The notes beneath the pieces are model-generated. The model did not search any database. It was given only the letters and a program-made list of their open reading frames with translations, and was not told the origin of the DNA. This document shows positions 1 to 64,000 of a stretch of 64,000 nt of DNA, one piece after another. The DNA is from Candidatus Cloacimonetes bacterium HGW-Cloacimonetes-2 (lineage in GTDB: Bacteria; Cloacimonadota; Cloacimonadia; Cloacimonadales; Cloacimonadaceae), in the NCBI GenBank assembly GCA_002842035.1, contig PHBP01000011.1, positions 1 to 64,000 of the forward strand, in the 5' to 3' direction. The position numbers and the translations under genes were made by a program. Numbering within the stretch: position 1 is the first letter of the stretch; each line of letters starts with the position of its first letter.

Positions 1-290
1 CTCCCTTTATTGACACGTTCAATCTGTGTAGCGATACCATCTAAACAACCGGCAATCTTAGCATCGATATACCGGAGTCTTAATCGCCCCTATACTCGAT
101 TTATAACAGGCCATTGACCATACTTTTACTAAATCTCATCCTAAGTCATATTCTTGATTTTGCCTGCATCCTGTCAAGAATTATTAAGCAGTATAAATGC
201 TACCATAACTCATAAGGCACTATCATCCTGATCCTATGGCGGGTAAGGGGGGAACAGGTACTTACCCTCCTCGCTATTACCAAATCCTTG

Positions 291-485
291 TCTCACTCGA
301 AGCTCAGATGGGTGCAGCCCCTGAGCATCCCCTGTGAATCCCCTGTGGGACAGCAGAGTCACAGCTGCTAACCAGCAGTTGTACAGGTGCTTGCTAAGAG
401 AAAGGCTAATGCGCTTCTATTGAATGGATGCTTGTATCCTGCTTCTATCCTGCTTCTATCCTGCTTCAACAGGCATCATAGAGCT
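291..485. repeat. 11-bp-periodic palindromic intergenic repeat, copy A
   Basis: Two blocks. The first has the 11-mers GCATCCCCTGT (325-335) and GAATCCCCTGT (336-346), then GGGACAGCAGA. The second has three 11-mers of the form ATCCTGCTTCT (436-446, 447-457, 458-468, the last ending CA), preceded by TGGATGCTTGT and followed by ACAGGCATCAT, so the flanks are nearly inverted. The same blocks recur in the same order at 34077-34273, so this is a dispersed repeat. No coding capacity is seen. Confidence 0.85.
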
Positions 486-797
486 GTCTTATAATGCTTT
501 ATGATTGTTTCATCTAATGGGAGGTTACAGGGGCGCTTTAGTTAATCTGCTGCCAGATAGGATATTGACTCAATAGAAAAGCTGTAGTAAGGTAGCAATT
601 AATATTAGTTAGCTTAGACAAGATCTTGTTCGGAGTGTATTCACCATAAGGCAGAAGTACCGGTATCCAGTCCTAAGACAATGCTTAGCAAACAGAAAGG
701 ACTATCAGGCTATGAAAGCTGAGTATTGGCGGAGCTCACGTAAGTACTTATCGATCTATTATTTTGGGAAATCAAGAGAAGAAATTCAATAAAGAGA

Positions 798-826
798 TTG
801 ACATGAAATAGGCTCATTTATTTTTG
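798..826 (+). promoter_or_regulatory. Putative rpsT promoter
   Basis: TTGACA at 798-803 matches a sigma-70 -35 box. Seventeen bases later comes TTTTTG, overlapping TATTTTTG at 819-826, which resembles the TAnnTTTG -7 element known from Bacteroidetes. The rpsT start codon is at 861. The match is by eye only, and the -10 box is not canonical. Confidence 0.45.
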
Positions 827-860
827 GTTTAAATGTTTAACAAAATATAAAGAGGATAAG

Positions 861-1124
861 ATGCCACAACACAAATCGCCCCGTAAGAGAATGAAGACCG
901 ATGCCAAGCGTCAGGCTCGCAACAATTATGTCAAGAGAACTATTAAGACCCTTTCCAAGAAGATTTTGGCAGATATGCCGGTCGAAGAAAGAGAAACTAT
1001 GTTATCAAATCTCTATTCCCAGCTTGACAAAGCCGCCAAGAAAGGCGTGATTCACAAGCGTACTGCTTCACGTCGCAAAGCCAGACTTGCGGACTATGTA
1101 AACAAAGTCCAGGCAGAGAAATAA
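861..1124 (+). CDS. rpsT: 30S ribosomal protein S20
   Basis: The 87-residue, very basic protein has the S20 pattern: an N-terminal HKSPRKRMKTDAKRQ segment that threads into 16S rRNA, then long helices and the conserved HKRTASRRKARL stretch near residues 66-77. Length fits the family (about 85-90). The start is supported by AGAGGA eight to nine bases upstream of the ATG. A putative promoter lies about 40 bases upstream and a terminator follows at 1150-1187, so it is probably transcribed alone. S20 binds 16S rRNA early in small-subunit assembly. Confidence 0.97.
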   Translation: MPQHKSPRKRMKTDAKRQARNNYVKRTIKTLSKKILADMPVEERETMLSNLYSQLDKAAKKGVIHKRTASRRKARLADYVNKVQAEK

Positions 1125-1149
1125 CTCTTTATTATAGATATGCTAATCA

Positions 1150-1187
1150 GGCGGTAGCGGAATTGAAATCTGTTGCCGCCTCTTTTC
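1150..1187 (+). terminator. Intrinsic terminator after rpsT
   Basis: GGCGGTAGC (1150-1158) pairs with GTTGCCGCC (1172-1180), nine pairs with two wobbles. TCTTTTCT follows. It sits 26 bases after the rpsT stop codon. Confidence 0.75.
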
Positions 1188-1212
1188 TGTAAAGAAGTAT
1201 AGACATAGCCAA

Positions 1213-1920
1213 ATGGCAATCCGCAAGAAGAAAACTCCCGTCCACCGCAGCATAAAAAAGCGCTCCCTGCCAATACGCATACTGCGCTTTATCCTGTTTG
1301 CCCATCTCTGGTTTTGGGGAATCATCGCTTTCCTATGTCTCTTGTATAGCCTGGTAAATCCGCCTCTTACGCCATTGATGATCTCAAGATGGATAGAGCG
1401 GGGTTATCAGATTCAAGACCACGAATATATCAAGCTGGAGCGTATTCCGCCGCGCACCCAGAATATGCTGATCGCTTTGGAAGACGGCAACTACTACAAG
1501 CACTTTGGCTTTGAATGGTCGATGATCAAAGAGGCACACCGGCGTAACCAGAAGTCCGGGAAGATACGCTTTGGCGCCAGTACCATCAGCAATCAGCTTG
1601 CCAGATCACTCTTCCTTACCACTCACCGCAACTATTTTAGAAAGTATCTGGAGATTCAGGTTACAATTATTATGGAAGCCCTGATGAGCAAGAAGCGGAT
1701 GCTGGAGCTATATTTGAACTATATCGAATGGGGCAAGGGAATATATGGCATCGAGACTGCTTCTTATGCCTACTATGGCAAAAGCTGCAGCAAACTAGGC
1801 CGCACACAATCGATGAAGCTGATCTCAATCATAACCAATCCCATAAAATACACACCCCAGACCTATCATAAGTCGCCCTCCGCAAGAGCACGTTACGCAA
1901 TGTTGCAGCGCTATTTCTGA
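1213..1920 (+). CDS. mtgA: Monofunctional peptidoglycan glycosyltransferase (GT51)
   Basis: It polymerises lipid II into glycan strands at the outer face of the inner membrane. The 235-residue protein has a basic cytoplasmic N-terminus, one membrane segment at about residues 25-48, and a GT51 domain only. Visible motifs are the catalytic-Glu region ALEDGNYYKHFGFEW (about 90-105), GASTISNQLARS (about 118-129) and YLNYIEWGKGIYGIE (about 173-187). No penicillin-binding domain follows, which fits MtgA length. No good Shine-Dalgarno is seen at this ATG, so the exact start is uncertain. The stop overlaps the next start by one base (TGATG), which suggests coupled translation. Confidence 0.9.
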   Translation: MAIRKKKTPVHRSIKKRSLPIRILRFILFAHLWFWGIIAFLCLLYSLVNPPLTPLMISRWIERGYQIQDHEYIKLERIPPRTQNMLIALEDGNYYKHFGFEWSMIKEAHRRNQKSGKIRFGASTISNQLARSLFLTTHRNYFRKYLEIQVTIIMEALMSKKRMLELYLNYIEWGKGIYGIETASYAYYGKSCSKLGRTQSMKLISIITNPIKYTPQTYHKSPSARARYAMLQRYF

Positions 1921-3221
1921 TGGACGAGAAGTTTCTATACCATATCTGGGACGCAGGCCACCTCAAGACAGACCTGAAGACGATATCGGGCAAACCGATC
2001 AAGATAGTCTATCAAGGGCAGTTCAATACAAACCGTGGTCCGGACTTTTGCAACGTTATCCTGCAGATCGGGGATGAAGCCATCAAGGGCAATGTGGAGA
2101 TTCATCTCAAGACAGGAGATTGGCAGGCACATTCCCACGATGATGACTATCATTACGATTCTGTAATCCTGCACGTAGTTCTAAAGCACAATCAAGCCCA
2201 GGATTATACTATCAGGGCAGATGGTACACCGATCGAGATATTGGAACTGGACAAACAGCTATCCGAAGATATCCAAAAGCTGCTGGCAGAACACATCCCG
2301 GAGCAGGAAGCAGGCCTGAACCGTTATTGTGAACTCCTATCAGCAATCGATAACGACAGCTTGATCGTGACCCTGGGTCTATACGGCAAGCTGAGATTTC
2401 ACAGTAAAGTACGCAGATTCAATGCGATGCTCTCGATCAGTGATTTTGACCAATTGCTCTATGAGGGGATGATGGAGGCTATGGGCTATGACAAAAACAA
2501 ACTTAATCTGATTGGCCTGGCACAAAGCATTCCGATCGCGATGATCCGCAAATGGTACCTGGACGGGCTCAAGCGCGAAGAACTAATCAGTATCTTCCTG
2601 TGCTCCAGCGGTTTGCTCTCCAGATGCGGAAAGCTCTTGCCGGGAGATTACATTGCTGAGCTTTGGAGAATATACGAGTTGCAACATCACTATGCACGCA
2701 GGCTTGCTACAGACTGGCAGCTTTTCCGGATCAGGCCTCTGAGTCATCCGGTGTACAGGCTGATAGCTCTCCTAAACCTGATTTACGATAGCCTGGGCAC
2801 AGGTACTCTCAGCTATTTCCTGTCTGTAATCGAGGCCGAATGCAGCGATCACAAACAGAGGCTAAAGTTCTTTATGCAGTTGTTTGCGTGTCCGACCGAG
2901 CCCAAGATGCCCCGCCCGGGAAAGAGCCTGATCAATACGATGCTGATCAATATCTATCTGCCTGTTCTCTATCTGTATTACGATAAACACGCTCTTTATA
3001 CCCAAAGAGACCGCATTCTGGCAGATTGGATGAGTGCAGATGCCTTTGACGATAACCACATTACCCGCTTTATGAGCAAGCATATCAACGAGAATCAGCG
3101 AAGCAAGATCAACACACGTGCTGCTTACCAACAAGGGCTGATCGAGCTATATCATCGTCACTGCCGGTATCATCTCTGTACTGAATGTCAAAAGGCATGG
3201 AACGATCTCAAGAATATCTGA
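1920..3221 (+). CDS. DUF2851 family protein
   Basis: The 433-residue soluble protein matches the DUF2851 pattern as I recall it: an N-terminal EKFLYHIWD, then NTNRGPDFCNVILQIGD and GNVEIHLKTGDWQAH, then DSVILHVVLKH, followed by a helical C-terminal half. The conserved acidic and His residues in the N-terminal beta region look like a nuclease-type fold, but that is inference and no activity is known to me. The C-terminus has CRYHLCTECQKAW, two Cys pairs that could bind metal. It starts within the stop codon of mtgA, so the two are probably co-translated. Confidence 0.8.
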   Translation: MDEKFLYHIWDAGHLKTDLKTISGKPIKIVYQGQFNTNRGPDFCNVILQIGDEAIKGNVEIHLKTGDWQAHSHDDDYHYDSVILHVVLKHNQAQDYTIRADGTPIEILELDKQLSEDIQKLLAEHIPEQEAGLNRYCELLSAIDNDSLIVTLGLYGKLRFHSKVRRFNAMLSISDFDQLLYEGMMEAMGYDKNKLNLIGLAQSIPIAMIRKWYLDGLKREELISIFLCSSGLLSRCGKLLPGDYIAELWRIYELQHHYARRLATDWQLFRIRPLSHPVYRLIALLNLIYDSLGTGTLSYFLSVIEAECSDHKQRLKFFMQLFACPTEPKMPRPGKSLINTMLINIYLPVLYLYYDKHALYTQRDRILADWMSADAFDDNHITRFMSKHINENQRSKINTRAAYQQGLIELYHRHCRYHLCTECQKAWNDLKNI

Positions 3222-3349
3222 GCACATCCAAAAAAGAAATTGACACGATAAGAGCCACGTAAAAGCATTGGCATCAGGGGTGATTATCACAGTTTCCATA
3301 CCCCGTAATCACAGCATTATGTCCGTAAGATATACGGGCTTGGAGTTTT

Positions 3350-4144
3350 ATGAAATACACATACCTTTTGATAGTGCTGAGCCTCTTGATCGCTCTGCCG
3401 GCTTGTGACAAAGATAAAAAGAAGCTACCCGCCAAGGAAATTGCCCAGGAACTTACGAACTACTCTCCCCTTCCCTCGATCAAACTAATCACCGAACAAC
3501 TTAAGATTTTAAGCATAAATCAAATCCTGCCCAGCCTCTCCACCGAGCCTTATCAATCGGGCGGAGGAATCTACAGAGACTACTTTGCAATTGGTGTGAT
3601 CAGCGCTGAATTGATGATGGCAAGCCATACTGCTGACAAAGTAAGATTTGAGAAGAACTTTACGGCGCTCTCTGCACTAGCCGCTACGACAATGCTCGGT
3701 GATATTGAACAGGAGAGCAAAGACCAGGTCAGAAGAATGGTCAGGGATAATAGCTGGGCAGAACTGGCGACCAGTATGGATGATCTCCGCAAGAAATATG
3801 AAGCTCAGCTTTGGGAAACCAATAGTTATGAGCTATATTCTCTAATGCAATTGGGAGAATGGAGCAGAATACAAGCTCTGGCTATAGATGTTCTCAAGAG
3901 CACAGACCGGATGGATCAGAGTAAGATATTGCTACAGGCTGAGTTTTGGCAGCTTTTGTTGCAGAATATGCAGTTGGTCGAGAGTCCTGATCTGATCGCA
4001 GAAGACTATTTCCGTCTGATCTATGACGAGGTGATCAAGATAGAAGAGATTCAGAGCAAAGCTGCTTCGGCTACGCTGAGTGATGCTGATCTCAGCAGTC
4101 TGAGAACACATTCTGCCAAGATATTGGAATTGATGACGAAGTAA
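3350..4144 (+). CDS. Lipoprotein of unknown function, first gene of a seven-gene operon
   Basis: The 264 residues open with a signal peptide and the lipobox LPAC (Cys at about residue 19), so the protein is probably a lipid-anchored envelope protein. The mature part is mostly helical and charged. I recognise no domain. GGAG lies four bases before the ATG. A small hairpin (CCGTA/TACGG) precedes the Shine-Dalgarno. The next gene starts eight bases after the stop, and the run of genes to 9691 is almost gap-free, so this is probably an accessory of the membrane proteins that follow. Confidence 0.8.
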   Translation: MKYTYLLIVLSLLIALPACDKDKKKLPAKEIAQELTNYSPLPSIKLITEQLKILSINQILPSLSTEPYQSGGGIYRDYFAIGVISAELMMASHTADKVRFEKNFTALSALAATTMLGDIEQESKDQVRRMVRDNSWAELATSMDDLRKKYEAQLWETNSYELYSLMQLGEWSRIQALAIDVLKSTDRMDQSKILLQAEFWQLLLQNMQLVESPDLIAEDYFRLIYDEVIKIEEIQSKAASATLSDADLSSLRTHSAKILELMTK

Positions 4145-4152
4145 GGAGCTTT

Positions 4153-5259
4153 ATGAAAGCAAGGTTTGCAACGCCTGTTTGGCTGGCTTTTGCCCTGGTA
4201 ATGGCAACTGGCGGGCTACAGGCTATTGGTATCTTTCGGATTGAGGATGCTCCCCACGATGCGGGAAATGCCCTGATCCTGAAGTGGAGTGGTTTTTCTG
4301 ATAGTACTGCAATAGTTATCGCCAAAGCCGATAGCCTTGGTGTCTATCAGGATATGGAGACATTTGCGGGAGCATCGGGAGAGCTGAAGGACGAAGAGCT
4401 CAATCCGAATGAGGCTTACAAATACCGTCTATCTGCTGATGATGGTATAACAATCTATGCAACAGGGACTCCCAAAGAGCAGTGGTTCTATCTGGATAAG
4501 CTCTCCTTTCTTTTAATGCTGATAGCCATCAGTGCCGCTATCTTGATATATATCTTCCTGGCAAGGCGCGGAAAAGACCTCTTTATCAGGAGAATCAACG
4601 GCTTGGATTCGATGGATGAAGCAATTGGCAGAGCTACCGAGAAAGGCAAGCCAATCCTCTTCGTGCCCGGTATCGGAGATCTGGATGATATACAGACCAT
4701 TGCCAGTATGACCATCCTAAGCCATCTGGCATACAAAGCTGCAGAATATGATACCGATCTGATCGTCCCCTGCAGGTTCTCTATGGTGCTTTCTGCCTCC
4801 CGTGAAGTAGTCAAGGAAGCCTATCTCAGGGCAAACAAAGCCGATACTTACAAGGAACAAAACATTTTTTATCTTACTGATGATCAATTTGGCTATGTGG
4901 CAGGTATCGATGGCATAATGGTGCGTGAACAGCCTGCTGCAAACTTCTTTTTGGGCACCTTCTATGCCGAATCGCTGATTCTGGCAGAGACGGGTTTTAG
5001 CACCGGTGCCATCCAGACTGCAGGTACCGCACAGGCTCATCAGCTTCCTTTCTTTGTAGTCTCCTGCGATTATACACTGATAGGCGAAGAGCTCTTTGCT
5101 GCTTCTGCCTACCTCTCCAAAGATCCCCAGCAATTAGGCAGCCTCAAAGGACACGACTTTGGCAAACTCTTGATCATAGTCCTGATAGTAATCGGTATCC
5201 TGATGGAAATCCTGGGGCAGAACTGGTTTGTATCGTTCTTCAGCAAGGAATTGGGATAA
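4153..5259 (+). CDS. Membrane protein, DUF6754-like, unknown function
   Basis: The 368-residue protein has a signal peptide (residues 1-24), an extracytoplasmic fibronectin-like beta domain (about 25-112), a membrane segment (about 116-137), a large cytoplasmic alpha/beta domain (about 140-340) with the stretch GKPILFVPGIGDLDDIQT, and a C-terminal membrane segment (about 344-362). The cytoplasmic part resembles proteins I associate with DUF6754, from memory. The function is unknown. A Shine-Dalgarno GGAG is five bases upstream. It is the second gene of the 3350-9691 operon and probably the core of a membrane assembly with the next three products. Confidence 0.75.
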   Translation: MKARFATPVWLAFALVMATGGLQAIGIFRIEDAPHDAGNALILKWSGFSDSTAIVIAKADSLGVYQDMETFAGASGELKDEELNPNEAYKYRLSADDGITIYATGTPKEQWFYLDKLSFLLMLIAISAAILIYIFLARRGKDLFIRRINGLDSMDEAIGRATEKGKPILFVPGIGDLDDIQTIASMTILSHLAYKAAEYDTDLIVPCRFSMVLSASREVVKEAYLRANKADTYKEQNIFYLTDDQFGYVAGIDGIMVREQPAANFFLGTFYAESLILAETGFSTGAIQTAGTAQAHQLPFFVVSCDYTLIGEELFAASAYLSKDPQQLGSLKGHDFGKLLIIVLIVIGILMEILGQNWFVSFFSKELG

Positions 5260-5271
5260 GGGGGCTGTGAA

Positions 5272-5970
5272 ATGAAGAAGAACTTACCTCTGCTGCTCGT
5301 ACTATTTGCCGGCCTAATTGTAATATTGTCTGAGTTTATCCCGCACAGACCCTTCAGCTCGATCAACAAGACCCTGGAGCAATGGATTATGATCATTTCC
5401 GGCTTTGCAATGCTACTGGGTCAAGTAAGCCTGATCCGAGTGAATAGCACCAAGATCAAAAACAAGGTCAAGGACTGGCCTTTCTATCTGGCGGGCTTGA
5501 TTAGCTTTGCCACTATGCTGATTGTTGGCGCATTGTGGGGTATGGAACAGACCCGCGGGATCCTTGGCAATGGCGAATCAATCCAGGCATGGCTGGGACT
5601 CAAGCCCTTTGACTATCTCTTTGAATATGTCTATCAGCATCTTTCTGCAACGATGTTTTCCCTCTTGGCTTTCTATATCGCTTCTGCTGCCTACAGGGCT
5701 TTTATCATCCGCAGTTTTGAATCCAATCTCCTGATGATTACAGCTGTGATCGTTATCCTTGGCAGGAGCAGTTTTGGAGCGATGTTAACAGGCTGGCTGC
5801 CTGATTCGATCGGCTTCCTGCATCTGCCCAAGCTCACTGATTTCATAATGGAGTTTCCTAATTCTGCTGCTCAGAGAGCTATTATGATCAGTGCTGCATT
5901 GGGTATAATAGGCAGCAGCCTCAGAATAATACTGGGTATAGAGCGCAGCTATCTGGGAGGTGACAAATGA
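5272..5970 (+). CDS. Polytopic membrane protein of unknown function
   Basis: The 232 residues contain about six hydrophobic segments (near 5-22, 38-55, 66-85, 113-135, 148-168 and 205-222). The loops are short, with no catalytic motif I can identify. It starts 12 bases after the previous stop and overlaps the next gene by four bases (ATGA), which argues for a stoichiometric complex with its neighbours. No family is recognised. Confidence 0.75.
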   Translation: MKKNLPLLLVLFAGLIVILSEFIPHRPFSSINKTLEQWIMIISGFAMLLGQVSLIRVNSTKIKNKVKDWPFYLAGLISFATMLIVGALWGMEQTRGILGNGESIQAWLGLKPFDYLFEYVYQHLSATMFSLLAFYIASAAYRAFIIRSFESNLLMITAVIVILGRSSFGAMLTGWLPDSIGFLHLPKLTDFIMEFPNSAAQRAIMISAALGIIGSSLRIILGIERSYLGGDK

Positions 5971-6812
5971 AGCTAAGTCCTCTCGCAGAACGCAGAATAA
6001 TCTATTTGGTGCTCTTTCTGGCAGTGATGCTGCCCCTCCTCTTCCCTATCGGCTGGAAGACAGAAAGCTCTGCCCATGTACGAATGGCACACAACCTGGT
6101 TGATAAGATGCCTGCTGGAACAGTTGCCATCATCTCTTTTGACTATGATCCAGCCTCGATGACGGAGTTGCAACCAATGGCAGAGGCTATGATCGAGCAT
6201 GCCTGGTCAAAGGGACACAAGATCATCGCTACTGCTTTATGGCCTCAGGGTCCTCAATTGGCTGATCAGGCTTTCCGCAATGTAATGGCAAAGTATCCAG
6301 GTAAGGTCTATGGTGAAGATTACGTCAATCTGGGCTATAAGGTAGGCGGAATGGTCACCATTCAGGCTATGGGACGCTCGATGGCGGAGATCTACCCCAC
6401 AGATACATCCGGTATGCAGTACAAAAGCATCCCCATCCTTGCCAAAATTACGACGATCAAAGATATCGCATACATAGCCTCGATGTCATCCGGCGATCCC
6501 GGCATCAAGCAGTGGATTATGGCTGCTCACGATATGTTCGGAGTGCCTGTTACCGGTGGCACTACTGCCATCTCAGCACCGGGCTTTATTCCCTATATCA
6601 ACAGTCAAAACCAGCTTATAGGGCTCTTGGGAGGTCTCAAGGCAGCCGCGGAGTATGAAGGCTTGATCGGAGTTGATGGTCCTGCCACAGCCAAGATGGA
6701 TTCACAATCAGTAGCCCACTTACTGATACTGATCTTCATCGCAATCGGTAATATAAAGGTCTTTCTGGCAAAGAAGAAAGCCCGCAAAGTAAACATCGAG
6801 GAGGTGAACTGA
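5967..6812 (+). CDS. Membrane-anchored protein of unknown function
   Basis: The 281 residues have an N-terminal membrane anchor (about 10-28), a soluble alpha/beta domain (about 33-245) and a C-terminal membrane segment (about 249-266). With both ends cytoplasmic, the middle domain would face the periplasm. Notable stretches are GTVAIISFDYDPASMTELQP and the Gly-rich VPVTGGTTAISAPGF. It is not similar to any enzyme I can name. It overlaps both neighbours (four bases upstream, one base downstream). Pairing with the 4153-5259 protein, which has its soluble domain on the other side, would give a complex with domains on both membrane faces (inference). Confidence 0.75.
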   Translation: MKLSPLAERRIIYLVLFLAVMLPLLFPIGWKTESSAHVRMAHNLVDKMPAGTVAIISFDYDPASMTELQPMAEAMIEHAWSKGHKIIATALWPQGPQLADQAFRNVMAKYPGKVYGEDYVNLGYKVGGMVTIQAMGRSMAEIYPTDTSGMQYKSIPILAKITTIKDIAYIASMSSGDPGIKQWIMAAHDMFGVPVTGGTTAISAPGFIPYINSQNQLIGLLGGLKAAAEYEGLIGVDGPATAKMDSQSVAHLLILIFIAIGNIKVFLAKKKARKVNIEEVN

Positions 6813-7450
6813 TGGCTGAGTTTATGAGTGTCTTCGGATTGTATCTGGGTGCTTTCTTTACCTTTAGTATCTTCAGTTTCCTCTACAAGGACAATCCCTT
6901 TTACAAGCTGGCAGAGCAGGTCTTTGTAGGCCTTTCGGCTGCCTACTGGCTGATCTATATCGTATACAATACACTTCTGCCCAATCTCTTCACCAAACTT
7001 GTAACCGATTTCAGCGGCAACCTGATCCTCCTGATCCCGGCTGCCCTGGGCGTAATGATGCTGATGAGGCTGCATCCCAAGACACAGTGGGTTTCACGCT
7101 ATCCAATCGCCTTGGTGATCGGTGTATCAGCCGGTATCAGTATGCTGAGATATATGAAGAGTGACCTGATCCAACAAATGACCGCAACGATGATCAATCC
7201 AATTGTTCCCGGATCGCTACAGACTACGATAGGCAACTTTCTGCTGATCATCGGCACTATCTGCGGGATATATTTCTTTTACTTCAGTAAGAAACAAGAA
7301 GGAGCATACGCAGTCCCATCCAAGATTGGAATGTGGTTTTTGATGGTAAGCTTTGGAGCGTCCTTTGGCTATACAGTTATGGCTCGTATATCACTGCTGA
7401 TCGGACGTTTGGAATTCTTGCTCAAAGACTGGCTGCATATTATAAACTAA
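6812..7450 (+). CDS. Polytopic membrane protein of unknown function
   Basis: The 212 residues have about five or six membrane segments (near 8-25, 38-55, 68-86, 97-112, 146-165 and 176-195). The N-terminal segment is rich in aromatic residues. No motif is recognised. The ATG shares one base with the previous stop (TGATG). It is followed after 10 bases by the acyl-activating enzyme with a GAGG ribosome-binding site, so the membrane proteins and the two enzymes are almost certainly one transcript. Confidence 0.75.
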   Translation: MAEFMSVFGLYLGAFFTFSIFSFLYKDNPFYKLAEQVFVGLSAAYWLIYIVYNTLLPNLFTKLVTDFSGNLILLIPAALGVMMLMRLHPKTQWVSRYPIALVIGVSAGISMLRYMKSDLIQQMTATMINPIVPGSLQTTIGNFLLIIGTICGIYFFYFSKKQEGAYAVPSKIGMWFLMVSFGASFGYTVMARISLLIGRLEFLLKDWLHIIN

Positions 7451-7460
7451 GAGGTACATT

Positions 7461-8990
7461 ATGGAACAACTCCACCAACGGTTCATTAAATCCGCGAAAC
7501 AGCATTCTAACAGAATGGCTGTGATAGACAAAGCTACGGACAAAGATTACACCTATGGCCGGATGCTGATCGCTTCATTGATCCTCAAAGAACAACTGGC
7601 AGGTATCCCCGGCAAGTATATCGGAATGCTCCTACCCACTTCAATGGGAGCTATGCTGGGCGTGATCGGTGCTCTCTTCAATGGAAAGATCCCTGTGATG
7701 ATAAACTATGCCACCGGAGCTATCGAAAACTGCAAGTATGCTCGCAACAAATGCAACTTCAAGACCATCATCACCAGTAAGAAGCTGCTCGATAAGCTTG
7801 GGCTTGAGCCCATAGATCATATGATCTTTGTGGAGGATATCCTGCTCAAAGTGACAGCACTATCCAAGCTGAAAGCTGCTTTGATGAGCAAGCTACCCTA
7901 TTCGGTTCTCAAGAAACTGGTTCATAGCGGCCCGTTGAACGAAGTATCCGTAATCCTCTTTACCAGCGGTAGCGAGAAAGAACCCAAGGCTGTGCAGCTT
8001 TCTCACCGGAATATCCTGCAAAACGTGGATGCCGTACCCAAGCTGGTAACCTTGGATCACAACGACGTTTATATGTCTATCCTGCCGATGTTTCACGTCT
8101 TTGGGCTCACCACCCAGTTCTGGCTTCCCGCCCTGATGGGTGCTACGATGGTGACCTATCCAAACCCCTTGGAATACAAGACCGTGAGCGATCTGGTACG
8201 TGAATACAAAGCAACCTTTATGGCTGCCACGCCTTCCTTCTATTACGGCTATTTGCAAAAGTCAAAGCCCGGAGATTTCAGCACGATGAGACTGGCGATG
8301 TCCGGAGCAGATAAACTGCCGGATAAGATCTTTGAAGGCTTTATGAAAAAGCATAATATCCCCGTTTATGAAGGTTACGGAGCTACCGAAACCAGCCCCG
8401 TGATCTCCGTGAATTACCCCGGTAATCACAAGATGGGCAGTATCGGGAGAGTGATCCCCGGTGTGCAGGTACGTATCGTGGACGTCAATACCGATAAGAT
8501 CCTTAGCCCAAATCAGGAAGGAAAGATCCTGGTCAAAGGCGATAACGTTATGGAAGGCTATCTTGGCGATCTTGAAGAAACCTCATTGCGTATCCGCAAT
8601 GGCTGGTATGAGACTGGTGATATCGGAATGATCGATGAAGATGGTTATCTCTGGCACAAAGGCAGGCTCAAACGCTTCGTCAAAGTAGGCGGTGAGATGG
8701 TCTCCCTGGTCAGAGTCGAAGAAGTTCTCTCCAAACTTCTGCCGGAGAACATCATCTGCTGCGTTGTGGACGTTCCTCATCCCACCAAGGGAGCAGATGT
8801 AGTCGCGGCAGTTACCACAGGCAATTTTGACCAACACGCAGTCCTTAAACAGCTCAAAAAAGAGCTCCCAGCTATCGCTATCCCCAAACTCTTTGAAGTA
8901 ATAGAAGATATCCCGATGATGGCTTCCGGAAAGGTCAATTTCCGCGAAGTGGAGAAGATCTGCCGGGATAAGAGTTCCAAAGGCGAATGA
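7461..8990 (+). CDS. AMP-forming acyl-CoA/acyl-ACP synthetase family protein
   Basis: The 509-residue protein has the adenylate-forming fold. Visible motifs are the P-loop-like SVILFTSGSEKEPKAVQLSHRN (about residues 160-180), YEGYGATETSPVIS (about 306-319), GWYETGDIGMIDEDGYLWHKGR (about 378-399) and a C-terminal Lys in MMASGKVNFRE (about 490-500). The N-terminal part resembles the synthetase half of Aas, which activates fatty acids for acyl-ACP or phospholipid recycling. That substrate is inference. It is embedded between four membrane proteins and a class II aldolase in one operon. It overlaps the next gene by four bases. Confidence 0.85.
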   Translation: MEQLHQRFIKSAKQHSNRMAVIDKATDKDYTYGRMLIASLILKEQLAGIPGKYIGMLLPTSMGAMLGVIGALFNGKIPVMINYATGAIENCKYARNKCNFKTIITSKKLLDKLGLEPIDHMIFVEDILLKVTALSKLKAALMSKLPYSVLKKLVHSGPLNEVSVILFTSGSEKEPKAVQLSHRNILQNVDAVPKLVTLDHNDVYMSILPMFHVFGLTTQFWLPALMGATMVTYPNPLEYKTVSDLVREYKATFMAATPSFYYGYLQKSKPGDFSTMRLAMSGADKLPDKIFEGFMKKHNIPVYEGYGATETSPVISVNYPGNHKMGSIGRVIPGVQVRIVDVNTDKILSPNQEGKILVKGDNVMEGYLGDLEETSLRIRNGWYETGDIGMIDEDGYLWHKGRLKRFVKVGGEMVSLVRVEEVLSKLLPENIICCVVDVPHPTKGADVVAAVTTGNFDQHAVLKQLKKELPAIAIPKLFEVIEDIPMMASGKVNFREVEKICRDKSSKGE

Positions 8991-9691
8991 ACAGCAATCA
9001 CCTAAAATACATTTTTGAGGCAGTCCCCGTCAGGCTGCCTCATCTGATTTCCACTCTTTGCGACATTGCTTCGCGCATCTGGCAGATGGGCTGGGCAGAA
9101 GCCAACGCCGGTAATGTTTCGGTGAATATCACGCAAGATCTGATTGACCAATACCTGATCAAGGATGCTGATCCCGGCCAGTACTATCTGGTCTCCCGCA
9201 CAGGATCTCGCTATCGCCAGATATCGAGTGATCCGATGGCAGCGCTCGTCTTGATCTGTGTAGCTGATAATCAGGACAGCATCTATCCCATAGGAGCAAG
9301 ACCCACTTCCGAATGGAACAGCCACAAAGCCCTTCAGAAGATGTTTTTGGGCAGACAGAGCTCACCCATGGTAGTGCTCCACGTGCATCCTGATGAGGTT
9401 ATTGCCGTCTCAAAGTCCGAGCTGTATTCTGATCAGGAGCGTTTTTGCAAAGCTCTGCTCGATACTCTGCCAGAGATGAAATACTATCTCAGTGAAGGTA
9501 TTGCACTCGCTCCTTATGAAGAAGCGGGAAGTATCGAGCTGGCAATCGCTTCAGCGGATTGTGTATCAAACTGCAAAGCCCTGATCTGGAGGGAGCACGG
9601 TCTTTTGGCATTTGGCAAAGATTTGGATGAGGCATTCGATTATCTGGAGATCATCTGTAAAGCTGCCAGGATATATTTCCTCACAAAGTAA
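8987..9691 (+). CDS. Class II aldolase/adducin family protein
   Basis: The 234 residues carry the class II aldolase signature: NAGNVSV (about residues 39-45), a zinc-binding HxH in VVLHVHPDEV (about 128-137) and a third His in WREHGLLAFG (about 203-212). The GWAEANAGN context is closest to rhamnulose-1-phosphate aldolase (RhaD) among family members I know, but no other rhamnose gene is nearby, so the substrate is open. It is the last gene of the 3350-9691 operon: it overlaps the synthetase by ATGA and is followed by a terminator. Confidence 0.82.
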   Translation: MNSNHLKYIFEAVPVRLPHLISTLCDIASRIWQMGWAEANAGNVSVNITQDLIDQYLIKDADPGQYYLVSRTGSRYRQISSDPMAALVLICVADNQDSIYPIGARPTSEWNSHKALQKMFLGRQSSPMVVLHVHPDEVIAVSKSELYSDQERFCKALLDTLPEMKYYLSEGIALAPYEEAGSIELAIASADCVSNCKALIWREHGLLAFGKDLDEAFDYLEIICKAARIYFLTK

Positions 9692-9703
9692 GCTAGTTAT
9701 CAA

Positions 9704-9755
9704 AGTCTAAGTGTATCCCAAGCAAAGTCTTAGTATCACTTAGGCTTTCTTTCTT
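9704..9755 (+). terminator. Terminator of the seven-gene operon
   Basis: AGTCTAAGTG (9704-9713) pairs with CACTTAGGCT (9737-9746), ten pairs with one wobble and a long loop, and is followed by TTCTTTCTT. It starts 13 bases after the aldolase stop. Confidence 0.65.
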
Positions 9756-9784
9756 CACTTTATCTCACCCTTGATCATCCGGAT

Positions 9785-9861
9785 ATCAAGCCGATATCAA
9801 GAGCAAATCAAGTCGAACCCGGTTCGACTTGAATTGCTCTTGAATTGCTGGTGATCTGCTT
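9785..9861. repeat. 11-bp-periodic palindromic repeat, copy B
   Basis: Seven consecutive 11-bp units: ATCAAGCCGAT, ATCAAGAGCAA, ATCAAGTCGAA, CCCGGTTCGAC, TTGAATTGCTC, TTGAATTGCTG, GTGATCTGCTT. The centre is a perfect palindrome, with 11-base arms CAAGTCGAACC (9809-9819) and GGTTCGACTTG (9821-9831) around one C. The right-hand units are inverted versions of the left-hand ones. It lies between convergent genes and shares its units with copy E at 29672-29748. Confidence 0.9.
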
Positions 9862-9982
9862 TAGACCATAGGGATTCAATCGGGTCACACCCAGGAACAG
9901 GTATCACAAAGACACTATGTATAGAAATGATAGATCGATCCTGTAGATAAAGTTTAATTGATTGATAAGAATGGTGTTGAGC

Positions 9983-11755
9983 TTACTTCTTGAGATGCTC
10001 GTGCAGGAAGTCGTGGTAGTCCTTGTTATTAAAGACCAGCTCTTCGTAACTTCCTTTGTGGCAATGGCCTTGAGAATCGATGTAGAGGACGCTGTCGATA
10101 TAACGCAGGGTCGAAAGACGATGCGAGATCACTATGGCGCTGATGCCCTCATAGTGCTTGTCTATATCGTTCCAGAGCTTTTCCTCATTCTCAGCATCCA
10201 GAGAGGCAGTGATGTCGTCCAGTATCAGCAGTTCAGGCTTCTTTGCCAAAGCTCTGGCAATGGTAATCCGCTGTTTCTGTCCGCCTGATACACCCAAACC
10301 TCTTGATCCGACTATGGTCTCGTCCTTCATCGGGAAGTCACCTATCTCAGCTTTGAGCTGAGAAGCTTGCACGGCAGTGTCGTAATCTTGATTGGATAAG
10401 TCTTTGGAGACAAAGCCAATATTATGCCTGATGCTGCCACCAAAGAGTACAGGCTCTTGCGGTACGAAACCGATCATTTCCCGGAAACTGGCAAGATCAA
10501 TCTGATCGAGGTTTGTACCGTTTACCATTATGCTGCCGTGGTTGGGCGGAACTAGCCCTGCCACCATATTGGCAATAGTGGATTTCCCTGCTCCGGTAGA
10601 GCCGAGGATCAGCATACGCTCGCCTTTCTTGAGCTCAAAGCTGCAGTCCCGGATCACAGGCTCCGTCTTATCAAAGTATTGGCAATCAACTCCTTGGAAG
10701 GTTAGGCTTTCAAAGCTGCTGAGCTGCTCTCCCATCTGTCTTGCTTCACAGAAGCTGGGCTCATCCTTCATCTCCTCCAAACGGTCGATATTGACGAAAG
10801 CCTGCTTGCCCGAAACGAAGAGCTGAGGCAGATCCAGCAAGGGATAGATCATCATACTCATATAGGTGTAAAAAAGGAAGAAGGTGCCGACCGAGATCTG
10901 CCCCTTGACTGCCATATATCCACCAAAGAGGATGACCGCGATCTGAGCAAAATAGTCGATATACTCATATATCAGATGCAGGATGGCATTGAGCTTTACG
11001 ACGCTCATCTCTGTCTTGAAGCGTTTTGCCAATGCTATGTCAAAGAAGCGGTTATACTTCTCTTCTGAAACAAATGCTTTAACTATTCTGATCCCGGAAA
11101 AGCTCATCTCAAGCTGGGAATTGATATCGCTGATAGCGCGTTGATTGCGCTCAAAGTTCTTGTAAAGCCGATCCGATGTAAGATAAAACACAGCCATCAT
11201 CAGAGGCAGAGGTGAGATCGAAAACAGGGTCAGCTTCCAATTGATCGAAAACATCACAGCCAAGCTGAAAGCTATCATACTGAATGAGTTAAAGGCTCTA
11301 AATATACCGGAGCAGAGGAACCAACTGATCTTGGGGAATTCAGATAGGTCATCCGTGAGACGGGTAACAATATCACCGGTACGGTATTTCTGGAAGAATC
11401 TATAGTCTTTCTTGGCTATAAAGCGGAAGTAAAAGAGCCTGAGAGCGTGTTCAAACCTAAGATTGACCAAGGCTCTGAAAGAGGGATAAAAGCCCGTGAT
11501 CAACTGAGCCGATCCTATTGCCAAAAAGAGCATAATCACGCGCCATATCTTGTCCATTGCAGCCTTGTATTGGACGGGATCGGCTTTGAGTATCTCTGCA
11601 GCGGGAAGATCCTTGAGGATATCGATCAAACTGCGGAAGATCATAGGGAAGGCGATAGATACAGCAGAAGAGAGCAATGTAAAGAAGACCATTATCACGA
11701 TGAACCACTTCTGAGTAGCCCATTGACGGAAGATCCAGCGAAGGTTCTTATTCAC
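9983..11755 (-). CDS. ABC exporter half-transporter, degenerate-NBD subunit
   Basis: A membrane domain with six segments (residues 1 to about 315) is followed by a nucleotide-binding domain. The Walker A is LGSTGAGKST, the signature is VSGGQ, and the Walker B reads LLILDDITASLD, where the usual catalytic Glu is Asp. I place the start at the GTG at 11755 because GGAGG lies six bases upstream; this gives an eight-base overlap with the upstream ABC gene and about 590 residues. The partner has Glu at this position but a non-canonical signature. That is the asymmetric-site pattern of heterodimeric exporters such as TM287/288. The substrate is unknown. Confidence 0.9.
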   Translation of the reverse strand: MNKNLRWIFRQWATQKWFIVIMVFFTLLSSAVSIAFPMIFRSLIDILKDLPAAEILKADPVQYKAAMDKIWRVIMLFLAIGSAQLITGFYPSFRALVNLRFEHALRLFYFRFIAKKDYRFFQKYRTGDIVTRLTDDLSEFPKISWFLCSGIFRAFNSFSMIAFSLAVMFSINWKLTLFSISPLPLMMAVFYLTSDRLYKNFERNQRAISDINSQLEMSFSGIRIVKAFVSEEKYNRFFDIALAKRFKTEMSVVKLNAILHLIYEYIDYFAQIAVILFGGYMAVKGQISVGTFFLFYTYMSMMIYPLLDLPQLFVSGKQAFVNIDRLEEMKDEPSFCEARQMGEQLSSFESLTFQGVDCQYFDKTEPVIRDCSFELKKGERMLILGSTGAGKSTIANMVAGLVPPNHGSIMVNGTNLDQIDLASFREMIGFVPQEPVLFGGSIRHNIGFVSKDLSNQDYDTAVQASQLKAEIGDFPMKDETIVGSRGLGVSGGQKQRITIARALAKKPELLILDDITASLDAENEEKLWNDIDKHYEGISAIVISHRLSTLRYIDSVLYIDSQGHCHKGSYEELVFNNKDYHDFLHEHLKK

Positions 11756-13508
11756 TCTTATCCTCCGAGAGCATTTGCAGTTCAACCAGTTTGCGGTATT
11801 CTTCCGAAGTCTGCATCAACTCATGGTGATTTCCTCGGTCGATGATCTCGCCATCTTTGAAGAAGAGGATTTGATCAGCCTCGAGGACAGAGGTAAGCCT
11901 ATGCGCCACGATCACGGCAGTCTTGCCTGAAAGTACAGTCTTCATGGTGCGTTGGATCTTGGCTTCAGTCTGCGGGTCAATCGACGCAGTAGCCTCGTCC
12001 ATAATGATCAGTTCGGGATGAAAAGCCAAGGCTCTGGCAAAAGAAATGAGCTGTTTCTCACCTTGAGAGATGTTCTGCCCACGCTCTGCCAGCTCTGCAT
12101 CCAAGCCCAGCTCTTGATTGTGGATAAACTCGTCAAGCTGAACGATGTTTATAGCCTTGTGCACGTCTTCATCCGGCACTTCGTCGTTGTAAACTCTTAC
12201 ATTCTCCAGGATTGAGCCGGGGAAAAGGAAGATATCCTGCAGGATGAGTCCGATCTTGGAGCGCCAGGCTCGAAAGTCCAGAGAAGAAAGCTCCTGTCCA
12301 TCGATCAGGATGTGTCCTTTTTGGATGGGATAAAAGCCGCAGAGCAGGCTGATCGCAGTCGTCTTACCGCTGCCTGATGCACCGACAAGGGCAAGTTGGC
12401 TTCCCTTGGGTATGGTAAAGCTAACGCCCTTGAGAATCCACTCTTCATCTTTATAGGCAAACCAGACGTCTTCAAAGACGATTTCGTGGTCGAAGCTTGG
12501 CTGTTTTGAGCCTGTAAAGAGCTCATCCTCAGTACCCAGTTCGGTAAGCTCCAGTATTCTTTTCAGAGATACAAAGGATCTCTGGATCTGCATTACGTTC
12601 TCGGATATGTGCATAAGAGGCCAGATCATCCTGTACATGTATTGCACAAAGATGATCAAAGTACCCAGGGTAATTGCCCCCACCAGTATCTTGGGAGCGG
12701 AAATCAGGATGATAGCCACCACAAAGACGACGTTGAAGATGAACATGAAGACACCCTGAGAACCGTACTCAATAAAAGATGTCTTGGTCTCAAGATTCTT
12801 CTTGGCCTTTGAGGATTCTTCCAGCTCCTTGATCACCCGCTCTTCCTGATTCAAGACTTGGATCAACTGCATACCTTGCACATAATCGGTAATCTTTGCC
12901 GTGATATCAGCATAACGCTCGCGGATACGCTTGTAAAACTTGGATAGATACTTGATTAGAAACCAATACACTACAATGGAGACCAAAATGGCAGGCACCA
13001 TCAGGGCGGTGATCCCGGGCTCCCTGGTAAAGAGAACCACAAACACACCAACAAAGAACAGCATATTTCCGATTATCATTATGGAAAGCTCGCTAAAGAG
13101 CACTTTCACCCGCTCGCTATCGCTTTCCACCCTGGCAATCAGCTCGCCTACGGGTTGTTGGTTAAACCAAGGTATGGGGAGCTTGAGAAGGTGCTTGAAG
13201 ACGCTTGACTTAAACTGAGTAATGATCTTGATTCCCAGCCTTGAGAGCAGCACGATCTGCAGATATGATAATAGACCGGAAAAGATTACCACGACAACAA
13301 AGAAGATACCGTAGCGAAACATCTCTGTAAGGTCGTTGTTTGGAATGCTCTTGTCTATGATATGAGCCAGGATGAGGGGATCAAGCAGCCTTAGTGCCGA
13401 GGTCACAAGCATCGCAAAAAGACCAAATAAAAGCAAGCCCTTGTCCTTCTTCACATACGGGAGGAGGAGCTTGAGGTAATTAGTTTTGGCTTCTTTGCTT
13501 TTGCTCAC
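11748..13508 (-). CDS. ABC exporter half-transporter, catalytic-Glu subunit
   Basis: The 586 residues comprise a six-segment membrane domain and an ATPase with Walker A VGASGSGKTT, Walker B LIIMDEATASID and an H-loop VAHRLTS. The signature reads ISQGE instead of LSGGQ. Combined with the Asp-for-Glu change in the downstream partner, this predicts one consensus and one degenerate ATP site, as in heterodimeric drug or lipid exporters. It is transcribed first, and its stop overlaps the partner's GTG start by eight bases. Confidence 0.9.
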   Translation of the reverse strand: MSKSKEAKTNYLKLLLPYVKKDKGLLLFGLFAMLVTSALRLLDPLILAHIIDKSIPNNDLTEMFRYGIFFVVVVIFSGLLSYLQIVLLSRLGIKIITQFKSSVFKHLLKLPIPWFNQQPVGELIARVESDSERVKVLFSELSIMIIGNMLFFVGVFVVLFTREPGITALMVPAILVSIVVYWFLIKYLSKFYKRIRERYADITAKITDYVQGMQLIQVLNQEERVIKELEESSKAKKNLETKTSFIEYGSQGVFMFIFNVVFVVAIILISAPKILVGAITLGTLIIFVQYMYRMIWPLMHISENVMQIQRSFVSLKRILELTELGTEDELFTGSKQPSFDHEIVFEDVWFAYKDEEWILKGVSFTIPKGSQLALVGASGSGKTTAISLLCGFYPIQKGHILIDGQELSSLDFRAWRSKIGLILQDIFLFPGSILENVRVYNDEVPDEDVHKAINIVQLDEFIHNQELGLDAELAERGQNISQGEKQLISFARALAFHPELIIMDEATASIDPQTEAKIQRTMKTVLSGKTAVIVAHRLTSVLEADQILFFKDGEIIDRGNHHELMQTSEEYRKLVELQMLSEDKSE

Positions 13509-13545
13509 GGTAACACCTATAGGTCAAATTGCAGTTGTAAGAACT

Positions 13546-13568
13546 ATGCTCCGGTATAGCCGGAGCAT
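13546..13568 (-). terminator. Hairpin after tRNA-Pro(CGG)
   Basis: A perfect nine-base stem (ATGCTCCGG / CCGGAGCAT) with a five-base loop lies 22 bases after the tRNA 3' end. The downstream sequence has no strong U-run, so it may be a weak terminator or a processing barrier between the tRNA and the ABC genes. Confidence 0.5.
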
Positions 13569-13590
13569 TAATATCCGAATAATCAAGTAA

Positions 13591-13668
13591 TGGTCGGGAT
13601 GACTGGATTCGAACCAGCGACTTCTCGGTCCCGAACCGAGCGCGCTAACCGGACTGCGCTACATCCCG
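13591..13668 (-). tRNA. tRNA-Pro (anticodon CGG)
   Basis: Read on the minus strand, the acceptor stem CGGGATG pairs with CATCCCG, followed by A and an encoded CCA. The anticodon arm CTCGG-TTCGGGA-CCGAG gives anticodon CGG. The T-arm loop is TTCGAAT. The D-arm is nearly identical to tRNA-Pro(TGG) at 18819-18896. The range includes CCA (13591-13593). Confidence 0.96.
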
Positions 13669-13712
13669 ACCGTATTTGGGCAAAGCTTTTCAGCCGCCAT
13701 CTTCTGTCAAGA

Positions 13713-15140
13713 CTATTCTTTGCCGATTGCTTTGAGTAGTCGCTCCGCATCCTCCGCTGTAATCTTGCCGCTTTCCAGCATCTCAAGTATCTTCAGCCGG
13801 CTTTGTTCTGCGATGTTTTCTTTCTCGGCAGCTCTGAGATCAAAGACGCCAGGAGCTACCTTGCGGATTGTTTTAAAGACCTTTTCGGTGATCTTATCAC
13901 CAAGTTCGGGATCAACCACGTGTGCAAAACCCGAGCCCATTATCTTATCTTTGAAGCCCTTGATAGACTCCGCATTGACCTTCTCCTGGAAGCTCTTGCT
14001 AAACTCCTGATAGGCATTCTGCAGATCTACTCCAATCGCCTCAACCCTGATGCTGAGCTTTTCCTTGGCATCAGCAAGATTGGGAGATTCCGCCAGTTCT
14101 TTGAGCTTGGCAATCGCTTGCTGGATGGCTTCTTTGATCTTCTCTTCCGGGATGGCATCCAAACCCTTGTTCAGATAGGTGATCAGGTTTTCCACAAGCT
14201 TTCGAATATCTTCCCTGTCTTCCAAACCCTTGGCTCCTGCCAGAGCAACTTTTAGCTGATCCAGCTTGCTGCGCAGATAGTCCAGATTGAGGTGACGGTC
14301 ATAAGCCAGCTTGATCACGCCATTCTCTGTCTTAATCTTGATAATGGCAGGATTCTCTCCTGTCTTGAGGATATAGCTGTCATCCTGCTTCTCGTATGGG
14401 ACGCCAAGTTTGTTTTTGATCACGCCCATTTCGCTCTCCGCGGTGATCTCAAATCCCCACATCTCGGGCAGAATCAGGCTGATCACACCATTCTCATTCT
14501 CAAAATTCATCCTGGCATCTTCGACCGGGAGACTTTCATAATAGATTACACCATTCTCGTTTCTGACCTCTACCTCACGAAAAGCGGAGGAACGCATCTT
14601 GATTGCGCCATTCTCACTTTCAATCTTGAGGCTATCGCCGCTCAGACCATCCGTGGAAAGTGGACCGTTTTCCATTACAACCTTGAGATCTCCCTTCAGA
14701 TTGTGGATCTTGATAGGACCATTCTCACTCTCCAGATGCATCTTGCCTGTGCAGTTCGAGAACACCGCCGGACCATTTTCCATCACCATTTCGATATCTG
14801 CTTCCACACCATTGACCGAGAAAGGATAGTTTTCCCCCTCCAGCTTCAGCTTGCTAAGCTTCGGGATCATTATTTCTATCTTGAGGACAGACATCTTTCC
14901 CCGATCAAAGCTATCATCCAGTTCATCCAGATCTATCGTGATATCGCCGGATTTATTCACAAGCTTGAAGTAGTCTTCAAAATCCTGCTCTTCTTCGTCC
15001 GATTTTACTCCAAAATTTGCTACGATGATCAGTTGATCAGTCTCTGATTGACTCACGGAGACCGGCCCCATATTGTTTACGATCTTCAGCCGATTGGCTT
15101 CGTCAAAGCTATAAGCCTTTTCAAAATAAGTAGTTTTCAT
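13713..15140 (-). CDS. DUF4097-like beta-repeat protein with helical C-terminus
   Basis: The 475 residues split in two. Residues 1 to about 285 form a repetitive beta domain in which ENG (or EMG/NNMG) recurs about every 20 residues (for example VMENGPAVFS, ESENGPIKIH, VMENGPLSTD, ESENGAIKMR, NENGVIYYE). This is typical of the DUF4097 'toastrack' fold. Residues from about 295 on are helical and end in ILEMLESGKITAEDAERLLKAIG, a SHOCT/YvlB-like motif. No signal peptide is seen. It overlaps the upstream DUF2089 gene by ATGA. Similar pairs in Firmicutes relate to envelope-stress regulation; that link is inference. Confidence 0.8.
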   Translation of the reverse strand: MKTTYFEKAYSFDEANRLKIVNNMGPVSVSQSETDQLIIVANFGVKSDEEEQDFEDYFKLVNKSGDITIDLDELDDSFDRGKMSVLKIEIMIPKLSKLKLEGENYPFSVNGVEADIEMVMENGPAVFSNCTGKMHLESENGPIKIHNLKGDLKVVMENGPLSTDGLSGDSLKIESENGAIKMRSSAFREVEVRNENGVIYYESLPVEDARMNFENENGVISLILPEMWGFEITAESEMGVIKNKLGVPYEKQDDSYILKTGENPAIIKIKTENGVIKLAYDRHLNLDYLRSKLDQLKVALAGAKGLEDREDIRKLVENLITYLNKGLDAIPEEKIKEAIQQAIAKLKELAESPNLADAKEKLSIRVEAIGVDLQNAYQEFSKSFQEKVNAESIKGFKDKIMGSGFAHVVDPELGDKITEKVFKTIRKVAPGVFDLRAAEKENIAEQSRLKILEMLESGKITAEDAERLLKAIGKE

Positions 15141-15496
15141 TTTGTTCTCCTTGTTTGAATCATGTTAAGTGCTTCATCGACCGAGATGAATCCCTCATCC
15201 AGATCATTGATTATATCGCTGAAATCAGCCTCTTCAGGCTCTGTTCCCTTGATCTGGCGAATGATCTCCGCCAGCCTGTTTTTGACGGTGGGATAAGAAA
15301 TGTTCAAGCGCTTTTCCATCTCTTTGATATTACCTTGAACCATCAGAAAAAGACGCACGAAATCAAGCTGCTGAGCGTTTAGAGCGGCAAACCAAGAGCT
15401 CTCGAAGCTACCCCTCAAGCTGAGATCACAGTGCGAGCAGTATAGTTCCTTCACCTCGAGGTGATTGTGACAAACCGGACAATTTGCTATCTTCAT
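15137..15496 (-). CDS. DUF2089 family zinc-ribbon/HTH regulator
   Basis: With the ATG at 15496 (GAAGG five bases upstream) the protein has about 119 residues; an in-frame ATG at 15514 is an alternative. It begins with a zinc ribbon (CPVCHNHLEVKELYCSHC), then LDFVRLFLMVQGNIKEMEKRL followed by the helix-turn-helix-like NISYPTVKNRLAEI, both hallmarks of DUF2089. The C-terminal ILDLDEG-like segment (INDLDEGFISVDEAL) mirrors the C-terminal helix motif of the next gene's product. It probably binds DNA and regulates this two-gene operon or envelope genes (inference). A good promoter lies at 15534-15561. Confidence 0.85.
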   Translation of the reverse strand: MKIANCPVCHNHLEVKELYCSHCDLSLRGSFESSWFAALNAQQLDFVRLFLMVQGNIKEMEKRLNISYPTVKNRLAEIIRQIKGTEPEEADFSDIINDLDEGFISVDEALNMIQTRRTK

Positions 15497-15533
15497 ATGA
15501 ACCTTCAATCTCATTATTGACTATCTGAAGACT

Positions 15534-15561
15534 AATATAATCAGCACCTAAGAAATGTCAA
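15534..15561 (-). promoter_or_regulatory. Sigma-70-type promoter for the DUF2089 operon
   Basis: On the minus strand, TTGACA (15561-15556) and TATATT (15539-15534) are separated by 16 bases. The -10 box is 38 bases upstream of the chosen DUF2089 start codon. Both boxes are near consensus. Confidence 0.65.
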
Positions 15562-15607
15562 GCTCTATTTTAATTTTTTTAATAATGGCTCAAGCCAGCA
15601 GTTCAGA

Positions 15608-15767
15608 TTCTTAATTCACGGGTAAAGGGACTGCATTTCCCAATACGCTTTAAAGCCTTATCTATAGCGCTATTTCCCCTACCCGCTCCTTAAGAATGGC
15701 CGGGAGATTCCCGGGAGATTCCCGGGTGTTCCCCGGGTGATTCCCAGGTCGCGACCTAGGGATCGCC
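15608..15767. repeat. 11-bp-periodic palindromic repeat, copy C
   Basis: The tandem core consists of GGGAGATTCCC (15702-15712 and 15713-15723), GGGTGTTCCCC (15724-15734), GGGTGATTCCC (15735-15745), then AGGTCGCGACC and TAGGGATCGCC. Most units are themselves near-palindromes. The left flank (about 15608-15696) is an imperfect inverted repeat with arms ATTCTTAA...CGGGTA and TACCCG...TTAAGAAT. It lies between the end of the outer-membrane protein gene and the DUF2089 promoter. No ORF is seen. Confidence 0.85.
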
Positions 15768-15861
15768 TGCCCAATGCCTGACTTTGACCTGCGAGTTCTA
15801 TAGGGAGGCTAAAGTCTTGTAGAGATGATAGTAGAGGTTAGTTTTCCAGGAGATTAACAAC

Positions 15862-15887
15862 AGTGCCGACTGGAATCAATCGGCACT
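15862..15887 (-). terminator. Hairpin downstream of the 15924-17672 gene
   Basis: A perfect eight-base stem AGTGCCGA / TCGGCACT with a ten-base loop lies 36 bases after the stop codon. There is no long U-run, so termination strength is unclear. Confidence 0.5.
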
Positions 15888-15923
15888 ATAGTATTATATT
15901 ACAGATAAATAAGTATTACTTAG

Positions 15924-17672
15924 CTAATTCAAAAAGTACCAGCTCAGACTGGCGTGGAGGGATCGTGGGATCGGATAGGTCGCGTAGAGATCGGTATCAA
16001 AGATGTTTTTGAAGGCAACCGTGAAATCAAAGAGACGGCTGATCTGGACGCCTGCCCAGATATCAGTGATGGCAGAGCCCTCGATCAGCACGGGAGTAAC
16101 GATCGGCAAGTAGTAGTCGCTGTGCCCCCAGATGGAAAGTCCTGCCCTGATGGTATTATGCCTGGGCAGGTTCTTCTGCAGGATCATACTGCTTTGATAA
16201 CGCCACTGAGGGATCTCGGTGAGTTTCATAAAGGACTGCTGTGCTTCATCCTGAGACTGGTAATTGACTGTCTGCTTTAGTGATAGATCTATCGTTCCAA
16301 AGCTCCTGCCATAACCCAGCATCAGATCGAAATAAGGGAGATCTTGCTGTGTGGAATAGTCTCCAGTCCCAGTGATCGCCACCCCAGCCTTTTTGAAGCT
16401 GCGTAAACCGCCCTGTAGCCGGGCACTAATACCATAGTAGCTATCAGTATTCAGAATAGCGGCATAGTCGCTGGTAATGAATTGCTCCTGTGCGTCTCTG
16501 TCAAGACCACCAAAGAAGGCATCTTCCACCATGAATGCTCTGGGTTCCAAACCATTGTAGGATACATAAATCCCGGGATTGAGCCCCAAAAGATGGATAG
16601 ACAACTTAGCCTGGGCTGCAGGATCTTCCCAATCGTAGAAACGTCCGGATATCTGTGCCTTGAGGAGTTCACCATTGTAGTCGTAATCTGCCCTGATTAA
16701 GTCCTTAAAGCTCCTGCTACCAGCCGTGTTGATCGGACTAAAGTCCAGGCGTTGATTGGCTCGTTCATACGCCAGATCCAGCGAATGCTTGCCCAGGGCA
16801 ATGTCCTTGGATACCCGGTATTGCCAGTATCGATTCCGGATATTATCTCCGGGCAGGATAATAGTCTCAGAAGCTAAAAGCATCCCGAGATCGAGCCCAT
16901 TACAATTCATACCGAGATAAAAATGACTCAGTTTATGATCCAGAGATATGTTTGTGGCTCCCCAATAGACCGGCAAGAGATCCTGCGAGCTGTTGTCCTG
17001 AGCCCAGGAGAGGATTTCCATCTCAAAGCTTACCGCTCCCAGATCAAGCTCAAAAAAATCACGGATCGAGCTCTGATCGTGATCCAGCCCCGTCCAGAGC
17101 CCTGTTTGCACCAGAAAATCAAAGCTGTTGTACAATCCGGTATTGCCAAACAAGCCTGTTTTCTTTACACTTCCACGTGCATAATTGTACTCATAATCTC
17201 CGAGGGCTGCCTGGATATTGCTAAGCATAACCGGATATGGATACTTGTCTTCACTAAAGCTGATCTCGCCAAGACGCAGACTTTGCCTGGAGAAATTGTC
17301 ATAGACCTGTAAATACAATGCCTCAGACCACAATCCCGGCAAGAGGGAAAAGCCGTTCCTTCTGATGCCCAGGCGTTTGCTGTTGATTCCCAGAGAGTGG
17401 TAATTGGCGCGATAGATATCCAGTGAATTGTAGTTAGTACTGGGCTCTCTCAACATACCGTGAAGATAAGGATTGCGGTAATCCCTGTCTAAGGCAATCC
17501 AGGTTTCCACCTGCTCGCGATCTACCTTCGGAAGCCGGGGCTCGGTAGCAGTCTCTGTAGAAACAGGCTCTTGCTCCAGTGTGTCTTCAGTCGCAGCTTC
17601 GTCCGTGATCTGGGCGTTGAGTGAAAAAGCCAGGATTAGCAGTATCAGAGCCAGGAAGCTTCTTTGTACCAT
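15924..17672 (-). CDS. Putative outer-membrane beta-barrel protein
   Basis: The 582 residues begin with a signal peptide (cleavage likely after LNAQ, residue 21) and an acidic, Thr/Glu-rich linker. A long region of alternating hydrophobic/polar strands rich in Tyr, Leu and Gly follows. The protein ends in an aromatic-rich final strand (LHASLSWYFLN), as in outer-membrane barrels. I recognise no TonB plug or other named domain. The start overlaps the end of the upstream epimerase gene by 28 bases, so the two are probably co-transcribed. Confidence 0.72.
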   Translation of the reverse strand: MVQRSFLALILLILAFSLNAQITDEAATEDTLEQEPVSTETATEPRLPKVDREQVETWIALDRDYRNPYLHGMLREPSTNYNSLDIYRANYHSLGINSKRLGIRRNGFSLLPGLWSEALYLQVYDNFSRQSLRLGEISFSEDKYPYPVMLSNIQAALGDYEYNYARGSVKKTGLFGNTGLYNSFDFLVQTGLWTGLDHDQSSIRDFFELDLGAVSFEMEILSWAQDNSSQDLLPVYWGATNISLDHKLSHFYLGMNCNGLDLGMLLASETIILPGDNIRNRYWQYRVSKDIALGKHSLDLAYERANQRLDFSPINTAGSRSFKDLIRADYDYNGELLKAQISGRFYDWEDPAAQAKLSIHLLGLNPGIYVSYNGLEPRAFMVEDAFFGGLDRDAQEQFITSDYAAILNTDSYYGISARLQGGLRSFKKAGVAITGTGDYSTQQDLPYFDLMLGYGRSFGTIDLSLKQTVNYQSQDEAQQSFMKLTEIPQWRYQSSMILQKNLPRHNTIRAGLSIWGHSDYYLPIVTPVLIEGSAITDIWAGVQISRLFDFTVAFKNIFDTDLYATYPIPRSLHASLSWYFLN

Positions 17673-18613
17673 TGAATGGTCTCCTTGATGTGTTTGTTGA
17701 GATCGGGAACGGGAGCGTAGCCTAGCAGTTCTTTTGCCTTATCGATGCTGCAGAGCCAGGCTTCTGCCATGAATTCTTTCATCTTTTCGCGATTGACGAT
17801 CAGGGGTTTGCCCAGTACTTTGCCCGCCAGATCGCCCAAAATGAATGCTAGCATTGCAATAGGGGTGGGTATGAATATATTCATAGTCTTCACATTAAGA
17901 GCATCAGCCATGGCACGACTGATCTCTGTCTGAGTATAGGTCTTGCCATCCGCAGCAAAGAATATCTGATTATAAGCTTGGGGATTGTTCATACAACGGC
18001 TGATCAAATCAGCCAATTCACTGATATGTATCATATTGGAGTACTTCTCTTTGAAGCCGAGCTTCACTATATAACCTTTCTTGCAGATCCTGGCAAGCTC
18101 AAGGAAGTCACGATCTCCCGGGCCGTAGATCGGGCAGGGACGTATGATGGTATATGGCAGAGTAGATTCTTTGGCAAGATGCTGTTCTGCAAGTAGTTTG
18201 CTCTTGCCATACCAGGTAAGCGGTGCGGAGGGATCGCTCTCAATAACGGGCTTTCCCGGGCTGGTGGGTCGTGAAGCGGCAAGGCTGGAGATTAGGATGA
18301 ATTGACGCAAATTAGGGCTGGCATTGGCTGCGTCCAGGAGCTTTTGAGTAAGTCCCAGATTGGCATCCAACATCTCTTGATAGCTCAGAGTTTTGGTCTT
18401 TCCAGCATTATGGATAAGTATGTCCACATCAGCGATAAGCTCGGCAAGATTGCTGGGATTATTATAATCTATTCTGCGGATGGGGATATCACCCAGAAGG
18501 GCTGTATCAGCACTGGGGCGTACCAGAGCAAGAGGCTCATATCCTTTTGATCTGAAGTAACTCAATAGCCCACTACCTACAAAACCATTGGCACCGGTGA
18601 CAGCTATTCTCAT
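17645..18613 (-). CDS. NAD(P)-dependent sugar epimerase/dehydratase family protein
   Basis: The 322-residue extended short-chain dehydrogenase has the dinucleotide motif GANGFVGSGL (residues 7-16), ILIHNAGKT (about 66-74), the Ser of LISSLAASRP (about 105) and the YGKSK catalytic Tyr/Lys (about 133-137). Length and motifs fit the NAD-dependent epimerase/dehydratase family. The substrate could be a nucleotide sugar or another carbonyl compound; nothing nearby decides. It has no tight upstream neighbour (tRNA-Val follows at 18721) and overlaps the barrel gene downstream. Confidence 0.88.
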   Translation of the reverse strand: MRIAVTGANGFVGSGLLSYFRSKGYEPLALVRPSADTALLGDIPIRRIDYNNPSNLAELIADVDILIHNAGKTKTLSYQEMLDANLGLTQKLLDAANASPNLRQFILISSLAASRPTSPGKPVIESDPSAPLTWYGKSKLLAEQHLAKESTLPYTIIRPCPIYGPGDRDFLELARICKKGYIVKLGFKEKYSNMIHISELADLISRCMNNPQAYNQIFFAADGKTYTQTEISRAMADALNVKTMNIFIPTPIAMLAFILGDLAGKVLGKPLIVNREKMKEFMAEAWLCSIDKAKELLGYAPVPDLNKHIKETIQWYKEASWL

Positions 18614-18720
18614 TTATTTCTCCATAAGAAAATACAATTGCAGCCTGAGGGGGTGAATATGCCAAGATGGGGGATTTGGTCAAGGGAAATATCAGGGGAA
18701 TGAGGCAGGACTGAAGAGAG

Positions 18721-18796
18721 TGGTGGGTGATGAGGGACTTGAACCCCCGACCACTTGCGTGTAAAGCAAGCGCTCTCCCAACTGAGCTAATCACCC
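18721..18796 (-). tRNA. tRNA-Val (anticodon TAC)
   Basis: On the minus strand the acceptor GGGTGAT pairs with ATCACCC, then A and an encoded CCA (18721-18723). The D-arm is TTAGCTCAGTTGGGAGAGC. The anticodon arm CTTGC-TTTACAC-GCAAG gives TAC. The T-arm GGGGG-TTCAAGT-CCCTC completes the cloverleaf. Confidence 0.96.
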
Positions 18797-18818
18797 ACTG
18801 CTATATACATTGTTTTAC

Positions 18819-18896
<78 letters not shown>

Positions 18897-19048
18897 CAGT
18901 TATGCCACAAAAAAGTACTCCCTTTTTTCGTCAAGACATTTCGCCATCTTGTTCAGATAAAGCACGAGTTATGCTGAATAATCGTTAATCTCCCTTGACC
19001 TGTCTTGTTGATATTGCTTAGCTACAAAGTCTTTGTTGAAAATAAGTA

Positions 19049-19077
19049 TTGACGTAATAGCAGCTTCCGATTATCTG
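19049..19077 (+). promoter_or_regulatory. Putative promoter of the small zinc-ribbon gene
   Basis: TTGACG (19049-19054), 17 bases, then TATCTG (19072-19077), 40 bases upstream of the ATG at 19118. The -10 box is imperfect. The rest of 18897-19048 shows no gene. Confidence 0.5.
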
Positions 19078-19117
19078 GATCAATTAGGATAAAAAGAGTA
19101 TTATCAAGGAGATAGAA

Positions 19118-19294
19118 ATGGCCAAGAATCATCGTGGAAAAGGCTTGAACAGCCTACCATTACACGGCAGAGGCGAATGCCCCGTTTGCAAACGTACCGG
19201 TGTCAAGCTACTTTATGATATAAAAGCTGCTGACAAGACCGTGAAAGTCTGCAAAGTTTGCAAAAGCACTCCAGCTGAAAAACTGAGCGTATAA
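19118..19294 (+). CDS. Small basic zinc-ribbon protein, unknown function
   Basis: The 58 residues begin MAKNHRGKGLNSLPLHGRG and contain two Cys pairs, CPVC (21-24) and CKVC (45-48), so one zinc ribbon is likely. It is Lys/Arg-rich, like small ribosomal or RNA-binding proteins, but matches no ribosomal protein I know. The start is well supported: AAGGAG six bases before the ATG, and a putative promoter. A strong terminator follows 10 bases after the stop. Such tidy single-gene architecture suggests a constitutively and strongly expressed product. Confidence 0.85.
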   Translation: MAKNHRGKGLNSLPLHGRGECPVCKRTGVKLLYDIKAADKTVKVCKVCKSTPAEKLSV

Positions 19295-19304
19295 ATCAAT
19301 CTTG

Positions 19305-19353
19305 AAAAATAGGAAGATGACAGATTTGTATATGATTGTCTTCCTATTTTTTC
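19305..19353 (+). terminator. Strong intrinsic terminator
   Basis: AAAATAGGAAGA and TCTTCCTATTTT pair almost perfectly over 12 bases, with an 18-20-base loop, ending in a T-run (TTTTTTC). It lies 10 bases after the zinc-ribbon gene. Confidence 0.85.
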
Positions 19354-19387
19354 GTTATAACCGCTATACCGGGCGTAGGTTTCTAGC

Positions 19388-20194
19388 TTGAAGCCACTCA
19401 AAGAACTGGGACAAAACTTCCTCAATGACAGCTCAATTGCCGCTGAAATTGCTGCATTGGCAGATCTAAAACATGGAGAGCGGATCTGGGAGATAGGTCC
19501 CGGTAAAGGTATCCTCACAAATGAGATACTGGCTTATGACGTTGATCTTACTGCTTTTGAGCTGGATCGACGTCTGGAGCAACCATTAAAAGAGAGATTT
19601 GGCAACAAGCTCAATCTTATCAGGAGCGACGTCCTGAGGGTCAATTGGCAAGAATTGCTGGATCAATCACCCCAAAATGTCAAGCTGGTAGCCAATATTC
19701 CATATCAGATCACATCTCCCCTGCTTTCAAGGCTGGAGGAGCATCGTGCTCGATTCGATAAGGTAGTCTTGATGGTGCAAAAGGAAGTTGCAGAGCGTCT
19801 GACAGCCAAGGTGGGGACCAAAGACTACGGTCTGATGACTATCCGGATGCAATTGGTCTTTGATATCGAGATCGGGCTTCAAGTAAACAGGGTCTTCTTT
19901 GATCCTGCTCCCAATGTGGATTCTGCCGTGATAGTAATGCGCCCGAGACAGGATAGTCCCCGGCACAGAGATCCGGAGCTATTCTATAGATTGATTCACC
20001 ATGCCTTCCAGCATCGCAGGAAGACTCTGCGCAACAATCTGCTGCATATGATGACCAAACTTCAGCTTGCAGCGCTCGAAAAACAGAGCCGGTTTGACCT
20101 TACCCGTAGGGGAGAAACCTTTAGTGAAACGGAATTTATTGATCTCTGCGATCTTATTGCTGCTCTCACTTACAGCTCTGAAAGCACAAAATAG
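19388..20194 (+). CDS. rsmA: 16S rRNA dimethyladenosine transferase
   Basis: It dimethylates two adjacent adenosines near the 3' end of 16S rRNA, late in 30S assembly. The 268 residues match RsmA/KsgA length. Motifs are LGQNFLND (7-14), the SAM-binding EIGPGKGILT (about 36-45), FELDRRL (motif II) and NIPYQITSP (motif IV, about 106-114). The start is a TTG at 19388; no better in-frame start is visible and the ribosome-binding site is weak. The following gene starts inside its 3' end. Confidence 0.95.
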   Translation: MKPLKELGQNFLNDSSIAAEIAALADLKHGERIWEIGPGKGILTNEILAYDVDLTAFELDRRLEQPLKERFGNKLNLIRSDVLRVNWQELLDQSPQNVKLVANIPYQITSPLLSRLEEHRARFDKVVLMVQKEVAERLTAKVGTKDYGLMTIRMQLVFDIEIGLQVNRVFFDPAPNVDSAVIVMRPRQDSPRHRDPELFYRLIHHAFQHRRKTLRNNLLHMMTKLQLAALEKQSRFDLTRRGETFSETEFIDLCDLIAALTYSSESTK

Positions 20195-21914
20195 CTCGCT
20201 AGATTTCTACCTCTACAACAACAACAGCGTCCGAATAATCGATAACTTCTTCCTTTACAAGCTTTCTCCTGCAAAGAAAACCAGCCTTCAAGTCAAGGGT
20301 ATCAGTTCAAACGAGACCAGATTAAACTTCAATCAAAATACCCGCCGAGCCAATCTGGAAATGGCTCTCGGGGTGGAACAGGGCATCTTGAGCCACAGTA
20401 TGCTTAGTGGCTTTGACTATCATTTTGACAAGAATGATCTCGAAACAGAGCTTGCTGCTTTCCGTAGCAGGACGGCATATATGGGGTATGGACTCAATAT
20501 CTCACCTATGGATAGCCTCAATTTCAATGCGCAGATTAATGGTTACCTGAAACGTGAGCAGGATAGGTATGTCAATACTGCCGAGCTAAACGGCGATGGA
20601 TATCAGTTTCAAAGCAGGGCTTCCTACGGCTATGTGTCAAATACTGGCTACCTTGGATTGAGCGGTAATCTGGATATCAAACAGCTTGATTGGGAAGATT
20701 ATCAAATCTATGGCGTCAATGCATACCTGGATCAGAGTCTGGGTGCTGCCTATCTGAATTCGCTCTTTAGCCTGAATAGCAGAAATGATAAGCTCTACAC
20801 CCTCCAAGAAAATACAGGTCAGCTTAGTAGTTACGTTATCACAGATAGGCAGAAACGCTGGAACCTGATCTCGGATAACCGATTGGAGATTGATGCAGGT
20901 GACTATCTTGGGTTTAAGATATCCAATACTTATTCTCAACGCAAGACCAGCTTGGACCAAAACATCAATCGTAACAACGCAGACTTCCAAAATCAAGCCA
21001 GTCTGATTACAGAATTTAGACCTACTCAAAACCTGAGACAATTTATAACTCTCAATCACAGCTATGCGATCAAGGACTTCAGTTTCTCCAATGCCAGCAG
21101 ACACTCAGATCTGAGATTACTCGGCTCAAATCTGATCTGGGAGTATCTACCCGGTGATTCACTGAGTGTCGGCGCCAGTATTGATCTTCAACGCACCAGC
21201 TATCCCTATGACGACCACAGGCTGGATAACGATCTTCGCCAGTTTGGGATGAAGATGAGCTGGAAACATTATTATAAGGATCGAATCCGTCTTGGTACCC
21301 ACTTCCTCTGGTCTATTAAGGACGATGTCTATATCGATAGCCTGCTCTCCGGCAATAATACCAGGATCAAAAGCTTGAGCCTGCTCCCTGAATGTAGCAT
21401 CTTGCTGGGTGATCGCCTGGCTCTCAGGCAAAACTATCAAGTGAGAGTGGATTTTACGGATTTCCTCTACAACACAGAAGCCAATGGACTCTATCGTCAG
21501 TTTGGTGCTCGTTACAATCTGGTTTTTGACAGCTACCCATTCGTAGCTCGTTCACTGGACCTCAGGTGGCTGGAGCTACCTTTCCGGACGCCAAACGACT
21601 CTGCCTTTCTCTTGGATGCCCTCATAGCATACGAACGAAGTGAATACGGCTATCAGGAAGAAGACTACTACCTGATTAATTCACTTACAGAGCGATTCAC
21701 AGCCGGGCTCACCCTAAGGCATGATATCCACTCGTTCTATTGGATGCTCCAACCCCGCATAAGTTGGGGCACCTGGAATGAATACAGCCTCTTGCTCGCA
21801 GCAGCATACAAATTCAACAGCAGTTCAGTACTCGAAATCAATCTTAATCCTATCGGAGATAGCCTTAACTCGCTGGATTGGCGGCTCAGTATTAACCTCG
21901 CTCTTGCTTACTAG
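20124..21914 (+). CDS. Putative outer-membrane beta-barrel protein
   Basis: I choose the GTG at 20124 (GGGGAG nine bases upstream) because it gives a clean signal peptide ending LTALKAQ (residue 22) and about 596 residues. An ATG at 20067 would add a charged leader. The rest consists of alternating Tyr/Leu/Ser-rich strands with short turns, like an outer-membrane barrel of 18 or more strands. It ends in LSINLALAY. No named domain is recognised. The gene overlaps rsmA by 71 bases, so its expression is tied to it. Confidence 0.7.
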   Translation: MKRNLLISAILLLLSLTALKAQNSSLDFYLYNNNSVRIIDNFFLYKLSPAKKTSLQVKGISSNETRLNFNQNTRRANLEMALGVEQGILSHSMLSGFDYHFDKNDLETELAAFRSRTAYMGYGLNISPMDSLNFNAQINGYLKREQDRYVNTAELNGDGYQFQSRASYGYVSNTGYLGLSGNLDIKQLDWEDYQIYGVNAYLDQSLGAAYLNSLFSLNSRNDKLYTLQENTGQLSSYVITDRQKRWNLISDNRLEIDAGDYLGFKISNTYSQRKTSLDQNINRNNADFQNQASLITEFRPTQNLRQFITLNHSYAIKDFSFSNASRHSDLRLLGSNLIWEYLPGDSLSVGASIDLQRTSYPYDDHRLDNDLRQFGMKMSWKHYYKDRIRLGTHFLWSIKDDVYIDSLLSGNNTRIKSLSLLPECSILLGDRLALRQNYQVRVDFTDFLYNTEANGLYRQFGARYNLVFDSYPFVARSLDLRWLELPFRTPNDSAFLLDALIAYERSEYGYQEEDYYLINSLTERFTAGLTLRHDIHSFYWMLQPRISWGTWNEYSLLLAAAYKFNSSSVLEINLNPIGDSLNSLDWRLSINLALAY

Positions 21915-21984
21915 ATCATCTTTTTATTGACACTAAACCAGAGTTTCCCCCTGTTGGAATGAACCATAATTACGGGAGAATGAT

Positions 21985-23646
21985 TTGAGACCTGATACAT
22001 ATACTGTTTTAATTGGCGGCAAAGCCGGAGAAGGAGTCAAGAAACTTGCCCAGGTGATTGCTGCCACAGGATTGCAGCTGGGACTTCACAGCTTCCAGAT
22101 GGACGATTACCAAAGCCTGATAAAAGGCGGGCACAACTATAGCCTTGTAAGTTTCTCTCCAATTGTGATCCATAATGCATATCACAAAGCCGATCTGATT
22201 ATTTGCCTTGATGAGCTAAGCTATACCCAACACCTCAATGACCTGGCTGATGGAGGATTCATTTATTACAATTCCAGCGAACAAACCCATCAGCAAGGCA
22301 TAGGCATCGAACTCAGCAAACTGATGAAAGAGCACTACAAAAACCCCAGCAACCCCAGCTTGGGTGGACTGGCGATCTTTTGTGCGCACTTGGGACTTGA
22401 TAATGAATTGATGCTGAGAATCATCAAGATCTCTTACAAAAAGAACATAGAAGAGAATCTAAGCTTTGCATCGCAGGTTTATTCGCTGATACAAGCACAG
22501 AGCAAACTTCCCGATGCTATTTCTCAAGCTCCGGGGCTTCATCTTTTCAGCGGTAATCAGTGCATCGGGCTTGGTGCTTGGGCTGCTGGTCTTGACACTT
22601 ATTTTGCTTATCCTATGACCCCAGCATCGTCGCTATTGCATTTCCTGGCATCTATGTCTGCCAAGCTTGGTGTCAAAGCTATACACGCTGAAAGTGAGCT
22701 CGCTGCAGCCAATATGGCAGTGGGAGCGGTAGTCGGTGGTGCGAAGGCTGCTGTAGGCTCCAGCGGCGGTGGTTTTGCCCTGATGCAGGAAGCCTTCTCG
22801 CTGGCAGGGATTTCGGAGGCGCCGCTTTTGTGCGTCTTATCCTCCCGCCCCGGACCAGCCACTGGAGTATCCACTTACACTGCCCAAGAAGATCTGCTTT
22901 TTGCCCTAAACCAAGGCCACGGTGAGTTCAGCCGGATAGTAGCATCACCCGATACTATGGAAAGAGCATTCAGCCTGGCTACAGAACTCTTAAGCCTGGC
23001 CTGGGAATTCCAGATTCCGGTAATCCTTTTAACGGAAAAACATCTCTCCGAATCTGCCCAGAGCATTCGCCTACCTCTAGGCGATGCATGCGAAGCTACC
23101 GGACTGATACACGATGCTTTAGAGCCTTACAATAGATACCAGATAACCGATTCAGGCATCTCCCCTATGCTGTTTCCCCCATCGGAAGAGATCATCAAAT
23201 GGAACTCACACGAGCATCTTGAAAGCGGTCTGCGCACCGATCAAGCTGCCGCTATGGTCGCAATGAAGGATAAGCGTGATCGCAAACGCGAACACATTGC
23301 TTTAGCCTGTGCCCGTTATCCACGGATTGCTGTGTATGGCTCAGGATCTCGCCGAATCTTTGCCTATGGCTCGACCGCTCTCGAGATTCGTGAAGCACTG
23401 CAGAATCTTGACGATAGCTATCAACTGATAGTCCCGATTTACCTTGAACCCTTACCCGTAGATCAACTTTTGCCTTACACAGATAGCCCTGCGCTGGTAA
23501 TTGAGCACAATTCCCAGCCGCGTTTTGCCACTTTCCTCAAAGAGAAGATCGGACTCGAGACCAGACAAAACATCCTAAAGTATGATGGAAGAGCTTGGGA
23601 TCCTCTGGTGCTTGCAACAAAGATCAAGGAGGCTTTCGATGCGTAA
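21985..23646 (+). CDS. 2-oxoacid:ferredoxin oxidoreductase, fused gamma-alpha subunit
   Basis: With the next gene it would oxidatively decarboxylate a 2-oxoacid to acyl-CoA, reducing ferredoxin. Residues 1 to about 170 are the gamma domain (VLIGGKAGEGVKKLAQVIA, DDYQSLIKGGHNYS). Residues from about 185 are the alpha domain, with the pyrimidine-binding TYFAYPMTPASS (about 207-218) and HAESELAAANMAVGA (about 232-246). The gamma-alpha fusion of 553 residues is typical of KorA-type enzymes, suggesting 2-oxoglutarate or branched-chain/indole substrates rather than pyruvate; this is inference. The start is TTG with GGGAG upstream. It overlaps the beta gene by eight bases. Confidence 0.88.
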   Translation: MRPDTYTVLIGGKAGEGVKKLAQVIAATGLQLGLHSFQMDDYQSLIKGGHNYSLVSFSPIVIHNAYHKADLIICLDELSYTQHLNDLADGGFIYYNSSEQTHQQGIGIELSKLMKEHYKNPSNPSLGGLAIFCAHLGLDNELMLRIIKISYKKNIEENLSFASQVYSLIQAQSKLPDAISQAPGLHLFSGNQCIGLGAWAAGLDTYFAYPMTPASSLLHFLASMSAKLGVKAIHAESELAAANMAVGAVVGGAKAAVGSSGGGFALMQEAFSLAGISEAPLLCVLSSRPGPATGVSTYTAQEDLLFALNQGHGEFSRIVASPDTMERAFSLATELLSLAWEFQIPVILLTEKHLSESAQSIRLPLGDACEATGLIHDALEPYNRYQITDSGISPMLFPPSEEIIKWNSHEHLESGLRTDQAAAMVAMKDKRDRKREHIALACARYPRIAVYGSGSRRIFAYGSTALEIREALQNLDDSYQLIVPIYLEPLPVDQLLPYTDSPALVIEHNSQPRFATFLKEKIGLETRQNILKYDGRAWDPLVLATKIKEAFDA

Positions 23647-24475
23647 TCTTGATACCCCAAAAGCCAATACATGGTGTCCTGCTTGTGGAAACTTTGGCAT
23701 ACTCAACGCAGTAAAAGCCGGATTCAAACAGCTTTTTGACCAGGGACTCGATCCTGCAAAACTGATGATCACCTGTGGCATCGGTTGCCATGGAAAGATC
23801 TTTGACTACCTGAATATCTCCGGAATATACGGGCTCCACGGTCGAGCAGTGGCTACAGCCTCCGGTATCAAGCTGGCCAATCCTGAGCTCACTGTCGTAA
23901 GCTTTGGCGGTGATGGTGATAGTCTGGGTGAAGGCTTGGAACACACTCTCTTTGCCGCAAAACGTAATCTGGATATGACTCTGATCCTGCATAATAATGG
24001 TAACTACGGGCTTACGACCGGGCAGTTTTCACCCCTAAGTCCTATCGGATTCAGAGGTCTGTCAACTCCTCAGGGCAGTGCGGAACAACCCTTTGATGCT
24101 ATCCCTCTGCTTCTGGCTGCCGGTGCGAGCTTCGTGGCTCGTTCTTACTCTGCAAATCCCAAACATTTGGCGGAAATCCTCGTCAAAGCAGTGATGCACA
24201 GAGGCTTTTCTTTTATCGAAGTACTACAACCCTGCGTAAGCTACAACAACACGTATCAATACTATAATAGCAGAATCAAGATGCTGGATCAAATCCCCTC
24301 AGACGTCTACGAAGCCATGCGTCTTGCCAAGGATAAGGATCACAGCTATCTGGGTATTTATCAGGCAGAAAAGCGTGATCTCTTTGAAGATCTCTCATCA
24401 GGATTTGCTAATCCCGTGAAAGAAAGCCCCGCTTTCCGAGAAAGAATTGAGACTCTGAGAACAATGTACAAATGA
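23639..24475 (+). CDS. 2-oxoacid:ferredoxin oxidoreductase, beta (TPP) subunit
   Basis: The ATG at 23639 is preceded by AAGGAGG and gives 278 residues; upstream in-frame codons lie inside the alpha gene. Features are an iron-sulfur CPAC (residues 13-16), CGIGCHGK (about 47-54), and the thiamine diphosphate motif GDGDSLGEG (about 90-98) ending in NNGNYGLTTGQ (about 119-129). Four Cys residues are available for a 4Fe-4S cluster. The KorB/VorB length is as expected. It overlaps the next gene by ATGA, linking it to the membrane electron-transfer proteins. Confidence 0.9.
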   Translation: MRNLDTPKANTWCPACGNFGILNAVKAGFKQLFDQGLDPAKLMITCGIGCHGKIFDYLNISGIYGLHGRAVATASGIKLANPELTVVSFGGDGDSLGEGLEHTLFAAKRNLDMTLILHNNGNYGLTTGQFSPLSPIGFRGLSTPQGSAEQPFDAIPLLLAAGASFVARSYSANPKHLAEILVKAVMHRGFSFIEVLQPCVSYNNTYQYYNSRIKMLDQIPSDVYEAMRLAKDKDHSYLGIYQAEKRDLFEDLSSGFANPVKESPAFRERIETLRTMYK

Positions 24476-25263
24476 AAAAGCGTAGTACAGCATCCAGACT
24501 GATTGTTCAGAGCATATTCTTTCTCTTGTCGATGGCAATCCTGGCTTTCGTAATCATAGTTGGCAAGAAAGCCATCCACAATGCCTGTCCCTACGCCTCT
24601 GTATGCTTTGGCTTGAATTATCAACAGTTACTGGGCTTGAGCTCCGGGATATTCCTTTTTAGCACGCTGCTTGGTTTTGCTATATTGATCTCATCGATCT
24701 TTCTCGGCAGGAAGTTTTGCTCCTGGATCTGCCCCCTTGGCAGCATTCAGGAAGCTTTGTATCAGCTCCGCAGCAGACGATATCGTATGAAGCAGCGAGT
24801 GCCTTTTTATATAGAGCACAAGCTGGCATTCCTAAAGTACCTGATCCTGGCATTTACCGTGATCTCTGCCATAGCAGGTCTGGCTTATCTGTTTATCCGC
24901 TTCTGTCCGTTCTATGCCCTCTCGATGCTTCCCAGACTTGCCATTCCGGGCTTGGCACTACTTGCGCTGATCCTGGTAGCCGGACTCTTTATCGAGCGCT
25001 TTTGGTGTCGCTTTTTGTGCCCCTATGCAGCTCTGCTCAATATCTTTCAAGCATTGGGCAAGCTCTTTGGCATCAGACGCCTGATGATTCAACGGAATCT
25101 GGAGAGTTGCAACGACTGCAGGCTCTGCGTGCTATACTGCCCGATGAATATCAATCTCTGTGAATACGAATATGTGGAGGATGCCAATTGCATCCACTGT
25201 GAGATATGTGCCCAAAGATGCCCTAAGGGAAGTTTGAATCCCGATTGCAAGGAGGAATTATGA
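24472..25263 (+). CDS. NapH/CcoG-like membrane iron-sulfur protein
   Basis: The 263 residues carry about four or five membrane segments (near 10-30, 53-75, 117-140, 155-175). Two CxxxCP motifs of the NapH/NosR/CcoG type are seen: FCSWICPLG (about 82-90) and WCRFLCPYA (about 177-185). A C-terminal pair of ferredoxin motifs follows (CNDCRLCVLYCP and CIHCEICAQRCP), enough for two 4Fe-4S clusters. Relatives pass electrons between quinol and redox partners. Here it is translationally coupled to a 2-oxoacid oxidoreductase and a ferredoxin, so I infer an electron exit from reduced ferredoxin to the membrane. Confidence 0.85.
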   Translation: MKKRSTASRLIVQSIFFLLSMAILAFVIIVGKKAIHNACPYASVCFGLNYQQLLGLSSGIFLFSTLLGFAILISSIFLGRKFCSWICPLGSIQEALYQLRSRRYRMKQRVPFYIEHKLAFLKYLILAFTVISAIAGLAYLFIRFCPFYALSMLPRLAIPGLALLALILVAGLFIERFWCRFLCPYAALLNIFQALGKLFGIRRLMIQRNLESCNDCRLCVLYCPMNINLCEYEYVEDANCIHCEICAQRCPKGSLNPDCKEEL

Positions 25264-25796
25264 AACACGTTCTTCAGATCATCCTGATAGTCGCCCTTCT
25301 TAGCTTGGGCATCATCCAAATAATGATTGCCAAAGGCTTTTTTATCCCCCGGGATCTGGAAAAAGTCTGCCCGGTCGATGCTATCACGATGGTAAATGGA
25401 AAAGCTGTTATCGATCCCATCAAGTGTATCGGTTGCCGACGTTGCGTCGATGGCATCCCAATCAGAAAAAATGATCCAAGGCCAATAGAGATACCACTTG
25501 CAGATTCTGTAGCTGCAATTCTTCCTGCGCAACCAGCCAGTCCGATTGTGAGCCCTCCCCATCGCAATCCGCAAAAACCCAATCCTCCTGCACAGACCGT
25601 CTTGAGCTATCGGGTCGATTCATCCAAGTGCATCGGCTGCCAATTATGTGTCTCAGCCTGCCCGACGGGAGCTATCTCTATGCAGGGAGAAAAGGCTGTA
25701 ATTGACCAGTCCAAATGTATCAGTTGCGGCATCTGCGTTAATGGCAATGGACAAGACTACGATGGCTGCCCTGTAAGTGCAATCAGCCGTAGATAG
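25260..25796 (+). CDS. Membrane-anchored three-cluster ferredoxin
   Basis: The ATG at 25260 overlaps the previous stop (ATGA) and follows AAGGAGG. The 178 residues begin with one membrane anchor (about 4-25). Next is a reduced cluster motif whose Cys residues come from KVCPVDAI and CIGCRRC, a Pro-rich linker (about 80-115), then two classical motifs, CIGCQLCVSACP and CISCGICVNG...GCP. Twelve Cys give three 4Fe-4S clusters. The second and third form a bacterial-ferredoxin fold. It is the likely redox partner of the oxidoreductase encoded upstream. Confidence 0.88.
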   Translation: MKHVLQIILIVALLSLGIIQIMIAKGFFIPRDLEKVCPVDAITMVNGKAVIDPIKCIGCRRCVDGIPIRKNDPRPIEIPLADSVAAILPAQPASPIVSPPHRNPQKPNPPAQTVLSYRVDSSKCIGCQLCVSACPTGAISMQGEKAVIDQSKCISCGICVNGNGQDYDGCPVSAISRR

Positions 25797-25814
25797 TATT
25801 CTCCCGGACTAGTT

Positions 25815-25893
25815 ACTCACAATCATTCTTCCCTGCTTGAATGCTTGGGTGATCCCCTGGTGATCCCCTGGTGATCCTCTTGTGAGTACCAAG
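25815..25893. repeat. 11-bp-periodic palindromic repeat, copy D
   Basis: The core units are GAATGCTTGGG (25839-25849), TGATCCCCTGG (25850-25860 and 25861-25871), TGATCCTCTTG (25872-25882) and TGAGTACCAAG (25883-25893). Outer arms ACTCACAA (25815-25822) and TTGTGAGT (25880-25887) are exact inverted copies, and GCTTGG/CCAAG pair within them. It lies between convergent genes, about 20 bases after the ferredoxin stop and 95 bases after the phosphatase stop. Confidence 0.88.
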
Positions 25894-25988
25894 GAATCGC
25901 CAATGTAGTGTGAAGGATTCACGGCAGTATTCAAAAGGAAGGCAGAATGGATGAAGGCGGTCTTAGCCAGGATACTCAATATATCCCG

Positions 25989-27905
25989 TCAGTGCTTGGG
26001 GTGGGAAAACTCAATGACCAGTATTGTAATGTCGTCGTATTGTTTATCAGGATTGGAAAATTTGCGTGCAGCGCTCAGGATCGCCTTGGCAGTGGTTTCG
26101 GGATTGGGATTCTGAAGCTTGGCGATTGTCTCCTCAAGGCGTTCTATCCCAAAGAAGTTTTCACTGCTACTCATCGACTCGGTGATGCCATCGGTTACAA
26201 GAATGATCTCATCCGTGGGATCAAGTTGCAAGCTGCTACCTCCGATCTTTAGATTAGGAAACACTCCCAATGCTGTGGAATGCGTCTCGGCAAGCTTTTG
26301 GTACTGGTTATTTGCTTTTCGGATGAATAGCGGAACGTGCCCGGCATTGGTATAGCTCAATCTGCCGGATTTGAGATCGATAAAACCGAGGATTATAGTG
26401 ACAAAATTTGATTCGATATTATTGCTGCACAGGAAATTATTCAGATCAGCAGCTAGTTCCTGTGGCGTCTGGAAACTGGCACCTTTGGCGCGTATATGGG
26501 TGCTTACCATCGTCATCGTCATTGCAGCCACAATCCCTTTTCCTACCACATCAGCGATAGCAAAGCAGAAGGTATTATCATCAATGGCAAAATAATCGTA
26601 CAGATCGCCGCCGATGTCCCCTGCCGGCTCTAGAATCCCATGGATTCTGAGGCAATCGTGGAACTGATTTGTCGAGACGTTTCTGGGGATCAGGTTGCGC
26701 TGGATGGTCGATGCGAAAAGAACTTCGGTCATTATGCGGTTTTTTTCTTCGGTAGTCTTTCGCAGGTTTTCGATATAATCCGAGAGTGAATCTCTCATCG
26801 TCTCGAATGAATTGGTAAGCATCTGTAACTCATAGAAATCGCTGGAATGAGGGATCACAGTATCGAAATCTCCGGAGCCCACTCGTTCCACAGCGGCTGT
26901 GAGTGCTGAAAGTGGTTTATTGATGTGCCTGATACGCAATAAGAGTATTACAGCAAGCAAGAGAAAAGCAATTGCAGATGCAATACCCTGGATCAGAGTC
27001 AGTAGATTCAGATCCCGGAAGATGGTCCGCTCACTCATTAGCACTGCCAAAGACCAACCGTTGGATTTGAGCGGAGCGTAGGTAATCCAGTAATCCTCAA
27101 ACATATGCTTACCGCCCAGTTTCTGCACACCGCTACGTCCATAGATCATATCCTGCCCTATCTTGCGCAGTTCTTCATCATTGTATTCTTCTGCCAGAGA
27201 GAATATGCCGTAATTCATTACCAGACTATCGATCTGGCTGGAAACGAATGTGCCGTTGTTGGTGAGGAGTAGCATCTTACCGATTTGTTGGCGAGAGTCG
27301 GTACTGATCATCTGCTGTAGTTTTGAAAGCTGGGTATCGAGCCGCAGGATGCCGATGTATCGACCATTACTGATTATCGGAATAGAATATGAACTGATCA
27401 GAGTCTGACTGCCAGCCCTGTCATACCAGGGCTCAGACCAGCGCTGTTCACCGCTCATTATCGGTATCTGATACCAATCCTCATAGGGATATTCCTCTGG
27501 ATTAAGTATATTCACAACCAGTTCAGTATTTCTAACAAAATACACTTGGGCTCGCGGCTGATTTTGGATGCTCGGTTCATAAGCCATGCACAATGAGCTG
27601 ATGTCAGGATTTTCTCTCAGGGCTGCTGCCACCATAAGCTGAAACTGCTCTCCGGTGATCAAGCCTGCCTGCACAGAATAGCGTATATTACGGGCCAGAA
27701 GCTGGATTCTGGAGAGTTTACCCTCGATACGATTGATATTCTCATTCACAAGCAGAGAGACGGTATTTGAGGCGTTTGCTCTCATAACTCCGCTCATCAG
27801 GAAATGCGTCACAGAGATCTGCACTACCGTGATCAGTAGAATAAACAGAGAGATGAATGCCACTACCTGGTAGGTAAGGCTTTTGCTTCTGAGCCTACGG
27901 AGCAT
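25989..27905 (-). CDS. Membrane sensor with SpoIIE-type PP2C phosphatase output
   Basis: I choose the ATG at 27905, just before the end of the upstream gene, giving 638 residues. Two membrane segments (about 10-33 and 295-318) flank a periplasmic Cache-like domain of about 260 residues (with WYQIPIMSGEQRWSEPWYD). Next come a HAMP region (RHINKPLSALTAAVERVGSGDFD), a coiled linker, and a SpoIIE/RsbU phosphatase (GILEPAGDIGGDLYDYF, AIADVVGKGIVAAM, TNAGHVPLF, VTDGITE, DDITILVIE). The metal-binding Asp residues are present. It would dephosphorylate an anti-anti-sigma factor or similar target, none of which is encoded nearby. It is coupled to a solute-binding lipoprotein. Confidence 0.9.
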   Translation of the reverse strand: MLRRLRSKSLTYQVVAFISLFILLITVVQISVTHFLMSGVMRANASNTVSLLVNENINRIEGKLSRIQLLARNIRYSVQAGLITGEQFQLMVAAALRENPDISSLCMAYEPSIQNQPRAQVYFVRNTELVVNILNPEEYPYEDWYQIPIMSGEQRWSEPWYDRAGSQTLISSYSIPIISNGRYIGILRLDTQLSKLQQMISTDSRQQIGKMLLLTNNGTFVSSQIDSLVMNYGIFSLAEEYNDEELRKIGQDMIYGRSGVQKLGGKHMFEDYWITYAPLKSNGWSLAVLMSERTIFRDLNLLTLIQGIASAIAFLLLAVILLLRIRHINKPLSALTAAVERVGSGDFDTVIPHSSDFYELQMLTNSFETMRDSLSDYIENLRKTTEEKNRIMTEVLFASTIQRNLIPRNVSTNQFHDCLRIHGILEPAGDIGGDLYDYFAIDDNTFCFAIADVVGKGIVAAMTMTMVSTHIRAKGASFQTPQELAADLNNFLCSNNIESNFVTIILGFIDLKSGRLSYTNAGHVPLFIRKANNQYQKLAETHSTALGVFPNLKIGGSSLQLDPTDEIILVTDGITESMSSSENFFGIERLEETIAKLQNPNPETTAKAILSAARKFSNPDKQYDDITILVIEFSHPKH

Positions 27906-28959
27906 TGGGCACAAACCTCTTGTATTCAATAGGAGTGGTAAGCTGGCCATTCTCCAGCAGCAGGGCTTGAGCTTGGTCAAACGAGTCCTTTTGGAGCTTG
28001 CCAACTACACCGGGCTTTGCCAGTACTATATCTCTCATCTCCTGCAGCATCCAGCGCTGATGCGGTCGGTTTGCAGGGATATGGTCTCTGCGCATTATAT
28101 CCAGGACTATCTCCAGAGCTTCCTCTTCGTGGTTGATTGCATACAGCCAGCCTTCCATAGTGGCTTCGGCAAAATCTCTGCTGAGTTCTTTATTTTTGAG
28201 GAAAAACTCTTCTGTGCAGTATATACCATCCTCTGGAATATCCAGACCCTGTTCGCTCATTCTTACCAGAAACAGCTCCTCATAATCGATTCCGGCTTGA
28301 TAGATACGGTGAAGCTCGTTGTAACTCATCACGTTCATCGCATCAATCGGGCCCTTGAGAAAGAGATTGATCGAGTAATCAATCGGAATGACCTGAACTT
28401 CGAGTTTGTTCCTCTGCAAGAATATATTGGTGAGATCTCTAAATTCTGAATGCCATAGACCTATCTTTTTGTAGTTTAGATCTTCAATGCTCTCAATACC
28501 GCGCTCGCGCTTGGCAGCGAGCATCAATGAAGATTTCTGGGAGATCTGGCCTAAGTTTACCAGGAACTTACCATCTCTGTTGTGGCGCATCGCAGTAAGT
28601 AAAAACAATGTTGAGAAATCAGTACTGCCTGTACTAAGCGCCGGAATCACCGGAGCATTAGGCCCACCGTTCTGGATTATCACATCCAGGCCAAAGCGCT
28701 CATAGATACCTTTCTCAAGAGCTACATAGAAACCGGCGAACTGAGTTTGATGAGTCCATTGAGGTAAGAAACGTACAACCCGATAATCTCTTCGGGAGCG
28801 GGAATTGTAATAGTGACGATGTCCATCCGTGCTCTCAGTATCCTTTGAACTACAGCTATAGCAAGATAGGGACACAAATCCCGTCAAGAGCAATAGCAAT
28901 ATTGCTCTGATGCCAATTCTCTCAGCTTTGAAAAAACTAAACCTGAAGCGTATGAACAA
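27895..28959 (-). CDS. NMT1/THI5-like substrate-binding lipoprotein
   Basis: The 354 residues start at a TTG (28959) with GGAG five bases upstream. A signal peptide ends in a Cys-rich lipobox-like LSCYSCS (about 31-37). The rest is a type-2 periplasmic binding fold of the SsuA/THI5 class: WTHQTQFAGFYVALEKGIYERFGLDV (about 67-92), then GSTDFSTLF and a KKIGLW strand. Usually such proteins feed an ABC importer, but no permease or ATPase is adjacent. The stop overlaps the start of the sensor phosphatase, so it may present a ligand to that sensor (inference). Confidence 0.87.
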   Translation of the reverse strand: MFIRFRFSFFKAERIGIRAILLLLLTGFVSLSCYSCSSKDTESTDGHRHYYNSRSRRDYRVVRFLPQWTHQTQFAGFYVALEKGIYERFGLDVIIQNGGPNAPVIPALSTGSTDFSTLFLLTAMRHNRDGKFLVNLGQISQKSSLMLAAKRERGIESIEDLNYKKIGLWHSEFRDLTNIFLQRNKLEVQVIPIDYSINLFLKGPIDAMNVMSYNELHRIYQAGIDYEELFLVRMSEQGLDIPEDGIYCTEEFFLKNKELSRDFAEATMEGWLYAINHEEEALEIVLDIMRRDHIPANRPHQRWMLQEMRDIVLAKPGVVGKLQKDSFDQAQALLLENGQLTTPIEYKRFVPNAP

Positions 28960-29217
28960 TCAAACTCCAATTACACAGGAATTGGTCAAAAATCAGATAC
29001 ACAAATTCCTAATCCAAAACCGATGAACACTAAGGATATCTCAGCATCCAAGGCTGGAACTATTGCGCAAGAGAAAAAGACCCTTAAACGTCGATAATAG
29101 CCATGATAGACGTTGATAGACGTCAACAGCACACTGTCAGACTATCAGAATCTTTTGTAATATATGAAGATAGCCTGGATGAAATCACTTGATAATCTTG
29201 CAATAAATTACGTGACC

Positions 29218-29520
29218 TTATCTGATGAAGCTTATCTTTGATCGGACAGCAAGCTGCTTACCGGTCTTTAGTACTGCCGGATATACTCCATTTGCGTAGA
29301 ACTCACCCCGGAAATCTCAACCATCACACTCAAGAGATTGGGTAGTGCTGTTCGTCGTATCTACCGGGATGGTTCGCAGCAATTGTCCTCTCAGTTTATA
29401 TAGCTTGAACTCTCTGTTCTGATGGTCTCTCGTTGTGTGTAGCAAGACCTCAATCCTGGTACTGACACCTCGTTGAGGGATTTATCTGAGAACTAAAGGC
29501 TCTGTCAAGCTTTGTTCCGT
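29218..29520 (-). pseudogene. Decayed T9SS C-terminal sorting domain
   Basis: Reading the minus strand with a stop at 29220-29218 gives FKLYKLRGQLLRTIPVD, then TQSLECDG-stop-DFRGEFYANGVYPAVLKTG and SKISFIR. This matches the plan of type IX sorting domains (IYNxxGQLVRT ... WDGxDxxGxxVxSGVYxxxLxxG ... KxxxIR). A TGA interrupts where Trp, Arg or Lys usually stands, and another stop lies upstream; the homologous frame seems to shift near 29470 (NPSTR in the alternative frame). I read it as the tail of a lost secreted-protein gene. The upstream remainder to 29640 is not recognisable. Confidence 0.7.
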
Positions 29521-29659
29521 ATGAAGAACCGCTTACATCATAACTTGCTGATGCTTTTCTGCCAAGTGCTTTGTATGTACTAATTGATTGAGATATTGTA
29601 GATAAAGACCGATTGATAAAGGGATTCTTGCAGGCTGCACTCTCCCTTCTTACTGCATA

Positions 29660-29762
29660 GACTATCGGATATCAAAAGCAATTCAAGAGCAAATCAAGTG
29701 GAACGTCATTCGACTTGATTTCCTCTTGATTTGCTCTTGATTTGCTTTTGTCTATAGGGAAG
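29660..29762. repeat. 11-bp-periodic palindromic repeat, copy E
   Basis: Seven units in exact register: TCAAAAGCAAT (29672-29682), TCAAGAGCAAA, TCAAGTGGAAC, GTCATTCGACT, TGATTTCCTCT, TGATTTGCTCT, TGATTTGCTTT (ending 29748). Left and right halves are inverted copies. Outer flanks CTTACTGCATAGAC and GTCTATAGGGAAGCAGTAAG are also inverted with an interruption. It starts about 60 bases after the pyrG stop. Its units match copy B (9785-9861). The remainder of the gap 28960-29809 holds the sorting-domain relic and no gene. Confidence 0.9.
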
Positions 29763-29809
29763 CAGTAAGGATAAGCTGACCCACGATCACTTGTTAGATG
29801 TCCGTAGTC

Positions 29810-31399
29810 TCACTTTATAGCCGCCTTTACGAAATCTCTAAATAGCGGATGTGGTCTGTTTGGTCTCGACTTGAATTCGGGATGAAACTGCACTCCGACA
29901 TAGAACTTTTTCGCAGGCAGCTCAATCATCTCGACCAGGAGATTATCCTGAGAAGTCCCGACAATACGCATTCCTTTTTGCTCCATTATCTCCCGATAGG
30001 CATTATTAAACTCATAGCGGTGGCGATGACGTTCGTGGATCAGTTGTTTCCCGTAAGCCTTGTAGGAGAGGCTGTCTTTCTTGAGCAAGCAATCATAAGA
30101 ACCCAGCCTCATAGTGCCGCCAACTTTATCTATATAAAGCTGATCTTCCATCAAGTGAATCACCGGATGCGCCACTGTCTCGTCAAATTCGGTGCTATTA
30201 CTATCTTTCAATCCGCAGACGTTTTGGGCATACTCAATCGCCGCAACCTGCATCCCCAGGCATATCCCAAAGAGCGGTATATCATTAGTTCTGGCATATT
30301 CGGCAATAGCGATCTTACCCTCAATTCCACGAATCCCAAATCCACCAGGGATCAGGATGCCATCTACATCAGCAAATTCCTTGTTCAAATCACCCGGCTT
30401 GAAGTTTCTCTCCGAATCCACCCACTTTAAGACCAGCTTTCTCTTGTGAAAAGCAGCCGAATGTCTGAGGGCTTCCTCGACACTCTTGTAAGCATCCTGA
30501 TGCTTTACATACTTACCGCAGACGGCTATGGTGACTTTGTCTGTAGGATTTGTGCTATTGTGCAAATATTCATTCCAATCATCCAGATGCATAGGCTTGC
30601 ATTCCAGCTGAAAGTGCTTGCATATCAGCTCCGGCAGTCCAGCTTTGAGGAAGGTCATCGGCACTTCATAGACGCATTTGACGTCGATCGCATTGATCAC
30701 GTTCTTCGTCGGGACGTTGGTAAATAGAGCTATCTTTCCATAAATCTCATCCTCAAACGGCTTTTCGCTACGACAGCAGAGTATATCCGGCTGAATACCT
30801 ATCTCGCGGAGTTTTACGGCGCTATGCTGAGTAGGCTTGGTCTTCAATTCACCCGCTGCTTTGATATATGGCACATAGGTCAAGAGCACAAATAGTGTAT
30901 TGTCGGTACCCAGATCAAGCCTGAGCTGTCTGATCGCTTCCACAAAGGGCAAGCTCTCAATATCACCGATTGTTCCGCCAATCTCAGTGATCACGATATC
31001 ATACTTGTCACTCAGCTTTTGGATACGGCTCTTGATCTCATTGGTAACATGCGGGATCACCTGAACGGTTTTCCCCAGATAGACACCTTTGCGTTCATTC
31101 TGCAGTACGCTCTCGTAAATCTGCCCTGCGCTGCAGCTTGAGTGTTTGCTGAGGGCTTCATCCACGAATCTCTCGTAATGCCCCAGATCCAGATCTGTCT
31201 CCGCACCATCATCGGTCACAAAGACCTCTCCGTGTTGAAAGGGACTCATAGTCCCCGGATCAACATTCAGGTAAGGATCAAACTTTTGCAAGCCTACCTT
31301 GTAACCCATAGACTTCAGCAGCAGACCTATCGATGCTGTTGCAATGCCTTTCCCCAGTGAAGATAAAACCCCGCCCATTACGAATATGTATTTGGCCAT
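29810..31399 (-). CDS. pyrG: CTP synthase
   Basis: It aminates UTP to CTP with glutamine. The 529 residues match the family. The synthetase domain opens MGGVLSSLGKGIATASIG (P-loop-like, residues 8-25) and has FVTDDGAETDLDLGHYERF. The class I glutaminase domain has PGGFGIRG, the nucleophile in FGICLGMQ (about residue 380) and the C-terminal GVQFHPEF with catalytic His and Glu. GGGAG precedes the ATG. A strong terminator ends only 26 bases upstream of the start codon, leaving no room for a promoter between them. Confidence 0.97.
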   Translation of the reverse strand: MAKYIFVMGGVLSSLGKGIATASIGLLLKSMGYKVGLQKFDPYLNVDPGTMSPFQHGEVFVTDDGAETDLDLGHYERFVDEALSKHSSCSAGQIYESVLQNERKGVYLGKTVQVIPHVTNEIKSRIQKLSDKYDIVITEIGGTIGDIESLPFVEAIRQLRLDLGTDNTLFVLLTYVPYIKAAGELKTKPTQHSAVKLREIGIQPDILCCRSEKPFEDEIYGKIALFTNVPTKNVINAIDVKCVYEVPMTFLKAGLPELICKHFQLECKPMHLDDWNEYLHNSTNPTDKVTIAVCGKYVKHQDAYKSVEEALRHSAAFHKRKLVLKWVDSERNFKPGDLNKEFADVDGILIPGGFGIRGIEGKIAIAEYARTNDIPLFGICLGMQVAAIEYAQNVCGLKDSNSTEFDETVAHPVIHLMEDQLYIDKVGGTMRLGSYDCLLKKDSLSYKAYGKQLIHERHRHRYEFNNAYREIMEQKGMRIVGTSQDNLLVEMIELPAKKFYVGVQFHPEFKSRPNRPHPLFRDFVKAAIK

Positions 31400-31425
31400 T
31401 AATCACTCCCGGTAATTGTGTTCAT

Positions 31426-31457
31426 AAAAAAAAGAGGCGGGACTGCTATCCCGCCTC
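31426..31457 (-). terminator. Strong terminator between the aminotransferase gene and pyrG
   Basis: On the minus strand GAGGCGGGA pairs perfectly with TCCCGCCTC around a six-base loop and is followed by eight T residues. It lies 8 bases after the aminotransferase stop and 26 bases before the pyrG start, so it could also act as an attenuator for pyrG. Confidence 0.92.
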
Positions 31458-31465
31458 AAGTCAAT

Positions 31466-32710
31466 CTAGCATATTGGCTTTAGTTCAGCCAAAGATTCTT
31501 TGATCATATCTACTGTGTACTGCAGATCATCATAGCTGTGACGATAGCAGATATAGCCGTGGTGGTAAGGCTGCAGGAAGACCTTTCTGCGGATAAGCTG
31601 AGTGTAAAACTCGTTACGGAGCTTCTTATACAACCCGGTCTCATCTTTGGGGAAAGTCACAAAGGGCATCCAGGGTGAACCGCTGAATGCAGCAGGGATG
31701 CCTGATTCATTTATCACGTTCTGAACTCTTTCGCCAAACCATACGCCCTTGGCAGCGATATCATCCAGTACCTTATCACGCTCGAGGATCTCAATCGTCT
31801 TGAGAGCTGCGATCTGGGCATCCGTATTGGGGAAGAAAGTCGAGGACAGGAAGACCTTGTCAACCATCACGCTCATTATCTCCCTCTTGCCGACTAGCGC
31901 TGCAACGGCATAACCATTTGCCATTGCTTTGCCTACCGTTGTGAGATCAGGTGTTACTCCAAAGTACTTCTGCGCTCCACCGATCGAGCATCTGAAACCA
32001 CTGCGAATCTCATCAAAGATCAGCACGCAGCCATATTGATCGGCAAGCTTGCGGACTCCCTCAAGGTAACCCGGAGCAGGCATCTGCACATCAGCAGCCA
32101 GGGGATGACCCACTGGTGTGATAATGATTCCTGCCATATCTCCGGAATTGGCTTTGAGGATATCTTCCAGTTGATCCAGGTCATTGTAATGGAACTCGAT
32201 GATATCTTCATAGAGCTTCTGCGGAATACCGCCCTTTACTTCTACGCACCAGTCGTGCCAGCCATGATATCCGCAACGCGCGATCTTGGTCTTGCCTGTA
32301 TAAGCTCTGGCAGTTCTAACCGCTATCGTAGTAGCATCAGAGCCAGTCTTGACCATAGCTGCCATCTCGCAAGAAGGGATACAATCGATCAGCTTCTCGA
32401 TCAGGGTATTGGTGATCTCCTGAGTAAGGCTAAAGCAGAATCCTTTATTTTTAATCTGCTCGATCACTGCATTATCGACCTCTTCTTCACGATAACCCAG
32501 AATAATCGGACCATAGGCGCAAAGGTAATCAATATATTCATTGCCATCGACGTCGGTTACGCGACCGCCTTTGGCATGATCAAAGAAGATTGGATATTCG
32601 CCGGGAACGAAGTTGTAAGGTCTGCGAATGCCTGCGACTCCTCCGGGAGCCAAGCGCTTGGCATCTTCAAACATTGCCATACTTTTTGTAAGATTGAGTT
32701 TATCTGCCAC
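31466..32710 (-). CDS. Class III aminotransferase, probably acyl-CoA beta-transaminase (Kat-like)
   Basis: The 414 residues form a fold-type I PLP enzyme of the glutamate-1-semialdehyde mutase branch: SDATTIAVRTARAYTGKTKI (phosphate/PLP site, about 123-142), YHGWHDW (about 147-153), IFDEIRSGFR (about 229-238) and the PLP Lys in TTVGKAMANG (about 257-266). The heme genes expected of HemL are absent and a thiolase is directly upstream. From established work, Cloacimonas has a 3-aminobutyryl-CoA transaminase (Kat) in lysine fermentation, yielding acetoacetyl-CoA, which thiolase cleaves. The assignment to Kat is inference from this context. Confidence 0.75.
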   Translation of the reverse strand: MADKLNLTKSMAMFEDAKRLAPGGVAGIRRPYNFVPGEYPIFFDHAKGGRVTDVDGNEYIDYLCAYGPIILGYREEEVDNAVIEQIKNKGFCFSLTQEITNTLIEKLIDCIPSCEMAAMVKTGSDATTIAVRTARAYTGKTKIARCGYHGWHDWCVEVKGGIPQKLYEDIIEFHYNDLDQLEDILKANSGDMAGIIITPVGHPLAADVQMPAPGYLEGVRKLADQYGCVLIFDEIRSGFRCSIGGAQKYFGVTPDLTTVGKAMANGYAVAALVGKREIMSVMVDKVFLSSTFFPNTDAQIAALKTIEILERDKVLDDIAAKGVWFGERVQNVINESGIPAAFSGSPWMPFVTFPKDETGLYKKLRNEFYTQLIRRKVFLQPYHHGYICYRHSYDDLQYTVDMIKESLAELKPIC

Positions 32711-33916
32711 TTAATCCTCCTCTATTGTCCAGATCGTTGCGATTCCCATCCCACCACCGATGCAGAGGGATGCCAAGCCTTTGTGAAGCCCACGCTTCTT
32801 CATCTCGTGAAGCAGGCTCACCACAATACGGGCACCGCTGCAACCGATCGGATGACCGAGCGCGATAGCTCCACCATTGACGTTTACTTTCTCGGGATCT
32901 ATCTTGCCAATACCTTCTTGCTCCAAGCCCTTGAGGACTGCCAGAGACTGTGCGGCAAACGCCTCATTGAGCTCGGCAAGCTCGATATCTTCCAGCTTGC
33001 TTGCTGTCTTATCCAGGACTTTTTTGATCGCCGGGACAGGTCCATAGCCCATTATCGCCGGATCAACGCCCGCGGAAGCGCTATTCTCAAAATACGCCAT
33101 TATAGGCAAACCCAGCTCTTTTGCCTTGTCTTCGCTCATCATCAGGATCATAGCAGCGCCATCGTTGATACCGCTCGCATTGGCGGCTGTCACTGTGCCA
33201 TCGCTCTTGAAAGCGGGACGCAATTTGCCAAGACCCTCAGCAGTAACGCCGGCTCTGGGAAACTCATCTTTATCGATCACGATCGGATCGCCCTTGCGCT
33301 GGGGAATAATTACCGGAACGATCTCATCTTTAAAGCGTCCGGATGCCATTGCAGCTTCCGTGCGATTCTGCGAGAGAGCGGCAAACCTATCCTGTTCTTC
33401 GCGGCTGAGATTAAACTTCTCTGCCAGATTTTCTGCCGTGATCCCCATATGATAGTTGTTGAAGATGTCCGTCAGCCCATCGTGAACCATCAGATCCATA
33501 ATGGACTTATCGCCCATTCTGGCACCCCATCGTGCATCCATCAGCGCGTAAGGGATCTGGCTCATATTCTCGGTGCCGCCAGCGATGATCACATCAGCCT
33601 CACCGCTACCGATCATTAATGCTGCCAGACTGATCGCCTTCATACCAGAGCCGCAGACCTTGTTCACTGTAAAAGCGGGGATATGATTGGGGATTCCAGC
33701 GCCAATGGCGACCTGACGGGAGATGTTTTGGCCATAACCGGCTCCGCAGACGTTTCCGATGATCACTTCATCGATCAGCTCAGGCTTGATCCCGGTCTCG
33801 CCCAGGATTGCTTTGAGTACTGTAACGCCAAGATTTACAGCGGATACATCTTTGAACACTCCGCCAAAGCTTCCGATCGCGGTACGCTTGGCAGATACGA
33901 CAACTGCTCTTCTCAT
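32711..33916 (-). CDS. Acetyl-CoA C-acetyltransferase (thiolase)
   Basis: The ATG at 33916 (GGAGG five bases upstream) starts the canonical [19 protein letters not shown] and gives 401 residues. The acyl-carrying Cys lies in [11 protein letters not shown] (about residue 89), the catalytic His in [17 protein letters not shown] (about 357), and the second Cys in CIGGGMG (about 387). It condenses or cleaves acetoacetyl-CoA. The stop abuts the aminotransferase start with no gap, so the pair is one operon. This fits the terminal step of a lysine or butyrate-type fermentation. Confidence 0.93.
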
Positions 33917-34076
33917 TGAGACCTCCAGTTTTCTTTTTGTTATTTTCCCCAACTTTAAAGAAGAGCCTTTTTTAGTCAACTGCAATTTAGCCCTATTTTT
34001 TCTTGGCTCAGGTATCCACTCGGACGCTGATCAATCCTTAAAGCTTGCCCTGCAAGCCTTAGCACCAGGCAGTCTT

Positions 34077-34273
34077 GTCTCTCTCAAAGCAGCCACCTGT
34101 GCAGCGCCAGCGCAGCAGCTGAGAATCCCCTGTCTCACAGCAGAATCACAGGGGATTCACAGGGGCTGTACAGGTGGCTGCTTCGAGAGAGGCTCATATC
34201 CCCCTCCTTCGATGGATGCTTGTATCCTGCTTCTATCCTGCTTGAATCCTGCTTGAACAGGCATCATCGAGAT
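34077..34273. repeat. 11-bp-periodic palindromic repeat, copy F
   Basis: This is the largest copy. Outer arms of about 24 bases (34077-34100 and 34170-34193) are inverted with two mismatches. Inside are GAATCCCCTGT (34123-34133) and, in 11-bp register, ACAGGGGATTC (34148), ACAGGGGCTGT (34159) and ACAGGTGGCTG (34170). A second block follows: TGGATGCTTGT (34213), ATCCTGCTTCT, ATCCTGCTTGA twice (to 34256), ACAGGCATCAT (34257-34267). Copy A at 291-485 has the same blocks. It lies downstream of meaB; the rest of 33917-34393 shows no gene. Confidence 0.9.
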
Positions 34274-34393
34274 TGTTTCCCAATAACTTAGACACGTCGA
34301 TTGGATAGGGAAGCTGGTGACAGGGACATATTTTGGATGGCTAGAAAGCTTGCTGGGATTGGGATTATGAATCTGCTGGGGAGAGTGTAAGTC

Positions 34394-35485
34394 TTAGCTT
34401 TCCAGGAGCATACTGACTGCCAGTACGACCGGTAACTCTCCGCTCAACACGCCTTGTCGCACGCTTTGGACTTTGACCAAGGTGTGCGGATCACTGTAAA
34501 ACCGTGCCAATACAGCCTCGGTGAGCAAGGCTTCAAACCACTCTGAAACTTGCTTTTTGCGCCTCTCAACAAAGACACCTGATGCCTTGGTCTCTTTTTG
34601 AAAAGCTGTTATCTTGTCCCAAATCTCGGGGATACCGGCTCCGGTAAGAGAAGAACAACTAAGCGCTTCGGTAGTCCAGCCGGGAGTGCATCTGCGCAGA
34701 TAATGCAAGGCATTGTTGAGCTCGATCCGGGTTCGTTCCGCTCGCTGGATGTTGTCTCCATCAGCTTTGTTGACGACCAAGAGATCAGCCAGTTCCATAA
34801 TGCCTTTTTTAATTCCCTGCAATTCATCGCCTGCGCCTGAGATCTGCATCAGCAGGAAGAAATCTACCATCGAGCGGACGGTAGTCTCGCTCTGCCCCAC
34901 TCCGACGGTCTCGATTAAGATGACTTCATATCCGGCAGCCTCACACAGCACAATACTCTCGCGAGTCTTACGGGCAACTCCGCCCAATACGCCTCCGCTG
35001 GGAGAAGGACGGATGAAGCTATTGGGATGTGTCGAGAGCTTTTCCATCCGGGTCTTATCACCCAGAATGCTGCCTTTGGAGAGGCTGGAAGAGGGATCGA
35101 TGGCAAGAACTGCCACCTTGTAGCCCTGATTGATCAGCCAAGTACCAAAAGCTTCGATAAAGGTGCTCTTGCCCACGCCGGGAGTGCCGGTAATGCCGAT
35201 CCTGATTGAATTTGCCGAGTAAGGCAGGAGCCGTTTCAGTAGCTCCTGCCCTTGCTCGAAATGTTTGGGTGAATTGCTTTCTATGATAGTGATGGCGCGG
35301 GAAAGCAGAGTGCGGTCTCCGCCCAGGACGCCCTGCTCGATGCTATCCAGATCGAATAGCCTTGAGGCACGGACTTCCCTGGCTTTGGCCTTACCGGGAT
35401 GACCGGGAGCAACTACGCGGCTGGCAAATTCGCTGCCCGCATGCTCCGGTGTCCATTCCGGCTTTCTGCTTTTGTCGTCCATCAA
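34394..35485 (-). CDS. meaB: Methylmalonyl-CoA mutase-associated GTPase MeaB
   Basis: This G3E-family GTPase chaperone gates cobalamin loading and protects the mutase. The 363 residues show the P-loop ITGTPGVGKST (about 99-109), LAIDPSSSLSKGSILGDKTRM (switch region, about 132-152), IETVGVGQSET (about 192-202) and the base-specificity VNKADGDN (about 238-245). Its length is slightly above the usual 310-340. The ATG directly follows the mutB stop, so meaB is the third gene of the mutA-mutB-meaB operon. Confidence 0.95.
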   Translation of the reverse strand: MMDDKSRKPEWTPEHAGSEFASRVVAPGHPGKAKAREVRASRLFDLDSIEQGVLGGDRTLLSRAITIIESNSPKHFEQGQELLKRLLPYSANSIRIGITGTPGVGKSTFIEAFGTWLINQGYKVAVLAIDPSSSLSKGSILGDKTRMEKLSTHPNSFIRPSPSGGVLGGVARKTRESIVLCEAAGYEVILIETVGVGQSETTVRSMVDFFLLMQISGAGDELQGIKKGIMELADLLVVNKADGDNIQRAERTRIELNNALHYLRRCTPGWTTEALSCSSLTGAGIPEIWDKITAFQKETKASGVFVERRKKQVSEWFEALLTEAVLARFYSDPHTLVKVQSVRQGVLSGELPVVLAVSMLLES

Positions 35486-37630
35486 TTATGCCTGTATGGA
35501 GTAGCGCTTGAAAAGCTCTTCCATAATCGTGGTTGCAGCTTTGGGAAGCTGGGTTCCGGGACCAAAGATGGCGCTGGCGCCATGCTCGTAAAGGAAGTCA
35601 TAATCCTGTGCCGGGATTACTCCTCCGGCAATCACGATAATATCTTCGCGTCCCAGTTGCTTCAGCTCTTCCATCAATTGCGGCAGAAGCGTCTTGTGAC
35701 CTGCTGCCAGGGAACTCATACCGATGATGTGGACATCGTTTTCGACTGCCTGACGAGCTGTCTCGGCAGGAGTCTGAAACAGAGGTCCGACATCCACGTC
35801 AAATCCCATATCGGCATAGGCGGTTGCAACGACCTTGGCACCGCGATCGTGACCATCCTGCCCCATCTTGGCAATCAAGATGCGGGGACGACGGCCTTCT
35901 TCTTCGGCAAACCTATCGGTTAGCGCGCGTACTGCTTCTATCTCGTCCATATTCTGATACTCACTGCTATATACGTTGTTGATCAGTTTGATAGTGGCTT
36001 GGTGGCGTCCAAAGACTTTCTCCATAGCCATTGATATCTCTCCCAGGGAAGCTCTGGCTCTGGCGGCATCGACAGCCAGTTCCAGCAGGTTTCCGCTACC
36101 ACTCTCGGCAGCCTTTGTGATGGCATCCAGGCAAGCTAATACCTTGGCGTTGTCACGCTCGTTGCGCAGCTTGGCAAGACGGGCTAACTGAGCTTCGCGC
36201 ACTGCGGTGTTATCAACTTCGAGGATCTCCATCTGCGTCTCGTGTTCAGGCTTGTACTTGTTGACGCCCAGGATTGTATCCGCACCGCTGTCTATCTTTG
36301 CTTGTCTGCGGGCTGCAGCCTCTTCTATCCTCATCTTTGGCAAGCCGGTATCGATTGCTTTTGCCATTCCGCCCAGTTCCTCTACTTCCATTATGTGAGC
36401 CCAACTGCGCTTCATAAGCTGATCTGTAAGGCTTTCCAGGTAGTAACTGCCTGCCCAGGGATCGATCACCTTGGTGACCATCGTCTCGTGTTGGAGATAG
36501 AGCTGGGTGTTGCGGGCAATGCGTGCAGAGAAGTCAGTAGGCAAAGCAATGGCCTCATCCAGGGAGTTTGTGTGCAAGCTCTGGGTATGTCCCATTGTGG
36601 CTGCAAGAGCCTCTATGCAGGTGCGAGTGATGTTGTTGTAAGGGTCTTGCTCTGTGAGGCTCCAGCCGGAGGTCTGGGAATGTGTCCTGAGAGCCATCGA
36701 CTTCGGGTTCTTGGGATCAAAGCCTTTGATGATCTTTGCCCATAACACTCTGGCTGCACGTAGCTTTGCTATCTCCATAAAGTAGTTCATACCTTCAGCC
36801 CAGAAGAAAGAGAGTCTGGGGGCAAAGACGTCAATATCTATACCGGCTTTGATGCCGGCACGTACGTATTCCAGTCCGTCTGCAAGCGTGTATGCCATCT
36901 CCAGATCAGCCGTGGCTCCGGCTTCTTGCATATGGTAGCCGGAAATGCTGATGCTGTTGAATTTTGGCATAAAGCGGGATGTATAGCTAAAGATATCTGC
37001 AATGATCCGCATCGAGGCTTCAGGCGGATAGATATAGGTATTGCGCACCATATACTCTTTGAGGATGTCATTCTGGATCGTTCCCTGCAACTGCTCAGGC
37101 TTTACCCCTTGCTCTTCGGCGGCGACGATATAGAAAGCCATAATCGGGATCACAGCTCCGTTCATCGTCATAGAGACCGACATCTGATCCAGTGGTATCT
37201 TATCGAAGAGTATCTTCATATCCAGGATGGAATCAACCGCCACACCGGCCTTGCCGACATCACCTATCACTCTCTCGTGATCAGAATCATAGCCTCTATG
37301 AGTGGCAAGATCAAAGGCTATAGATAGCCCCTTCTGCCCCATTGCGAGGTTGCGGCGATAAAAAGCATTACTCTCTTCCGCAGTGGAAAATCCGGCATAC
37401 TGGCGTATAGTCCAGGGTCTTTGAATATACATTGTGGGATAGGGCCCCCTCAGGAAGGGAGCAATACCCGAAAGATAATCCAGATGCTTCAGTTGCTCCA
37501 GGTCTTGCTTTGTATAAAGAGGCTTTACCGGGATCTGTTCATTAGTCTTCCAAATTTTATCCGGCATTGCCTGTTGAGCTTGATCCTTGAGGAAAGCAGG
37601 TGTGATCTTTGTAAAATCAGGTGTCATCAT
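35486..37630 (-). CDS. mutB: Methylmalonyl-CoA mutase, large (catalytic) subunit
   Basis: It interconverts methylmalonyl-CoA and succinyl-CoA with adenosylcobalamin. The 714 residues fit MutB/ScpA. The TIM barrel is marked by [18 protein letters not shown] (about 70-87) and [13 protein letters not shown] (about 107-119). The C-terminal cobalamin domain has the base-off DGHDRG motif with the cobalt-ligating His (about 600-605) and VAGGVIP (about 676-682). It overlaps mutA by four bases and abuts meaB. In Cloacimonas relatives this enzyme serves propionate formation or oxidation. Confidence 0.96.
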
Positions 37631-39531
37631 TTCACCCCCATCAAGTTCAGTAAGTCATTCAAGGTAGCCACCAAGTCCGCCCGGATATGGATAAAGACGT
37701 CTATGCCTGCAGCTTTGTAGCTTTCCACCATATCTGCGGGATATCCTGCCAGGATGAGAGGCTTGCCTTTTAGGGCAACGCAAAGCTCCGGCACCAGGCT
37801 CTTGTAATTATCATCAGTGGAGCAGATGCAATATGCCGCTGCGCTACTTGCTTTGGCTGCCTTAACTGCATCTTCGACTGATGCAAAAGCCTGCGAACCT
37901 TCAACGTTGAAAGCTCCTGCCTGGAAGAACCCGGTAGAGAAGTCTGCACGTGCTTTGTATTCTGCCAAGCTGCCCATATTGATCAGCATAATGCTGGTAT
38001 CCTGAATCTGCTTGGCATTATTAACTCTTGCTCTTAGCGCTTCGATAGCCTGTACAGCTCTCAGTTTTGGCAAGGCACCGGCATCTAGGCTGACCGCTAT
38101 CTCTTCTGTGACAAGCTTACCTTGACTCGGGCTAATCGCTACTTCATCTGCAGCGGCAAACATATTGACGCCCACGAAGACATCCCTGCGTTTATTGACC
38201 GCATCGATCCGAGCTTTGGCTACTACTGCGATTCTCTCGTGGATAGTGCCTGCCCTCAGGGCTTTGATCATCCCGCCTTCCTCTTCCAGCTCCTGCATCT
38301 GTTTCCAGGCAAGATTGGCAAGTTCATTGGTAAGGCTTTCAATATAATAAGAGCCGCCTGCAGGATCGATCACCTTGTTCAGATGCGATTCCTCTGCCAG
38401 GAGGATCTGTTGGTTGCGTGCTATCCTTCTGGAGAATTCATCTCCCGGCTTGATCAGCTCGTCAAAACAGCCTATCTCCAGGCTATCTGCTCCTCCGATC
38501 ACACCGGAGAAAGCTTCTGTAGTCGTCCTGAGCACATTGGTATATATATCATAAACGCTCTTATTAAATCGCGCGCTGCGTCCGTGAATCCAGATCTTTT
38601 GAGACCGTTCATTTCCGCCAAAAGCTCTGATCATCTCTGCCCACAGCAATCTGAAGGCACGAATCTTGGCTATCTCCATAAAGAGATTCGAGCCGAGTGA
38701 GAGCTTTACCTGAAAGAGTGGGGCAATCTCATCGATGGTAAATCCCACCATCTGTAAGCCATTGATATAACCTATGGCAGTGGAGAGCACAAATGCCAGC
38801 TCCTGGCTGCTGCTGCATCCGGCTGCTTCATAGACAGTGCCGTCGATACTCATTACTCTGGTTTTGGGAGCCTTGGCAACAGCCCACTTTACAGAATTGC
38901 AGATCTGATCCCAGACCTTATCCAGAGCCATTGGCAGGCTGCCTTTTCTGGCAAACTCCCCGGTCGGATCAAAGCCAATTCCGGCCTCCAGATTCTTCAG
39001 ATCGATACTATTGGCGACTGCATATTCTTCCAGCAATTCCAGTAGCTTATGATCTTTCATATCAAGCTGGATAAACAGCGGTGCTGCAGTGATATCAACA
39101 CCTTTGAGTGCTGTTTGAAGGTCTTGCATTGTCTCGAGCTTAACTCCACCCGGGCGATCTGCTTTCGCAAGCTCCAGATTCACCGCCATCAAACCGCGTG
39201 AAAGCTCATCCAGGAGTATCTTATTGAGCTTCTCAAGATCGGGCTCCGAGCAAGACTGAGCCACCAGCCATCCTTCGTTGATTCTGCGGATGGGGTCGTT
39301 TCCCCTCTGATATGGCGCTGTGCCGGGTTCAGCCGTGCAAAAATCCAGATCCTGGATATCTTCTTTGCGATAGATCGGTTTCAGGCTGATACCTTCATAG
39401 GTCTTGGTAAACATTGCCTTGGAATAATCCGCTCCTTTGAGCGTATCCTCCACTGCTTTGAGCCACTCCTCCCAACTGGGAGGCGGAAACTCACTTAGTA
39501 AATCCAATTCGACATTTCTGTCTGTATCCAC
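37627..39531 (-). CDS. mutA: Methylmalonyl-CoA mutase, small subunit
   Basis: The 634 residues form the non-catalytic partner of MutB. The barrel motifs are retained ([25 protein letters not shown] at about 370-394), but the cobalamin domain lacks the DxHxxG motif, as expected for MutA. The start is GTG at 39531 with AGGAG six bases upstream. It overlaps mutB by four bases (ATGA). No methylmalonyl-CoA epimerase or carboxylase is encoded in the window. Confidence 0.93.
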
Positions 39532-39626
39532 TGTGTGCTCCTTTGCTTTTATATAAAATTATCTAATTCTCGTTCTTTGGAGGCAAAAAACCTAAAAAGC
39601 CCAAAACTGACAAGCACTTTTCTCTA

Positions 39627-40898
39627 TCAGTTCTGTTCCAGCAGAGCTTGCACCGGCTTCATACCGAAAGCAGAACCCTGTTGGATAGCATCCAGAATGG
39701 CTCCGCCGCCTGTAAAGAAGTAATATCCCGGGTCATTAACCGCCTTGGCAAATACACCCGGCAGGATTTCCTTGAAATCCTGGATCGTGTCTCCACCGCC
39801 AAACAGCTTCATTGCCTTCTTATTGGCATCAATCATCTGATACATCGCTTTGGTGCCTTCATAAAAAACCGGCGTCAGCCCCATCACCGCATTGACAAAT
39901 ACAGTCGCTGCATCTGCAAATATCTCACTGATCTTTCCTTCAAAGGCTTGTGGTGCTGCATCCAGGACATAGCTCAGGCTATCGCCTGGTTTCAGATCGG
40001 CTATTCTGATAGCTTTGGCGCTGCTCACCGAATCCAATTCAGCGGATTCAATTACCAAGGGCAGCTCTACGATCCGGCTTTGATAATCACCGATTTCTTC
40101 GCAAAACCTGGCTGCCTGCGCGATATCATCTGCTCCGACTCCCTTGATGCTGATCCCGTATTTGTGACAGAGATAAGCATTGTAGATTACTCCGCCCAGG
40201 ATCAGATGATCTGCTATTTTGATCAGCGAAGAAAGCGGTCCGATCTTGGTATCAAATTTCGATCCAGCCACCACCGCGACAAAGGGACGTTGCGGTTCAA
40301 AGACCTGCTGAAGATACTTGATCTCTTTTTGCAAGAGCAAGCCTGCAGCTGCGGGCATTTGCCTGGGCAAACCATAGGTGCTGGTATGTGCCTGCCAGCT
40401 GCCAAAAGCGTCATTCACATAGAGATCCGCAAAAGATGCCAGGCTAATTGCCATAGCATTGGCACTCTCGTCCTTGGCTTCCTCACCTCTGAACCATCTG
40501 GTATTGGGAAGATAGACAAAATCCACTTCCCCTGCTTTGAGCCGATCGATAGCTGCAGGGATGGCTTTCAGGTTTACGATCGGACTCTTGCCTTCCGCAC
40601 CGCAATCCGGCACTAATCCTTTGAGTTGCAGCTTTTCCTCAAGGTATGCTACGATCGGCTCCACCGCATCATCTTTACTGATATTGAATTCTCCGCTTTT
40701 CTTGTCGTAAGGGCGACCCACATGGCTCATTAGTACGGGCAATCCACCCTTTTTAAATATGTGCAGGAGAGTGGGGATTGTGGCATCGATCCGCATACTA
40801 TCCTTGATCTTGCCTTTTTTGACCACGTTATGATCCATCCTGATCAGGACGACCTTGCCCTTCATATCCATATCCAACATATTGGGAAGCTTTGGCAT
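39627..40898 (-). CDS. pgk: Phosphoglycerate kinase, divergent
   Basis: It transfers phosphate between 1,3-bisphosphoglycerate and ADP in glycolysis. The ATG at 40898 has AAGGAG seven bases upstream and gives 423 residues (family about 390-420). Motifs are shifted from consensus: RMDHNVV for the usual VDFNVP, SHVGRP, PNTRWFRGEE for ENVRF, NDAFGSWQAHTS for NDAFGTAHRAHAS, AGSKFDTKIG, GGGDT and FTGGGAILDA. The nucleotide-binding C-domain is clear. In the NDAFG motif one residue appears missing and the substrate-binding Arg seems to be Gln. A sigma-70-like promoter lies at 40932-40960. Confidence 0.9.
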   Translation of the reverse strand: MPKLPNMLDMDMKGKVVLIRMDHNVVKKGKIKDSMRIDATIPTLLHIFKKGGLPVLMSHVGRPYDKKSGEFNISKDDAVEPIVAYLEEKLQLKGLVPDCGAEGKSPIVNLKAIPAAIDRLKAGEVDFVYLPNTRWFRGEEAKDESANAMAISLASFADLYVNDAFGSWQAHTSTYGLPRQMPAAAGLLLQKEIKYLQQVFEPQRPFVAVVAGSKFDTKIGPLSSLIKIADHLILGGVIYNAYLCHKYGISIKGVGADDIAQAARFCEEIGDYQSRIVELPLVIESAELDSVSSAKAIRIADLKPGDSLSYVLDAAPQAFEGKISEIFADAATVFVNAVMGLTPVFYEGTKAMYQMIDANKKAMKLFGGGDTIQDFKEILPGVFAKAVNDPGYYFFTGGGAILDAIQQGSAFGMKPVQALLEQN

Positions 40899-40931
40899 AA
40901 TCAAACTCCTTCGAAAAATCTCATTTGTTTC

Positions 40932-40960
40932 AGTTTATTATGCTGTGATGACTTAGTCAA
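40932..40960 (-). promoter_or_regulatory. Sigma-70-type promoter for pgk
   Basis: On the minus strand TTGACT (40960-40955), 17 bases, then TAAACT (40937-40932), 34 bases upstream of the pgk ATG. It begins just after the end of the nuclease gene. Confidence 0.6.
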
Positions 40961-40966
40961 GTTATT

Positions 40967-41464
40967 TTAAGATCTGCGCCTTGCCCGGCGAAATTCCCAA
41001 GGTGGGATCGGAGCTCTATCCACCCACAAGCCCAGCCTCCCGCGTCTTGCATTTTGCTCCATCCTGGCAAGGGCAGGATCATTATTATACTTCTTGTAAT
41101 GCCATGCCAGACCTGCTTTCAGAAGCTCGTGATTCAGGCAGCGTCCATTCGGCAGATAGACCCAGCCCAATTCCCTGCCATACTGATCCTTACCTTCGGA
41201 ACGTACACTAATCTGCTTGCCAAAGATCATTTGCGAGCTAAACTGCTTTGCACGTGTGCCAAATGCCTGTCCCCTTTCCGGACAGTCGATCCCGCTAAGT
41301 CTGATTCTGAGCTCTCTTCCACGTACCAATAGCCGGAAAGTATCTCCATCCGAAATCGAGACCACCTTTCCCCTCAACACTGTATCGGCATTGCTGCTGC
41401 AAGCCCACAACAAAAGCAATAGCAGCATTGCGACCATCTTGTAGCCTCTATTGTTCAAAGCCAT
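40967..41464 (-). CDS. Thermonuclease (staphylococcal nuclease-like) lipoprotein
   Basis: The 165 residues begin with a signal peptide and lipobox-like LLWACSS (Cys about 21), then an OB-fold nuclease domain: VVSISDGDTFRL (calcium-binding Asp, about 35-46), LRIRLSGIDCPERGQ (catalytic Arg and Glu, about 54-68), DQYGRELGWVYL (second Arg, about 93-104) and GLAWHYKKY. It probably degrades extracellular or periplasmic nucleic acid. It is not obviously in an operon; its 3' end precedes the pgk promoter. Confidence 0.9.
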   Translation of the reverse strand: MALNNRGYKMVAMLLLLLLWACSSNADTVLRGKVVSISDGDTFRLLVRGRELRIRLSGIDCPERGQAFGTRAKQFSSQMIFGKQISVRSEGKDQYGRELGWVYLPNGRCLNHELLKAGLAWHYKKYNNDPALARMEQNARRGRLGLWVDRAPIPPWEFRRARRRS

Positions 41465-41621
41465 CCTCCCAAAGAAATATCAATAATAATCTCCATAGAT
41501 TCTATCTACCATCCGGCAAGATTCTGTCAACAAGTTCGTCCTAAGCCCAATGAAATCATCAGATAGTTTTGGAATAGACCTGTCGATATTTAGGGACTTA
41601 TCAATTAGAAACCCCGTTTCT

Positions 41622-41741
41622 TACCACTATCTCCCCTAAAGGAATCTCTAGTGACTCTTTAATGACTCTCTAATCGGATTAAAGTATCATTAAAGAATTA
41701 CTAATGCATCATTATAGATTCTTTGCAGGGAGAGAGTGGGG
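41622..41741. repeat. 11-bp-periodic palindromic repeat, copy G
   Basis: Seven units in register: AATCTCTAGTG (41643), ACTCTTTAATG (41654), ACTCTCTAATC (41665), GGATTAAAGTA (41676), TCATTAAAGAA (41687), TTACTAATGCA (41698), TCATTATAGAT (41709-41719). The left units are ACTCTNTAATG and the right units resemble its inverse. Outer arms (ACTATCTCCC...AAGGAATCT and AGATTCTTT...GGGAGAGAGT) pair as an imperfect inverted repeat. It lies 85-205 bases downstream of the FG-GAP gene. The rest of 41465-41826 shows no gene. Confidence 0.87.
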
Positions 41742-41826
41742 AATTACATTGCTCTTGAGATTTTCAGTGTATTCGGTGGCCGATATTCAGAAATAGTCGT
41801 ATGAACTCAGTTTTGGGGGGATTTCC

Positions 41827-43266
41827 TCATCTTAAAACAATGAACTTTGTAGCCTTGTTATCCTGCCCGCTCTTGATCAGATAGATACCGCTGCTTACTC
41901 GCAATCCGGTAGAATCCTTCAGGTCCCAGACAAACTCTTCATCATCAGGCGCAAAGCTTCGAATCGCTTGGCCTTTTGTATTATAGATGGTATATCTGGC
42001 TCCACGAACAAGATGATCGGTGTTGAAATTAACAAAGTCCTTACAGGGATTGGGATAGCAGCTTATCTGGCTTTGAGCAAGGAGTATCAGCTCATCCTGG
42101 TTTGAAACCGGATTTTCCCTGAAGCTTCCATCCCCATTGCAGAAACGAATGTGCAGATTGTCTTGCGTGGCAATATTCCAAGCTATGGCGATGTCGTCAT
42201 ATTCGTCGTTGTTGAACTTGCCCACCACCCCATATAAACGGGCATTTTCGTAGTGTATAGTATAGGTGGAGTGAAAAGCGGTTGTCCAATCCGGCTGGTT
42301 CAGATATACTGCAAATCCACTGCCATAGATGGTGATCAAATCGGGATAATCGTCCGTATTCAGCTTGGCGGCAAACATATCTCCCCAATTGTGCTGATAC
42401 ACCTGATCGTGGAGTTGATAGCTTCCCGGCGTAATTGTTTCGTAATAGCGGTGATGATTGTTCCATCCCCCTTCCCAACTATTTGCCAGGATGTCTTTGT
42501 CCCCATCCTGATCAAAATCAGCCGGAACTACCGATAAATAGTGGTAGTTTCCATAGATTTCGTCAGTCACAAAACCGATCCCATCGCTATACAGAATGAA
42601 AATTGAGGAATCCAGATAAACAATATCGTCACAACCTCCACCATTGACATCGGCAACCCTGATGTCGCGAACCCAATTATTGGTGGGCTGCCCCCAAACC
42701 GGATCGGAAAATTGCTGATTGCCAAGGTTATACATATAGAACCAGTAAAATTGATTGGTCGGATGGTGGGTAAATCCCGCAGCCGCTATATCCTGCAGCC
42801 CATCACCATTGAAATCGCCATGAGCATATTTGTAAGAGGAGCCAAAGGTGAAATCACCCACAAATGGAAAGGTTACCGGATCAGTAAAAACACCGTTGTA
42901 ATAGAATTCGTACTGAAGCGGGGTAACTATGTTTCCACTATGAACCCGGAATACAGCGATGTCCGCTCCGGCCTGGTTGTCCAGTTGGCAGCAAGCCAAG
43001 AGCGTAACAGCGCCGGGAATAATGATCTCATAGGGGGCAAAGCTGCCGTCGCCATTGTTTTGCAGATAGCAGATACCACCACTGGCATTCATAAGAAGAT
43101 CGTTGAAGCCATCTCCATTCACATCCGCCGTATCGATCAGCCACGTGAAGTTGGGAATCGTGTAAACAGTGGCGCAAAGAGGGATTGCGCTGAAGAATAG
43201 CGCGCATAGCACCACCACTGGAGCAGTGCTCTTTATCTTGGCTGCAAGGCACAGTAAGCATTTCAT
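41827..43266 (-). CDS. T9SS-secreted FG-GAP/VCBS repeat protein
   Basis: The 479 residues begin with a signal peptide (about 1-30). At least six FG-GAP-like repeats follow, each with a calcium-binding loop: DVNGDGFNDLLM, DFNGDGLQDIAA, DVNGGGCDDIVY, DFDQDGDKDILA, KLNTDDYPDLIT, KFNNDEYDDIAI. They should fold as a beta-propeller. The last 80 residues form a type A sorting domain: SCYPNPCKDF, YTIYNTKGQAIRSF, WDLKDSTGLRVSSGIYLI and a final KFIVLR. It is probably exported by the type IX system and attached to the cell surface; the ligand is unknown. Confidence 0.9.
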   Translation of the reverse strand: MKCLLCLAAKIKSTAPVVVLCALFFSAIPLCATVYTIPNFTWLIDTADVNGDGFNDLLMNASGGICYLQNNGDGSFAPYEIIIPGAVTLLACCQLDNQAGADIAVFRVHSGNIVTPLQYEFYYNGVFTDPVTFPFVGDFTFGSSYKYAHGDFNGDGLQDIAAAGFTHHPTNQFYWFYMYNLGNQQFSDPVWGQPTNNWVRDIRVADVNGGGCDDIVYLDSSIFILYSDGIGFVTDEIYGNYHYLSVVPADFDQDGDKDILANSWEGGWNNHHRYYETITPGSYQLHDQVYQHNWGDMFAAKLNTDDYPDLITIYGSGFAVYLNQPDWTTAFHSTYTIHYENARLYGVVGKFNNDEYDDIAIAWNIATQDNLHIRFCNGDGSFRENPVSNQDELILLAQSQISCYPNPCKDFVNFNTDHLVRGARYTIYNTKGQAIRSFAPDDEEFVWDLKDSTGLRVSSGIYLIKSGQDNKATKFIVLR

Positions 43267-43641
43267 ATCTTCGACTCCCTTTGGGGTATTTACTTAGCTT
43301 ATTCGATCTTCTTTCAAGATTTATGAAGCAGCTATCAATCGTCAAGCTATAATTGCATAATTATGACATTGCATTTCCGCGAAGCTCAAGCCGATAATCC
43401 TGATGACCATAATGGGTAGATTCTCCTCCAAAGAGAATCTTTACTTGAAAAGTATGACTAGCAACGTTACCCTTGATTGTTATGCCATTTCCTGGGCAGG
43501 CTGTGACGATAACAAGCGCTCTTTAGGCAGGGGTATCGATTCGGTAAGAAATAAGCAAAATGGGAGCTTGCTTGCTGGGAGAAAACTGCTATTGATCAAA
43601 GAGGATTGATATTAGTATCAAAGACTAGTGTACCAAGATAC
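43267..43641. other. Gene-free stretch with one perfect hairpin
   Basis: No credible gene is seen. AGATTCTC (43418-43425) and GAGAATCT (43433-43440) form a perfect eight-base stem with a seven-base loop and no U-run. A TTGACG on the minus strand (43345-43340) could belong to a promoter for the FG-GAP gene, but its -10 box is poor. A 68-residue plus-strand frame at 43403-43609 has no supporting features. Confidence 0.5.
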
Positions 43642-43673
43642 AAAAAACCGTCGCCCTAAAGGACGACGGTTTC
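43642..43673 (-). terminator. Intrinsic terminator after the zinc-ribbon gene
   Basis: On the minus strand AAACCGTCG pairs perfectly with CGACGGTTT around a ten-base loop, extended by a T-run. It lies 24 bases after the stop of the 43696-43872 gene. Confidence 0.88.
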
Positions 43674-43695
43674 TTAATATTGGCAATCGCTATTT

Positions 43696-43872
43696 TTAGT
43701 AGCGACGGTCGTAGTTGTTGTTGCGATTGAATGATTGCTTCTTGGCTTTGCGGCAATCGGGGCAGCGTTGGGGTTCGTTGGTGAGACCCTTCTCTTTGTA
43801 AAATTCTTGTTCGCCTTCGGTGAAGGTGAATTCCTTTGAGCAGTCTTTGCAAATTAAGTTTTTGTCTGGCAT
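43696..43872 (-). CDS. Small zinc-ribbon domain protein (zf-trcl-like)
   Basis: The 58 residues begin MPDKNLICKDCSKEFTFTEG and hold CKDC (8-11) and CPDC (37-40) separated by EQEFYKEKGLTNEPQR, the pattern of the small probable zinc-ribbon family found in many bacteria. An Asn/Arg-rich tail (NRNNNYDRRY) ends the protein and could bind nucleic acid. GGAG lies just upstream (GGAGAATACA before the ATG) and a strong terminator follows, so it is a monocistronic gene. The function is unknown. Confidence 0.88.
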   Translation of the reverse strand: MPDKNLICKDCSKEFTFTEGEQEFYKEKGLTNEPQRCPDCRKAKKQSFNRNNNYDRRY

Positions 43873-44114
43873 TGTATTCTCCTATAGTTTGGGAATTTGA
43901 CATTCGAAAGGCAGTCCCAGAATATAGGAAATGGCTCTTGGAATGAAATGGATCCCTTTATTGAGTACATAGAAAAATCCCAGCCATTTTCTGTCCACAA
44001 GTTTTTTTACAATTCTCTGTATTTGTGTGGATTATTTATATCCACTTCAGCAAAAGCTTTATCCTGTATAGCTTTCAGTCTGTATGCAGGATATCAGTTT
44101 GTGAGACAAACTGC

Positions 44115-45113
44115 TCAGGTTTTGATTCGCTGTACTATGCCTTCTCCGCAGTTTTGGCAGATTGGCAATTGCTTGCGATCAGTCAGGATCTGTTGCCTCA
44201 TCCTATTCATCCTCTCTCCAAACCAAAGATCTTCAAAGCTATGAGTATCAATATTCCCAATGGGAATTGCGAGGTCTTTGTCATAACAGCATATTGAGAA
44301 CTCACCATCCTGATTGATTACGGGTTGAGTCCACAATCGACGGCAACGATTGAGCAGATCGGTCTTGATCCGGAATTCCCCGCCCTTGATCTTGTAGCGG
44401 CTGTAGCTTGGATTGGATGGTAAAAAGGGAATCTCGTCAGGATGATAAATCTGTACGGTTTTTAGTTCCAGTCGGATCTTTAGTTCTCTGGCAATATCCA
44501 TCGCTTGGGCAACTTCGTGTTCATTCTGGCGCATCACTATGAATTGCCACACTAGGGCAGCCCTAAGACTGGGTATTTGAGACATTGCACGTAGGTTTTC
44601 GAGCACCTGCTTGTGATCACCATTGATCCGATAGCTATTGTAGGTGGCCTCAGAGATCCCGTCCAGAGAGATAATCAGTTTACCGGGTTTTGCCAGGTGC
44701 AACCGCTTCAAATCAAGTGGCAGCGAGGCATTTGTCGAGATCATGGTAAAGAGCTTTTTGTGATTGGCATAATCCAGCATATCATAGAAATTGGGATGTA
44801 GAAAAGGCTCGCCCTGATTCCAAAGGATCAGAAGGCCTACCTTTTTGTAGATATTATCGATTATCTTTTGATAACGCTCCCAAGGCATAAAGCCTCGCTC
44901 TCTGGTGAGTGTTCCGTTACCGGAAGGACACATCGGGCACTGCAGATTACAGTGATTAGTTGGCTCAAGCATCACTGCGGGGGGATAATGCCTTAGATGG
45001 GGTTTCCTGCTTGCCAGAGAGAGCCGGTAATCCAGCCAGGCACCGGCTGCCTGATGCAAGCGGTCATAGTCCAGATAAGTGCGGATCAGATTGTAGAACT
45101 GAGCAGAAGCCAC
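44115..45113 (-). CDS. Radical SAM protein with SPASM domain
   Basis: The 332 residues have the radical SAM cluster motif CNLQCPMC (about 54-61) after a PPAVMLEPTNH strand, ILWNQGEPFLHP (about 97-108) and ISLDGISEATYNSYR (about 148-162). A C-terminal SPASM-type region has CRRLW (about 255), ICCYD (about 273) and CQNCGEG (about 319-325), enough Cys for an auxiliary iron-sulfur cluster. The family modifies peptides, proteins or small molecules. No peptide substrate gene is recognised nearby, so the target is unknown. It lies 22 bases downstream of ffh. Confidence 0.88.
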   Translation of the reverse strand: MASAQFYNLIRTYLDYDRLHQAAGAWLDYRLSLASRKPHLRHYPPAVMLEPTNHCNLQCPMCPSGNGTLTRERGFMPWERYQKIIDNIYKKVGLLILWNQGEPFLHPNFYDMLDYANHKKLFTMISTNASLPLDLKRLHLAKPGKLIISLDGISEATYNSYRINGDHKQVLENLRAMSQIPSLRAALVWQFIVMRQNEHEVAQAMDIARELKIRLELKTVQIYHPDEIPFLPSNPSYSRYKIKGGEFRIKTDLLNRCRRLWTQPVINQDGEFSICCYDKDLAIPIGNIDTHSFEDLWFGERMNRMRQQILTDRKQLPICQNCGEGIVQRIKT

Positions 45114-45135
45114 TTATGTGTTCTTTGGCAAAAGA

Positions 45136-46470
45136 TTAGTCCATCGGGAAATCGGGCATGCCTTTGATCCCTTTCATTCCCTTGCCACTGGAAAAACGCT
45201 TCATCATCTTTTTCATATCTTCAAATTGGCGCAAGAGGCGATTTATTTCCATTACTGACCTACCGCAGCCTTTGGAGATGCGCAGACGTCTTGAACCATT
45301 GATTATTTGGGGATTTTCGCGCTCTTTATCCGTCATCGATTGGATGATTGCTTCCACGTGTTTGAGAGCATTGTCATCAATCTTGAGATCAGCCGGGAGC
45401 TTTGAGCCCAAACCGGGTATCATCCTGATAATAGAATCCAGCGGTCCCATCTTTTTGATACTCTGCAATTGCTTCAGAAAGTCGTTGAAAGTAAACTGGT
45501 TTTTCAGCATTTTCTTGGCAAGCTTAGCCTCGGCCTCCGCATCGATAGCTTCTTCAGCCTTTTCGATCAGGGATAAGACATCACCCATACCCAGGATACG
45601 CGAAGCCATACGATCTGGATAGAATATCTCCAAATCGCTGATCTTCTCCCCTACTCCCACAAAGGCAAGGGGCTTACCTGTGACGGCTTTGATGGATAAG
45701 GCAGCACCACCCCGAGCATCGCCATCCAGTTTGGTGAGGATGACAGCATCAAAACTAAGCTTGTCATCAAATTCTTTGGCTACAGTCACTGCATCCTGTC
45801 CGGTCATAGCATCCGCCACAAAGAAAATGTAATCGGGCTTAATATGGTTCTTGAGACGGTGTACTTCATCCATCATCTCTGTGTCGATATGAAGGCGTCC
45901 GGCTGTATCGAAGATCAGGAGATTGCTCATATCTTTGAATGCAGCGTTTAAGGCGGAATCGGCAATCTTGATCACATCTTTGCTATCTTCGCTGATCACG
46001 GGGATATCGATCTGTTTACCCAAGATCTTCAATTGATCTATGGCAGCAGGACGATAGACATCGCAAGCTACCATCATCGGTTTGATGCCTTTCTTGCGGT
46101 AAAGAGATGCAAGTTTGGCACAAGCGGTGGTTTTTCCGGAGCCTTGCAGGCCAACCATCATCACTTTGATGAGCTTGTTGTTATAAACTTTGAGCTCAAA
46201 GCCATCGGTATCCATCAAGTCAATCAATTGCTCGTGGACGATCTTCACCACCTGTTGCCCCGGAGATAGGGATTTCATTACTTCCTGACCCAGAGCGCGC
46301 TTTTCAACTTCGACTATGAAGTTCTTTACGATCTTGAAATTGACATCTGCTTCCAGAAGAGCCAGCCTGATCTCGCGCATGCTGTCTTTGATATTCTGTT
46401 CTGTGAGATAGCCTTTGCCCTTGAGATTGCGAAATACTTTATCCAGTTTTTCAGATAAACTGCTAAACAT
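45136..46470 (-). CDS. ffh: Signal recognition particle protein Ffh
   Basis: It delivers nascent membrane proteins to the translocon via FtsY. The 444 residues have the N-domain, a GTPase domain with VGLQGSGKTTACAKLA (G1, about 106-121), DTAGRLHID (G3, about 189-197) and TKLDGDARGGAALS (G4/G5, about 247-260), and the Met-rich M-domain ending MKKMMKRFSSGKGMKGIKGM that binds SRP RNA and signal sequences. Its length is typical. It follows rpe on the same strand after nine bases. Confidence 0.97.
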   Translation of the reverse strand: MFSSLSEKLDKVFRNLKGKGYLTEQNIKDSMREIRLALLEADVNFKIVKNFIVEVEKRALGQEVMKSLSPGQQVVKIVHEQLIDLMDTDGFELKVYNNKLIKVMMVGLQGSGKTTACAKLASLYRKKGIKPMMVACDVYRPAAIDQLKILGKQIDIPVISEDSKDVIKIADSALNAAFKDMSNLLIFDTAGRLHIDTEMMDEVHRLKNHIKPDYIFFVADAMTGQDAVTVAKEFDDKLSFDAVILTKLDGDARGGAALSIKAVTGKPLAFVGVGEKISDLEIFYPDRMASRILGMGDVLSLIEKAEEAIDAEAEAKLAKKMLKNQFTFNDFLKQLQSIKKMGPLDSIIRMIPGLGSKLPADLKIDDNALKHVEAIIQSMTDKERENPQIINGSRRLRISKGCGRSVMEINRLLRQFEDMKKMMKRFSSGKGMKGIKGMPDFPMD

Positions 46471-46479
46471 AATACTACC

Positions 46480-47133
46480 TTATGCGTTTTTTAGATTGCT
46501 GATAGCCCGGGCATAATCTCCCGAGCCAAAGACGTAAGATGCGGAGACCAAGATATCGGCTCCCGCATCGATTAGAGCGCGTGCATTATCTGCAGTGACA
46601 CCACCATCGACATGAATTAGCGTGCTGAGGGTTTGAGCGGTGATAGATTCCTTGAGATGCTCGACTTTGCGCAGCATATTGGAGATGAAAGCTTGTCCCG
46701 AAAAGCCGGGATTGACACTCATAATCAAGATGAAATCAGCATCAGGGAGGATTTCATCCAAAGTAGATAAGGGTGTGGCAGGATTGAGCGCGATGCCTGC
46801 CTTCATCCCTGCTGCTTTGATCTCCTGAATCAGGCGATGCGGATGATAGACAGTTTCCTGATGAAAGCTGAAGTATTTTACCCCCATCTGCGAAAAGCTT
46901 TCGACATAAGCACCGGGATTCGTGACCATCAGATGTGCATCCAAAGGAAGCATTGCCAATGGTGCTATAGCCTTGACCAAGGGATTACCAAAGCTGAGAT
47001 TGGGGACAAAGTGCCCATCCATTATATCCAGATGATAGAGATCCGCTCCGCTAATGTTTAACGAAGCAATCTCTTGTGCCAAGTGGCCAAAATCCGACGA
47101 AAGCACTGATACTGCTATTTGTGGCTTGTTCAT
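46480..47133 (-). CDS. rpe: Ribulose-phosphate 3-epimerase
   Basis: It interconverts ribulose-5-phosphate and xylulose-5-phosphate. The 217 residues form a TIM barrel with the family signatures HLDIMDGHFVPNLSFG (about 35-50), LDAHLMV (about 64-70), MSVNPGFSGQAFI (about 139-151) and VDGGVTADN (about 175-183), including the metal ligands and catalytic Asp. It overlaps the upstream DciA-like gene by four bases. Confidence 0.96.
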   Translation of the reverse strand: MNKPQIAVSVLSSDFGHLAQEIASLNISGADLYHLDIMDGHFVPNLSFGNPLVKAIAPLAMLPLDAHLMVTNPGAYVESFSQMGVKYFSFHQETVYHPHRLIQEIKAAGMKAGIALNPATPLSTLDEILPDADFILIMSVNPGFSGQAFISNMLRKVEHLKESITAQTLSTLIHVDGGVTADNARALIDAGADILVSASYVFGSGDYARAISNLKNA

Positions 47134-47441
47134 TTGCGCGTCCTAATCGTAAAAATTATATCGATTACTGCTACGGAGCTTTTCTTCGTGAGCTCTTGCT
47201 TAATCTTGTTTTTAAGCAAGACCAGCTCCTGCATCCAGGTGTTGTTGCTAACAGCGACATAAAGAATCTGCTCATCAAGCTTGATTGGCATTGATTTCTC
47301 TGCCAAAAGGGGGCCTACTACTGCAGGCCAAGCCATATATAGCTTTACAAATCCCAGATAGCGTTCCCCTGCCAGGCGAAAAATGATCTGCCTGCAGTCA
47401 TTTGCAAAGCTATCTGCTCGATTCTGAGTATTCTTGCTCAT
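47130..47441 (-). CDS. DciA-like (DUF721) protein
   Basis: The 103 residues match the DUF721/DciA pattern: FVKLYMAWPAVVGPLLAEKSMPIKL (about 33-57, with the conserved W..VVG..LA) and ILYVAVSNNTWMQELVLLKNKIKQEL (about 60-85). DciA is the ancestral loader of the replicative helicase DnaB in bacteria lacking DnaC or DnaI. The protein is short, as in non-proteobacterial relatives. It heads the transcript rpe-ffh-radical SAM. Confidence 0.82.
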   Translation of the reverse strand: MSKNTQNRADSFANDCRQIIFRLAGERYLGFVKLYMAWPAVVGPLLAEKSMPIKLDEQILYVAVSNNTWMQELVLLKNKIKQELTKKSSVAVIDIIFTIRTRK

Positions 47442-47505
47442 ATTCTATCAATCAGTGGTTGCTGAGTGCTACCATTATCAGTATAGCATTTATAGTTTCA
47501 AAGAC

Positions 47506-47546
47506 AACAGGTTATCCGGAGCAAGATAAACTCCGAATAACCTGTT
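47506..47546 (-). terminator. Long hairpin downstream of the 47563-48135 gene
   Basis: AACAGGTTAT-C-CGGAG (47506-47520) pairs with CTCCG-A-ATAACCTGTT (47531-47546), 15 pairs around one mismatch. The minus-strand continuation GTCTTTG is only weakly U-rich. It separates the ribosomal cluster from the dciA-rpe-ffh group. Confidence 0.7.
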
Positions 47547-47562
47547 CATATTGTATAGCTGA

Positions 47563-48135
47563 TTAGTCTTTCTTGGTGATGAGGTTGTAGCCGTTTACAC
47601 CCAGGATCAGCACACCCAGAGCTACATAGTAGGCAGAGCCTATACCGGCAGTACTACGATCGACAAAGAGCATAGCGATTCCGGGAATTGAGCTGGCTAT
47701 GATAATGGCGATGTATCCTGCAATCTGAATAGTCTGGCTATCCTGCTTGGAATTCATCAGGTGCAGAGCTCCCAGGATCAAGACCAGGAAGGCAATTGTA
47801 AGGCCAGCTGCCAGCATCAAAATGGAAGCACCTACCTCGCCCGTGATGGGGATAAGTGAACTCCATTTCACGGTGATTACAGGTATTACCAAAGCTGCAA
47901 GAGCCAATACTATGCCCACTACTTTGTGAAGCAACGAATTGTCTTTTACCTTGATCTCAAAGTGACGCTGGCTCTTCTTGGAGAGCAACAACACCACAAC
48001 CAGTACCAGTAAAAAGAACAGGCCATAGGCTACCATCATAATGGGCTTGCCTGTGACCAATCCAATCAGGGACGAGACCAGTATAAATAGGATAAAAGCT
48101 CCTACTTGTTTGATCTTGAACCATAATTCATTCAT
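47563..48135 (-). CDS. Six-segment membrane protein of unknown function
   Basis: The 190 residues have about six hydrophobic segments (near 10-27, 32-50, 68-86, 92-122, 133-152 and 160-180) with small polar loops. No signature is recognised. It follows rplI after 14 bases and is the last gene before a long hairpin, so it is probably the distal gene of the ribosomal-protein transcript. Confidence 0.72.
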   Translation of the reverse strand: MNELWFKIKQVGAFILFILVSSLIGLVTGKPIMMVAYGLFFLLVLVVVLLLSKKSQRHFEIKVKDNSLLHKVVGIVLALAALVIPVITVKWSSLIPITGEVGASILMLAAGLTIAFLVLILGALHLMNSKQDSQTIQIAGYIAIIIASSIPGIAMLFVDRSTAGIGSAYYVALGVLILGVNGYNLITKKD

Positions 48136-48149
48136 GGGATCCTCCCAAA

Positions 48150-48596
48150 TTAATCTTCTTTGTTAACCGTGATCTTCAGACTAGCTGTAATATCCTTGTG
48201 CAATTTGACCGGAACGCTGATTTCGCCAAGCTCCTTGATGTGTTTCTCCATCAGGATCTGGGCTCTGTTCAGGTCAAATCCCTGGGCTTTGAGCTCGTTG
48301 ATGATGTCATTCTCCGAAACGGAGCCAAACATATGTTCGTTTTCATCAACTTTACGAGCGAAGACCAAGCTAAGAGAATTCAATTTTTCGGCAAGGTTTT
48401 TTAGCTCTGCCACGCGTTTTTCTTCTTCAGCAGCCAGATTGGCCTGAATAGCGCTGAGCTTTTTCATATTCTGGGGAGTTGCGTATATCGCGTAGTTTCT
48501 GGGGATTAGGTAATTTCTGGCAAAGCCGCGTTTGACGTTGATCAGCTCGCCTTTACTTCCTACTTTTTCTATGTTTTCGAGTAATATGACTTTCAT
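48150..48596 (-). CDS. rplI: 50S ribosomal protein L9
   Basis: The 148 residues start MKVILLENIEKVGSKGELINVKRGFARNYL, compacted here to its hallmark: N-domain GSKGELINVKRGFARNYLIP (about 13-32). A long connecting helix (KLSAIQANLAAEEEKRVAEL, about 47-66) and a C-terminal rRNA-binding domain follow. Length fits L9. It overlaps the DUF2232 gene by four bases. Confidence 0.97.
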   Translation of the reverse strand: MKVILLENIEKVGSKGELINVKRGFARNYLIPRNYAIYATPQNMKKLSAIQANLAAEEEKRVAELKNLAEKLNSLSLVFARKVDENEHMFGSVSENDIINELKAQGFDLNRAQILMEKHIKELGEISVPVKLHKDITASLKITVNKED

Positions 48597-49435
48597 GCGG
48601 GACTTCCTCCTGTCTCTATTTTACGCAGATTTAACCATATATCAGCAAAGCCAAGTATGGTTATGAAGATGTATGAAATCGAATTTATGAGTAATACGAT
48701 TAGTAGTACCGCCCGGATCACTTTGTTGTAAATGGTCCGCGACAAGTAGTTTATGATCAGGCTTATCCCCTGTATTAAGGGCAGGACGCTGCCTGCTATC
48801 ACTATTGTGAGCAGCAGAATATGCAAGTCCTTGATCAGATATAGGGGTAAGGCAAGGATAAAGAGCAGATTGTATTGCCATGGAAATTGGATTTGAGCCC
48901 AGATAAAGGGCATCTGGAGCTGCCGGTGAAAGAGCATCAAGCCCAGGAACAGGCCGATGATCTGAAAGGCAATCCATAATGCCGGCATTATCAGATTCAT
49001 AATCTGGATCGATTGGCTATACAGCTGTTGCTCGAATAGCTGGGGCATCCACTCCTGAAGCTGGGTTTGAGCCAGGGCTTGGATCTCTGCCAAATGAGCA
49101 GAGAAGATTACCGATCGTAGGGATCCGTAGATCACCAAGCTCACTGCGGCAGCTGCTATCGCCGAGGTTGTTCGGCGCCAGCGAGCTAAAGCCAGGATAA
49201 AGACAAGCGCAGGCAAACCTACGCCCATCATCGAATCCAGAGCCGGCAAGGCTGAGCTGTATGAAGGATCAAAGAGCAGTATGATCACCGGGATGATAAA
49301 AAAGGCACCCAGCGCGACCAATGGTCTTTGTAATCCGATATCAGCTACTTTGGCCAAATAGAGCAATAATAGCACTATCGCTATGAAAGGTAATTGCAGA
49401 GCCAAGGCTCCCAGTACCAGGGGAATGAGAAACAT
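48593..49435 (-). CDS. DUF2232-like membrane protein
   Basis: The 280 residues have about eight hydrophobic segments spread over the whole length. A polytopic protein encoded exactly between rpsR and rplI is typical of the DUF2232 (YybS) family in many bacteria, and the spacing supports that: it abuts rpsR with no gap and overlaps rplI by four bases. The function is unknown; some relatives resemble transporter membrane subunits. The family call rests on position and topology. Confidence 0.7.
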   Translation of the reverse strand: MFLIPLVLGALALQLPFIAIVLLLLYLAKVADIGLQRPLVALGAFFIIPVIILLFDPSYSSALPALDSMMGVGLPALVFILALARWRRTTSAIAAAAVSLVIYGSLRSVIFSAHLAEIQALAQTQLQEWMPQLFEQQLYSQSIQIMNLIMPALWIAFQIIGLFLGLMLFHRQLQMPFIWAQIQFPWQYNLLFILALPLYLIKDLHILLLTIVIAGSVLPLIQGISLIINYLSRTIYNKVIRAVLLIVLLINSISYIFITILGFADIWLNLRKIETGGSPA

Positions 49436-49672
49436 CTATTCTATCACGTAGGCAATCAACGCCATCTGACGCGCGCGTTTGATCTCGGCAGTAAGCTTTC
49501 TCTGATGCTTTGCACAAGTTCCGGTGAGACGGGCAGGTTCAATCTTGCCCACATCGGAAATGTATTGTTTCATCAGGTCGAGATTCTTGTAATCGATTAC
49601 AAGTTCCTTGTTTGCGCAGAATTTGCAGTATTTCTTGCGTGTGAAGCGTTTCTTTCTATCTGTCATGTTCAT
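49436..49672 (-). CDS. rpsR: 30S ribosomal protein S18
   Basis: The 78 residues contain the S18 hallmark [22 protein letters not shown] (split at about 14-35) and [18 protein letters not shown] (about 45-62), followed by the basic [13 protein letters not shown]. Three Cys of a possible zinc site are kept (YCKFC and GTC). It pairs with S6 on the 30S platform; rpsF is two genes upstream. Confidence 0.97.
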
Positions 49673-49683
49673 TATAATCTCCT

Positions 49684-50130
49684 TTAAAATGGCACATCAT
49701 CTTTTGTAGTGTGAGAGCTCATGCTGTCTTCAGAAGGCAGGGGCGGTTCGTCTGATCCTGTTTCCCCATGCGCTCCATCCTTGGGTTTCCACTCAAGGAA
49801 ATGGATATAATCAGCAATTACTTCCCAAGCTTTGCGATTTTGGTTGTTGGAATCGGTGTAGGTTCTGGATTCCAGACGTCCTTCAACGATAACCGCGCTG
49901 CCTTTGTGACAGTTATTTACGACCGAATCAGCCCAGTTTGACCACGCAACAACCTCGATGAAGGAGGTAGCTGTCTGCCAAGTATCTGTGTCGTCTTTGT
50001 ATCTACGATCTACCGCAACGGTGAAACGCAATACAGATGTGCCTTTGGGAGTGTACTTTAGTTCCAGATCATTGGTAATCCTACCACTAATCATCACTTT
50101 GTTGATTCTGGGGAGTTTGAGATCTGCCAT
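49684..50130 (-). CDS. ssb: Single-stranded DNA-binding protein
   Basis: The 148 residues have the OB-fold ([16 protein letters not shown] at about 10-25, [12 protein letters not shown] at about 33-44, [15 protein letters not shown] at about 77-91). A Pro/Ser/Asp-rich linker and the C-terminal acidic tip DDVPF, which recruits partner proteins, follow. It lies between rpsF and rpsR, the standard arrangement. Gaps are eight and eleven bases. Confidence 0.95.
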
Positions 50131-50138
50131 GCTGCCTC

Positions 50139-50429
50139 CTAGCTTTCTTTGGCTACGACCATATAGCGAAGGATTTGCTCGTTGATGTTAAAAGCGCTCT
50201 TGACGTTTTTAATAGAAGTTGATTCGAGCTTGAAATAGTTCAGATAGTAGTATCCTTCGTTGTGCTTATTGATTTGATAAGCGAGGTATCTTCTGCCCCA
50301 TACATCGGTCTTGATGATCTCGCCGCCATTATCTTTGATCTGAGTGAGAATAGTCTCGTTCAGACGCTCAACTTCTTCAGAAGAGAGTTTCGGTGAATAA
50401 ATCACCATCAGTTCATAATCCTTAGTCAC
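50139..50429 (-). CDS. rpsF: 30S ribosomal protein S6
   Basis: The GTG at 50429 with AAAGGAGG six bases upstream gives 96 residues, the normal S6 length; longer in-frame starts lie inside pth. The sequence DYELMVIYSPKLSSEEVERL (about 4-23), WGRRYLAYQINKHNEGYYYL (about 48-67) and a final INEQILRYMVVAKES match S6, which binds S18. It overlaps the end of pth by eight bases. Confidence 0.95.
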   Translation of the reverse strand: MTKDYELMVIYSPKLSSEEVERLNETILTQIKDNGGEIIKTDVWGRRYLAYQINKHNEGYYYLNYFKLESTSIKNVKSAFNINEQILRYMVVAKES

Positions 50430-51024
50430 GTTTTTCCTCCTTTGGACTAGTGATTCCGGCTTCGTTCTTGCCGGAATAGGATTTTTTCCATTTGCTGAAC
50501 TCATCCAGCATAGTGCTGAAATCTGTTCGGATATAGGTATCCAGAAATTGGCTTACGAGCTGGATACAATCCTCGTAGAGAGCTGTCTCTGTAGCCGGGA
50601 TCGGCTCCAGGACATAATCTCTGGCTGTGCTGTTTTCACTGCGGCCAATACCAATTCGAATACGCTTCAGCGTATCAGTCGGAACATAATCCGCCAGTGA
50701 TTTGATTCCGTTGTGACCTCCATCACCTCCCCCCGTACGGATACGGATGTTGGCAACAGGAAGCTCAAGATCGTCGTAAATCACCAGGATTTCTTCCGGG
50801 TTCCATTTGTTGATGGCCTCGTTGACGGCTTTGCCTGATAGGTTCATATACGTATGAGGCTTCAGCAAGATCACCGATCTGTACTTCAGCACTTCGTAGT
50901 TTGATTGCCTGGCAAATCCACAGCCGTGATCTTGTGCCCACTTATCAAGGACCATAAAACCGATATTGTGCCTGGTATTGGCATATTCACTACCGGGATT
51001 ACCTAGTCCTACGATCAGGCGCAT
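50422..51024 (-). CDS. pth: Peptidyl-tRNA hydrolase
   Basis: It releases peptides from prematurely dropped peptidyl-tRNA. The ATG at 51024 begins MRLIVGLGNPGSEYANTRHN, the family signature with the catalytic His, and gives 200 residues. KPHTYMNLSG (about 55-64) and GGGDGGHNGIKSL (about 93-105) are the other conserved motifs. It lies seven bases after rplY and overlaps rpsF by eight bases. Confidence 0.96.
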   Translation of the reverse strand: MRLIVGLGNPGSEYANTRHNIGFMVLDKWAQDHGCGFARQSNYEVLKYRSVILLKPHTYMNLSGKAVNEAINKWNPEEILVIYDDLELPVANIRIRTGGGDGGHNGIKSLADYVPTDTLKRIRIGIGRSENSTARDYVLEPIPATETALYEDCIQLVSQFLDTYIRTDFSTMLDEFSKWKKSYSGKNEAGITSPKEEKRD

Positions 51025-51031
51025 TGCTTTC

Positions 51032-51634
51032 TTAGTCTTCCTTGCTCTCAGGAGCAGGGGCAGCAGCAACTGGCTCGGCTTCGGCAGTCTTCTTGGCGTG
51101 TATCACTACGACAGTGTTGTCTTGATTATCTTTGTACTGCCAATTACCGGTGGGTAAATCGCTTACGTGAAGGCTATCGCCTACATTAAGGGCGCTGATA
51201 TTGATCTCCAAATCTTCGGGGATCTGATCTGCTTTGCAGCTGATTTTTACAGTACGCATGATGACATCCATCATACCGCCTTCTTTTAAACCGGCTGCTT
51301 CGCCGATGAATTTGATGGGAATATCAACTTCGACAGCGCTGCTTTTTTCGATCACCATGAAGTCAAGATGCAAAAATTCCCTTGTTACAGGATGATTTTG
51401 CTTATCTTTCAACAAGGTGTGGTACTGCTTACCTTCCACTTCGATCTCGTAAAAAGCCATTTCGCCAAAGCTCTTTTTGAAGCATTGAGCAAATTCTGAC
51501 TTTTTGAGAGAAATGGACATAGATTGGATACCCGCGCCGTAGATAACGGCAGGGATTAAGCCCTTGGCTCTCAGTTCGGTCAGATCAGACTTTCTCTGAG
51601 TAGTGCGTGGGCTCGCATTCAGGTTGAATATCAT
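51032..51634 (-). CDS. rplY: 50S ribosomal protein L25 (Ctc/TL5 type)
   Basis: The ATG at 51634 (GGAGG upstream) gives 200 residues: an N-terminal 5S-rRNA-binding domain (RKSDLTELRAKGLIPAVIYG, about 11-30; LKDKQNHPVTREFLHLDFM) and a C-terminal beta domain typical of the long Ctc form. It ends in an Ala/Glu/Pro-rich tail. The gene sits between prs and pth, a common arrangement. Upstream codons in the same frame overlap prs and are rejected. Confidence 0.94.
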   Translation of the reverse strand: MIFNLNASPRTTQRKSDLTELRAKGLIPAVIYGAGIQSMSISLKKSEFAQCFKKSFGEMAFYEIEVEGKQYHTLLKDKQNHPVTREFLHLDFMVIEKSSAVEVDIPIKFIGEAAGLKEGGMMDVIMRTVKISCKADQIPEDLEINISALNVGDSLHVSDLPTGNWQYKDNQDNTVVVIHAKKTAEAEPVAAAPAPESKED

Positions 51635-51662
51635 TATATTCCTCCACTTCTTTTTTTCTATA

Positions 51663-52610
51663 CTATCTGAACAGTATGCTAATTGATTCTTCGATGTGTA
51701 TCTTCTTGATTGCAATCGCCAGCATCTCCGCTATGGATAGCTGAACTACTTTCTTGCACATTTTCTTCTCTCCGCTTAGCGGGATAGTATTGGTGATAAA
51801 GAGTTTCTCGATAGGAGAATCTTCCAGATTTTTGATGGCATTACCGGATAAGACTCCGTGCGCACAGGCTGCATAAATCCTGCTGGCACCTTGTTTGTCC
51901 AGTGCATTGGCTACTTTGATCAAGCTGCCACCGGTATCGATAATATCGTCAAAGAGAATAGCAGTCTTACCTCCGACTTCACCGATGATGTTTAGTAACT
52001 CAGTCTGGTCGTTGTTACCGCTACGTCTCTTGTCGCCTATTGCCAATCCGCAATTGAGCCGCTTAGCCAGAGCACGGGCTCTATTTGCACCTCCAGAATC
52101 GGGAGATACGACTACAATCTCCTCAGTATTGAGGATGCTCTTGAAATAGCGGGTAAAAATCGGCATCGAAAACAAGTGATCCACTGGGATATTGAAAAAT
52201 CCCTGAATCTGCTCGGCATGCAGATCAACCGTGATCACCCGATCAGCTCCGGCGACAGTAATCAGATCTGCTACCAGCTTGGCTGTGATCGGTACTCTGG
52301 GTTGATCCTTTTTGTCTGATCTTGCATAAGCATAATATGGTATCACACAATTGATCCGCTGAGCTGAAGCTCGTTTCAATGCGTCTATCATGATCAATAG
52401 ATCCATCAGACTGTCATTGACAGGATAACAGGTAGGCTGGATAATGAAGACATCAGCTCCCCGGACGTTATCGTTGATCTTAACAAACGATTCGTCGTTT
52501 GAGAACTTGAACAGGTCGATATCCCCAAGGGGAATACCTGCATAACGTGCTACTTCCTCTGCCAGAGGTCGGTTTGCGTTACCGGTGATCAATTTGAGTT
52601 TTGAAAACAC
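51663..52610 (-). CDS. prs: Ribose-phosphate pyrophosphokinase
   Basis: It makes PRPP from ribose-5-phosphate and ATP for nucleotide, His and Trp synthesis. The 315 residues start at GTG 52610 (MFSKLKLITGNANRPLAEE). Hallmarks are YARSDKKDQPRVPITAKL (flexible loop, about 95-112), VDLHAEQIQGFF (about 128-139) and the PRPP-binding FDDIIDTGGSL (about 216-226). It overlaps ispE by 32 bases. Length is typical of class I enzymes. Confidence 0.96.
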   Translation of the reverse strand: MFSKLKLITGNANRPLAEEVARYAGIPLGDIDLFKFSNDESFVKINDNVRGADVFIIQPTCYPVNDSLMDLLIMIDALKRASAQRINCVIPYYAYARSDKKDQPRVPITAKLVADLITVAGADRVITVDLHAEQIQGFFNIPVDHLFSMPIFTRYFKSILNTEEIVVVSPDSGGANRARALAKRLNCGLAIGDKRRSGNNDQTELLNIIGEVGGKTAILFDDIIDTGGSLIKVANALDKQGASRIYAACAHGVLSGNAIKNLEDSPIEKLFITNTIPLSGEKKMCKKVVQLSIAEMLAIAIKKIHIEESISILFR

Positions 52611-53433
52611 TTTGATACTCTTCTTTACCTATTGTTCTTACTTGTTTTGTCCAATATCCATCTCGGTCAAATCCGGCTTTGCATTCAACAAGATCCTCAA
52701 GAGAATCGAATATGGCAAAGCAGGTTGATCCACTTCCACTCATCATCGCCACGGGCGGATTATAGCTCCTGAAACGTTTGATAATGGTCTCTATTACCGG
52801 ATAACTGGATTTGATCCCATCTTCCAGACGATTGAAGCAATTGCTAATAGTGGATCCTTGCTCCCACTTGCGAGGCTCGGAAGGCACCTTTACCAAGCTA
52901 TATGCTTCTTTTGCCGAAATATGAAGATTCGGATTAACCAAGAGGATCTTATCCAAATTGATATTACTCCAGCTTGTTACTGATTCTCCTCTACCTCTTC
53001 CATTGGCGGTTCCGCCAGTCAGGAAGTAATTGATATCTGAACCAAAACTTGCTGCTATCTCATTAATCTCAGTCTCAGTCAGCGAAATGCCCCATAGCTT
53101 GGAAAGGCACATTATGGTAACAGCTGCGTTGCTGCTCCCGCCACCTAAACCGGCAGCTATGGGAATATGCTTATCTAAGTGAATCTCAACTCCCTGAGAG
53201 GGTTTGAATTCTCTCATCATAAACTCAGCAATACGATAGATCAGATTGCCAGTTGAGCTAAGTTCCACTATATTAGCCCATAGTTTTACCAAGGGCTTTT
53301 TTGTCAAAGCAAATCTGATAAAATCACAAAGGTCAATACTGCTAAACACAGTATTGACCTCGTGGAAGCCATCCGGCCGTTTGGCCAGAACTTCAAGAAA
53401 CAGATTTATTTTTGCGTAGGAAGCGACGTACAT
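52579..53433 (-). CDS. ispE: 4-diphosphocytidyl-2-C-methyl-D-erythritol kinase
   Basis: This GHMP kinase is in the MEP pathway to isoprenoids. The ATG at 53433 starts MYVASYAKINLFLEVLAKRP and gives 284 residues; any earlier start would run through the tyrosine-codon repeat of the upstream gene in another frame. The ATP-binding motif PIAAGLGGGSSNAAVTI (about 92-108) and a C-terminal MMSGSGSTCFAIF (about 238-250) are clear. The start lies 41 bases inside the autokinase gene, so its ribosome-binding site falls in the tail-coding sequence. Confidence 0.94.
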   Translation of the reverse strand: MYVASYAKINLFLEVLAKRPDGFHEVNTVFSSIDLCDFIRFALTKKPLVKLWANIVELSSTGNLIYRIAEFMMREFKPSQGVEIHLDKHIPIAAGLGGGSSNAAVTIMCLSKLWGISLTETEINEIAASFGSDINYFLTGGTANGRGRGESVTSWSNINLDKILLVNPNLHISAKEAYSLVKVPSEPRKWEQGSTISNCFNRLEDGIKSSYPVIETIIKRFRSYNPPVAMMSGSGSTCFAIFDSLEDLVECKAGFDRDGYWTKQVRTIGKEEYQSVFKTQIDHR

Positions 53434-55681
53434 CTTTCTTTTGTTTACGTGGGGCTTCGTCGCCGTAGTAGTAGTAATAATAGTAGTAATAATAGTAGTA
53501 GTTCTGCTTGCTGTAGTACTTGTGAACGAAGATACCATTCACTATGATACCGTCAATCTTGGCATCGATATTTTCCATAAGTTCTTTGGTGCGCTTGATG
53601 ATACCTTTCTCAGTTTGGCCACAGCGAACCACCACGAAGGTCATATCGACTTTCTTGGTGAGAATCAGAGCGTCGGTAACAGCGATGATAGGAGGTGTAT
53701 CAAAGAGGATAAAATCATATCTCTCTTTGAGCTCTGCAATCAACATATCGGTACGGGCAGAAGAGATCAATTCTGATGGGTTGGGAGGTACAAATCCGCT
53801 GGTTATCACATCAAGATTTACTATACCAGATGATTTGACCACCTGTTCGATCTTGACATCAGCATCGATGAGATAATCACTGAGGCCGTTCTCTTTCTCA
53901 ATGCCAAATTTATTATGCACCATAGGACGTCTCATATCCATATCGATCAGGACAACCTTGCTGTTCATCTGAGAGAATGTAATGGCAAGATTTACTATTG
54001 AGGTTGATTTACCCTCTTTGGGACCGGACGAGGTTACCAAAAGCGTTGTGCTTCCTTCGGGCTTCTTTGCCAGGATATTGGTTCGCAGGGTACGATAGCT
54101 TTCTGCAATGGGAGATTTGGGAGCATAATGCGAGATCAATTGCATCAAAACAAAGTGCATTGATTTCATCAGTCGTTCTTTATTCTCGCCTTCTGCATTC
54201 TCGATCAGTTCATTGAATTCTTCGATACGAGCTTCAGATTCCTGAATCACAGGGATAGTACCGACTATCGGAAGCTTGACGAAAGTTTCCATGTCGTCCA
54301 AAGTGCGAAGCTTGTTATCAAGAGAGTGGATCAGGAAAGCAGCACCAATACCTAGACCAAGGCCCAGGATGATGCCTACAAGGATATTCATAGACACTCT
54401 CGGTTTGATTGGCACACGTGGCAGATCAGCGTATTCAATGATGCGGATATTGCCGACCTTGGCTTGTTCGGCAATCTTGGCATCTTCGTATTTCTCCATC
54501 ATCATACCGTGGATCTTCTCGTCAAGAAGCAGATTACGGCGCAATCTGGCAAGTTCCAGCTCGGTATTGGGAAGTGTGATCATTCTCTGAGCATACATCT
54601 CTTTGGTCTCTTCGAGACCGCTTACACTGGAGCGAGCCATTTCCAGCTCGATTCTTGCCTGTACAATACGGTTCAGGAGATCGCTGCGAGTAGCAACCGG
54701 ATCGCTTTGCATCTGGATGGCAACCATCTTGCGAACTTCCAGATCAAGATTTGCCTTTGATCTGTCTAACTCAGCATTAAGAAGAGCAATTTGTGGATGA
54801 TCCAGCGGGTATTCGTTTTTTGTGACAAGATTGGTGATCAAAGCCTGGGTGTCTATCACCTGCCTGCGAAGCTCATTTACGTAAGGAGCGTTTAGAATAT
54901 TCTCAACATTGACTATCAGTGAATCCTGCTCCGAGAGTTGTCTTTGCAGCATTTCAACCGTCTTGGCTTTCACCGCCTGGTCGGTAAGTGCTTGCTCGTA
55001 CTGCGCCTCAACTTCAGCAGATTGTTCGATCAGCTTCTGCGTTTCTGCAGAGAGCTCAACCAGTTGATTGGCATTTTTAAACTCGCGCAAGTCGTTCTCT
55101 GAGCTTTGCAATCTGCGAGATATAGCATCGAGCTGATCTTCCAAAAACTCGCGGACAGTGGTGTATTCGAGCCTGGCATACAGTGTATTCTCTTGCTGAA
55201 TAGCTTCAGCTACTGCATTGACAGCGGCCTGGGCTTCACTTTGGCTGGTCGATTCATAGGAAATCGTCAGAATGTCTGTCTCGCGTTTTGATTCTACTTT
55301 CATCCTGGCCTTGATGAATGCTCCGGGACTGGCGCTTTGCGAAATCGGGAACGACTCCCAATCCCTGTGCTTCTTCATAATCTCAGCAGCCCTATTGCCC
55401 AGGGGCAAGCTCTTCATCATTTCGATTTGATTATTCAGTGCATTAGTTCCGACCCCGGGAGTCGCAAAGAGCATTAGGTCTGAGGTATTCTTTTGATTCT
55501 CTATTAGCACTCTGGATGAAGTAGAATATACTTTGGGCTGACGGGCAGTATAGATCACTGTGGCAGCCAATACAAGAGTGAATATCAAGACTACAAGATA
55601 GCGGTATTGGACAATAATTCTTAAATAATCAGAGAGTTTTATCTCTTCCTGAACTACTGGATTGATGTGTTGATTCTCCAT
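53393..55681 (-). CDS. Wzc-like polysaccharide tyrosine autokinase with polytyrosine tail
   Basis: It would regulate capsule or exopolysaccharide assembly. The 762 residues comprise a Wzz/GumC domain with two membrane segments (about 31-50 and 435-455) around a large coiled periplasmic domain. A cytoplasmic BY-kinase domain follows: Walker A SGPKEGKSTS (about 555-564), Walker A' VVLIDMDMRRP (about 580-590), Walker B FILFDTPPI (about 667-675). The C-terminal tyrosine cluster is extreme: YYSKQN, then twelve Tyr in a row, then a basic tail. Such clusters are autophosphorylation sites. The Wza-like gene directly precedes it. Confidence 0.94.
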   Translation of the reverse strand: MENQHINPVVQEEIKLSDYLRIIVQYRYLVVLIFTLVLAATVIYTARQPKVYSTSSRVLIENQKNTSDLMLFATPGVGTNALNNQIEMMKSLPLGNRAAEIMKKHRDWESFPISQSASPGAFIKARMKVESKRETDILTISYESTSQSEAQAAVNAVAEAIQQENTLYARLEYTTVREFLEDQLDAISRRLQSSENDLREFKNANQLVELSAETQKLIEQSAEVEAQYEQALTDQAVKAKTVEMLQRQLSEQDSLIVNVENILNAPYVNELRRQVIDTQALITNLVTKNEYPLDHPQIALLNAELDRSKANLDLEVRKMVAIQMQSDPVATRSDLLNRIVQARIELEMARSSVSGLEETKEMYAQRMITLPNTELELARLRRNLLLDEKIHGMMMEKYEDAKIAEQAKVGNIRIIEYADLPRVPIKPRVSMNILVGIILGLGLGIGAAFLIHSLDNKLRTLDDMETFVKLPIVGTIPVIQESEARIEEFNELIENAEGENKERLMKSMHFVLMQLISHYAPKSPIAESYRTLRTNILAKKPEGSTTLLVTSSGPKEGKSTSIVNLAITFSQMNSKVVLIDMDMRRPMVHNKFGIEKENGLSDYLIDADVKIEQVVKSSGIVNLDVITSGFVPPNPSELISSARTDMLIAELKERYDFILFDTPPIIAVTDALILTKKVDMTFVVVRCGQTEKGIIKRTKELMENIDAKIDGIIVNGIFVHKYYSKQNYYYYYYYYYYYYGDEAPRKQKKDVRRFLRKNKSVS

Positions 55682-55693
55682 ATATACCGCTTC

Positions 55694-56182
55694 CTATTTA
55701 ATATTGGTGATGAGATTATAGACGCTGAGGGCAATCGCAGCTTTGGAAAGGAAATCTGCCACCTTGCTAAAGGCATAGAAGATCGTTCCGGATAAGACAA
55801 CAGTATCGCCCGGCATGATCTTGGGGATCAGGTTTTCGTCTCCTGTTTCCATATACCTTTTGAAATTCACCCATATAATCCGATTCCCGCCTTCTGCAGT
55901 AGGGCGGATTATTCTGATCTTGGAGAGCTTGGCATCCTCTTTGGGTCCGCCGGCCAAGGCCAACAGGGTAAGGAAATCAATATCATCAGGAACAACATAC
56001 AAGCCAGGCTTATAAACTTGTCCCAGGATATAGGTATTCATTTTAAGGGTCGCCACTCCCGAACGGACTCCATCATAGGTATAGGCTGAGATGTTGTTGG
56101 TCGGTACAAAGCCAACATCGCTTTGTGCAAAGATATAGCCCAAAGCCAGGCATAAAATCAGCGCAATCAGTAATCTCTTCAC
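55694..56182 (-). CDS. Wza-like SLBB polysaccharide export protein
   Basis: The 162 residues begin with a signal peptide (cleaved near YIFAQ, residue 19). One SLBB-type beta-grasp domain follows (YILGQVYKPGLYVVPDDIDFLTLLALAGG, compressed here; about 51-79), then KIRIIRP and IMPGDTVVLSGTIFYAFS. The family normally has a poly-export domain before SLBB; that domain is missing or minimal, so this is a short relative. It lies 12 bases upstream of the autokinase gene in the same operon. Confidence 0.83.
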   Translation of the reverse strand: MKRLLIALILCLALGYIFAQSDVGFVPTNNISAYTYDGVRSGVATLKMNTYILGQVYKPGLYVVPDDIDFLTLLALAGGPKEDAKLSKIRIIRPTAEGGNRIIWVNFKRYMETGDENLIPKIMPGDTVVLSGTIFYAFSKVADFLSKAAIALSVYNLITNIK

Positions 56183-56205
56183 TGTATCCTCTTATCAATT
56201 TTGTG

Positions 56206-56235
56206 TTATCATCTTTTTTAGCCCGTTTCAGTCAA
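56206..56235 (-). promoter_or_regulatory. Putative promoter of the polysaccharide export operon
   Basis: On the minus strand TTGACT (56235-56230), 18 bases, then TGATAA (56211-56206), 23 bases upstream of the ATG at 56182. The spacing is one base longer than ideal. Confidence 0.45.
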
Positions 56236-56330
56236 GAAGTTTTACTGAAGCCGGCTTCACTTGGTGATCGCAGCCTATATCGCTGCAAGCATTTCTCTCT
56301 GTATATCAGGGCTGATAAATCTACCCTATT

Positions 56331-57083
56331 CTATTGTATGTGCATTATTCTTTCCTGAGATTCAGAGCCCATAAAGCCCTGAAGCTCTTCATCCCAATCG
56401 AAGGAATCCACCCTCCAGCGCAAGCTCTCTCCGCTATGCTCCTGGGCAAGGTTTACCGGGAAGATTATCCAGAGTGGATCTTCTTCAGCAGAGACCACCA
56501 AATCCTGATGCCATACATAGTTGTAATTTTCATCCCAAACCAATACTCGGAATTTGGAGGCAAAACCGCTTCTATTCCAGGAAAAGGTAATATTCCCCGG
56601 GGCCACTGTCGCATTGTTGTCGGGGCCGATCAGCATGCTCTTGGCCAGGAGACCATACGACACAGTATCGCTTCTGGCTGAATTACCGCTTGTGTCCACC
56701 AGATCAATGAAATAGGAATAGATCACTCTTTCCTCAAGCTGCGATCTGGAGTCCAGATATTCCACTCTGTTTGCCATAATCGAATCTATCAATGCTGGCA
56801 CAGGATTGATATTGTCATACCTGTAAATCTTGATATGGCTCAGATCAGTATCGATAAATGGATTCCACGTAACTCTGATCCAATTGCCTTCAGGTACGGT
56901 GTCCAGTCCGTTGTTCTCTTCAGTAAGGACAAATGTGTAATTGTCTCCAGTATCTCCCAGATGTGGGATCAAAGTTGGGGGTACAGGCGGTATATTGTCT
57001 GTATCAGGATTATCCTCGCCGGCACAAGCGACCATCCCCAATAGCGCCACTGCCAGAACGGTTAATATTAAGAGATTTTTCAT
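56331..57083 (-). CDS. Lipoprotein with fibronectin-III-like domain
   Basis: The 250 residues begin with a signal peptide and lipobox GMVAC (Cys at residue 20). A Pro/Asp-rich spacer (NPDTDNIPPVPP) is followed by a fibronectin-III-like beta domain (GNWIRVTWNPFIDTDLSHIKIYR, split at about 66-88; VIYSYFIDLVDTSGN). A second beta domain contains ITFSWNRSGFASKFRVLVWD. It is encoded 11 bases after the PorV-like gene and may be a surface partner of the T9SS attachment complex (inference). Confidence 0.8.
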   Translation of the reverse strand: MKNLLILTVLAVALLGMVACAGEDNPDTDNIPPVPPTLIPHLGDTGDNYTFVLTEENNGLDTVPEGNWIRVTWNPFIDTDLSHIKIYRYDNINPVPALIDSIMANRVEYLDSRSQLEERVIYSYFIDLVDTSGNSARSDTVSYGLLAKSMLIGPDNNATVAPGNITFSWNRSGFASKFRVLVWDENYNYVWHQDLVVSAEEDPLWIIFPVNLAQEHSGESLRWRVDSFDWDEELQGFMGSESQERIMHIQ

Positions 57084-57094
57084 AATCTACTCCC

Positions 57095-58102
57095 TTAGAA
57101 GTTCATCCTCAAGCCGATTCTATTACTCAGGCCTACAGGATTGGTGATTAATGCGTAATCAAGATTAACGCCATAGAGCTTTACCGATGCTCCACAGCTA
57201 AAATTCTTGTCGTAATAACCCAATCGCAACCAGGCAAGATCGTCATACTCCCATTCTGCGCCAAAGTGCTGGGTTCCCTCGTATACATAATCGTAATCAT
57301 AAGCCAATCTCAAAGCAGATTTAAGTGATGGAATGGGCTGTTCGATAGCGATACCAAACTTGGTATTAAACAGAATCTCGTCACTGTGCTCGGTTGCTGT
57401 ATCCCAATTGATATTTGTGCCGGAGATATCCTGGAAGTTCACCCCAAAACTGATATCACCCAGTTCATCCATATCAAAAACCACCCCCATATCGGTTTTG
57501 ACCAATACCCCAAAATCAAAACCGGTTCCTGTTCCCAACTGGTTGTGCAGAGATCTTTTGATATACTTAATATTTCCTCCCAGGGCGATATCAAAAGGTA
57601 CTTCAAAAAAGAGCCAGCCCATATTAGCATCGTAGTGAATCAGCTTTGCAAAAGCAAATTGGAATAGATCATCTGTGCTCTTGAACTTTCCGTCCGGCAC
57701 TCCGGGCAAATGATATGCACTATCATTGATTCTCTGATCCACGTTTGTTCCGATCAAATAGCTTTCATCAAAATATGGGATGTCATCCACTGAAAGCCTC
57801 GTTATGTTGATCCCAATCGTTACTTCATTTGGCAGTGGCTGGCAATAAGCAACATTGTCATAAGCTGCCAGACCTTCGTACAGGAAAGCATGCATCGCGG
57901 ATACTTCTGCTTTCTTCATCTGAGCTATTCCTGCTGTATTCCAATAGATTGCGGAACAATCGCTGGCAATGGCTGAATATGCACCACCCATTCCAAGAGC
58001 TCGTACTCCAGCACCTATCGACATAAAATCACCTGCATATCTTCCGCTAAAGAGCGGTGCCAAGAGCAGCAATGTGGCTAGTGTAATTATAATTCTCTTC
58101 AT
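57095..58102 (-). CDS. PorV-like outer-membrane protein (T9SS attachment complex)
   Basis: The 335 residues have a signal peptide ending near LFSG (residue 20). The PorV/UPF0164 signature GAGVRALGMGGAYSAIASD plus CSAIYWNTAGIA (about 31-62) follows, then a FadL-like barrel ending in SNRIGLRMNF. In Bacteroidetes PorV shuttles cargo from the translocon SprA to the sortase PorU. Here it sits seven bases downstream of a PorU-like gene, matching the porU-porV adjacency known from those bacteria. Confidence 0.88.
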   Translation of the reverse strand: MKRIIITLATLLLLAPLFSGRYAGDFMSIGAGVRALGMGGAYSAIASDCSAIYWNTAGIAQMKKAEVSAMHAFLYEGLAAYDNVAYCQPLPNEVTIGINITRLSVDDIPYFDESYLIGTNVDQRINDSAYHLPGVPDGKFKSTDDLFQFAFAKLIHYDANMGWLFFEVPFDIALGGNIKYIKRSLHNQLGTGTGFDFGVLVKTDMGVVFDMDELGDISFGVNFQDISGTNINWDTATEHSDEILFNTKFGIAIEQPIPSLKSALRLAYDYDYVYEGTQHFGAEWEYDDLAWLRLGYYDKNFSCGASVKLYGVNLDYALITNPVGLSNRIGLRMNF

Positions 58103-58109
58103 GATAACC

Positions 58110-61100
58110 TCACTTCAGGATCGCCATTTTCATGGTCTTTTCCAGAGTTCTCGAGCCTTTCTTGGCAATGATTTTGTAGAAATAAGCTCCATTTGCCAGC
58201 GTGAAGCCTTGCTCATCTTTACAATCCCAACCGTAAACGGTTCGGGGATATTCGTGATACCCCACACCGGTGGGTAATCCGGAGAATGTCTTGACCAGCC
58301 TTCCACTAACGGTATAAACCTTGATCGTCACCTCGTCAGCATTGTCTGTCAAAACATAAGTGAATCTCGTTCTGCCATCATTTCTGGGATCTTGAGCTCT
58401 TCCAACTACAGGATTGGGGTAGTTGCCGATATTACGAATATCAAAACGATCGTTTACAAAGAACTGAATAGCTCTCGAATTGAAGTTTGAATTCACATCG
58501 CTGCAATCCACCAATAAGGTGTAGTTTCCTCGGGGAAGATTGAGCTGATACTTAATTGGGATTCTATTGATGTTATCGCTATTGATCGCGATAGCATAAT
58601 CATCCTCAGGCACCAATTCTCCGTTGATAAACAGACGAATAGAACTCTCAACCACATTGATGCCATTCGCATCACTGAGTAGCAGAGATATAGTTCCCGT
58701 TCCTGAGACATATCCACCAACAGTGAATTCCTGATCCTGTACGTTTACGTCGATTGAGGGACCCGTCCTATCCTGATTTCGATAGATAGTATAGATACCC
58801 TGGCGGTTTACCTCAAAAACTACAAGATCTCCAACAGCAGACACATTACCACCCTGCCGCATCCATTTCCGGTAAGTGGAATCCCAGCGATACACATTGT
58901 AGATGTTCTGGTTTTCATATTGTTGTGTGAGTGAATCGGTAGTATTGTAGTAGAACGTTAGTTTTACTCGTCTGCCATTCGCAAAGATACCGAGGCTATC
59001 AACCAAGCTGCTATCCATAGTCTTAATCTCATAGGGTATAGAATTGAAATTACTAGTACCCGGAGCTGGTGATCTCAATTTGACAGGATAGATATCGGGC
59101 TGCAAATTCGGCTCCAGTGCTGAGAGACCATTGATCGAGAACATTGAGCTACCACCGCTCGGAACGAGACCTGGCGGGATTTCGCAACTAAGGTTGGTAT
59201 CTACGCTGTTCATAATTGCCCCTGCACTACCAACGAATTGGTAATTGAAGGGAAGAGCCAGAGTGATCGAGTTGTTTGTATTGAGGAACATATGCCATTC
59301 AGGGAAGGCATTGCTATAGTTTACGTTTACTTCAAAGTTCAGATTGGCGCCGGGCACACCTGCCAAATCGATGTATTCCCACCTTTCTACATTCACTGCC
59401 ACGGGCGCTAGTATCCGATCTGTATGCAGGGTCTGAGTGCCACCGCTAGGCGTATAATAAAGCTTGAGATCGGTATTTGTCGAGTTGGCATTGCCGATAT
59501 TGGTCACCAGCACCTTGAGCCTCAATTGGTCGTTATCCGCCTCAAGAGCAATATCTCTGAGAAAGAGATCAGGACCTGCCGAGACAAAGTTGTAGAGATT
59601 GGATTCAAACACTCCCTCGGTCGTAGTAAGAACATACTTATAAAAGATCTCCTTACCTGTTCTCTGAGCAGGCAGGAACCCGGTGCTGCGATAAAGTAGT
59701 GAATCCTGCGCATCGGCAGTCATCGGCAGGCTTACCCAGTTGGCTTCCAGACCTGTGCTGTCTGTACGGGCTTTGCAGATCAGGGACAAGACGAGCTCAT
59801 TGCTAAAGATTCTCGCTGCAAAGCCGGTAGAATCTCTCCAGCTTGGATTGGCCGGAAACAAGTTGTTGTGAAAAACGCTGGGGCGTCCCACTCCAAAGGC
59901 AGACAGGCCTACATACTCCTGATCGCTGGAATAGCCTGTAACGTTAATCTTTCGGATAAAGTTCGTTCCACCACTCACCGGGACTACGTATGACGCGTTA
60001 TAACTTCCCTGTATCACCGGTAAGTCAAACGGCACATTGATTATCTTTCCGCTATCTTTCATAATATGCAGTCTGGCAGCGCTAACCCCTTCCGGGAACT
60101 CCGCGCTTACTCTCAGAGTATCTCCGGGATTAAGGCTGAGATTATCAGCAGTCACTGGTATCCCGGATTGTGGTCTCCTGAGCTTGATCAGCGGATCACC
60201 CAGATAGGCTGTTCCATTGGTCAAAGCGTATCTAGGCGCTATCGAACTGGTTGTTGTGAAGAACCTGGCTTTGGTAAAGATCATTGCTTCACCTACGCTG
60301 GAAAAGTCATTTTCAAAAAGCGCTTCGGTAATTGCCAAGCCATAATCTTCATCCTGATCCAGATAACCCAAACCGGAGAAACCAACTGTCGCGATAGCGC
60401 CTTTATTGGGCTGCAGGACAAGAGCTTCACTGATCGATGAGGCTCCATTGGTATCAAAGGCCGAGGCATAACACGCCAAACTCATAACAATCGGGAATAC
60501 TTGATTATTCAGCGTAGCTACATCGTTGAAATTGAACAGGTTGTAATCAGCCCAGACGCGTCCACCACCGTGTCCCATAAACTGCAGATAGCTAGTACCG
60601 GAGTTTATCGCATCTTTCAGATTGAAAGTACCGCCAAAGTAATCATTTGAAACAGTCTGTGTGGTCGTATAAATTCTGCTTACCCTATAATGATCCGGGA
60701 TGTTTTTTCTTCTAATCCGTTCGGATTGCACCGAAAAGATATCGTTTCCATCTGAGATCTTTCCTCCTGCAGTTAGAGTAATATGGCTGTTCCAAATCCT
60801 GTTTGTCATTGGCTCGGAACGATATTTGACTGCTTTGGCGGCATAATCAGCTATCTGTTCCGGCTTCCAGATACTAATTCTCGCCACTGATATATCTGCT
60901 ACAATATCAGTTCCAACTATACAACCAAACCAGTTGTCGCTTGCAGTCGCCCCGTGCTTGTATGTCCAAGTCTTCTTCACGGGGATTTGGTTATAAATCC
61001 TGGAGGGACTATTATCACGGGTATCGTCTGTACCCTCTCCAATCAGAATCAAGTGTTTTATTCTTGGACTTGCCCAATTGTTATAGGCATACTTGGTAAA

Positions 61101-63116
61101 GTCTCTGATCGCTTCTGCCGATACAATTCCATGATTGAATTCATCGTAGATATCCTGTATATCCACAATCTTTACTATGTGTCCTTCGCTCTCCCACAGA
61201 TCCATCAGAGTCTGAGTGCCCTCAGAATGGATAAACTGCCTGGGTATAACGACAACCACATCACCGCTATTGCCTGGATTCTTCAAATCTGAGGGGAAAT
61301 TGAGCCTGATGCTCTTGGGAAGCTTCTTCTGAGACTCGGTTACAGCATAGTACTTTACCGAGTTACTAAAAACGCTATCCTGGAAAGTCACCGTCCAGGG
61401 CGCGATGCCGTCCGTATTAAAGGGCTCGATCTGTAGGTTATTGAAAACGCTAGAGCCAATTTTGTAAACAGACACATTGTTTTGAGAGAAGCCTTCCAAT
61501 TGGAATTGGAACAGGCCTCCCGGTCGGTTGGATGGCTTAGTAAAGCTGATCCAATCCTGATTGGTTTTGTACTCTCTCCAATATGTTATATCCGCATAAT
61601 CCAGCATCACTTGCTCTCTATCACCCATTACGGTATTGCCGGAAAGGCTGATATAGAGATAGTTTGTTCCATGCGTAAAGAATGAATTGGGTATGGGATT
61701 CTGATTTGTAAAGAGCTTTTCGTTTTGCCCCACCCAGCTATGTGAATTGATCATAGCCTGATTGATTCTTACTGTGGCATCGTGATCAAACTGACCGGGT
61801 ATTATCTGATCGGAGTAAGTCAAGCCATGCAGCATTACCTTCGCGCTGCCGGTTCTAATCGTACTATCCTTGGGATATTGCAACTCAAAGGGGATGATAT
61901 CAAGGTTTGGAGCGCTGATTTTCTTCCAAAACCACAGATCTTCACGATAGAAATCAGGATTACCGGATGTCCATTTATTACCCAGCTTATCGCTTACATT
62001 TTGCTGCTCGATATGTATGGAAGATTCAAAAGCATCCGGAATAACAAACTGCAACTGGTTGGAATTGACCAAGCCGCCATTCTCAACCATCATTCTAGCG
62101 CCAAACTTATCTATCAGACTCAGCGTATATACATTTTCAGCAGTATAATCATCCTGATAGCCAGTATCACCATAGTGCCTATCGCCATAGAACTCAAAGT
62201 AATCACCCGGATTGAAGTATCCATCCGATTCTCCGAAAAAGGCGATTGGAACTTGTCCCTGTTCGTTTCTAAGCTCCAAATACCTGGGATCTACATTATC
62301 GACATTCCATTCCAGATTGATATCCAGAGAATCCAGCATCATCGACATATAGGTCTTTAGATACTGATAAGTAATCTTGTAGATACCTTCGCTATCCACA
62401 ACGAATTGCAAGGCAGTGATATTTGTTCCAGTCTTTGGGCTCTCATAATCATCAGCTCTGCTTCTGGCCAATCTCCAGTTTTGAGAGCTCGAATTGTTTA
62501 TAAAGAAGCTATTCGCGGCAGTATCCAGGGGATTATCGCTTATCTGCCAGTCTCCACTGGCCCTGGTGTCGCCATGAATACTGATAACTATCCTTAACTT
62601 GGAGTGTACAAGCAGCTCTCTGCTGGTAGCCCGGTACTGGAAAGGACGTATGCTGATTGGAACGAAGCGTCTGTCTCCTATGAAAGCAGCCTCTCCCCTC
62701 TCGACTACGAGTTCCGGATATGCGGCAGCCCTGCTATAAGCCCGGTTGTCTTGCCAGAATACATAGTCCGGTTCGTCATCTGTTAGAACCATCCTGGGAT
62801 TTGGCATCAGGTTTACGCCGGGTCTGATATTCATCTGATCAGTTTGAATACTGATACTGATATCACCTTCGACTGGAATTCCCACTGCAGTGCTAAAACT
62901 AATCAGCTTGGGATATCCCTCGTCTCCAAAAACGCTGCCATCCTCTGAGATAATCTGATGCCATACTGCACCATTCTCATCAACTTGCCTTATCTCATAA
63001 TCCGGCATCTCAAAATCTATTACTACCTGAGACGGAGATTGGCTTACCAGTGTGATCCCGGTAGCAAAAACCCATACAGGAAGGACTACCAGGGCTAGCC
63101 ATATATATCTTTTCAT
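58110..63116 (-). CDS. PorU-like peptidase C25 (gingipain family) with T9SS sorting domain
   Basis: The 1668 residues begin with a signal peptide, then a beta-rich region to about residue 600, then the C25 domain (from about 640, VVVIPRQF). I place the catalytic His at 849 (FMGHGGG) and Cys at 882 (SLACYASAFD), 33 residues apart as in RgpB and PorU. Beta domains and a type A sorting domain follow (NIGNYPNPV, IKVYTVSGRLVKTF, YGWDCKDEQGFTLANGAYF, final KMAILK). The porV-like neighbour argues for the T9SS sortase rather than a secreted gingipain. It is much longer than Bacteroidetes PorU (about 1100-1300). Confidence 0.87.
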   Translation of the reverse strand: MKRYIWLALVVLPVWVFATGITLVSQSPSQVVIDFEMPDYEIRQVDENGAVWHQIISEDGSVFGDEGYPKLISFSTAVGIPVEGDISISIQTDQMNIRPGVNLMPNPRMVLTDDEPDYVFWQDNRAYSRAAAYPELVVERGEAAFIGDRRFVPISIRPFQYRATSRELLVHSKLRIVISIHGDTRASGDWQISDNPLDTAANSFFINNSSSQNWRLARSRADDYESPKTGTNITALQFVVDSEGIYKITYQYLKTYMSMMLDSLDINLEWNVDNVDPRYLELRNEQGQVPIAFFGESDGYFNPGDYFEFYGDRHYGDTGYQDDYTAENVYTLSLIDKFGARMMVENGGLVNSNQLQFVIPDAFESSIHIEQQNVSDKLGNKWTSGNPDFYREDLWFWKKISAPNLDIIPFELQYPKDSTIRTGSAKVMLHGLTYSDQIIPGQFDHDATVRINQAMINSHSWVGQNEKLFTNQNPIPNSFFTHGTNYLYISLSGNTVMGDREQVMLDYADITYWREYKTNQDWISFTKPSNRPGGLFQFQLEGFSQNNVSVYKIGSSVFNNLQIEPFNTDGIAPWTVTFQDSVFSNSVKYYAVTESQKKLPKSIRLNFPSDLKNPGNSGDVVVVIPRQFIHSEGTQTLMDLWESEGHIVKIVDIQDIYDEFNHGIVSAEAIRDFTKYAYNNWASPRIKHLILIGEGTDDTRDNSPSRIYNQIPVKKTWTYKHGATASDNWFGCIVGTDIVADISVARISIWKPEQIADYAAKAVKYRSEPMTNRIWNSHITLTAGGKISDGNDIFSVQSERIRRKNIPDHYRVSRIYTTTQTVSNDYFGGTFNLKDAINSGTSYLQFMGHGGGRVWADYNLFNFNDVATLNNQVFPIVMSLACYASAFDTNGASSISEALVLQPNKGAIATVGFSGLGYLDQDEDYGLAITEALFENDFSSVGEAMIFTKARFFTTTSSIAPRYALTNGTAYLGDPLIKLRRPQSGIPVTADNLSLNPGDTLRVSAEFPEGVSAARLHIMKDSGKIINVPFDLPVIQGSYNASYVVPVSGGTNFIRKINVTGYSSDQEYVGLSAFGVGRPSVFHNNLFPANPSWRDSTGFAARIFSNELVLSLICKARTDSTGLEANWVSLPMTADAQDSLLYRSTGFLPAQRTGKEIFYKYVLTTTEGVFESNLYNFVSAGPDLFLRDIALEADNDQLRLKVLVTNIGNANSTNTDLKLYYTPSGGTQTLHTDRILAPVAVNVERWEYIDLAGVPGANLNFEVNVNYSNAFPEWHMFLNTNNSITLALPFNYQFVGSAGAIMNSVDTNLSCEIPPGLVPSGGSSMFSINGLSALEPNLQPDIYPVKLRSPAPGTSNFNSIPYEIKTMDSSLVDSLGIFANGRRVKLTFYYNTTDSLTQQYENQNIYNVYRWDSTYRKWMRQGGNVSAVGDLVVFEVNRQGIYTIYRNQDRTGPSIDVNVQDQEFTVGGYVSGTGTISLLLSDANGINVVESSIRLFINGELVPEDDYAIAINSDNINRIPIKYQLNLPRGNYTLLVDCSDVNSNFNSRAIQFFVNDRFDIRNIGNYPNPVVGRAQDPRNDGRTRFTYVLTDNADEVTIKVYTVSGRLVKTFSGLPTGVGYHEYPRTVYGWDCKDEQGFTLANGAYFYKIIAKKGSRTLEKTMKMAILK

Positions 63117-63118
63117 TA

Positions 63119-64000
63119 TTACTCCAGACCTATGCTAAAAGTGTTTGATCTCAAACCGATGTCACCGCGGTAGTACTTACCATCAAAATCGATCTTCTGC
63201 GCATCGGTATAAACTATCTTGCGGGCTTCCATTAGATCCTTGCCCAAGGCTGTGAGCATTATCACTCTTCCGCCGTTGTTTACCAGGCAATCACTACCTG
63301 CTTTTACTCCTGCATAAGAGATGATAGATTCCAGAGGATCGGATATCCGGATAGGATACCCGGTATCCGGCTTGGCAGGATATCCCCGCGATGCCAATAC
63401 AAGCGTCACGGAGCAACCCGGTTTCCATTCCAATCTGATCTCTGATATCTTCCCTTCGATTATTGCCTCGCATATTTCCACCATATCGGTTTTCAATAGT
63501 GGCAAGACTGCTTCGGCTTCGGGATCACCCCAACGGCAATTGAATTCCAAGACCTTGGGACCTTCACGGGTAATCATCAATCCGCAGTACAGGACGCCGC
63601 AGAAAGGATAAGCTTCCTCTCTCATAGCGTCTATCACCGGCTTGATGATCTCAAGCTCGATCTGTTCCCGATAGGCTTCGCCTTCTTCGAGTGGTGCGAC
63701 CGCGCCCATACCACCGGTATTTGGTCCCATATCATTGTCATAAAGCTGCTTATGATCCTGTGAAAAAACCGTCGTACAGAAATCAGTTCCATCTGTGATG
63801 GCGAATAAAGATAGCTCCCACCCGCTCAAAAACTCTTCAACGATTACTCCTTCCTTGTCTGTTTTGCTGTAAAGAGCCCCCAGGGCATCTTCCATCGCTG
63901 TGGAATCTTCCAGAATATACACACCCTTGCCCGCGGATAATCCATCCGCCTTGATCACGACCGGATAGCCAAATTCCGCTATCAAGCTTCTTGCTTCATC
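63119..64000 (-). CDS. purD: Phosphoribosylamine-glycine ligase, 3' part (cut by window edge)
   Basis: The frame runs off the right edge; 293 C-terminal residues are visible of a family length of about 420-430. The ATP-grasp domain shows YPVVIKADGLSAGKGVYI (about 11-28 of the visible part), DMGPNTGGMGA, GVLYCGLMIT and LEFNCRWGDPEAEAVLP, the GARS signature. The C-terminal domain has SVTLVLASRGYP. It catalyses the second step of purine synthesis. The stop lies two bases upstream of the PorU-like start, so the PorU gene is directly downstream in the same orientation. Confidence 0.95.
   Translation of the reverse strand, partial: DEARSLIAEFGYPVVIKADGLSAGKGVYILEDSTAMEDALGALYSKTDKEGVIVEEFLSGWELSLFAITDGTDFCTTVFSQDHKQLYDNDMGPNTGGMGAVAPLEEGEAYREQIELEIIKPVIDAMREEAYPFCGVLYCGLMITREGPKVLEFNCRWGDPEAEAVLPLLKTDMVEICEAIIEGKISEIRLEWKPGCSVTLVLASRGYPAKPDTGYPIRISDPLESIISYAGVKAGSDCLVNNGGRVIMLTALGKDLMEARKIVYTDAQKIDFDGKYYRGDIGLRSNTFSIGLE

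What the first reader, a model, noticed from the sequence alone, without database searches (positions are those of the whole stretch)
3350..9691. Seven-gene operon: unknown four-protein membrane assembly plus acyl-activating enzyme and class II aldolase
A lipoprotein, a DUF6754-like protein with domains on both membrane faces, two polytopic proteins and a double-anchored protein are encoded with gaps of 8-12 bases or stop-start overlaps. They run directly into an AMP-forming synthetase and an aldolase overlapping by ATGA, and one terminator ends the set. Tight coupling implies a shared task: perhaps import, activation and cleavage of a lipid or sugar-derived compound, or envelope lipid remodelling. 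That role is inference; no such system is known to me.
Basis: partly seen in the sequence, partly recalled or inferred. Interest (0 to 1): 0.78.

Follow-up and report, generated by a model that had tools for sequence, protein, structure and literature searches.

The report
Widespread unnamed ATPase-linked membrane complex
Four of the seven genes encode a four-protein membrane module found in the same order in about twenty bacterial phyla, usually with a cytosolic ATPase and its partner protein, and no described function was found for it; the acyl-activating enzyme and aldolase are additions made in only one family of Cloacimonadota.

Summary
In detail: seven same-strand genes (3350-9691) with gaps of 8, 12, -4, -1, 10 and -4 bases. 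The interpretation splits. The membrane core is real and much larger than supposed. B (DUF6754), C, D and E occur in that order in all Cloacimonadota loci read in full and in some 75 loci from about twenty named lineages. The two enzymes are local. Aldolase G and lipoprotein A sit beside the core in 11/11 loci of the window's own family, the synthetase F in 7/11, and none does at any of the 18 short-type loci outside that family or 11 paralogous loci.

The core's conserved partners are others: X (~125 aa), M (MutL/GlmL-family ASKHA ATPase, PF13941) and H (hybrid-barrel/KOW protein), commonly ordered X-M-H-B-C-D-E. This genome carries X-M-H elsewhere, plus a second set with long DUF6754 proteins and a fused M-H. 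In Chloroflexota all 39 DUF6754 genomes have H. I read B-C-D-E as the membrane sector of an ATP-driven machine with M-H as its motor; that they belong together is well supported, the mechanism and cargo are inferred. No flavin, Fe-S or Walker A signature is conserved in the membrane proteins, and no paper describing the system was found.

The parts
3350..4144 (+). A: lipoprotein-like protein, 264 aa; add-on of the window's family, not core
   Evidence: ORF; no Pfam hit; beside B in 11/11 own-family loci and beside B in none of the other loci scanned (one distant, opposite-strand copy)
4153..5259 (+). B: DUF6754 protein, 368 aa; signal peptide, extracytoplasmic FN3-like domain, TM, cytoplasmic DUF6754 domain, TM
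   Evidence: PF20539 E=2.5e-121; FN3 fold match 7jgu TMt 0.76; topology
4564..5157 (+). B, cytoplasmic DUF6754 domain (about aa 138-335) with GRATExGxP and QLPFFVxxCDYTLIGEE motifs
   Evidence: about 50 positions at least 93% identical over 115 sequences of many phyla
5272..5970 (+). C: polytopic membrane protein, 232 aa, about 6 TM (by eye), ends LRIILGIERSYLGG
   Evidence: alignment A3; hydropathy; follows B in nearly every locus
5967..6812 (+). D: double-anchored protein, 281 aa
   Evidence: alignment A1; AF2 model mean pLDDT 93.9
6054..6698 (+). D, extracytoplasmic alternating beta/alpha (Rossmann-like) domain (about aa 30-244)
   Evidence: AF2 secondary structure; no confident PDB fold match (none with E<=0.001); topology
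6812..7450 (+). E: polytopic membrane protein, 212 aa, about 6 TM (by eye), ends FGYTVMARISLLIGR
   Evidence: alignment A4; hydropathy
7461..8990 (+). F: acyl-activating enzyme (acyl-ACP synthetase half of Aas-type proteins); family-specific add-on
   Evidence: NF006386 region 615-1143, 490.7 bits (below equivalog cut-off); attached in 7/11 own-family loci, 0 elsewhere
8987..9691 (+). G: class II sugar-phosphate aldolase, nearest solved relative 1pvt, then RhaD; family-specific add-on
   Evidence: PF00596; 1pvt E=5e-26 with HxH and HG metal-ligand positions aligned
9808..9832 (.). 11-bp perfect hairpin between convergent genes, possible terminator
   Evidence: count not above shuffles

Best explanation
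B-C-D-E is the membrane sector of an unnamed, ancient bacterial machine whose cytosolic part is M (MutL/GlmL-type ASKHA ATPase), H (hybrid-barrel + KOW-like protein) and often small X. Well supported by comparison: B-C-D-E belong together and with M-H, and the enzymes F and G and lipoprotein A are recent additions in one Cloacimonadota family. Predicted, not tested in the laboratory: B's conserved domain faces the cytoplasm and D's faces outward. Inferred: M binds and hydrolyses ATP; H docks M onto B's cytoplasmic domain (and, in Chloroflexota, onto a zinc-ribbon tail of D); the cycle is passed through the anchors of B and D and the two polytopic proteins C and E to D's domain and B's FN3 domain outside. 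The likeliest outcome is energised transport or extraction of a substrate at the inner membrane (about 0.35). In the window's family F and G may process a compound linked to that step, or merely share the promoter.
For: B-C-D-E order in all Cloacimonadota loci read in full and nearly all of ~78 loci of other phyla; tandem B-C-D-E copies keep the order. DUF6754 in 122/125 Cloacimonadota genomes. X-M-H-B-C-D-E or M-H-B-C-D-E in many phyla; of 51 non-Cloacimonadota loci with 1.5 kb or more upstream, 26 have M/H linked on the same strand, and B-C-D-E-M-H in others (L130, L115). Of 39 genomes picked because H was not seen in the fetched stretch, 34 have H elsewhere; a Rhizobium chance match has none. 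Chloroflexota: 39/39 DUF6754 genomes have H against 53/122 others, p=4e-12, strong H p=5e-27. H in 120/125 Cloacimonadota genomes. Own genome: X-M-H at C1 and fused M-H at C3; fused M-H directly upstream of long-type B-C-D-E in L064, and the two fused M proteins pair in the tree. M is PF13941, 437 bits. Zinc-ribbon/PxWL tail on or beside D in DUF6754 genomes, stand-alone before M-H in some genomes without DUF6754.
Against: No experiment and no complex prediction. M-H occurs without DUF6754 in many Chloroflexota, and beside ABC/FtsX or MFS permeases in two Bacillota MAGs, so it may be a general module rather than a dedicated motor. Two fairly complete Cloacimonadota genomes (G050, G061) have H but no DUF6754 hit. 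Related genomes are not independent in the co-occurrence tests. About half the non-Cloacimonadota loci with enough upstream sequence lack linked M/H. Transport and ATP hydrolysis are inferred from family membership only.
Confidence: 0.6

Rival explanations
1. Structural or positional envelope complex: M works like PilM/GspL-type ASKHA proteins as a scaffold and B-C-D-E organise something in the envelope rather than transport it.
For: ASKHA protein plus bitopic proteins with soluble domains on both faces and no Walker A ATPase; FN3 domain outside in B.
Against: Two polytopic partners C and E are unlike PilN/PilO; no PilN/PilO Pfam hits; present in lineages of varied envelope type such as Chloroflexota and Symbiobacterium.
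Confidence: 0.25
2. Reactivation or maturation system: M acts as GlmL is thought to, servicing an enzyme or cofactor, with B-C-D-E as its membrane dock.
For: M belongs to the MutL/GlmL family; H has weak hybrid-barrel similarity to RnfC_N and biotin/lipoyl domains.
Against: No mutase or corrinoid gene was seen as a recurrent neighbour; M scores well below the GlmL equivalog cut-off (231 of 475 bits).
Confidence: 0.15
3. One reading: an import, activation and cleavage (or lipid remodelling) pathway in which F and G are integral to the membrane assembly.
For: Tight coupling in the window; G beside the core in 11/11 and F in 7/11 own-family loci; F resembles the synthetase half of Aas.
Against: F and G absent beside the core outside this family, at the paralogous set in the same genome, and not among recurrent neighbours in other phyla.
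Confidence: 0.07
4. Redox-driven pump like Rnf/Nqr, with H as an RnfC-like input subunit.
For: H has weak RnfC_N similarity (E=3.5e-4 and 2.6e-3, below cut-off); a very weak RnfE hit to B's last TM (E=0.079).
Against: CxxC absent in B-E and in all but 1 of 41 H; [ST]GAT flavin-attachment motif in at most 2 sequences of any subunit.
Confidence: 0.05

Closest known systems
DUF6754 (PF20539)
   Same: B is a clear member (404 bits against a cut-off of 27)
   Different: A domain of unknown function; no paper in the searched library names it; the family says nothing of C, D, E, M or H
MutL/GlmL family (PF13941, TIGR01319)
   Same: M is a member with ASKHA phosphate motifs (GVDIGGATTDVFS)
   Different: Below NCBIfam GlmL and Or-4 equivalog cut-offs; longer (~600 aa) and paired with H
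Rnf/Nqr complexes
   Same: Several membrane proteins plus a cytosolic protein with a hybrid-barrel domain faintly like RnfC_N
   Different: No conserved Fe-S or flavin motifs; an ATPase instead of redox subunits
PilMNO(P) / GspL type assemblies
   Same: Cytosolic ASKHA protein beside bitopic membrane proteins
   Different: No PilN/PilO match; two polytopic subunits
Aas/LplT lysophospholipid recycling
   Same: F resembles the acyl-ACP synthetase half of Aas
   Different: No acyltransferase domain in F, no LplT-type gene in the operon, and F is not part of the conserved core

Membership tests
DUF6754 (PF20539) | Score over the curated Pfam cut-off along the domain | tested here: met
   404.1 bits, profile 2-256/257
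MutL/GlmL (PF13941) | M over the Pfam cut-off with ASKHA phosphate motifs | tested here: met
   437 bits; conserved DIGGATTD
GlmL equivalog (NF040745) | Score over 475 bits | tested here: not met
   231.6 and 214.2 bits in relatives
Rnf/Nqr | Covalent-flavin [ST]GAT motif in a membrane subunit | tested here: not met
   2/140 B, 0/131 C, 1/115 D, 0/110 E
Rnf/Nqr | Fe-S cysteine motifs (CxxC) in the membrane or RnfC-like subunits | tested here: not met
   0 in B-E, 1/41 H
ABC transporter | Walker A ATPase in the operon | tested here: not met
   Walker A pattern in 3/140 B and 1/115 D, absent from C and E; no ABC Pfam hit in A-G
PilMNO/GspL assembly | PilN/PilO-type bitopic subunits | tested here: not met
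   no Pfam hit above cut-off for C, D or E
Known anti-phage defence systems | PADLOC model hit | tested here: not met
   0 of 8 proteins
Class II aldolase / RhaD-like | Aldolase_II domain with His metal ligands | tested here: met
   HVHP and REHG aligned to 1pvt
RhaD equivalog (TIGR02624) | Score over 400.95 bits | tested here: not met
   95.3 bits
Aas acyl-ACP synthetase | Equivalog score and acyltransferase domain | tested here: not met
   490.7 of 1221 bits; synthetase half only
ATP-driven transporter (functional class) | ATP hydrolysis coupled to substrate movement | not testable with these tools
   needs biochemistry

The most novel reading that the evidence does not exclude
A previously undescribed class of ATP-powered membrane machine, present in about twenty bacterial phyla, in which a MutL/GlmL-type ASKHA ATPase with a hybrid-barrel adaptor drives a four-subunit membrane sector (two polytopic proteins and two double-anchored proteins whose soluble domains face opposite sides), distinct from ABC, Rnf/Nqr, rotary ATPase and secretion systems.
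Probability: 0.4. Interest if true: 0.92.

Novelty: categorically new. Interest (0 to 1): 0.7.

Why it matters
A six- to seven-part system in about twenty phyla, near universal in Cloacimonadota and with a cytoplasmic domain that hardly varies between phyla (B about 46% identical to the window copy at the median outside Cloacimonadota), must do something basic for organisms that are mostly uncultured. It also gives the poorly understood MutL/GlmL ATPase family a membrane partner, which makes its function testable. It shows how an apparent 'seven-gene operon' in one genome can mislead: the conserved seven are not these seven.

Tried and rejected
B-D homology (both look like alternating beta/alpha domains of similar order) and C-E homology (similar TM count by eye and C-terminal R-x-x-L-x-x-x-R motifs) were tested with profile-profile comparison on phylum-level and multi-phylum alignments: not significant, so not claimed. 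PDB sequence search of D, B, H and M gave nothing convincing (the weak H hits to SPT5 KOW, RraA and RNAP beta' are leads only). Foldseek of D: no match at E<=0.001 (41); of B: FN3 domain only, its cytoplasmic domain modelled poorly. DUF6754 by tblastn in plasmids and phages, and in viral contigs: none (32-34). Papers naming DUF6754, PF13941 or GlmL function in this context: none useful. PADLOC: none. The idea that neighbours of the core in other Cloacimonadota reveal a pathway: neighbours vary.

Full report
OBSERVATION. Seven same-strand ORFs at 3350-9691 are as described, with gaps of 8, 12, -4, -1, 10 and -4 bases. B is DUF6754 (PF20539, E=2.5e-121), F is AMP-binding, G is class II aldolase; A, C, D and E have no Pfam family above cut-off. 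Topology from hydropathy and flanking charges puts B's DUF6754 domain in the cytoplasm and D's domain outside. A perfect 11-bp hairpin lies at 9808-9832 between convergent genes, but terminator-like hits are not above shuffled expectation.

THE CORE IS B-C-D-E. DUF6754 is in 122 of 125 genomes of the phylum, mostly in two or three copies, one short (~370 aa) and one or two long (~950 aa). The same genome holds a paralogous set on contig C5: long B, C', D', E', a second long B, then a Rex-like gene, with no lipoprotein, synthetase or aldolase. Forty-one Cloacimonadota regions were read around short and long types: B-C-D-E recurs throughout. In trees of B, D and E the short- and long-type proteins form separate well-supported clades, with one extra Cloacimonadota record (L085) in the long B clade.

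F, G AND A ARE LOCAL ADD-ONS. In 11 loci of the window's family G and A are always beside the core and F in 7; in 18 short-type loci outside the family with more than 1.3 kb downstream, and in 11 long-type loci, none is attached. F and G themselves look like real enzymes: F resembles the synthetase half of Aas, G keeps the metal-ligand histidines when aligned to 1pvt.

DISTRIBUTION. Six-frame profile searches of the 80 loci returned found B-C-D-E in that order almost everywhere sequence allowed; exceptions include one chance match (Rhizobium, L101) and a few divergent or truncated Chloroflexota loci (L087, L098, L103). Record titles name Armatimonadota, Nitrospirota, Latescibacterota, Eisenbacteria, Methylomirabilis, WOR-3, Chloroflexota, Kofleriaceae, Gemmatimonadota, Elusimicrobia, Planctomycetota, Zixibacteria, Edwardsbacteria, Symbiobacterium and other Bacillota, Acidobacteria, Binatia, UBP2, UBP7 and Cloacimonadota. 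Tandem B-C-D-E copies occur in several (for example L113, L128, L155). B's cytoplasmic domain has about 50 positions at least 93% identical over 115 sequences.

PARTNERS M, H AND X. Clustering of neighbours showed a ~380-aa protein in 26 loci and a ~600-aa protein in 19. The second is PF13941 MutL/GlmL with ASKHA motifs; the first shows weak biotin-lipoyl and RnfC_N similarity and weak KOW (SPT5) similarity. With a small X the order is X-M-H-B-C-D-E in many phyla, or B-C-D-E-M-H in L115 and L130. Of 51 non-Cloacimonadota loci with at least 1.5 kb upstream, 26 have M/H on the same strand. Of 39 genomes chosen because H was not seen in the fetched stretch, 34 have H elsewhere; the Rhizobium control has none. 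In Chloroflexota 39 of 161 genomes have DUF6754 and all 39 have H; 53 of the other 122 have a mostly weaker H (Fisher p=4e-12; with strong H only, 33 of 34 are DUF6754 genomes, p=5e-27; relatedness not corrected). In Cloacimonadota H is in 120 of 125 genomes. The window's genome carries X-M-H on C1 and a fused M-H on C3. A fused M-H stands directly upstream of a long-type B-C-D-E in L064, and its M pairs with the C3 M in the tree, while the C1 M falls among those linked to B-C-D-E in other phyla: two parallel systems, short and long.

HINTS ON MECHANISM. No Fe-S or flavin signature and no Walker A site is conserved in B-E. D's domain is confidently modelled as an alternating beta/alpha domain (pLDDT 93.9) without a confident fold match. 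In Chloroflexota a zinc-ribbon/PxWL tail is fused to D (L130) or follows C where D would start (L087, L116), and similar tails stand alone before M-H in genomes without DUF6754 (low-complexity caveat), which suggests that M-H touches D's tail. In two Bacillota MAGs extra M-H pairs sit beside ABC/FtsX or MFS permeases, which fits a transport-related motor but also shows that M-H is not exclusive to B-C-D-E.

VERDICT. That B-C-D-E belongs with M-H (and X) I hold at about 0.85; that it is ATP-driven at about 0.6; that it moves a substrate at about 0.35. No paper describing the system was found in the library searched, which lacks most subscription journals and preprints, so prior description elsewhere cannot be excluded.

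Noticed in passing
L034:6375-14634 (own genome contig C5): Paralogous set: long B (968 aa), C', D', E', second long B (945 aa), then a Rex-like gene and a radical SAM protein.
   Followed up: yes
L200:6680-10092 and L201:7663-10494 (own genome contigs C1 and C3): Cytosolic partners of the core: X-M-H on C1 and a fused M-H protein (943 aa) on C3, matching the short and long membrane sets.
   Followed up: yes
L203, L205, L208: In two Bacillota MAGs, M-H pairs lie beside ABC/FtsX permeases or an MFS exporter instead of B-C-D-E.
   Followed up: partly
L130:1270-4662: Chloroflexota D carries a long N-terminal tail with a zinc ribbon and about 20 P-x-W-L repeats; similar tails are stand-alone genes before M-H in genomes without a DUF6754 hit.
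   Followed up: partly
L039:10706-13972, L041:10026-13292, L075:2263-5529: In many own-family relatives a ~1088-aa protein matching the ABC profile lies just before the lipoprotein gene; it is missing from that place in the window, where DUF2851 precedes A.
   Followed up: no
L079, L102, L118, L119, L148, L153 (Nitrospira and relatives): A Memo-family protein gene lies a short way downstream of E.
   Followed up: no
L111, L121, L125, L149: A gene resembling lipoate-protein ligase follows E in Eisenbacteria and one other MAG.
   Followed up: no

Follow-up and report, generated by a model that had tools for sequence, protein, structure and literature searches.

The stretch of DNA analysed here (the window, i.e., positions 1-64000 of contig C7 in a Cloacimonadota genome of 2,507,010 bases on 14 contigs) raises the question of what maintains an exact 11-bp period in sites lying between genes while the repeated letters themselves change. 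The initial annotation had described seven intergenic palindromes of 11-bp units, at 291-485, 9785-9861, 15608-15767, 25815-25893, 29660-29762, 34077-34273 and 41622-41741. We scanned lags 4-39 for runs, defined by 22-base windows with at least 18 matches, and found that all nine lag-11 runs of the window lie inside these seven sites, for each of which Tandem Repeats Finder also reports 11-bp units (7/7). Apart from these, the scan gave a trinucleotide repeat at 53462-53506 (lags 9, 12 and 15) and a lag-22 harmonic at 15700. Tandem Repeats Finder additionally lists many weak repeats of other periods in the window and one weak 11-bp pair inside a coding stretch at 38468. The period is confirmed against controls: 76 lag-11 runs are present in 836 kb of real sequence and none in two first-order Markov copies, and other lags give at most 6 runs each, except lag 22 (17). 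In a larger sample of the genome (1,203,154 bases), lag 11 accounts for 105 runs, its harmonic 22 for 27 and other lags for at most 6, and a small 50-kb E. coli control gave 0 runs at lags 5-30. The location between genes is equally clear, 73 of the 76 runs falling outside open reading frames of at least 150 aa and the three others sitting in two reading frames judged spurious. A coding origin was dropped, 11 bp not being a codon period and the runs lying outside accepted reading frames.

The palindromy claimed for all seven sites is strong at four of them. Indeed, the best ungapped Watson-Crick hairpin scores are 20 at 9785, 29 at 29660, 29 at 34077 and 22 at 41622, and only 8-9 at 291, 15608 and 25815, against a median of 7, a 90th percentile of 11.2 and a maximum of 33 in 309 intergenic control windows. 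The statement that the unit differs at each site is half right, several sites belonging to the same family (strands are assigned to the family A elements only). Family B is found twice, as a palindromic array of TTGATTTGCTC-type units at 9772..9869 (89-bit profile matches on both strands; hairpin score as above for site 9785) and, just past the end of pyrG (CTP synthase), at 29660..29754 (83-bit matches on both strands). Sites 15608 and 25815 both hold diverged family C elements, the first at 15707..15806 with GGGAGATTCCC units (57 bits, the weakest of the family; lag-11 run 15694-15741), the second at 25830..25940 with GTGATCCCCTG units, between convergent genes (73.5 bits). In both 291-485 and 34077-34273, the right-hand part is a family A element lying next to a second module, F. 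At the former, module F (291..411, GCATCCCCTGA units; lag-11 run 312-348 and a likeness by eye to 34077-34190) adjoins an A element on the minus strand at 412..526, with three tandem GCAGGATAGAA-type units (87.6 bits; lag-11 run 426-472); at the latter, module F forms a long hairpin at 34077..34190 (lag-11 run 34135-34167; its score is that of the merged site) and adjoins an A element on the minus strand at 34201..34313 (80.9 bits). The palindromic array at 41622..41741, with TCTCTAATGAC units (lag-11 run 41642-41674), is a separate type, D, of which a single further copy was seen, at L063:12480 in a comparison locus. Against Rfam 15 at the gathering score, the window gave three tRNAs only and no match for the 11-bp elements.

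These sites are members of dispersed families, which, like their spacing along the chromosome, the initial annotation could not show. Profile searches of 836 kb recovered 31 copies of A, 21 of B and 27 of C, each match spanning at least about 88% of its profile. The elements are ~97-117 bp long (about 100-120 bp) and have no coding capacity. Genome-wide, at least 71 A, 55 B and 72 C places, i.e., a total of at least 198, carry the core patterns with at most one mismatch (reversed-pattern controls gave 0, 0 and 2 matches). Copies differ from one another by 32-34% on average in A, 20-22% in B and 21-26% in C, and two A copies carry exactly 11 bp extra. Gap events are few relative to substitutions (22 vs 847 in A, 16 vs 486 in C, 0 vs 317 in B). 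Indel avoidance as proof of selection was dropped, A and C having gaps, some in compensating pairs, and only B having none. The ends of A and C look inverted by eye (CTCCCTTTCAA vs TTGAAAGGGGAG) and B is palindromic; in the flanks of the 31 A, 21 B and 27 C copies, no target-site duplication is evident by eye. The families are unevenly distributed over the contigs (P 0.002, 0.0001 and below 0.00001 for A, B and C): 30 of the 71 A places lie on C8 and C10, 30 of the 55 B places on C2, and 22 of the 72 C places on C1, with one on C2. Proximity within 30 kb goes with a slightly greater likeness between copies in A (P 0.017) and C (P 0.0045), and B shows no such effect (P 0.54). Among the 105 A, B and C elements flanked by genes on both sides, 58 lie between tandem, 27 between convergent and 20 between divergent genes, and convergent gaps are enriched (27/105 vs 22/202, P 0.0016). 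Orientation relative to tandem genes is unclear, 7 of 16 A and 4 of 14 C elements pointing the same way.

The elements also keep their distance from one another. When the 198 places are ordered by contig, only one of the 185 neighbour gaps is shorter than 4 kb, and it is a fused A-B pair; 2,000 uniform placements gave 53 such gaps on average and never fewer than 35. The gap histogram rises from 4 at 4-5 kb to 11 at 5-6 and 32 at 6-7 kb, the most frequent class, and A, B and C exclude one another, fused pairs being the exceptions. The pair correlation is at most 0.06 under 4 kb, 0.26 at 4-5, 0.73 at 5-6 and 2.15 at 6-7 kb, beyond which it is ~1, i.e., there is no long-range order. The one departure is a minor bump at 16-17 kb (g 1.69, z 2.6). 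On three complete contigs (C1, C10 and C7), a null based on gene positions, with random choice among the real intergenic gaps (5,000 trials), gave means of 14 and 18 gaps under 4 kb and minima of 5 and 8, where 1 of 56 is observed; 4 gaps are under 5 kb against 17-21 expected. In the densest stretch, C1 94-249 kb, chosen post hoc, 22 elements stand 5.0-10.7 kb apart, and random sequential adsorption with an exclusion of 5.5-5.0 kb predicts 21.5-23.6 elements in these 155 kb. Elsewhere, neighbouring elements stand as far apart as 20 kb on C1, 27 kb on C7 and 60 kb on C10. The longest element-free stretch, C10 126.6-186.7 kb, has a GC content of 0.441, against 0.477-0.485 in three other C10 stretches.

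We propose, with a probability of roughly 40%, that the elements are gene-less transposable elements, that their arms are phased transposase sites, and that target immunity produced their spacing. Such elements, of ~100-120 bp, would be of the MITE or foldback type; their arms, arrays of 11-bp units with about one unit per DNA turn, would be bound by a transposase, and their dispersal would be due to a transposition system that shows target (cis-) immunity, comparable to MuA/MuB or TnsB/TnsC. An existing copy would hinder new insertion within about 4-5 kb, and the intergenic gaps would then fill through random sequential insertion. The hard core and the little long-range order are as expected from insertion with an exclusion zone. 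According to the sections of PMC7350765 on insertion near the ends of phage Mu, insertions start slowly at ~2 kb, climb sharply at ~5 kb and reach the bulk level at ~7 kb, a profile that depends on MuB. This profile is close to our gap histogram, hence the analogy with cis-immunity, and it is on this likeness that the link to Mu-type transposition rests: the spacing resembles that left by such a system. The 11-bp arrays, the dispersed families, their location between genes and the exclusion with its profile are observed; we infer that the units serve as transposase sites, that immunity caused the spacing and which kind of enzyme acted. The dispersed families, the ends of A and C that look inverted by eye, the exclusion, the adsorption fit, the Mu insertion profile and the two A copies with 11 additional bp all argue for this transposition reading.

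Also in favour of the transposition reading is a Mu-type transposase domain (PF09299), present in 11 of the 25 genomes searched, with one copy in this one. The gene and an adjoining AAA ATPase gene (AAA/TniB-like) occupy C10 165.5-168.3 kb, within the longest element-free, GC-poorer stretch of that contig. Of two candidate stretches near this module, one has a weak 11-bp lag (identity 0.46) and the second none (0.24), and neither resembles A, B or C. The module was rejected as the direct parent, its surroundings being unlike A-C and 14 related phage loci having no array of their own (the sole 11-bp array there is in host DNA). Exact-pattern scans of viral contigs for the A, B and C cores gave 0 matches. 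Several points count against the transposition reading. Immunity is normally specific to element ends, and here families of unlike sequence exclude each other. Reading 48% of the genome, with searches for two transposase families, revealed neither an autonomous relative bounded by A, B or C ends nor a pair of empty and filled sites, which adds to the lack of visible target-site duplication. PF09299 was not found in 14 of the 25 genomes, including G002 (87% complete), which has 11-bp elements, and this weighs against it together with the dissimilar surroundings of the Mu-like module. So do the regional unevenness of the families, the 20-34% divergence of their copies and the partial sharing of positions between genera, as well as the fused pairs, the 16-17 kb peak and the gaps of up to 60 kb.

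The strongest rival, possible and in our judgement less probable, is that the elements form a ladder of chromosome architecture under selection, in which a putative nucleoid protein on phased arrays every ~5-10 kb would fold or insulate the chromosome, with unit sequences that drift or undergo concerted replacement and a phase and spacing that are maintained. It would explain why one exclusion rule is common to families of unlike sequence and why strongly diverged copies remain nearly full length. What other genomes contain bears on it as well. Among the comparison loci (L-numbers), 22 named ones hold relatives of the window's CTP synthase, 21 of them being Candidatus Cloacimonadota and one a Prosthecobacter contig. 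Eight of 50 pyrG loci of other Cloacimonadota genomes (L015, L020, L032, L033, L037, L039, L042 and L047, some of which are one place twice) carry lag-11 arrays with different units; the other loci of the 50, several exceeding 20 kb, show no lag-11 array at the run threshold. A unit consensus TG[AT][AT], noticed by eye, was dropped, CTAAGAGAGTA (L020) and GGACTTAATCT (L039) lacking it. A nucleotide search of 24 relatives, two of the same genus, gave no match for A and B and ten partial matches for C, all in G009, and the C profile found one place in L041 (E 1.4e-9). In L295, the one contig seen from a near-identical strain, the B element is kept. G011, whose genome is one contig, contains at least three families of its own, with units GTAACACTTCC, CATATCATTCC and CATTGCTTACC, and also many 7-9 bp tandem arrays, which are a different matter. 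One of these families, with 40 places, has a minimum gap of 12.1 kb (0 under 10 kb vs 6.4 expected, P 0.0002); a second, with 15 places, is not significantly spaced when taken alone (P 0.37), and pooling both leaves one gap under 10 kb vs 11.8 expected, a gap that involves a two-mismatch match. In a contiguous stretch of 440 kb, the 25 non-coding sites are nowhere closer to each other than 9.3 kb (0/24 gaps under 9 kb vs 8.7 expected), a count that omits two lag-11 sites as coding, whose inclusion adds gaps of 3.3, 6.4 and 4.0 kb. G011 has its own spacing limit, of 9-12 kb, and this, with its several families, fits a ladder.

The positions of the arrays are partly common to genera, with different units there, which also favours selection for a ladder. 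Counting an array as adjoining when it lies within 400 bp of a gene end, 12 of 26 gene ends whose orthologues adjoin an array elsewhere adjoin one here, against 116 of 922 others (OR 6.0, P 4e-5); with intergenic gaps of at least 150 bp on both sides, the figures are 12/18 vs 72/189 (OR 3.3, P 0.018), and with distinct ends only, 9/15 vs 39/141 (P 0.014). By end, this matched test gives 6/10 vs 36/79 at 3' ends (P 0.30) and 6/8 vs 36/110 at 5' ends (P 0.023). In the window, the end of the gene 25989-28004, next to the C element 25830..25940, has arrays with different units in L032, L037 and L040, and at the gene end neighbouring the A element 34201..34313, L039 and L047 likewise carry an 11-bp element. 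Gene order suggests that L032 has an inversion of the block bounded by the window elements at 25.8 and 34.2 kb. A first automatic synteny test against G001, in which none of the 41 syntenic gene pairs contained an element of G001, had no power. On the other hand, shared positions may simply be insertion-tolerant sites, convergent gaps being enriched and 3' ends alone giving P 0.30. Moreover, a ladder sits badly with the missing long-range order and with gaps of 18-60 kb despite available intergenic gaps. We hold the transposition reading no higher than stated because a ladder fits the cross-family exclusion, the regional families, the old intact copies and the shared positions at least equally well; the remaining odds are spread over uptake drive, RNA, a neutral origin and other causes.

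In a phylum-wide form, which we regard as tentative, the ladder would space itself: many intergenic loci with one unit per helical turn, a genome-specific minimum distance and partly shared positions. It is perhaps the 11-bp phase and the distance that are conserved, and the letters that are replaced between genera and vary by chromosome region, a suggestion we make with similar reserve. A protein that reads the phase might assemble from the arrays, or matching arrays might even pair with one another as intact duplexes, giving loops of several kb. In its sections on duplex pairing, PMC4858203 recalls earlier work with a period of 11 or 12 bp, and its own 100-bp test found 10 bp best and 11-15 bp of little or no effect; because of this latter result, pairing is kept only within the self-spacing form of the ladder.

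An uptake-type sequence spread by molecular drive, in which the arrays are favoured by a DNA-uptake receptor and the even spacing reflects how long the recombining fragments are, is unlikely. The passages of PMC7811141 on USS/DUS describe them as evenly spaced, biased towards intergenic DNA and scarce in new DNA, and the GC-poorer composition (0.441) of the element-free stretch C10 126.6-186.7 kb would agree with the last of these. On the contrary, the same passages give USS as short, with one motif and a mean spacing of ~1 kb, where our elements are of ~100 bp and several families, and an exclusion that crosses families is difficult to account for by uptake.

Between the two readings first offered for the period, helically phased protein sites are favoured, by elimination and not through direct protein evidence, and the RNA hairpin is unsupported. 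Long RNA hairpins with a terminator or mRNA-stabilising role, for which 11 bp would be one turn of A-form RNA, are improbable in spite of the strong hairpins at four of seven sites and the enrichment between convergent genes. Family A keeps the period, but its consensus does not fold (0.0 kcal/mol on one strand and -0.7 kcal/mol on the other). The covariation expected between the two halves did not appear, B and C giving no useful covariation term and mutual information not singling out the paired arms, in what is a weak test with 21-31 sequences. Arm mismatches show no G-T excess (G-T 92 vs A-C 115, strands not being oriented by transcription), and a distance rule is not expected for terminators. 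A terminator role was rejected, 20 of 105 elements lying between divergent genes with no clear orientation bias. Finally, a neutral origin by replication slippage and hairpin template switching in palindromes, with chance spread, would suit the two A copies with one additional 11-bp unit and is the least probable of the readings named, since it leaves one period in unlike sequences, the dispersed families and the exclusion unexplained; given the exclusion zone, it is already improbable as a complete account.

If the spacing is due to immunity, the genome would hold a chromosome-scale natural record of target immunity near saturation, and the range of immunity could be measured in uncultured bacteria from sequence alone. 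If selection made it, the bacteria of this phylum would own regular landmarks read by helical phase and not by sequence, and what sets the domain size of a bacterial chromosome would become testable. Under either reading, the letters of the unit can be exchanged and the period and the distance stay, and we know of no named repeat with this combination. In our searches of the open-access literature, none of the titles and opening lines of abstracts listed describes such elements.

Among known systems, REP/BIME palindromes with their RAYT are alike in being many intergenic palindromes per genome; to our knowledge they have neither an 11-bp unit nor a distance rule. A RAYT/REP origin was rejected, the sole Y1_Tnp gene found (a single RAYT) being flanked by other palindromes. 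USS/DUS, as described in PMC7811141, share the even spacing and the intergenic bias and differ in being far shorter, with one motif and a spacing of about 1 kb. The CarH-type MerR operators in the relevant part of PMC9304148 share the period, their 11-bp direct repeats standing in tandem and being bound on a single face of the DNA; they comprise three to five units of one motif at a promoter, whereas arrays at hundreds of places, often inverted, are found here. MITE and foldback elements are similarly short, gene-less, dispersed and intergenic, and foldback elements have inverted ends and internal tandem units; our elements have such units, and the ends of A and C look inverted by eye. Ours stand apart by the exact 11-bp period across unlike families and several genera and by the mutual exclusion over 4-5 kb, and no partner transposase was found in 48% of this genome. 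The ends of Mu/Tn7-type elements have several transposase sites each, of about 22 bp. Here no genes lie between the arms, and the Mu-like module of this genome does not resemble A-C. What brings our elements near to the Mu/Tn7 type is the exclusion itself, with the sharp edge at ~5 kb and the bulk level at ~7 kb that the Mu insertion data of PMC7350765 describe.

Elements of the A and B families, two of the dispersed families of 11-bp-unit elements in this genome, are fused at two places (L067:9216-9420 and L109:11340-11546), and because the junction sequence is the same at both, the A-B composite itself appears to have been copied. Many copies of the third family, C, are followed in their right flank by a purine-rich tail of the TTTAACAAGGAGTAAAGGAG type (e.g., C1:159308 and L107:6064); at another locus (L111:2490 and 2964), two stretches resembling this tail, in inverted orientation, occur without a C element.

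Gene order suggests an inversion between 25.8-34.2 kb of the window and the pyrG locus of another Cloacimonadota genome (L032:7368-14884), and the ends of this suggested inversion lie at or near two 11-bp elements. The longest stretch of the genome devoid of elements, C10:126.6-186.7 kb (L238-L241; GC 0.441), looks like an acquired island; it contains the Mu-like module (PF09299 transposase and AAA ATPase gene, 165.5-168.3 kb), as well as proteins that match helicases of the phage library, a family of DNA methyltransferases and an ADP-ribosylglycohydrolase. On a contig from a viral collection (L295), a Mu-like phage adjoins host DNA (positions 1-1865) that is 99.4-100% identical to contig C12 of the window's genome (L071:4746-6540) and includes its B element.

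Sampling of G011, a second, single-contig Cloacimonadota genome, revealed intergenic tandem arrays with units of 7, 8 and 9 bp (AACCCTCTC and AGAGGGTTG type; e.g., L080:18741-18972, L077:7259-7376 and L083:4891-4966), which outnumber the 11-bp arrays there and are not found at that rate in the genome of the window.

Only one Y1_Tnp (RAYT-like) gene was found in the latter genome (L094, C2 near 456.4 kb). Repeated palindromes, GTCCGTCATCCTGACGGAC and GAGCGACAGGATGTCGCTC, flank it on each side, and further intergenic gaps, for instance at L072 and L067, hold palindromes resembling them.

What the first reader, a model, noticed from the sequence alone, without database searches (positions are those of the whole stretch)
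25815..25893. All seven arrays may share a hidden 11-mer consensus starting with TGA
Shifting the register of each array so that units begin with TGA gives TGAATCCCCTG and TGAATCCTGCT (291/34077 sites), TGAATTGCTCT (9785), TGATTCCCAGG (15702), TGATCCCCTGG (25850), TGATTTGCTCT (29716) and TGACTCTTTAA (41652). A loose pattern TGA-N-T/C-C/T then pyrimidine-rich emerges. This suggests one ancient element whose units homogenise within a site and drift between sites, rather than seven unrelated repeats.
Basis: partly seen in the sequence, partly recalled or inferred. Interest (0 to 1): 0.72.

Follow-up and report, generated by a model that had tools for sequence, protein, structure and literature searches.

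The report
Evenly spaced 11-base repeat palindromes
The seven small repeat arrays belong to a class of non-coding, palindrome-like DNA elements built from 11-base units that sit between genes and keep several thousand bases away from one another even when their sequences are unrelated, which suggests they mark out the bacterial chromosome rather than being random leftover repeats.

Summary
Observation confirmed; interpretation only partly. The window (a Cloacimonadota genome) has seven period-11 sites. The reported array lies in a family A element, a ~123-bp imperfect palindrome with about 77 genomic copies. Six sites belong to recurring families: A (25825, 15689), D+B composites (290-540, 34070-34330), C (9757, 29643); E (41620) has no other copy in the 464 kb held. 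The TGA core is weak within the window and absent across the phylum. Units are not more alike within a site than between sites, so site-local homogenisation is not supported.

What is shared is the 11-bp period, intergenic location, usually a palindromic build, and spacing. A+B+C give 221 sites; of 207 neighbour gaps, three are ~100-bp composites and none lies between 0.13 and 3.6 kb (50 expected below 3 kb). In a complete relative, 94 sites of three unrelated families never lie closer than 9.2 kb (26 expected below 8 kb). A third genome agrees (minimum 6.4 kb). The rule acts across unrelated families.

Best mechanism, inferred: interchangeable chromosomal landmarks bound once per helical turn, perhaps supercoiling-domain boundaries. 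No binding protein is known and no experiment was possible.

The parts
25825..25947 (+). family A element holding the reported array (units TGATCCCCTGG x2, TGATCCTCTTG from 25850)
   Evidence: R1 match 106.3 bits (a member of the model's own alignment); period-11 array 25840-25888
15689..15813 (+). divergent family A element (units AGATTCCCGGG, TGATTCCCAGG)
   Evidence: R1 match 54.3 bits, not in the model's alignment; array 15693-15749
290..410 (+). family D element, first half of a D+B composite
   Evidence: array 311-351; weak fold, z -1.1; similar stretches before B in L018 and L019
412..537 (+). family B element (units TGCTTSTATCC)
   Evidence: R2 match 92.3 bits (a member of the model's own alignment); array 425-473
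9757..9886 (+). family C element, hairpin whose two arms both carry 11-bp units (ATCAAGAGCAA / CTTGAATTGCT)
   Evidence: R3 match 121.7 bits (a member of the model's own alignment); DNA fold z -6.0
29643..29772 (+). family C element, hairpin with 11-bp units in both arms
   Evidence: R3 match 126.3 bits (a member of the model's own alignment); DNA fold z -10.0
34070..34190 (+). family D element, long hairpin, first half of the second D+B composite
   Evidence: DNA fold z -7.5; array 34132-34176
34201..34324 (+). family B element
   Evidence: R2 match 80.7 bits (a member of the model's own alignment); array 34215-34260
41620..41745 (+). element E, hairpin with period-11 units TGACTCTTTAA; no second copy found in the 464 kb held
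   Evidence: DNA fold z -5.5; arrays 41645-41674 and 41678-41718; blastn against the held 464 kb

Best explanation
The arrays are parts of small (about 120-135 bp) non-coding chromosomal elements. Several sequence-unrelated families of them serve as interchangeable landmarks, placed between genes and kept at a minimum spacing of several kilobases. SHOWN: 11-bp units, palindromic build in most families, intergenic location, multi-copy families, family-independent spacing, turnover of families between species. INFERRED: each element is a DNA site on which a protein or protein multimer binds one 11-bp unit per helical turn, using the two arms symmetrically. Such a complex would constrain or wrap DNA and act as a topological boundary or gyrase/nucleoid-protein site, roughly one per 7 kb (window species) or 14 kb (complete relative), close to the ~10 kb topological domains of enteric bacteria. 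Because only geometry and spacing would matter to that role, families can replace one another as long as spacing is kept.
For: Spacing: G000 A+B+C, 221 sites, 207 within-contig gaps; 3 of about 100 bp (B and C side by side), 0 from 0.13 to 3.6 kb, 27 below 6 kb against 88 expected, mode 6-7 kb. Without the models, the lag scan on 464 kb gives 46 sites, minimum gap 3.85 kb, 0 below 3 kb against 7-8 expected for random intergenic placement. G011: 94 sites of families P, Q and R, minimum 9.2 kb around the circle, 0 below 8 kb against 26.5 expected; nearest P-Q pair also 9.2 kb, so the rule crosses families; intergenic null 0 of 5000 on the 20 sites in 460 kb. G009: 36 gaps, minimum 6.4 kb. Location: 42 of 42 classified sites intergenic in G000, with 13 of 17 convergent gaps of at least 150 bp occupied against 29 of 86 others, p 0.002; G011 20 of 20 intergenic. 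Palindromy: longest perfect inverted repeat at least 10 bp at 19 of 46 sites against 1 of 61 other intergenic regions. Period 11 holds across unrelated units in G000, G002, G006, G009 and G011. An 11-bp period is commonly read as the pitch of negatively supercoiled DNA (PMC4132750, passages), and topological domains are of order 10 kb (PMC10642903, passages).
Against: No binding protein or topoisomerase link was tested. Convergent-gene enrichment is clear in G000 but not in G011 (6 of 24 convergent, 7 of 26 divergent, 7 of 73 tandem). The minimum distance differs between genomes. Spacing is hard-core and liquid-like rather than periodic. PMC7537859 (start of abstract only) disputes that the 10-11 bp genomic period reflects supercoiling. 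B elements and some A and D elements fold weakly, and paired columns of A do not covary beyond shuffles. Relatives G005, G007, G026 and G028 show no period-11 array at the strict threshold in 79-120 kb each, and G031 one in 76 kb, so the role is not universal even in the order. Orthologous slots were seldom conserved.
Confidence: 0.4

Rival explanations
1. They are miniature non-autonomous mobile elements, and the spacing comes from transposition target immunity: a complex bound to any existing element blocks insertion nearby.
For: Dispersed multi-copy families, imperfect terminal inverted repeats in A and B, rapid turnover between species, regional clustering of families in G000 (113 same-family neighbours of 207 against 70 expected).
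Against: Immunity would have to act between families with unrelated sequence. No target-site duplication signal in 24 A copies. The only Y1/RAYT-type gene found lies with a different repeat and no period-11 array within its 3.2 kb locus. No relative of A in phage or plasmid records, and no exact A pattern in viral contigs. Other transposase families were not searched.
Confidence: 0.2
2. They act as RNA: bidirectional 3'-end hairpins, terminators or RNase III sites for flanking transcripts.
For: Palindromes read alike on both strands; enrichment between convergent genes in G000; strong folds for C, E and one D.
Against: 9 of 42 sites in G000 and 7 of 20 in G011 lie between divergent genes; no consistent T-run after the A element; no Rfam match beyond tRNAs; RNA action gives no reason for kilobase exclusion between unrelated families.
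Confidence: 0.1
3. They are DNA-uptake or species-recognition signals, which are also evenly spaced in naturally transformable bacteria.
For: Even spacing of uptake sequences is reported (PMC1939737, passages).
Against: Several unrelated families in one genome, about 120 bp long, all classified sites intergenic, and only one per 7-14 kb; uptake signals are a single short motif with many copies inside genes (partly recalled, partly PMC1939737).
Confidence: 0.07
4. They are sites of replication or repair (secondary initiation, fork restart or recombination hot spots) that need regular distribution.
For: Regular spacing; direct 11-bp repeats resemble iteron arrays in form (recalled); the P asymmetry runs in long same-sign blocks in G011 (minus at all nonzero sites from 905 to 1383 kb, plus at nearly all from 1562 to 2246 kb).
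Against: No replication protein link; family A orientation shows no consistent rule against tandem genes (about 6 same, 4 opposite, read by hand).
Confidence: 0.1
5. The spacing is an artefact of gene density or of the search (nearby copies merged or missed).
For: Sites need intergenic DNA, which is limited; site lists come from models and patterns with incomplete recall.
Against: Random placement in real intergenic regions does not give it; the searches list hits 1-50 bp apart, so nothing is merged; three search methods agree.
Confidence: 0.05

Closest known systems
REP / BIME / REPIN elements (RAYT-associated)
   Same: Short, dispersed, extragenic, palindromic, hundreds of copies; REPs have been proposed to act in supercoiling (PMC3733652, abstract and passages)
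   Different: Units of 11 bp in tandem, about 120 bp long, several unrelated families per genome, minimum spacing across families; the RAYT-like gene of this genome lies with another repeat
DNA uptake sequences (USS/DUS)
   Same: Many copies with even spacing (PMC1939737, passages)
   Different: Uptake sequences are one short motif; here several unrelated long palindromes, only between genes
MITEs and other miniature inverted-repeat elements
   Same: Non-coding, terminal inverted repeats, multi-copy
   Different: No target-site duplication found; cross-family exclusion
Iteron arrays of replication origins (recalled)
   Same: Direct repeats in helical phase
   Different: Hundreds of sites, palindromic arms, no Rep gene shown
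CRISPR arrays (recalled)
   Same: Repeats with regular period
   Different: Period 11, no spacers; no link to cas genes tested

Membership tests
REP/REPIN | 20-40 bp stem-loop tagged GTAG or CGTC | tested here: not met
   A consensus is 123 bp with inner stem GATYCCCTTGT-GGCG-ACAAGGGGATC and no such tag seen at its foot, by reading the alignment
REP/REPIN | RAYT gene flanked by the same repeat | tested here: not met
   One Y1_Tnp gene (E 8.9e-12); its 3.2-kb locus holds another repeat and no period-11 array
MITE / non-autonomous transposon | terminal inverted repeats | tested here: inconclusive
   Outer stem pairs at about 84% of cells in A, but no covariation above shuffles
MITE / non-autonomous transposon | target-site duplication | tested here: not met
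   k=5 to 9 direct repeats at the ends about as frequent as in mismatched copies, n=24
Structured RNA | match to a curated family | tested here: not met
   Only 3 tRNAs reach the gathering score in the window
Structured RNA | compensatory base changes | tested here: not met
   4 pairs with double changes against 4.2 in shuffles, family A only
DNA uptake sequence | one short motif greatly over-represented genome-wide | tested here: not met
   Three families with 77, 86 and 58 sites in G000; three others in G011
Topological domain boundary / gyrase site | binding of gyrase or a nucleoid protein | not testable with these tools
   needs ChIP or cleavage mapping
Topological domain boundary / gyrase site | spacing of the order of 10 kb | tested here: met
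   median gap 9.1 kb (G000), 17.6 kb (G011, three families only)

The most novel reading that the evidence does not exclude
Some Cloacimonadota chromosomes are divided by a system of interchangeable landmarks: several unrelated palindromic repeat families, all built on an 11-bp helical-turn unit, that obey one spacing rule (no two closer than about 4-9 kb, by genome). An unidentified protein would recognise geometry rather than one sequence, making this a genome-encoded ruler for chromosome domains.
Probability: 0.3. Interest if true: 0.93.

Novelty: categorically new. Interest (0 to 1): 0.8.

Why it matters
How bacterial chromosomes are divided into domains, and whether the sequence sets the boundaries, is open. 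Here the sequence itself shows some hundred to two hundred well-separated sites per genome. Several unrelated families obey the same rule, so ordinary explanations based on one repeat's own sequence (homologous recombination, one transposase) do not suffice. It makes a direct test possible: map proteins and supercoiling at known coordinates in a Cloacimonadota enrichment. Dispersed palindromes as such are an old kind; the family-independent spacing and the shared 11-bp unit length are what I could not place in any known kind.

Tried and rejected
Site-local homogenisation of units: rejected for A and B (the B figures were out of register and are replaced). A phylum-wide TGA core: no support (60 shuffles only). 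The built-in control of the pattern search (pattern read backwards) was useless because the A unit is mirror-symmetric. RAYT/REPIN origin: rejected. Known RNA family: none. Covariation of the A stem: none above shuffles. Target-site duplications: none. Mobility on viruses, phages or plasmids: no match to A (only A was tried). Family-specific chromosome regions as a general rule: true in G000 (113 against 70) but not in G011 (32 against 36). Strict periodicity: not shown; the long regular runs (18 gaps of mean 7.2 kb on C1; 11 gaps of mean 14.8 kb in G011) also occur in hard-core simulations. Other repeats as a spacing control: too few (2 to 10 sites in 464 kb), so uninformative. Slot conservation: of three comparisons with same-genus relatives, one G001 slot held a different family, one G000 site had no element in G002, and one G002 site had none in G000; four places compared with G009 showed no array at the equivalent position (alignments against the array list, by eye). 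Literature searches found no description of such elements in Cloacimonadota; only open-licence papers are held. One search printed its results and then stopped on a file-writing error.

Full report
What was checked. The window is contig C7:1-64000 of an unnamed 2.507-Mb genome. All seven arrays exist. An unbiased lag scan over the window plus 20 stretches of 20 kb (464 kb) finds 44 arrays at period 11, 17 at the harmonic 22, and at most 4 at any other period from 4 to 30.

What the arrays are. They are parts of larger elements. Family A (the reported site, 25825-25947) has a consensus of about 123 bp: outer stem TCCC..TTGAATCC / GGTTTCAA..GGGA, then three units AGATCCCCTAG-TGATCCCCTAG-TGATYCCCTTG, a loop GGCG, and a single complementary copy ACAAGGGGATC. 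The left arm therefore carries two units more than the right; the number of units varies from two to four. A covariance model finds about 77 sites in the genome (150 matches because many sites match on both strands). The window's 15689-15813 is a divergent copy. Family B has 86 sites, family C 58. D lies just in front of B in at least four places (window twice, L018, L019), forming composites. E at 41620 has no other copy in the 464 kb held.

Within-site unit identity does not exceed between-site identity at the same unit position (A 0.894 against 0.910; B 0.797 against 0.867). Each unit position keeps its own sequence across sites, so whole elements are copied. The TGA core exceeds shuffles for the seven units as listed, only marginally for one unit per family (1 of 60), and not for 13 units of the phylum (25 of 60 on the fixed strand, 5 of 60 strand-free).

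Relatives. Model R1 matches 4 of 40 genomes including the own one: G009 (another genus, 63 matches), G010 (2) and G018 (1). The two same-genus genomes have none. Yet G002, G006, G009 and G011 have their own period-11 arrays with other units, often in near-perfect hairpins, for example about four units on each arm in L229:12470-12574 and in L189:109-201. G001 has one array at the strict threshold in 128 kb, G005 (100 kb), G007 (79 kb), G026 (120 kb) and G028 (80 kb) none, G031 one (76 kb); other phyla 0 in 1.03 Mb. Sequence turns over quickly; period and architecture stay.

Spacing. A alone: 64 within-contig gaps, minimum 4.0 kb, none below 4 kb against 15.5 expected. A, B and C together: 221 sites, 207 gaps; three gaps of about 100 bp are side-by-side B and C copies; otherwise the minimum is 3.6 kb; 3 against 50 expected below 3 kb, 27 against 88 below 6 kb; mode 6-7 kb. 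The lag scan, which uses no model, gives the same: 46 sites, 41 gaps, minimum 3.85 kb; random placement in intergenic regions gives 7-8 gaps below 3 kb. In the complete genome G011 (its size, from memory, is that of Candidatus Cloacamonas acidaminovorans Evry), three unrelated families P (42), Q (39) and R (13) give 94 sites; the smallest of 94 circular gaps is 9.2 kb; none below 8 kb against 26.5 expected; nearest P-Q pair 9.2 kb. Twenty of these sites in 460 kb were tested against random intergenic placement: 0 of 5000 draws reach the observed minimum. Weaker period-11 stretches that belong to none of P, Q and R appear at looser threshold in the same 460 kb (for example at 58.6 and 145.4 kb), so families are missing from this count; adding the one at 58.6 kb would lower the minimum to about 7.4 kb. 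In G009, 96 A-like sites at E up to 0.1 give 36 within-contig gaps, minimum 6.4 kb. Pair correlations are those of a hard-core liquid, not of a lattice.

Context. All 42 classified sites in G000 lie outside genes called by a codon-hexamer method; 42 of 103 intergenic regions of at least 150 bp are occupied: convergent 13 of 17, divergent 9 of 25, tandem 20 of 61 (p 0.002 for convergent against the rest). Four of the 46 sites could not be classified because a flanking gene was missing at a segment end. In G011 20 of 20 are intergenic, without convergent enrichment but with enrichment at strand switches (13 of 50 against 7 of 73, p 0.024). The G000 strand-switch test alone gives p 0.066. Gene calls are my own and approximate.

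Interpretation. Because unrelated families avoid each other as strongly as copies of one family do, explanations that act through shared sequence are insufficient. Selection on a chromosome-level role that needs separation, or an insertion process that senses any member of the class, remains. I prefer the first: DNA sites on which protein binds once per helical turn, acting in chromosome topology or compaction. The 11-bp period fits the pitch of negatively supercoiled DNA as commonly interpreted (PMC4132750, passages); a dissenting paper (PMC7537859) was seen only as the start of an abstract. Topological domains of order 10 kb are described for enteric bacteria (PMC10642903, passages). Even spacing was once read as a sign of a role in replication, repair or compaction for uptake sequences (Karlin, as cited in PMC1939737, passages), a reading that paper itself disputes. 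This mechanism is inference; no protein is shown.

Limits. Models B and C were built from 10 and 5 sequences, and model A from 24; their members match by construction (window members included, except 15689). Model B carries no structure. Nulls for contigs of unknown length use the last site plus a margin. Fold strength is high for C, one D and E and low for B, A and the other D.

Noticed in passing
L029:1432-2118 (G000:C2:456445): Single Y1/RAYT-like transposase gene lying with a different palindromic repeat (GAGCGACAGGATGTCGCTC, GTCCGTCATCCTGACGGAC); a related repeat often follows family A elements downstream.
   Followed up: partly
window 34201-34324 and L019:12569-12707 against L136:1930-2330: Two genes adjacent in same-genus genome G001 are apart in this genome, and both broken ends carry family B elements; G001 has its own period-11 element at the junction.
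   Followed up: partly
G011:C1 (L150:1596-1633): Two DnaA-box-like TTATCCACA repeats exactly 11 bp apart near coordinate 1, perhaps the origin.
   Followed up: no
G011:C1:905000-2246820: Asymmetry of family P (which arm has more units) keeps one sign over long blocks: minus at all nonzero sites from 905 to 1383 kb, plus at nearly all from 1562 to 2246 kb.
   Followed up: no
G011:C1:1562000-1726000: Twelve consecutive sites alternate between families (P R P R Q P Q P Q P Q P) at 14.8 +/- 1.8 kb.
   Followed up: partly
L024:8684-8868, L025:8199-8383, L026:6946-7130: Beyond the A element several copies share TTAACAAGGAGTAAA-like sequence and further repeated modules (TTTTGACTTATAATTCTGCC...), so long intergenic stretches are mosaics of repeats.
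   Followed up: partly
window 25825-25947 (family A unit TGATCCCCTAG): The tandem unit is mirror-symmetric (reads the same backwards), so reversed-pattern controls fail.
   Followed up: no
window 53465-53502: TAGTAGTAATAA simple repeat inside overlapping predicted reading frames.
   Followed up: no
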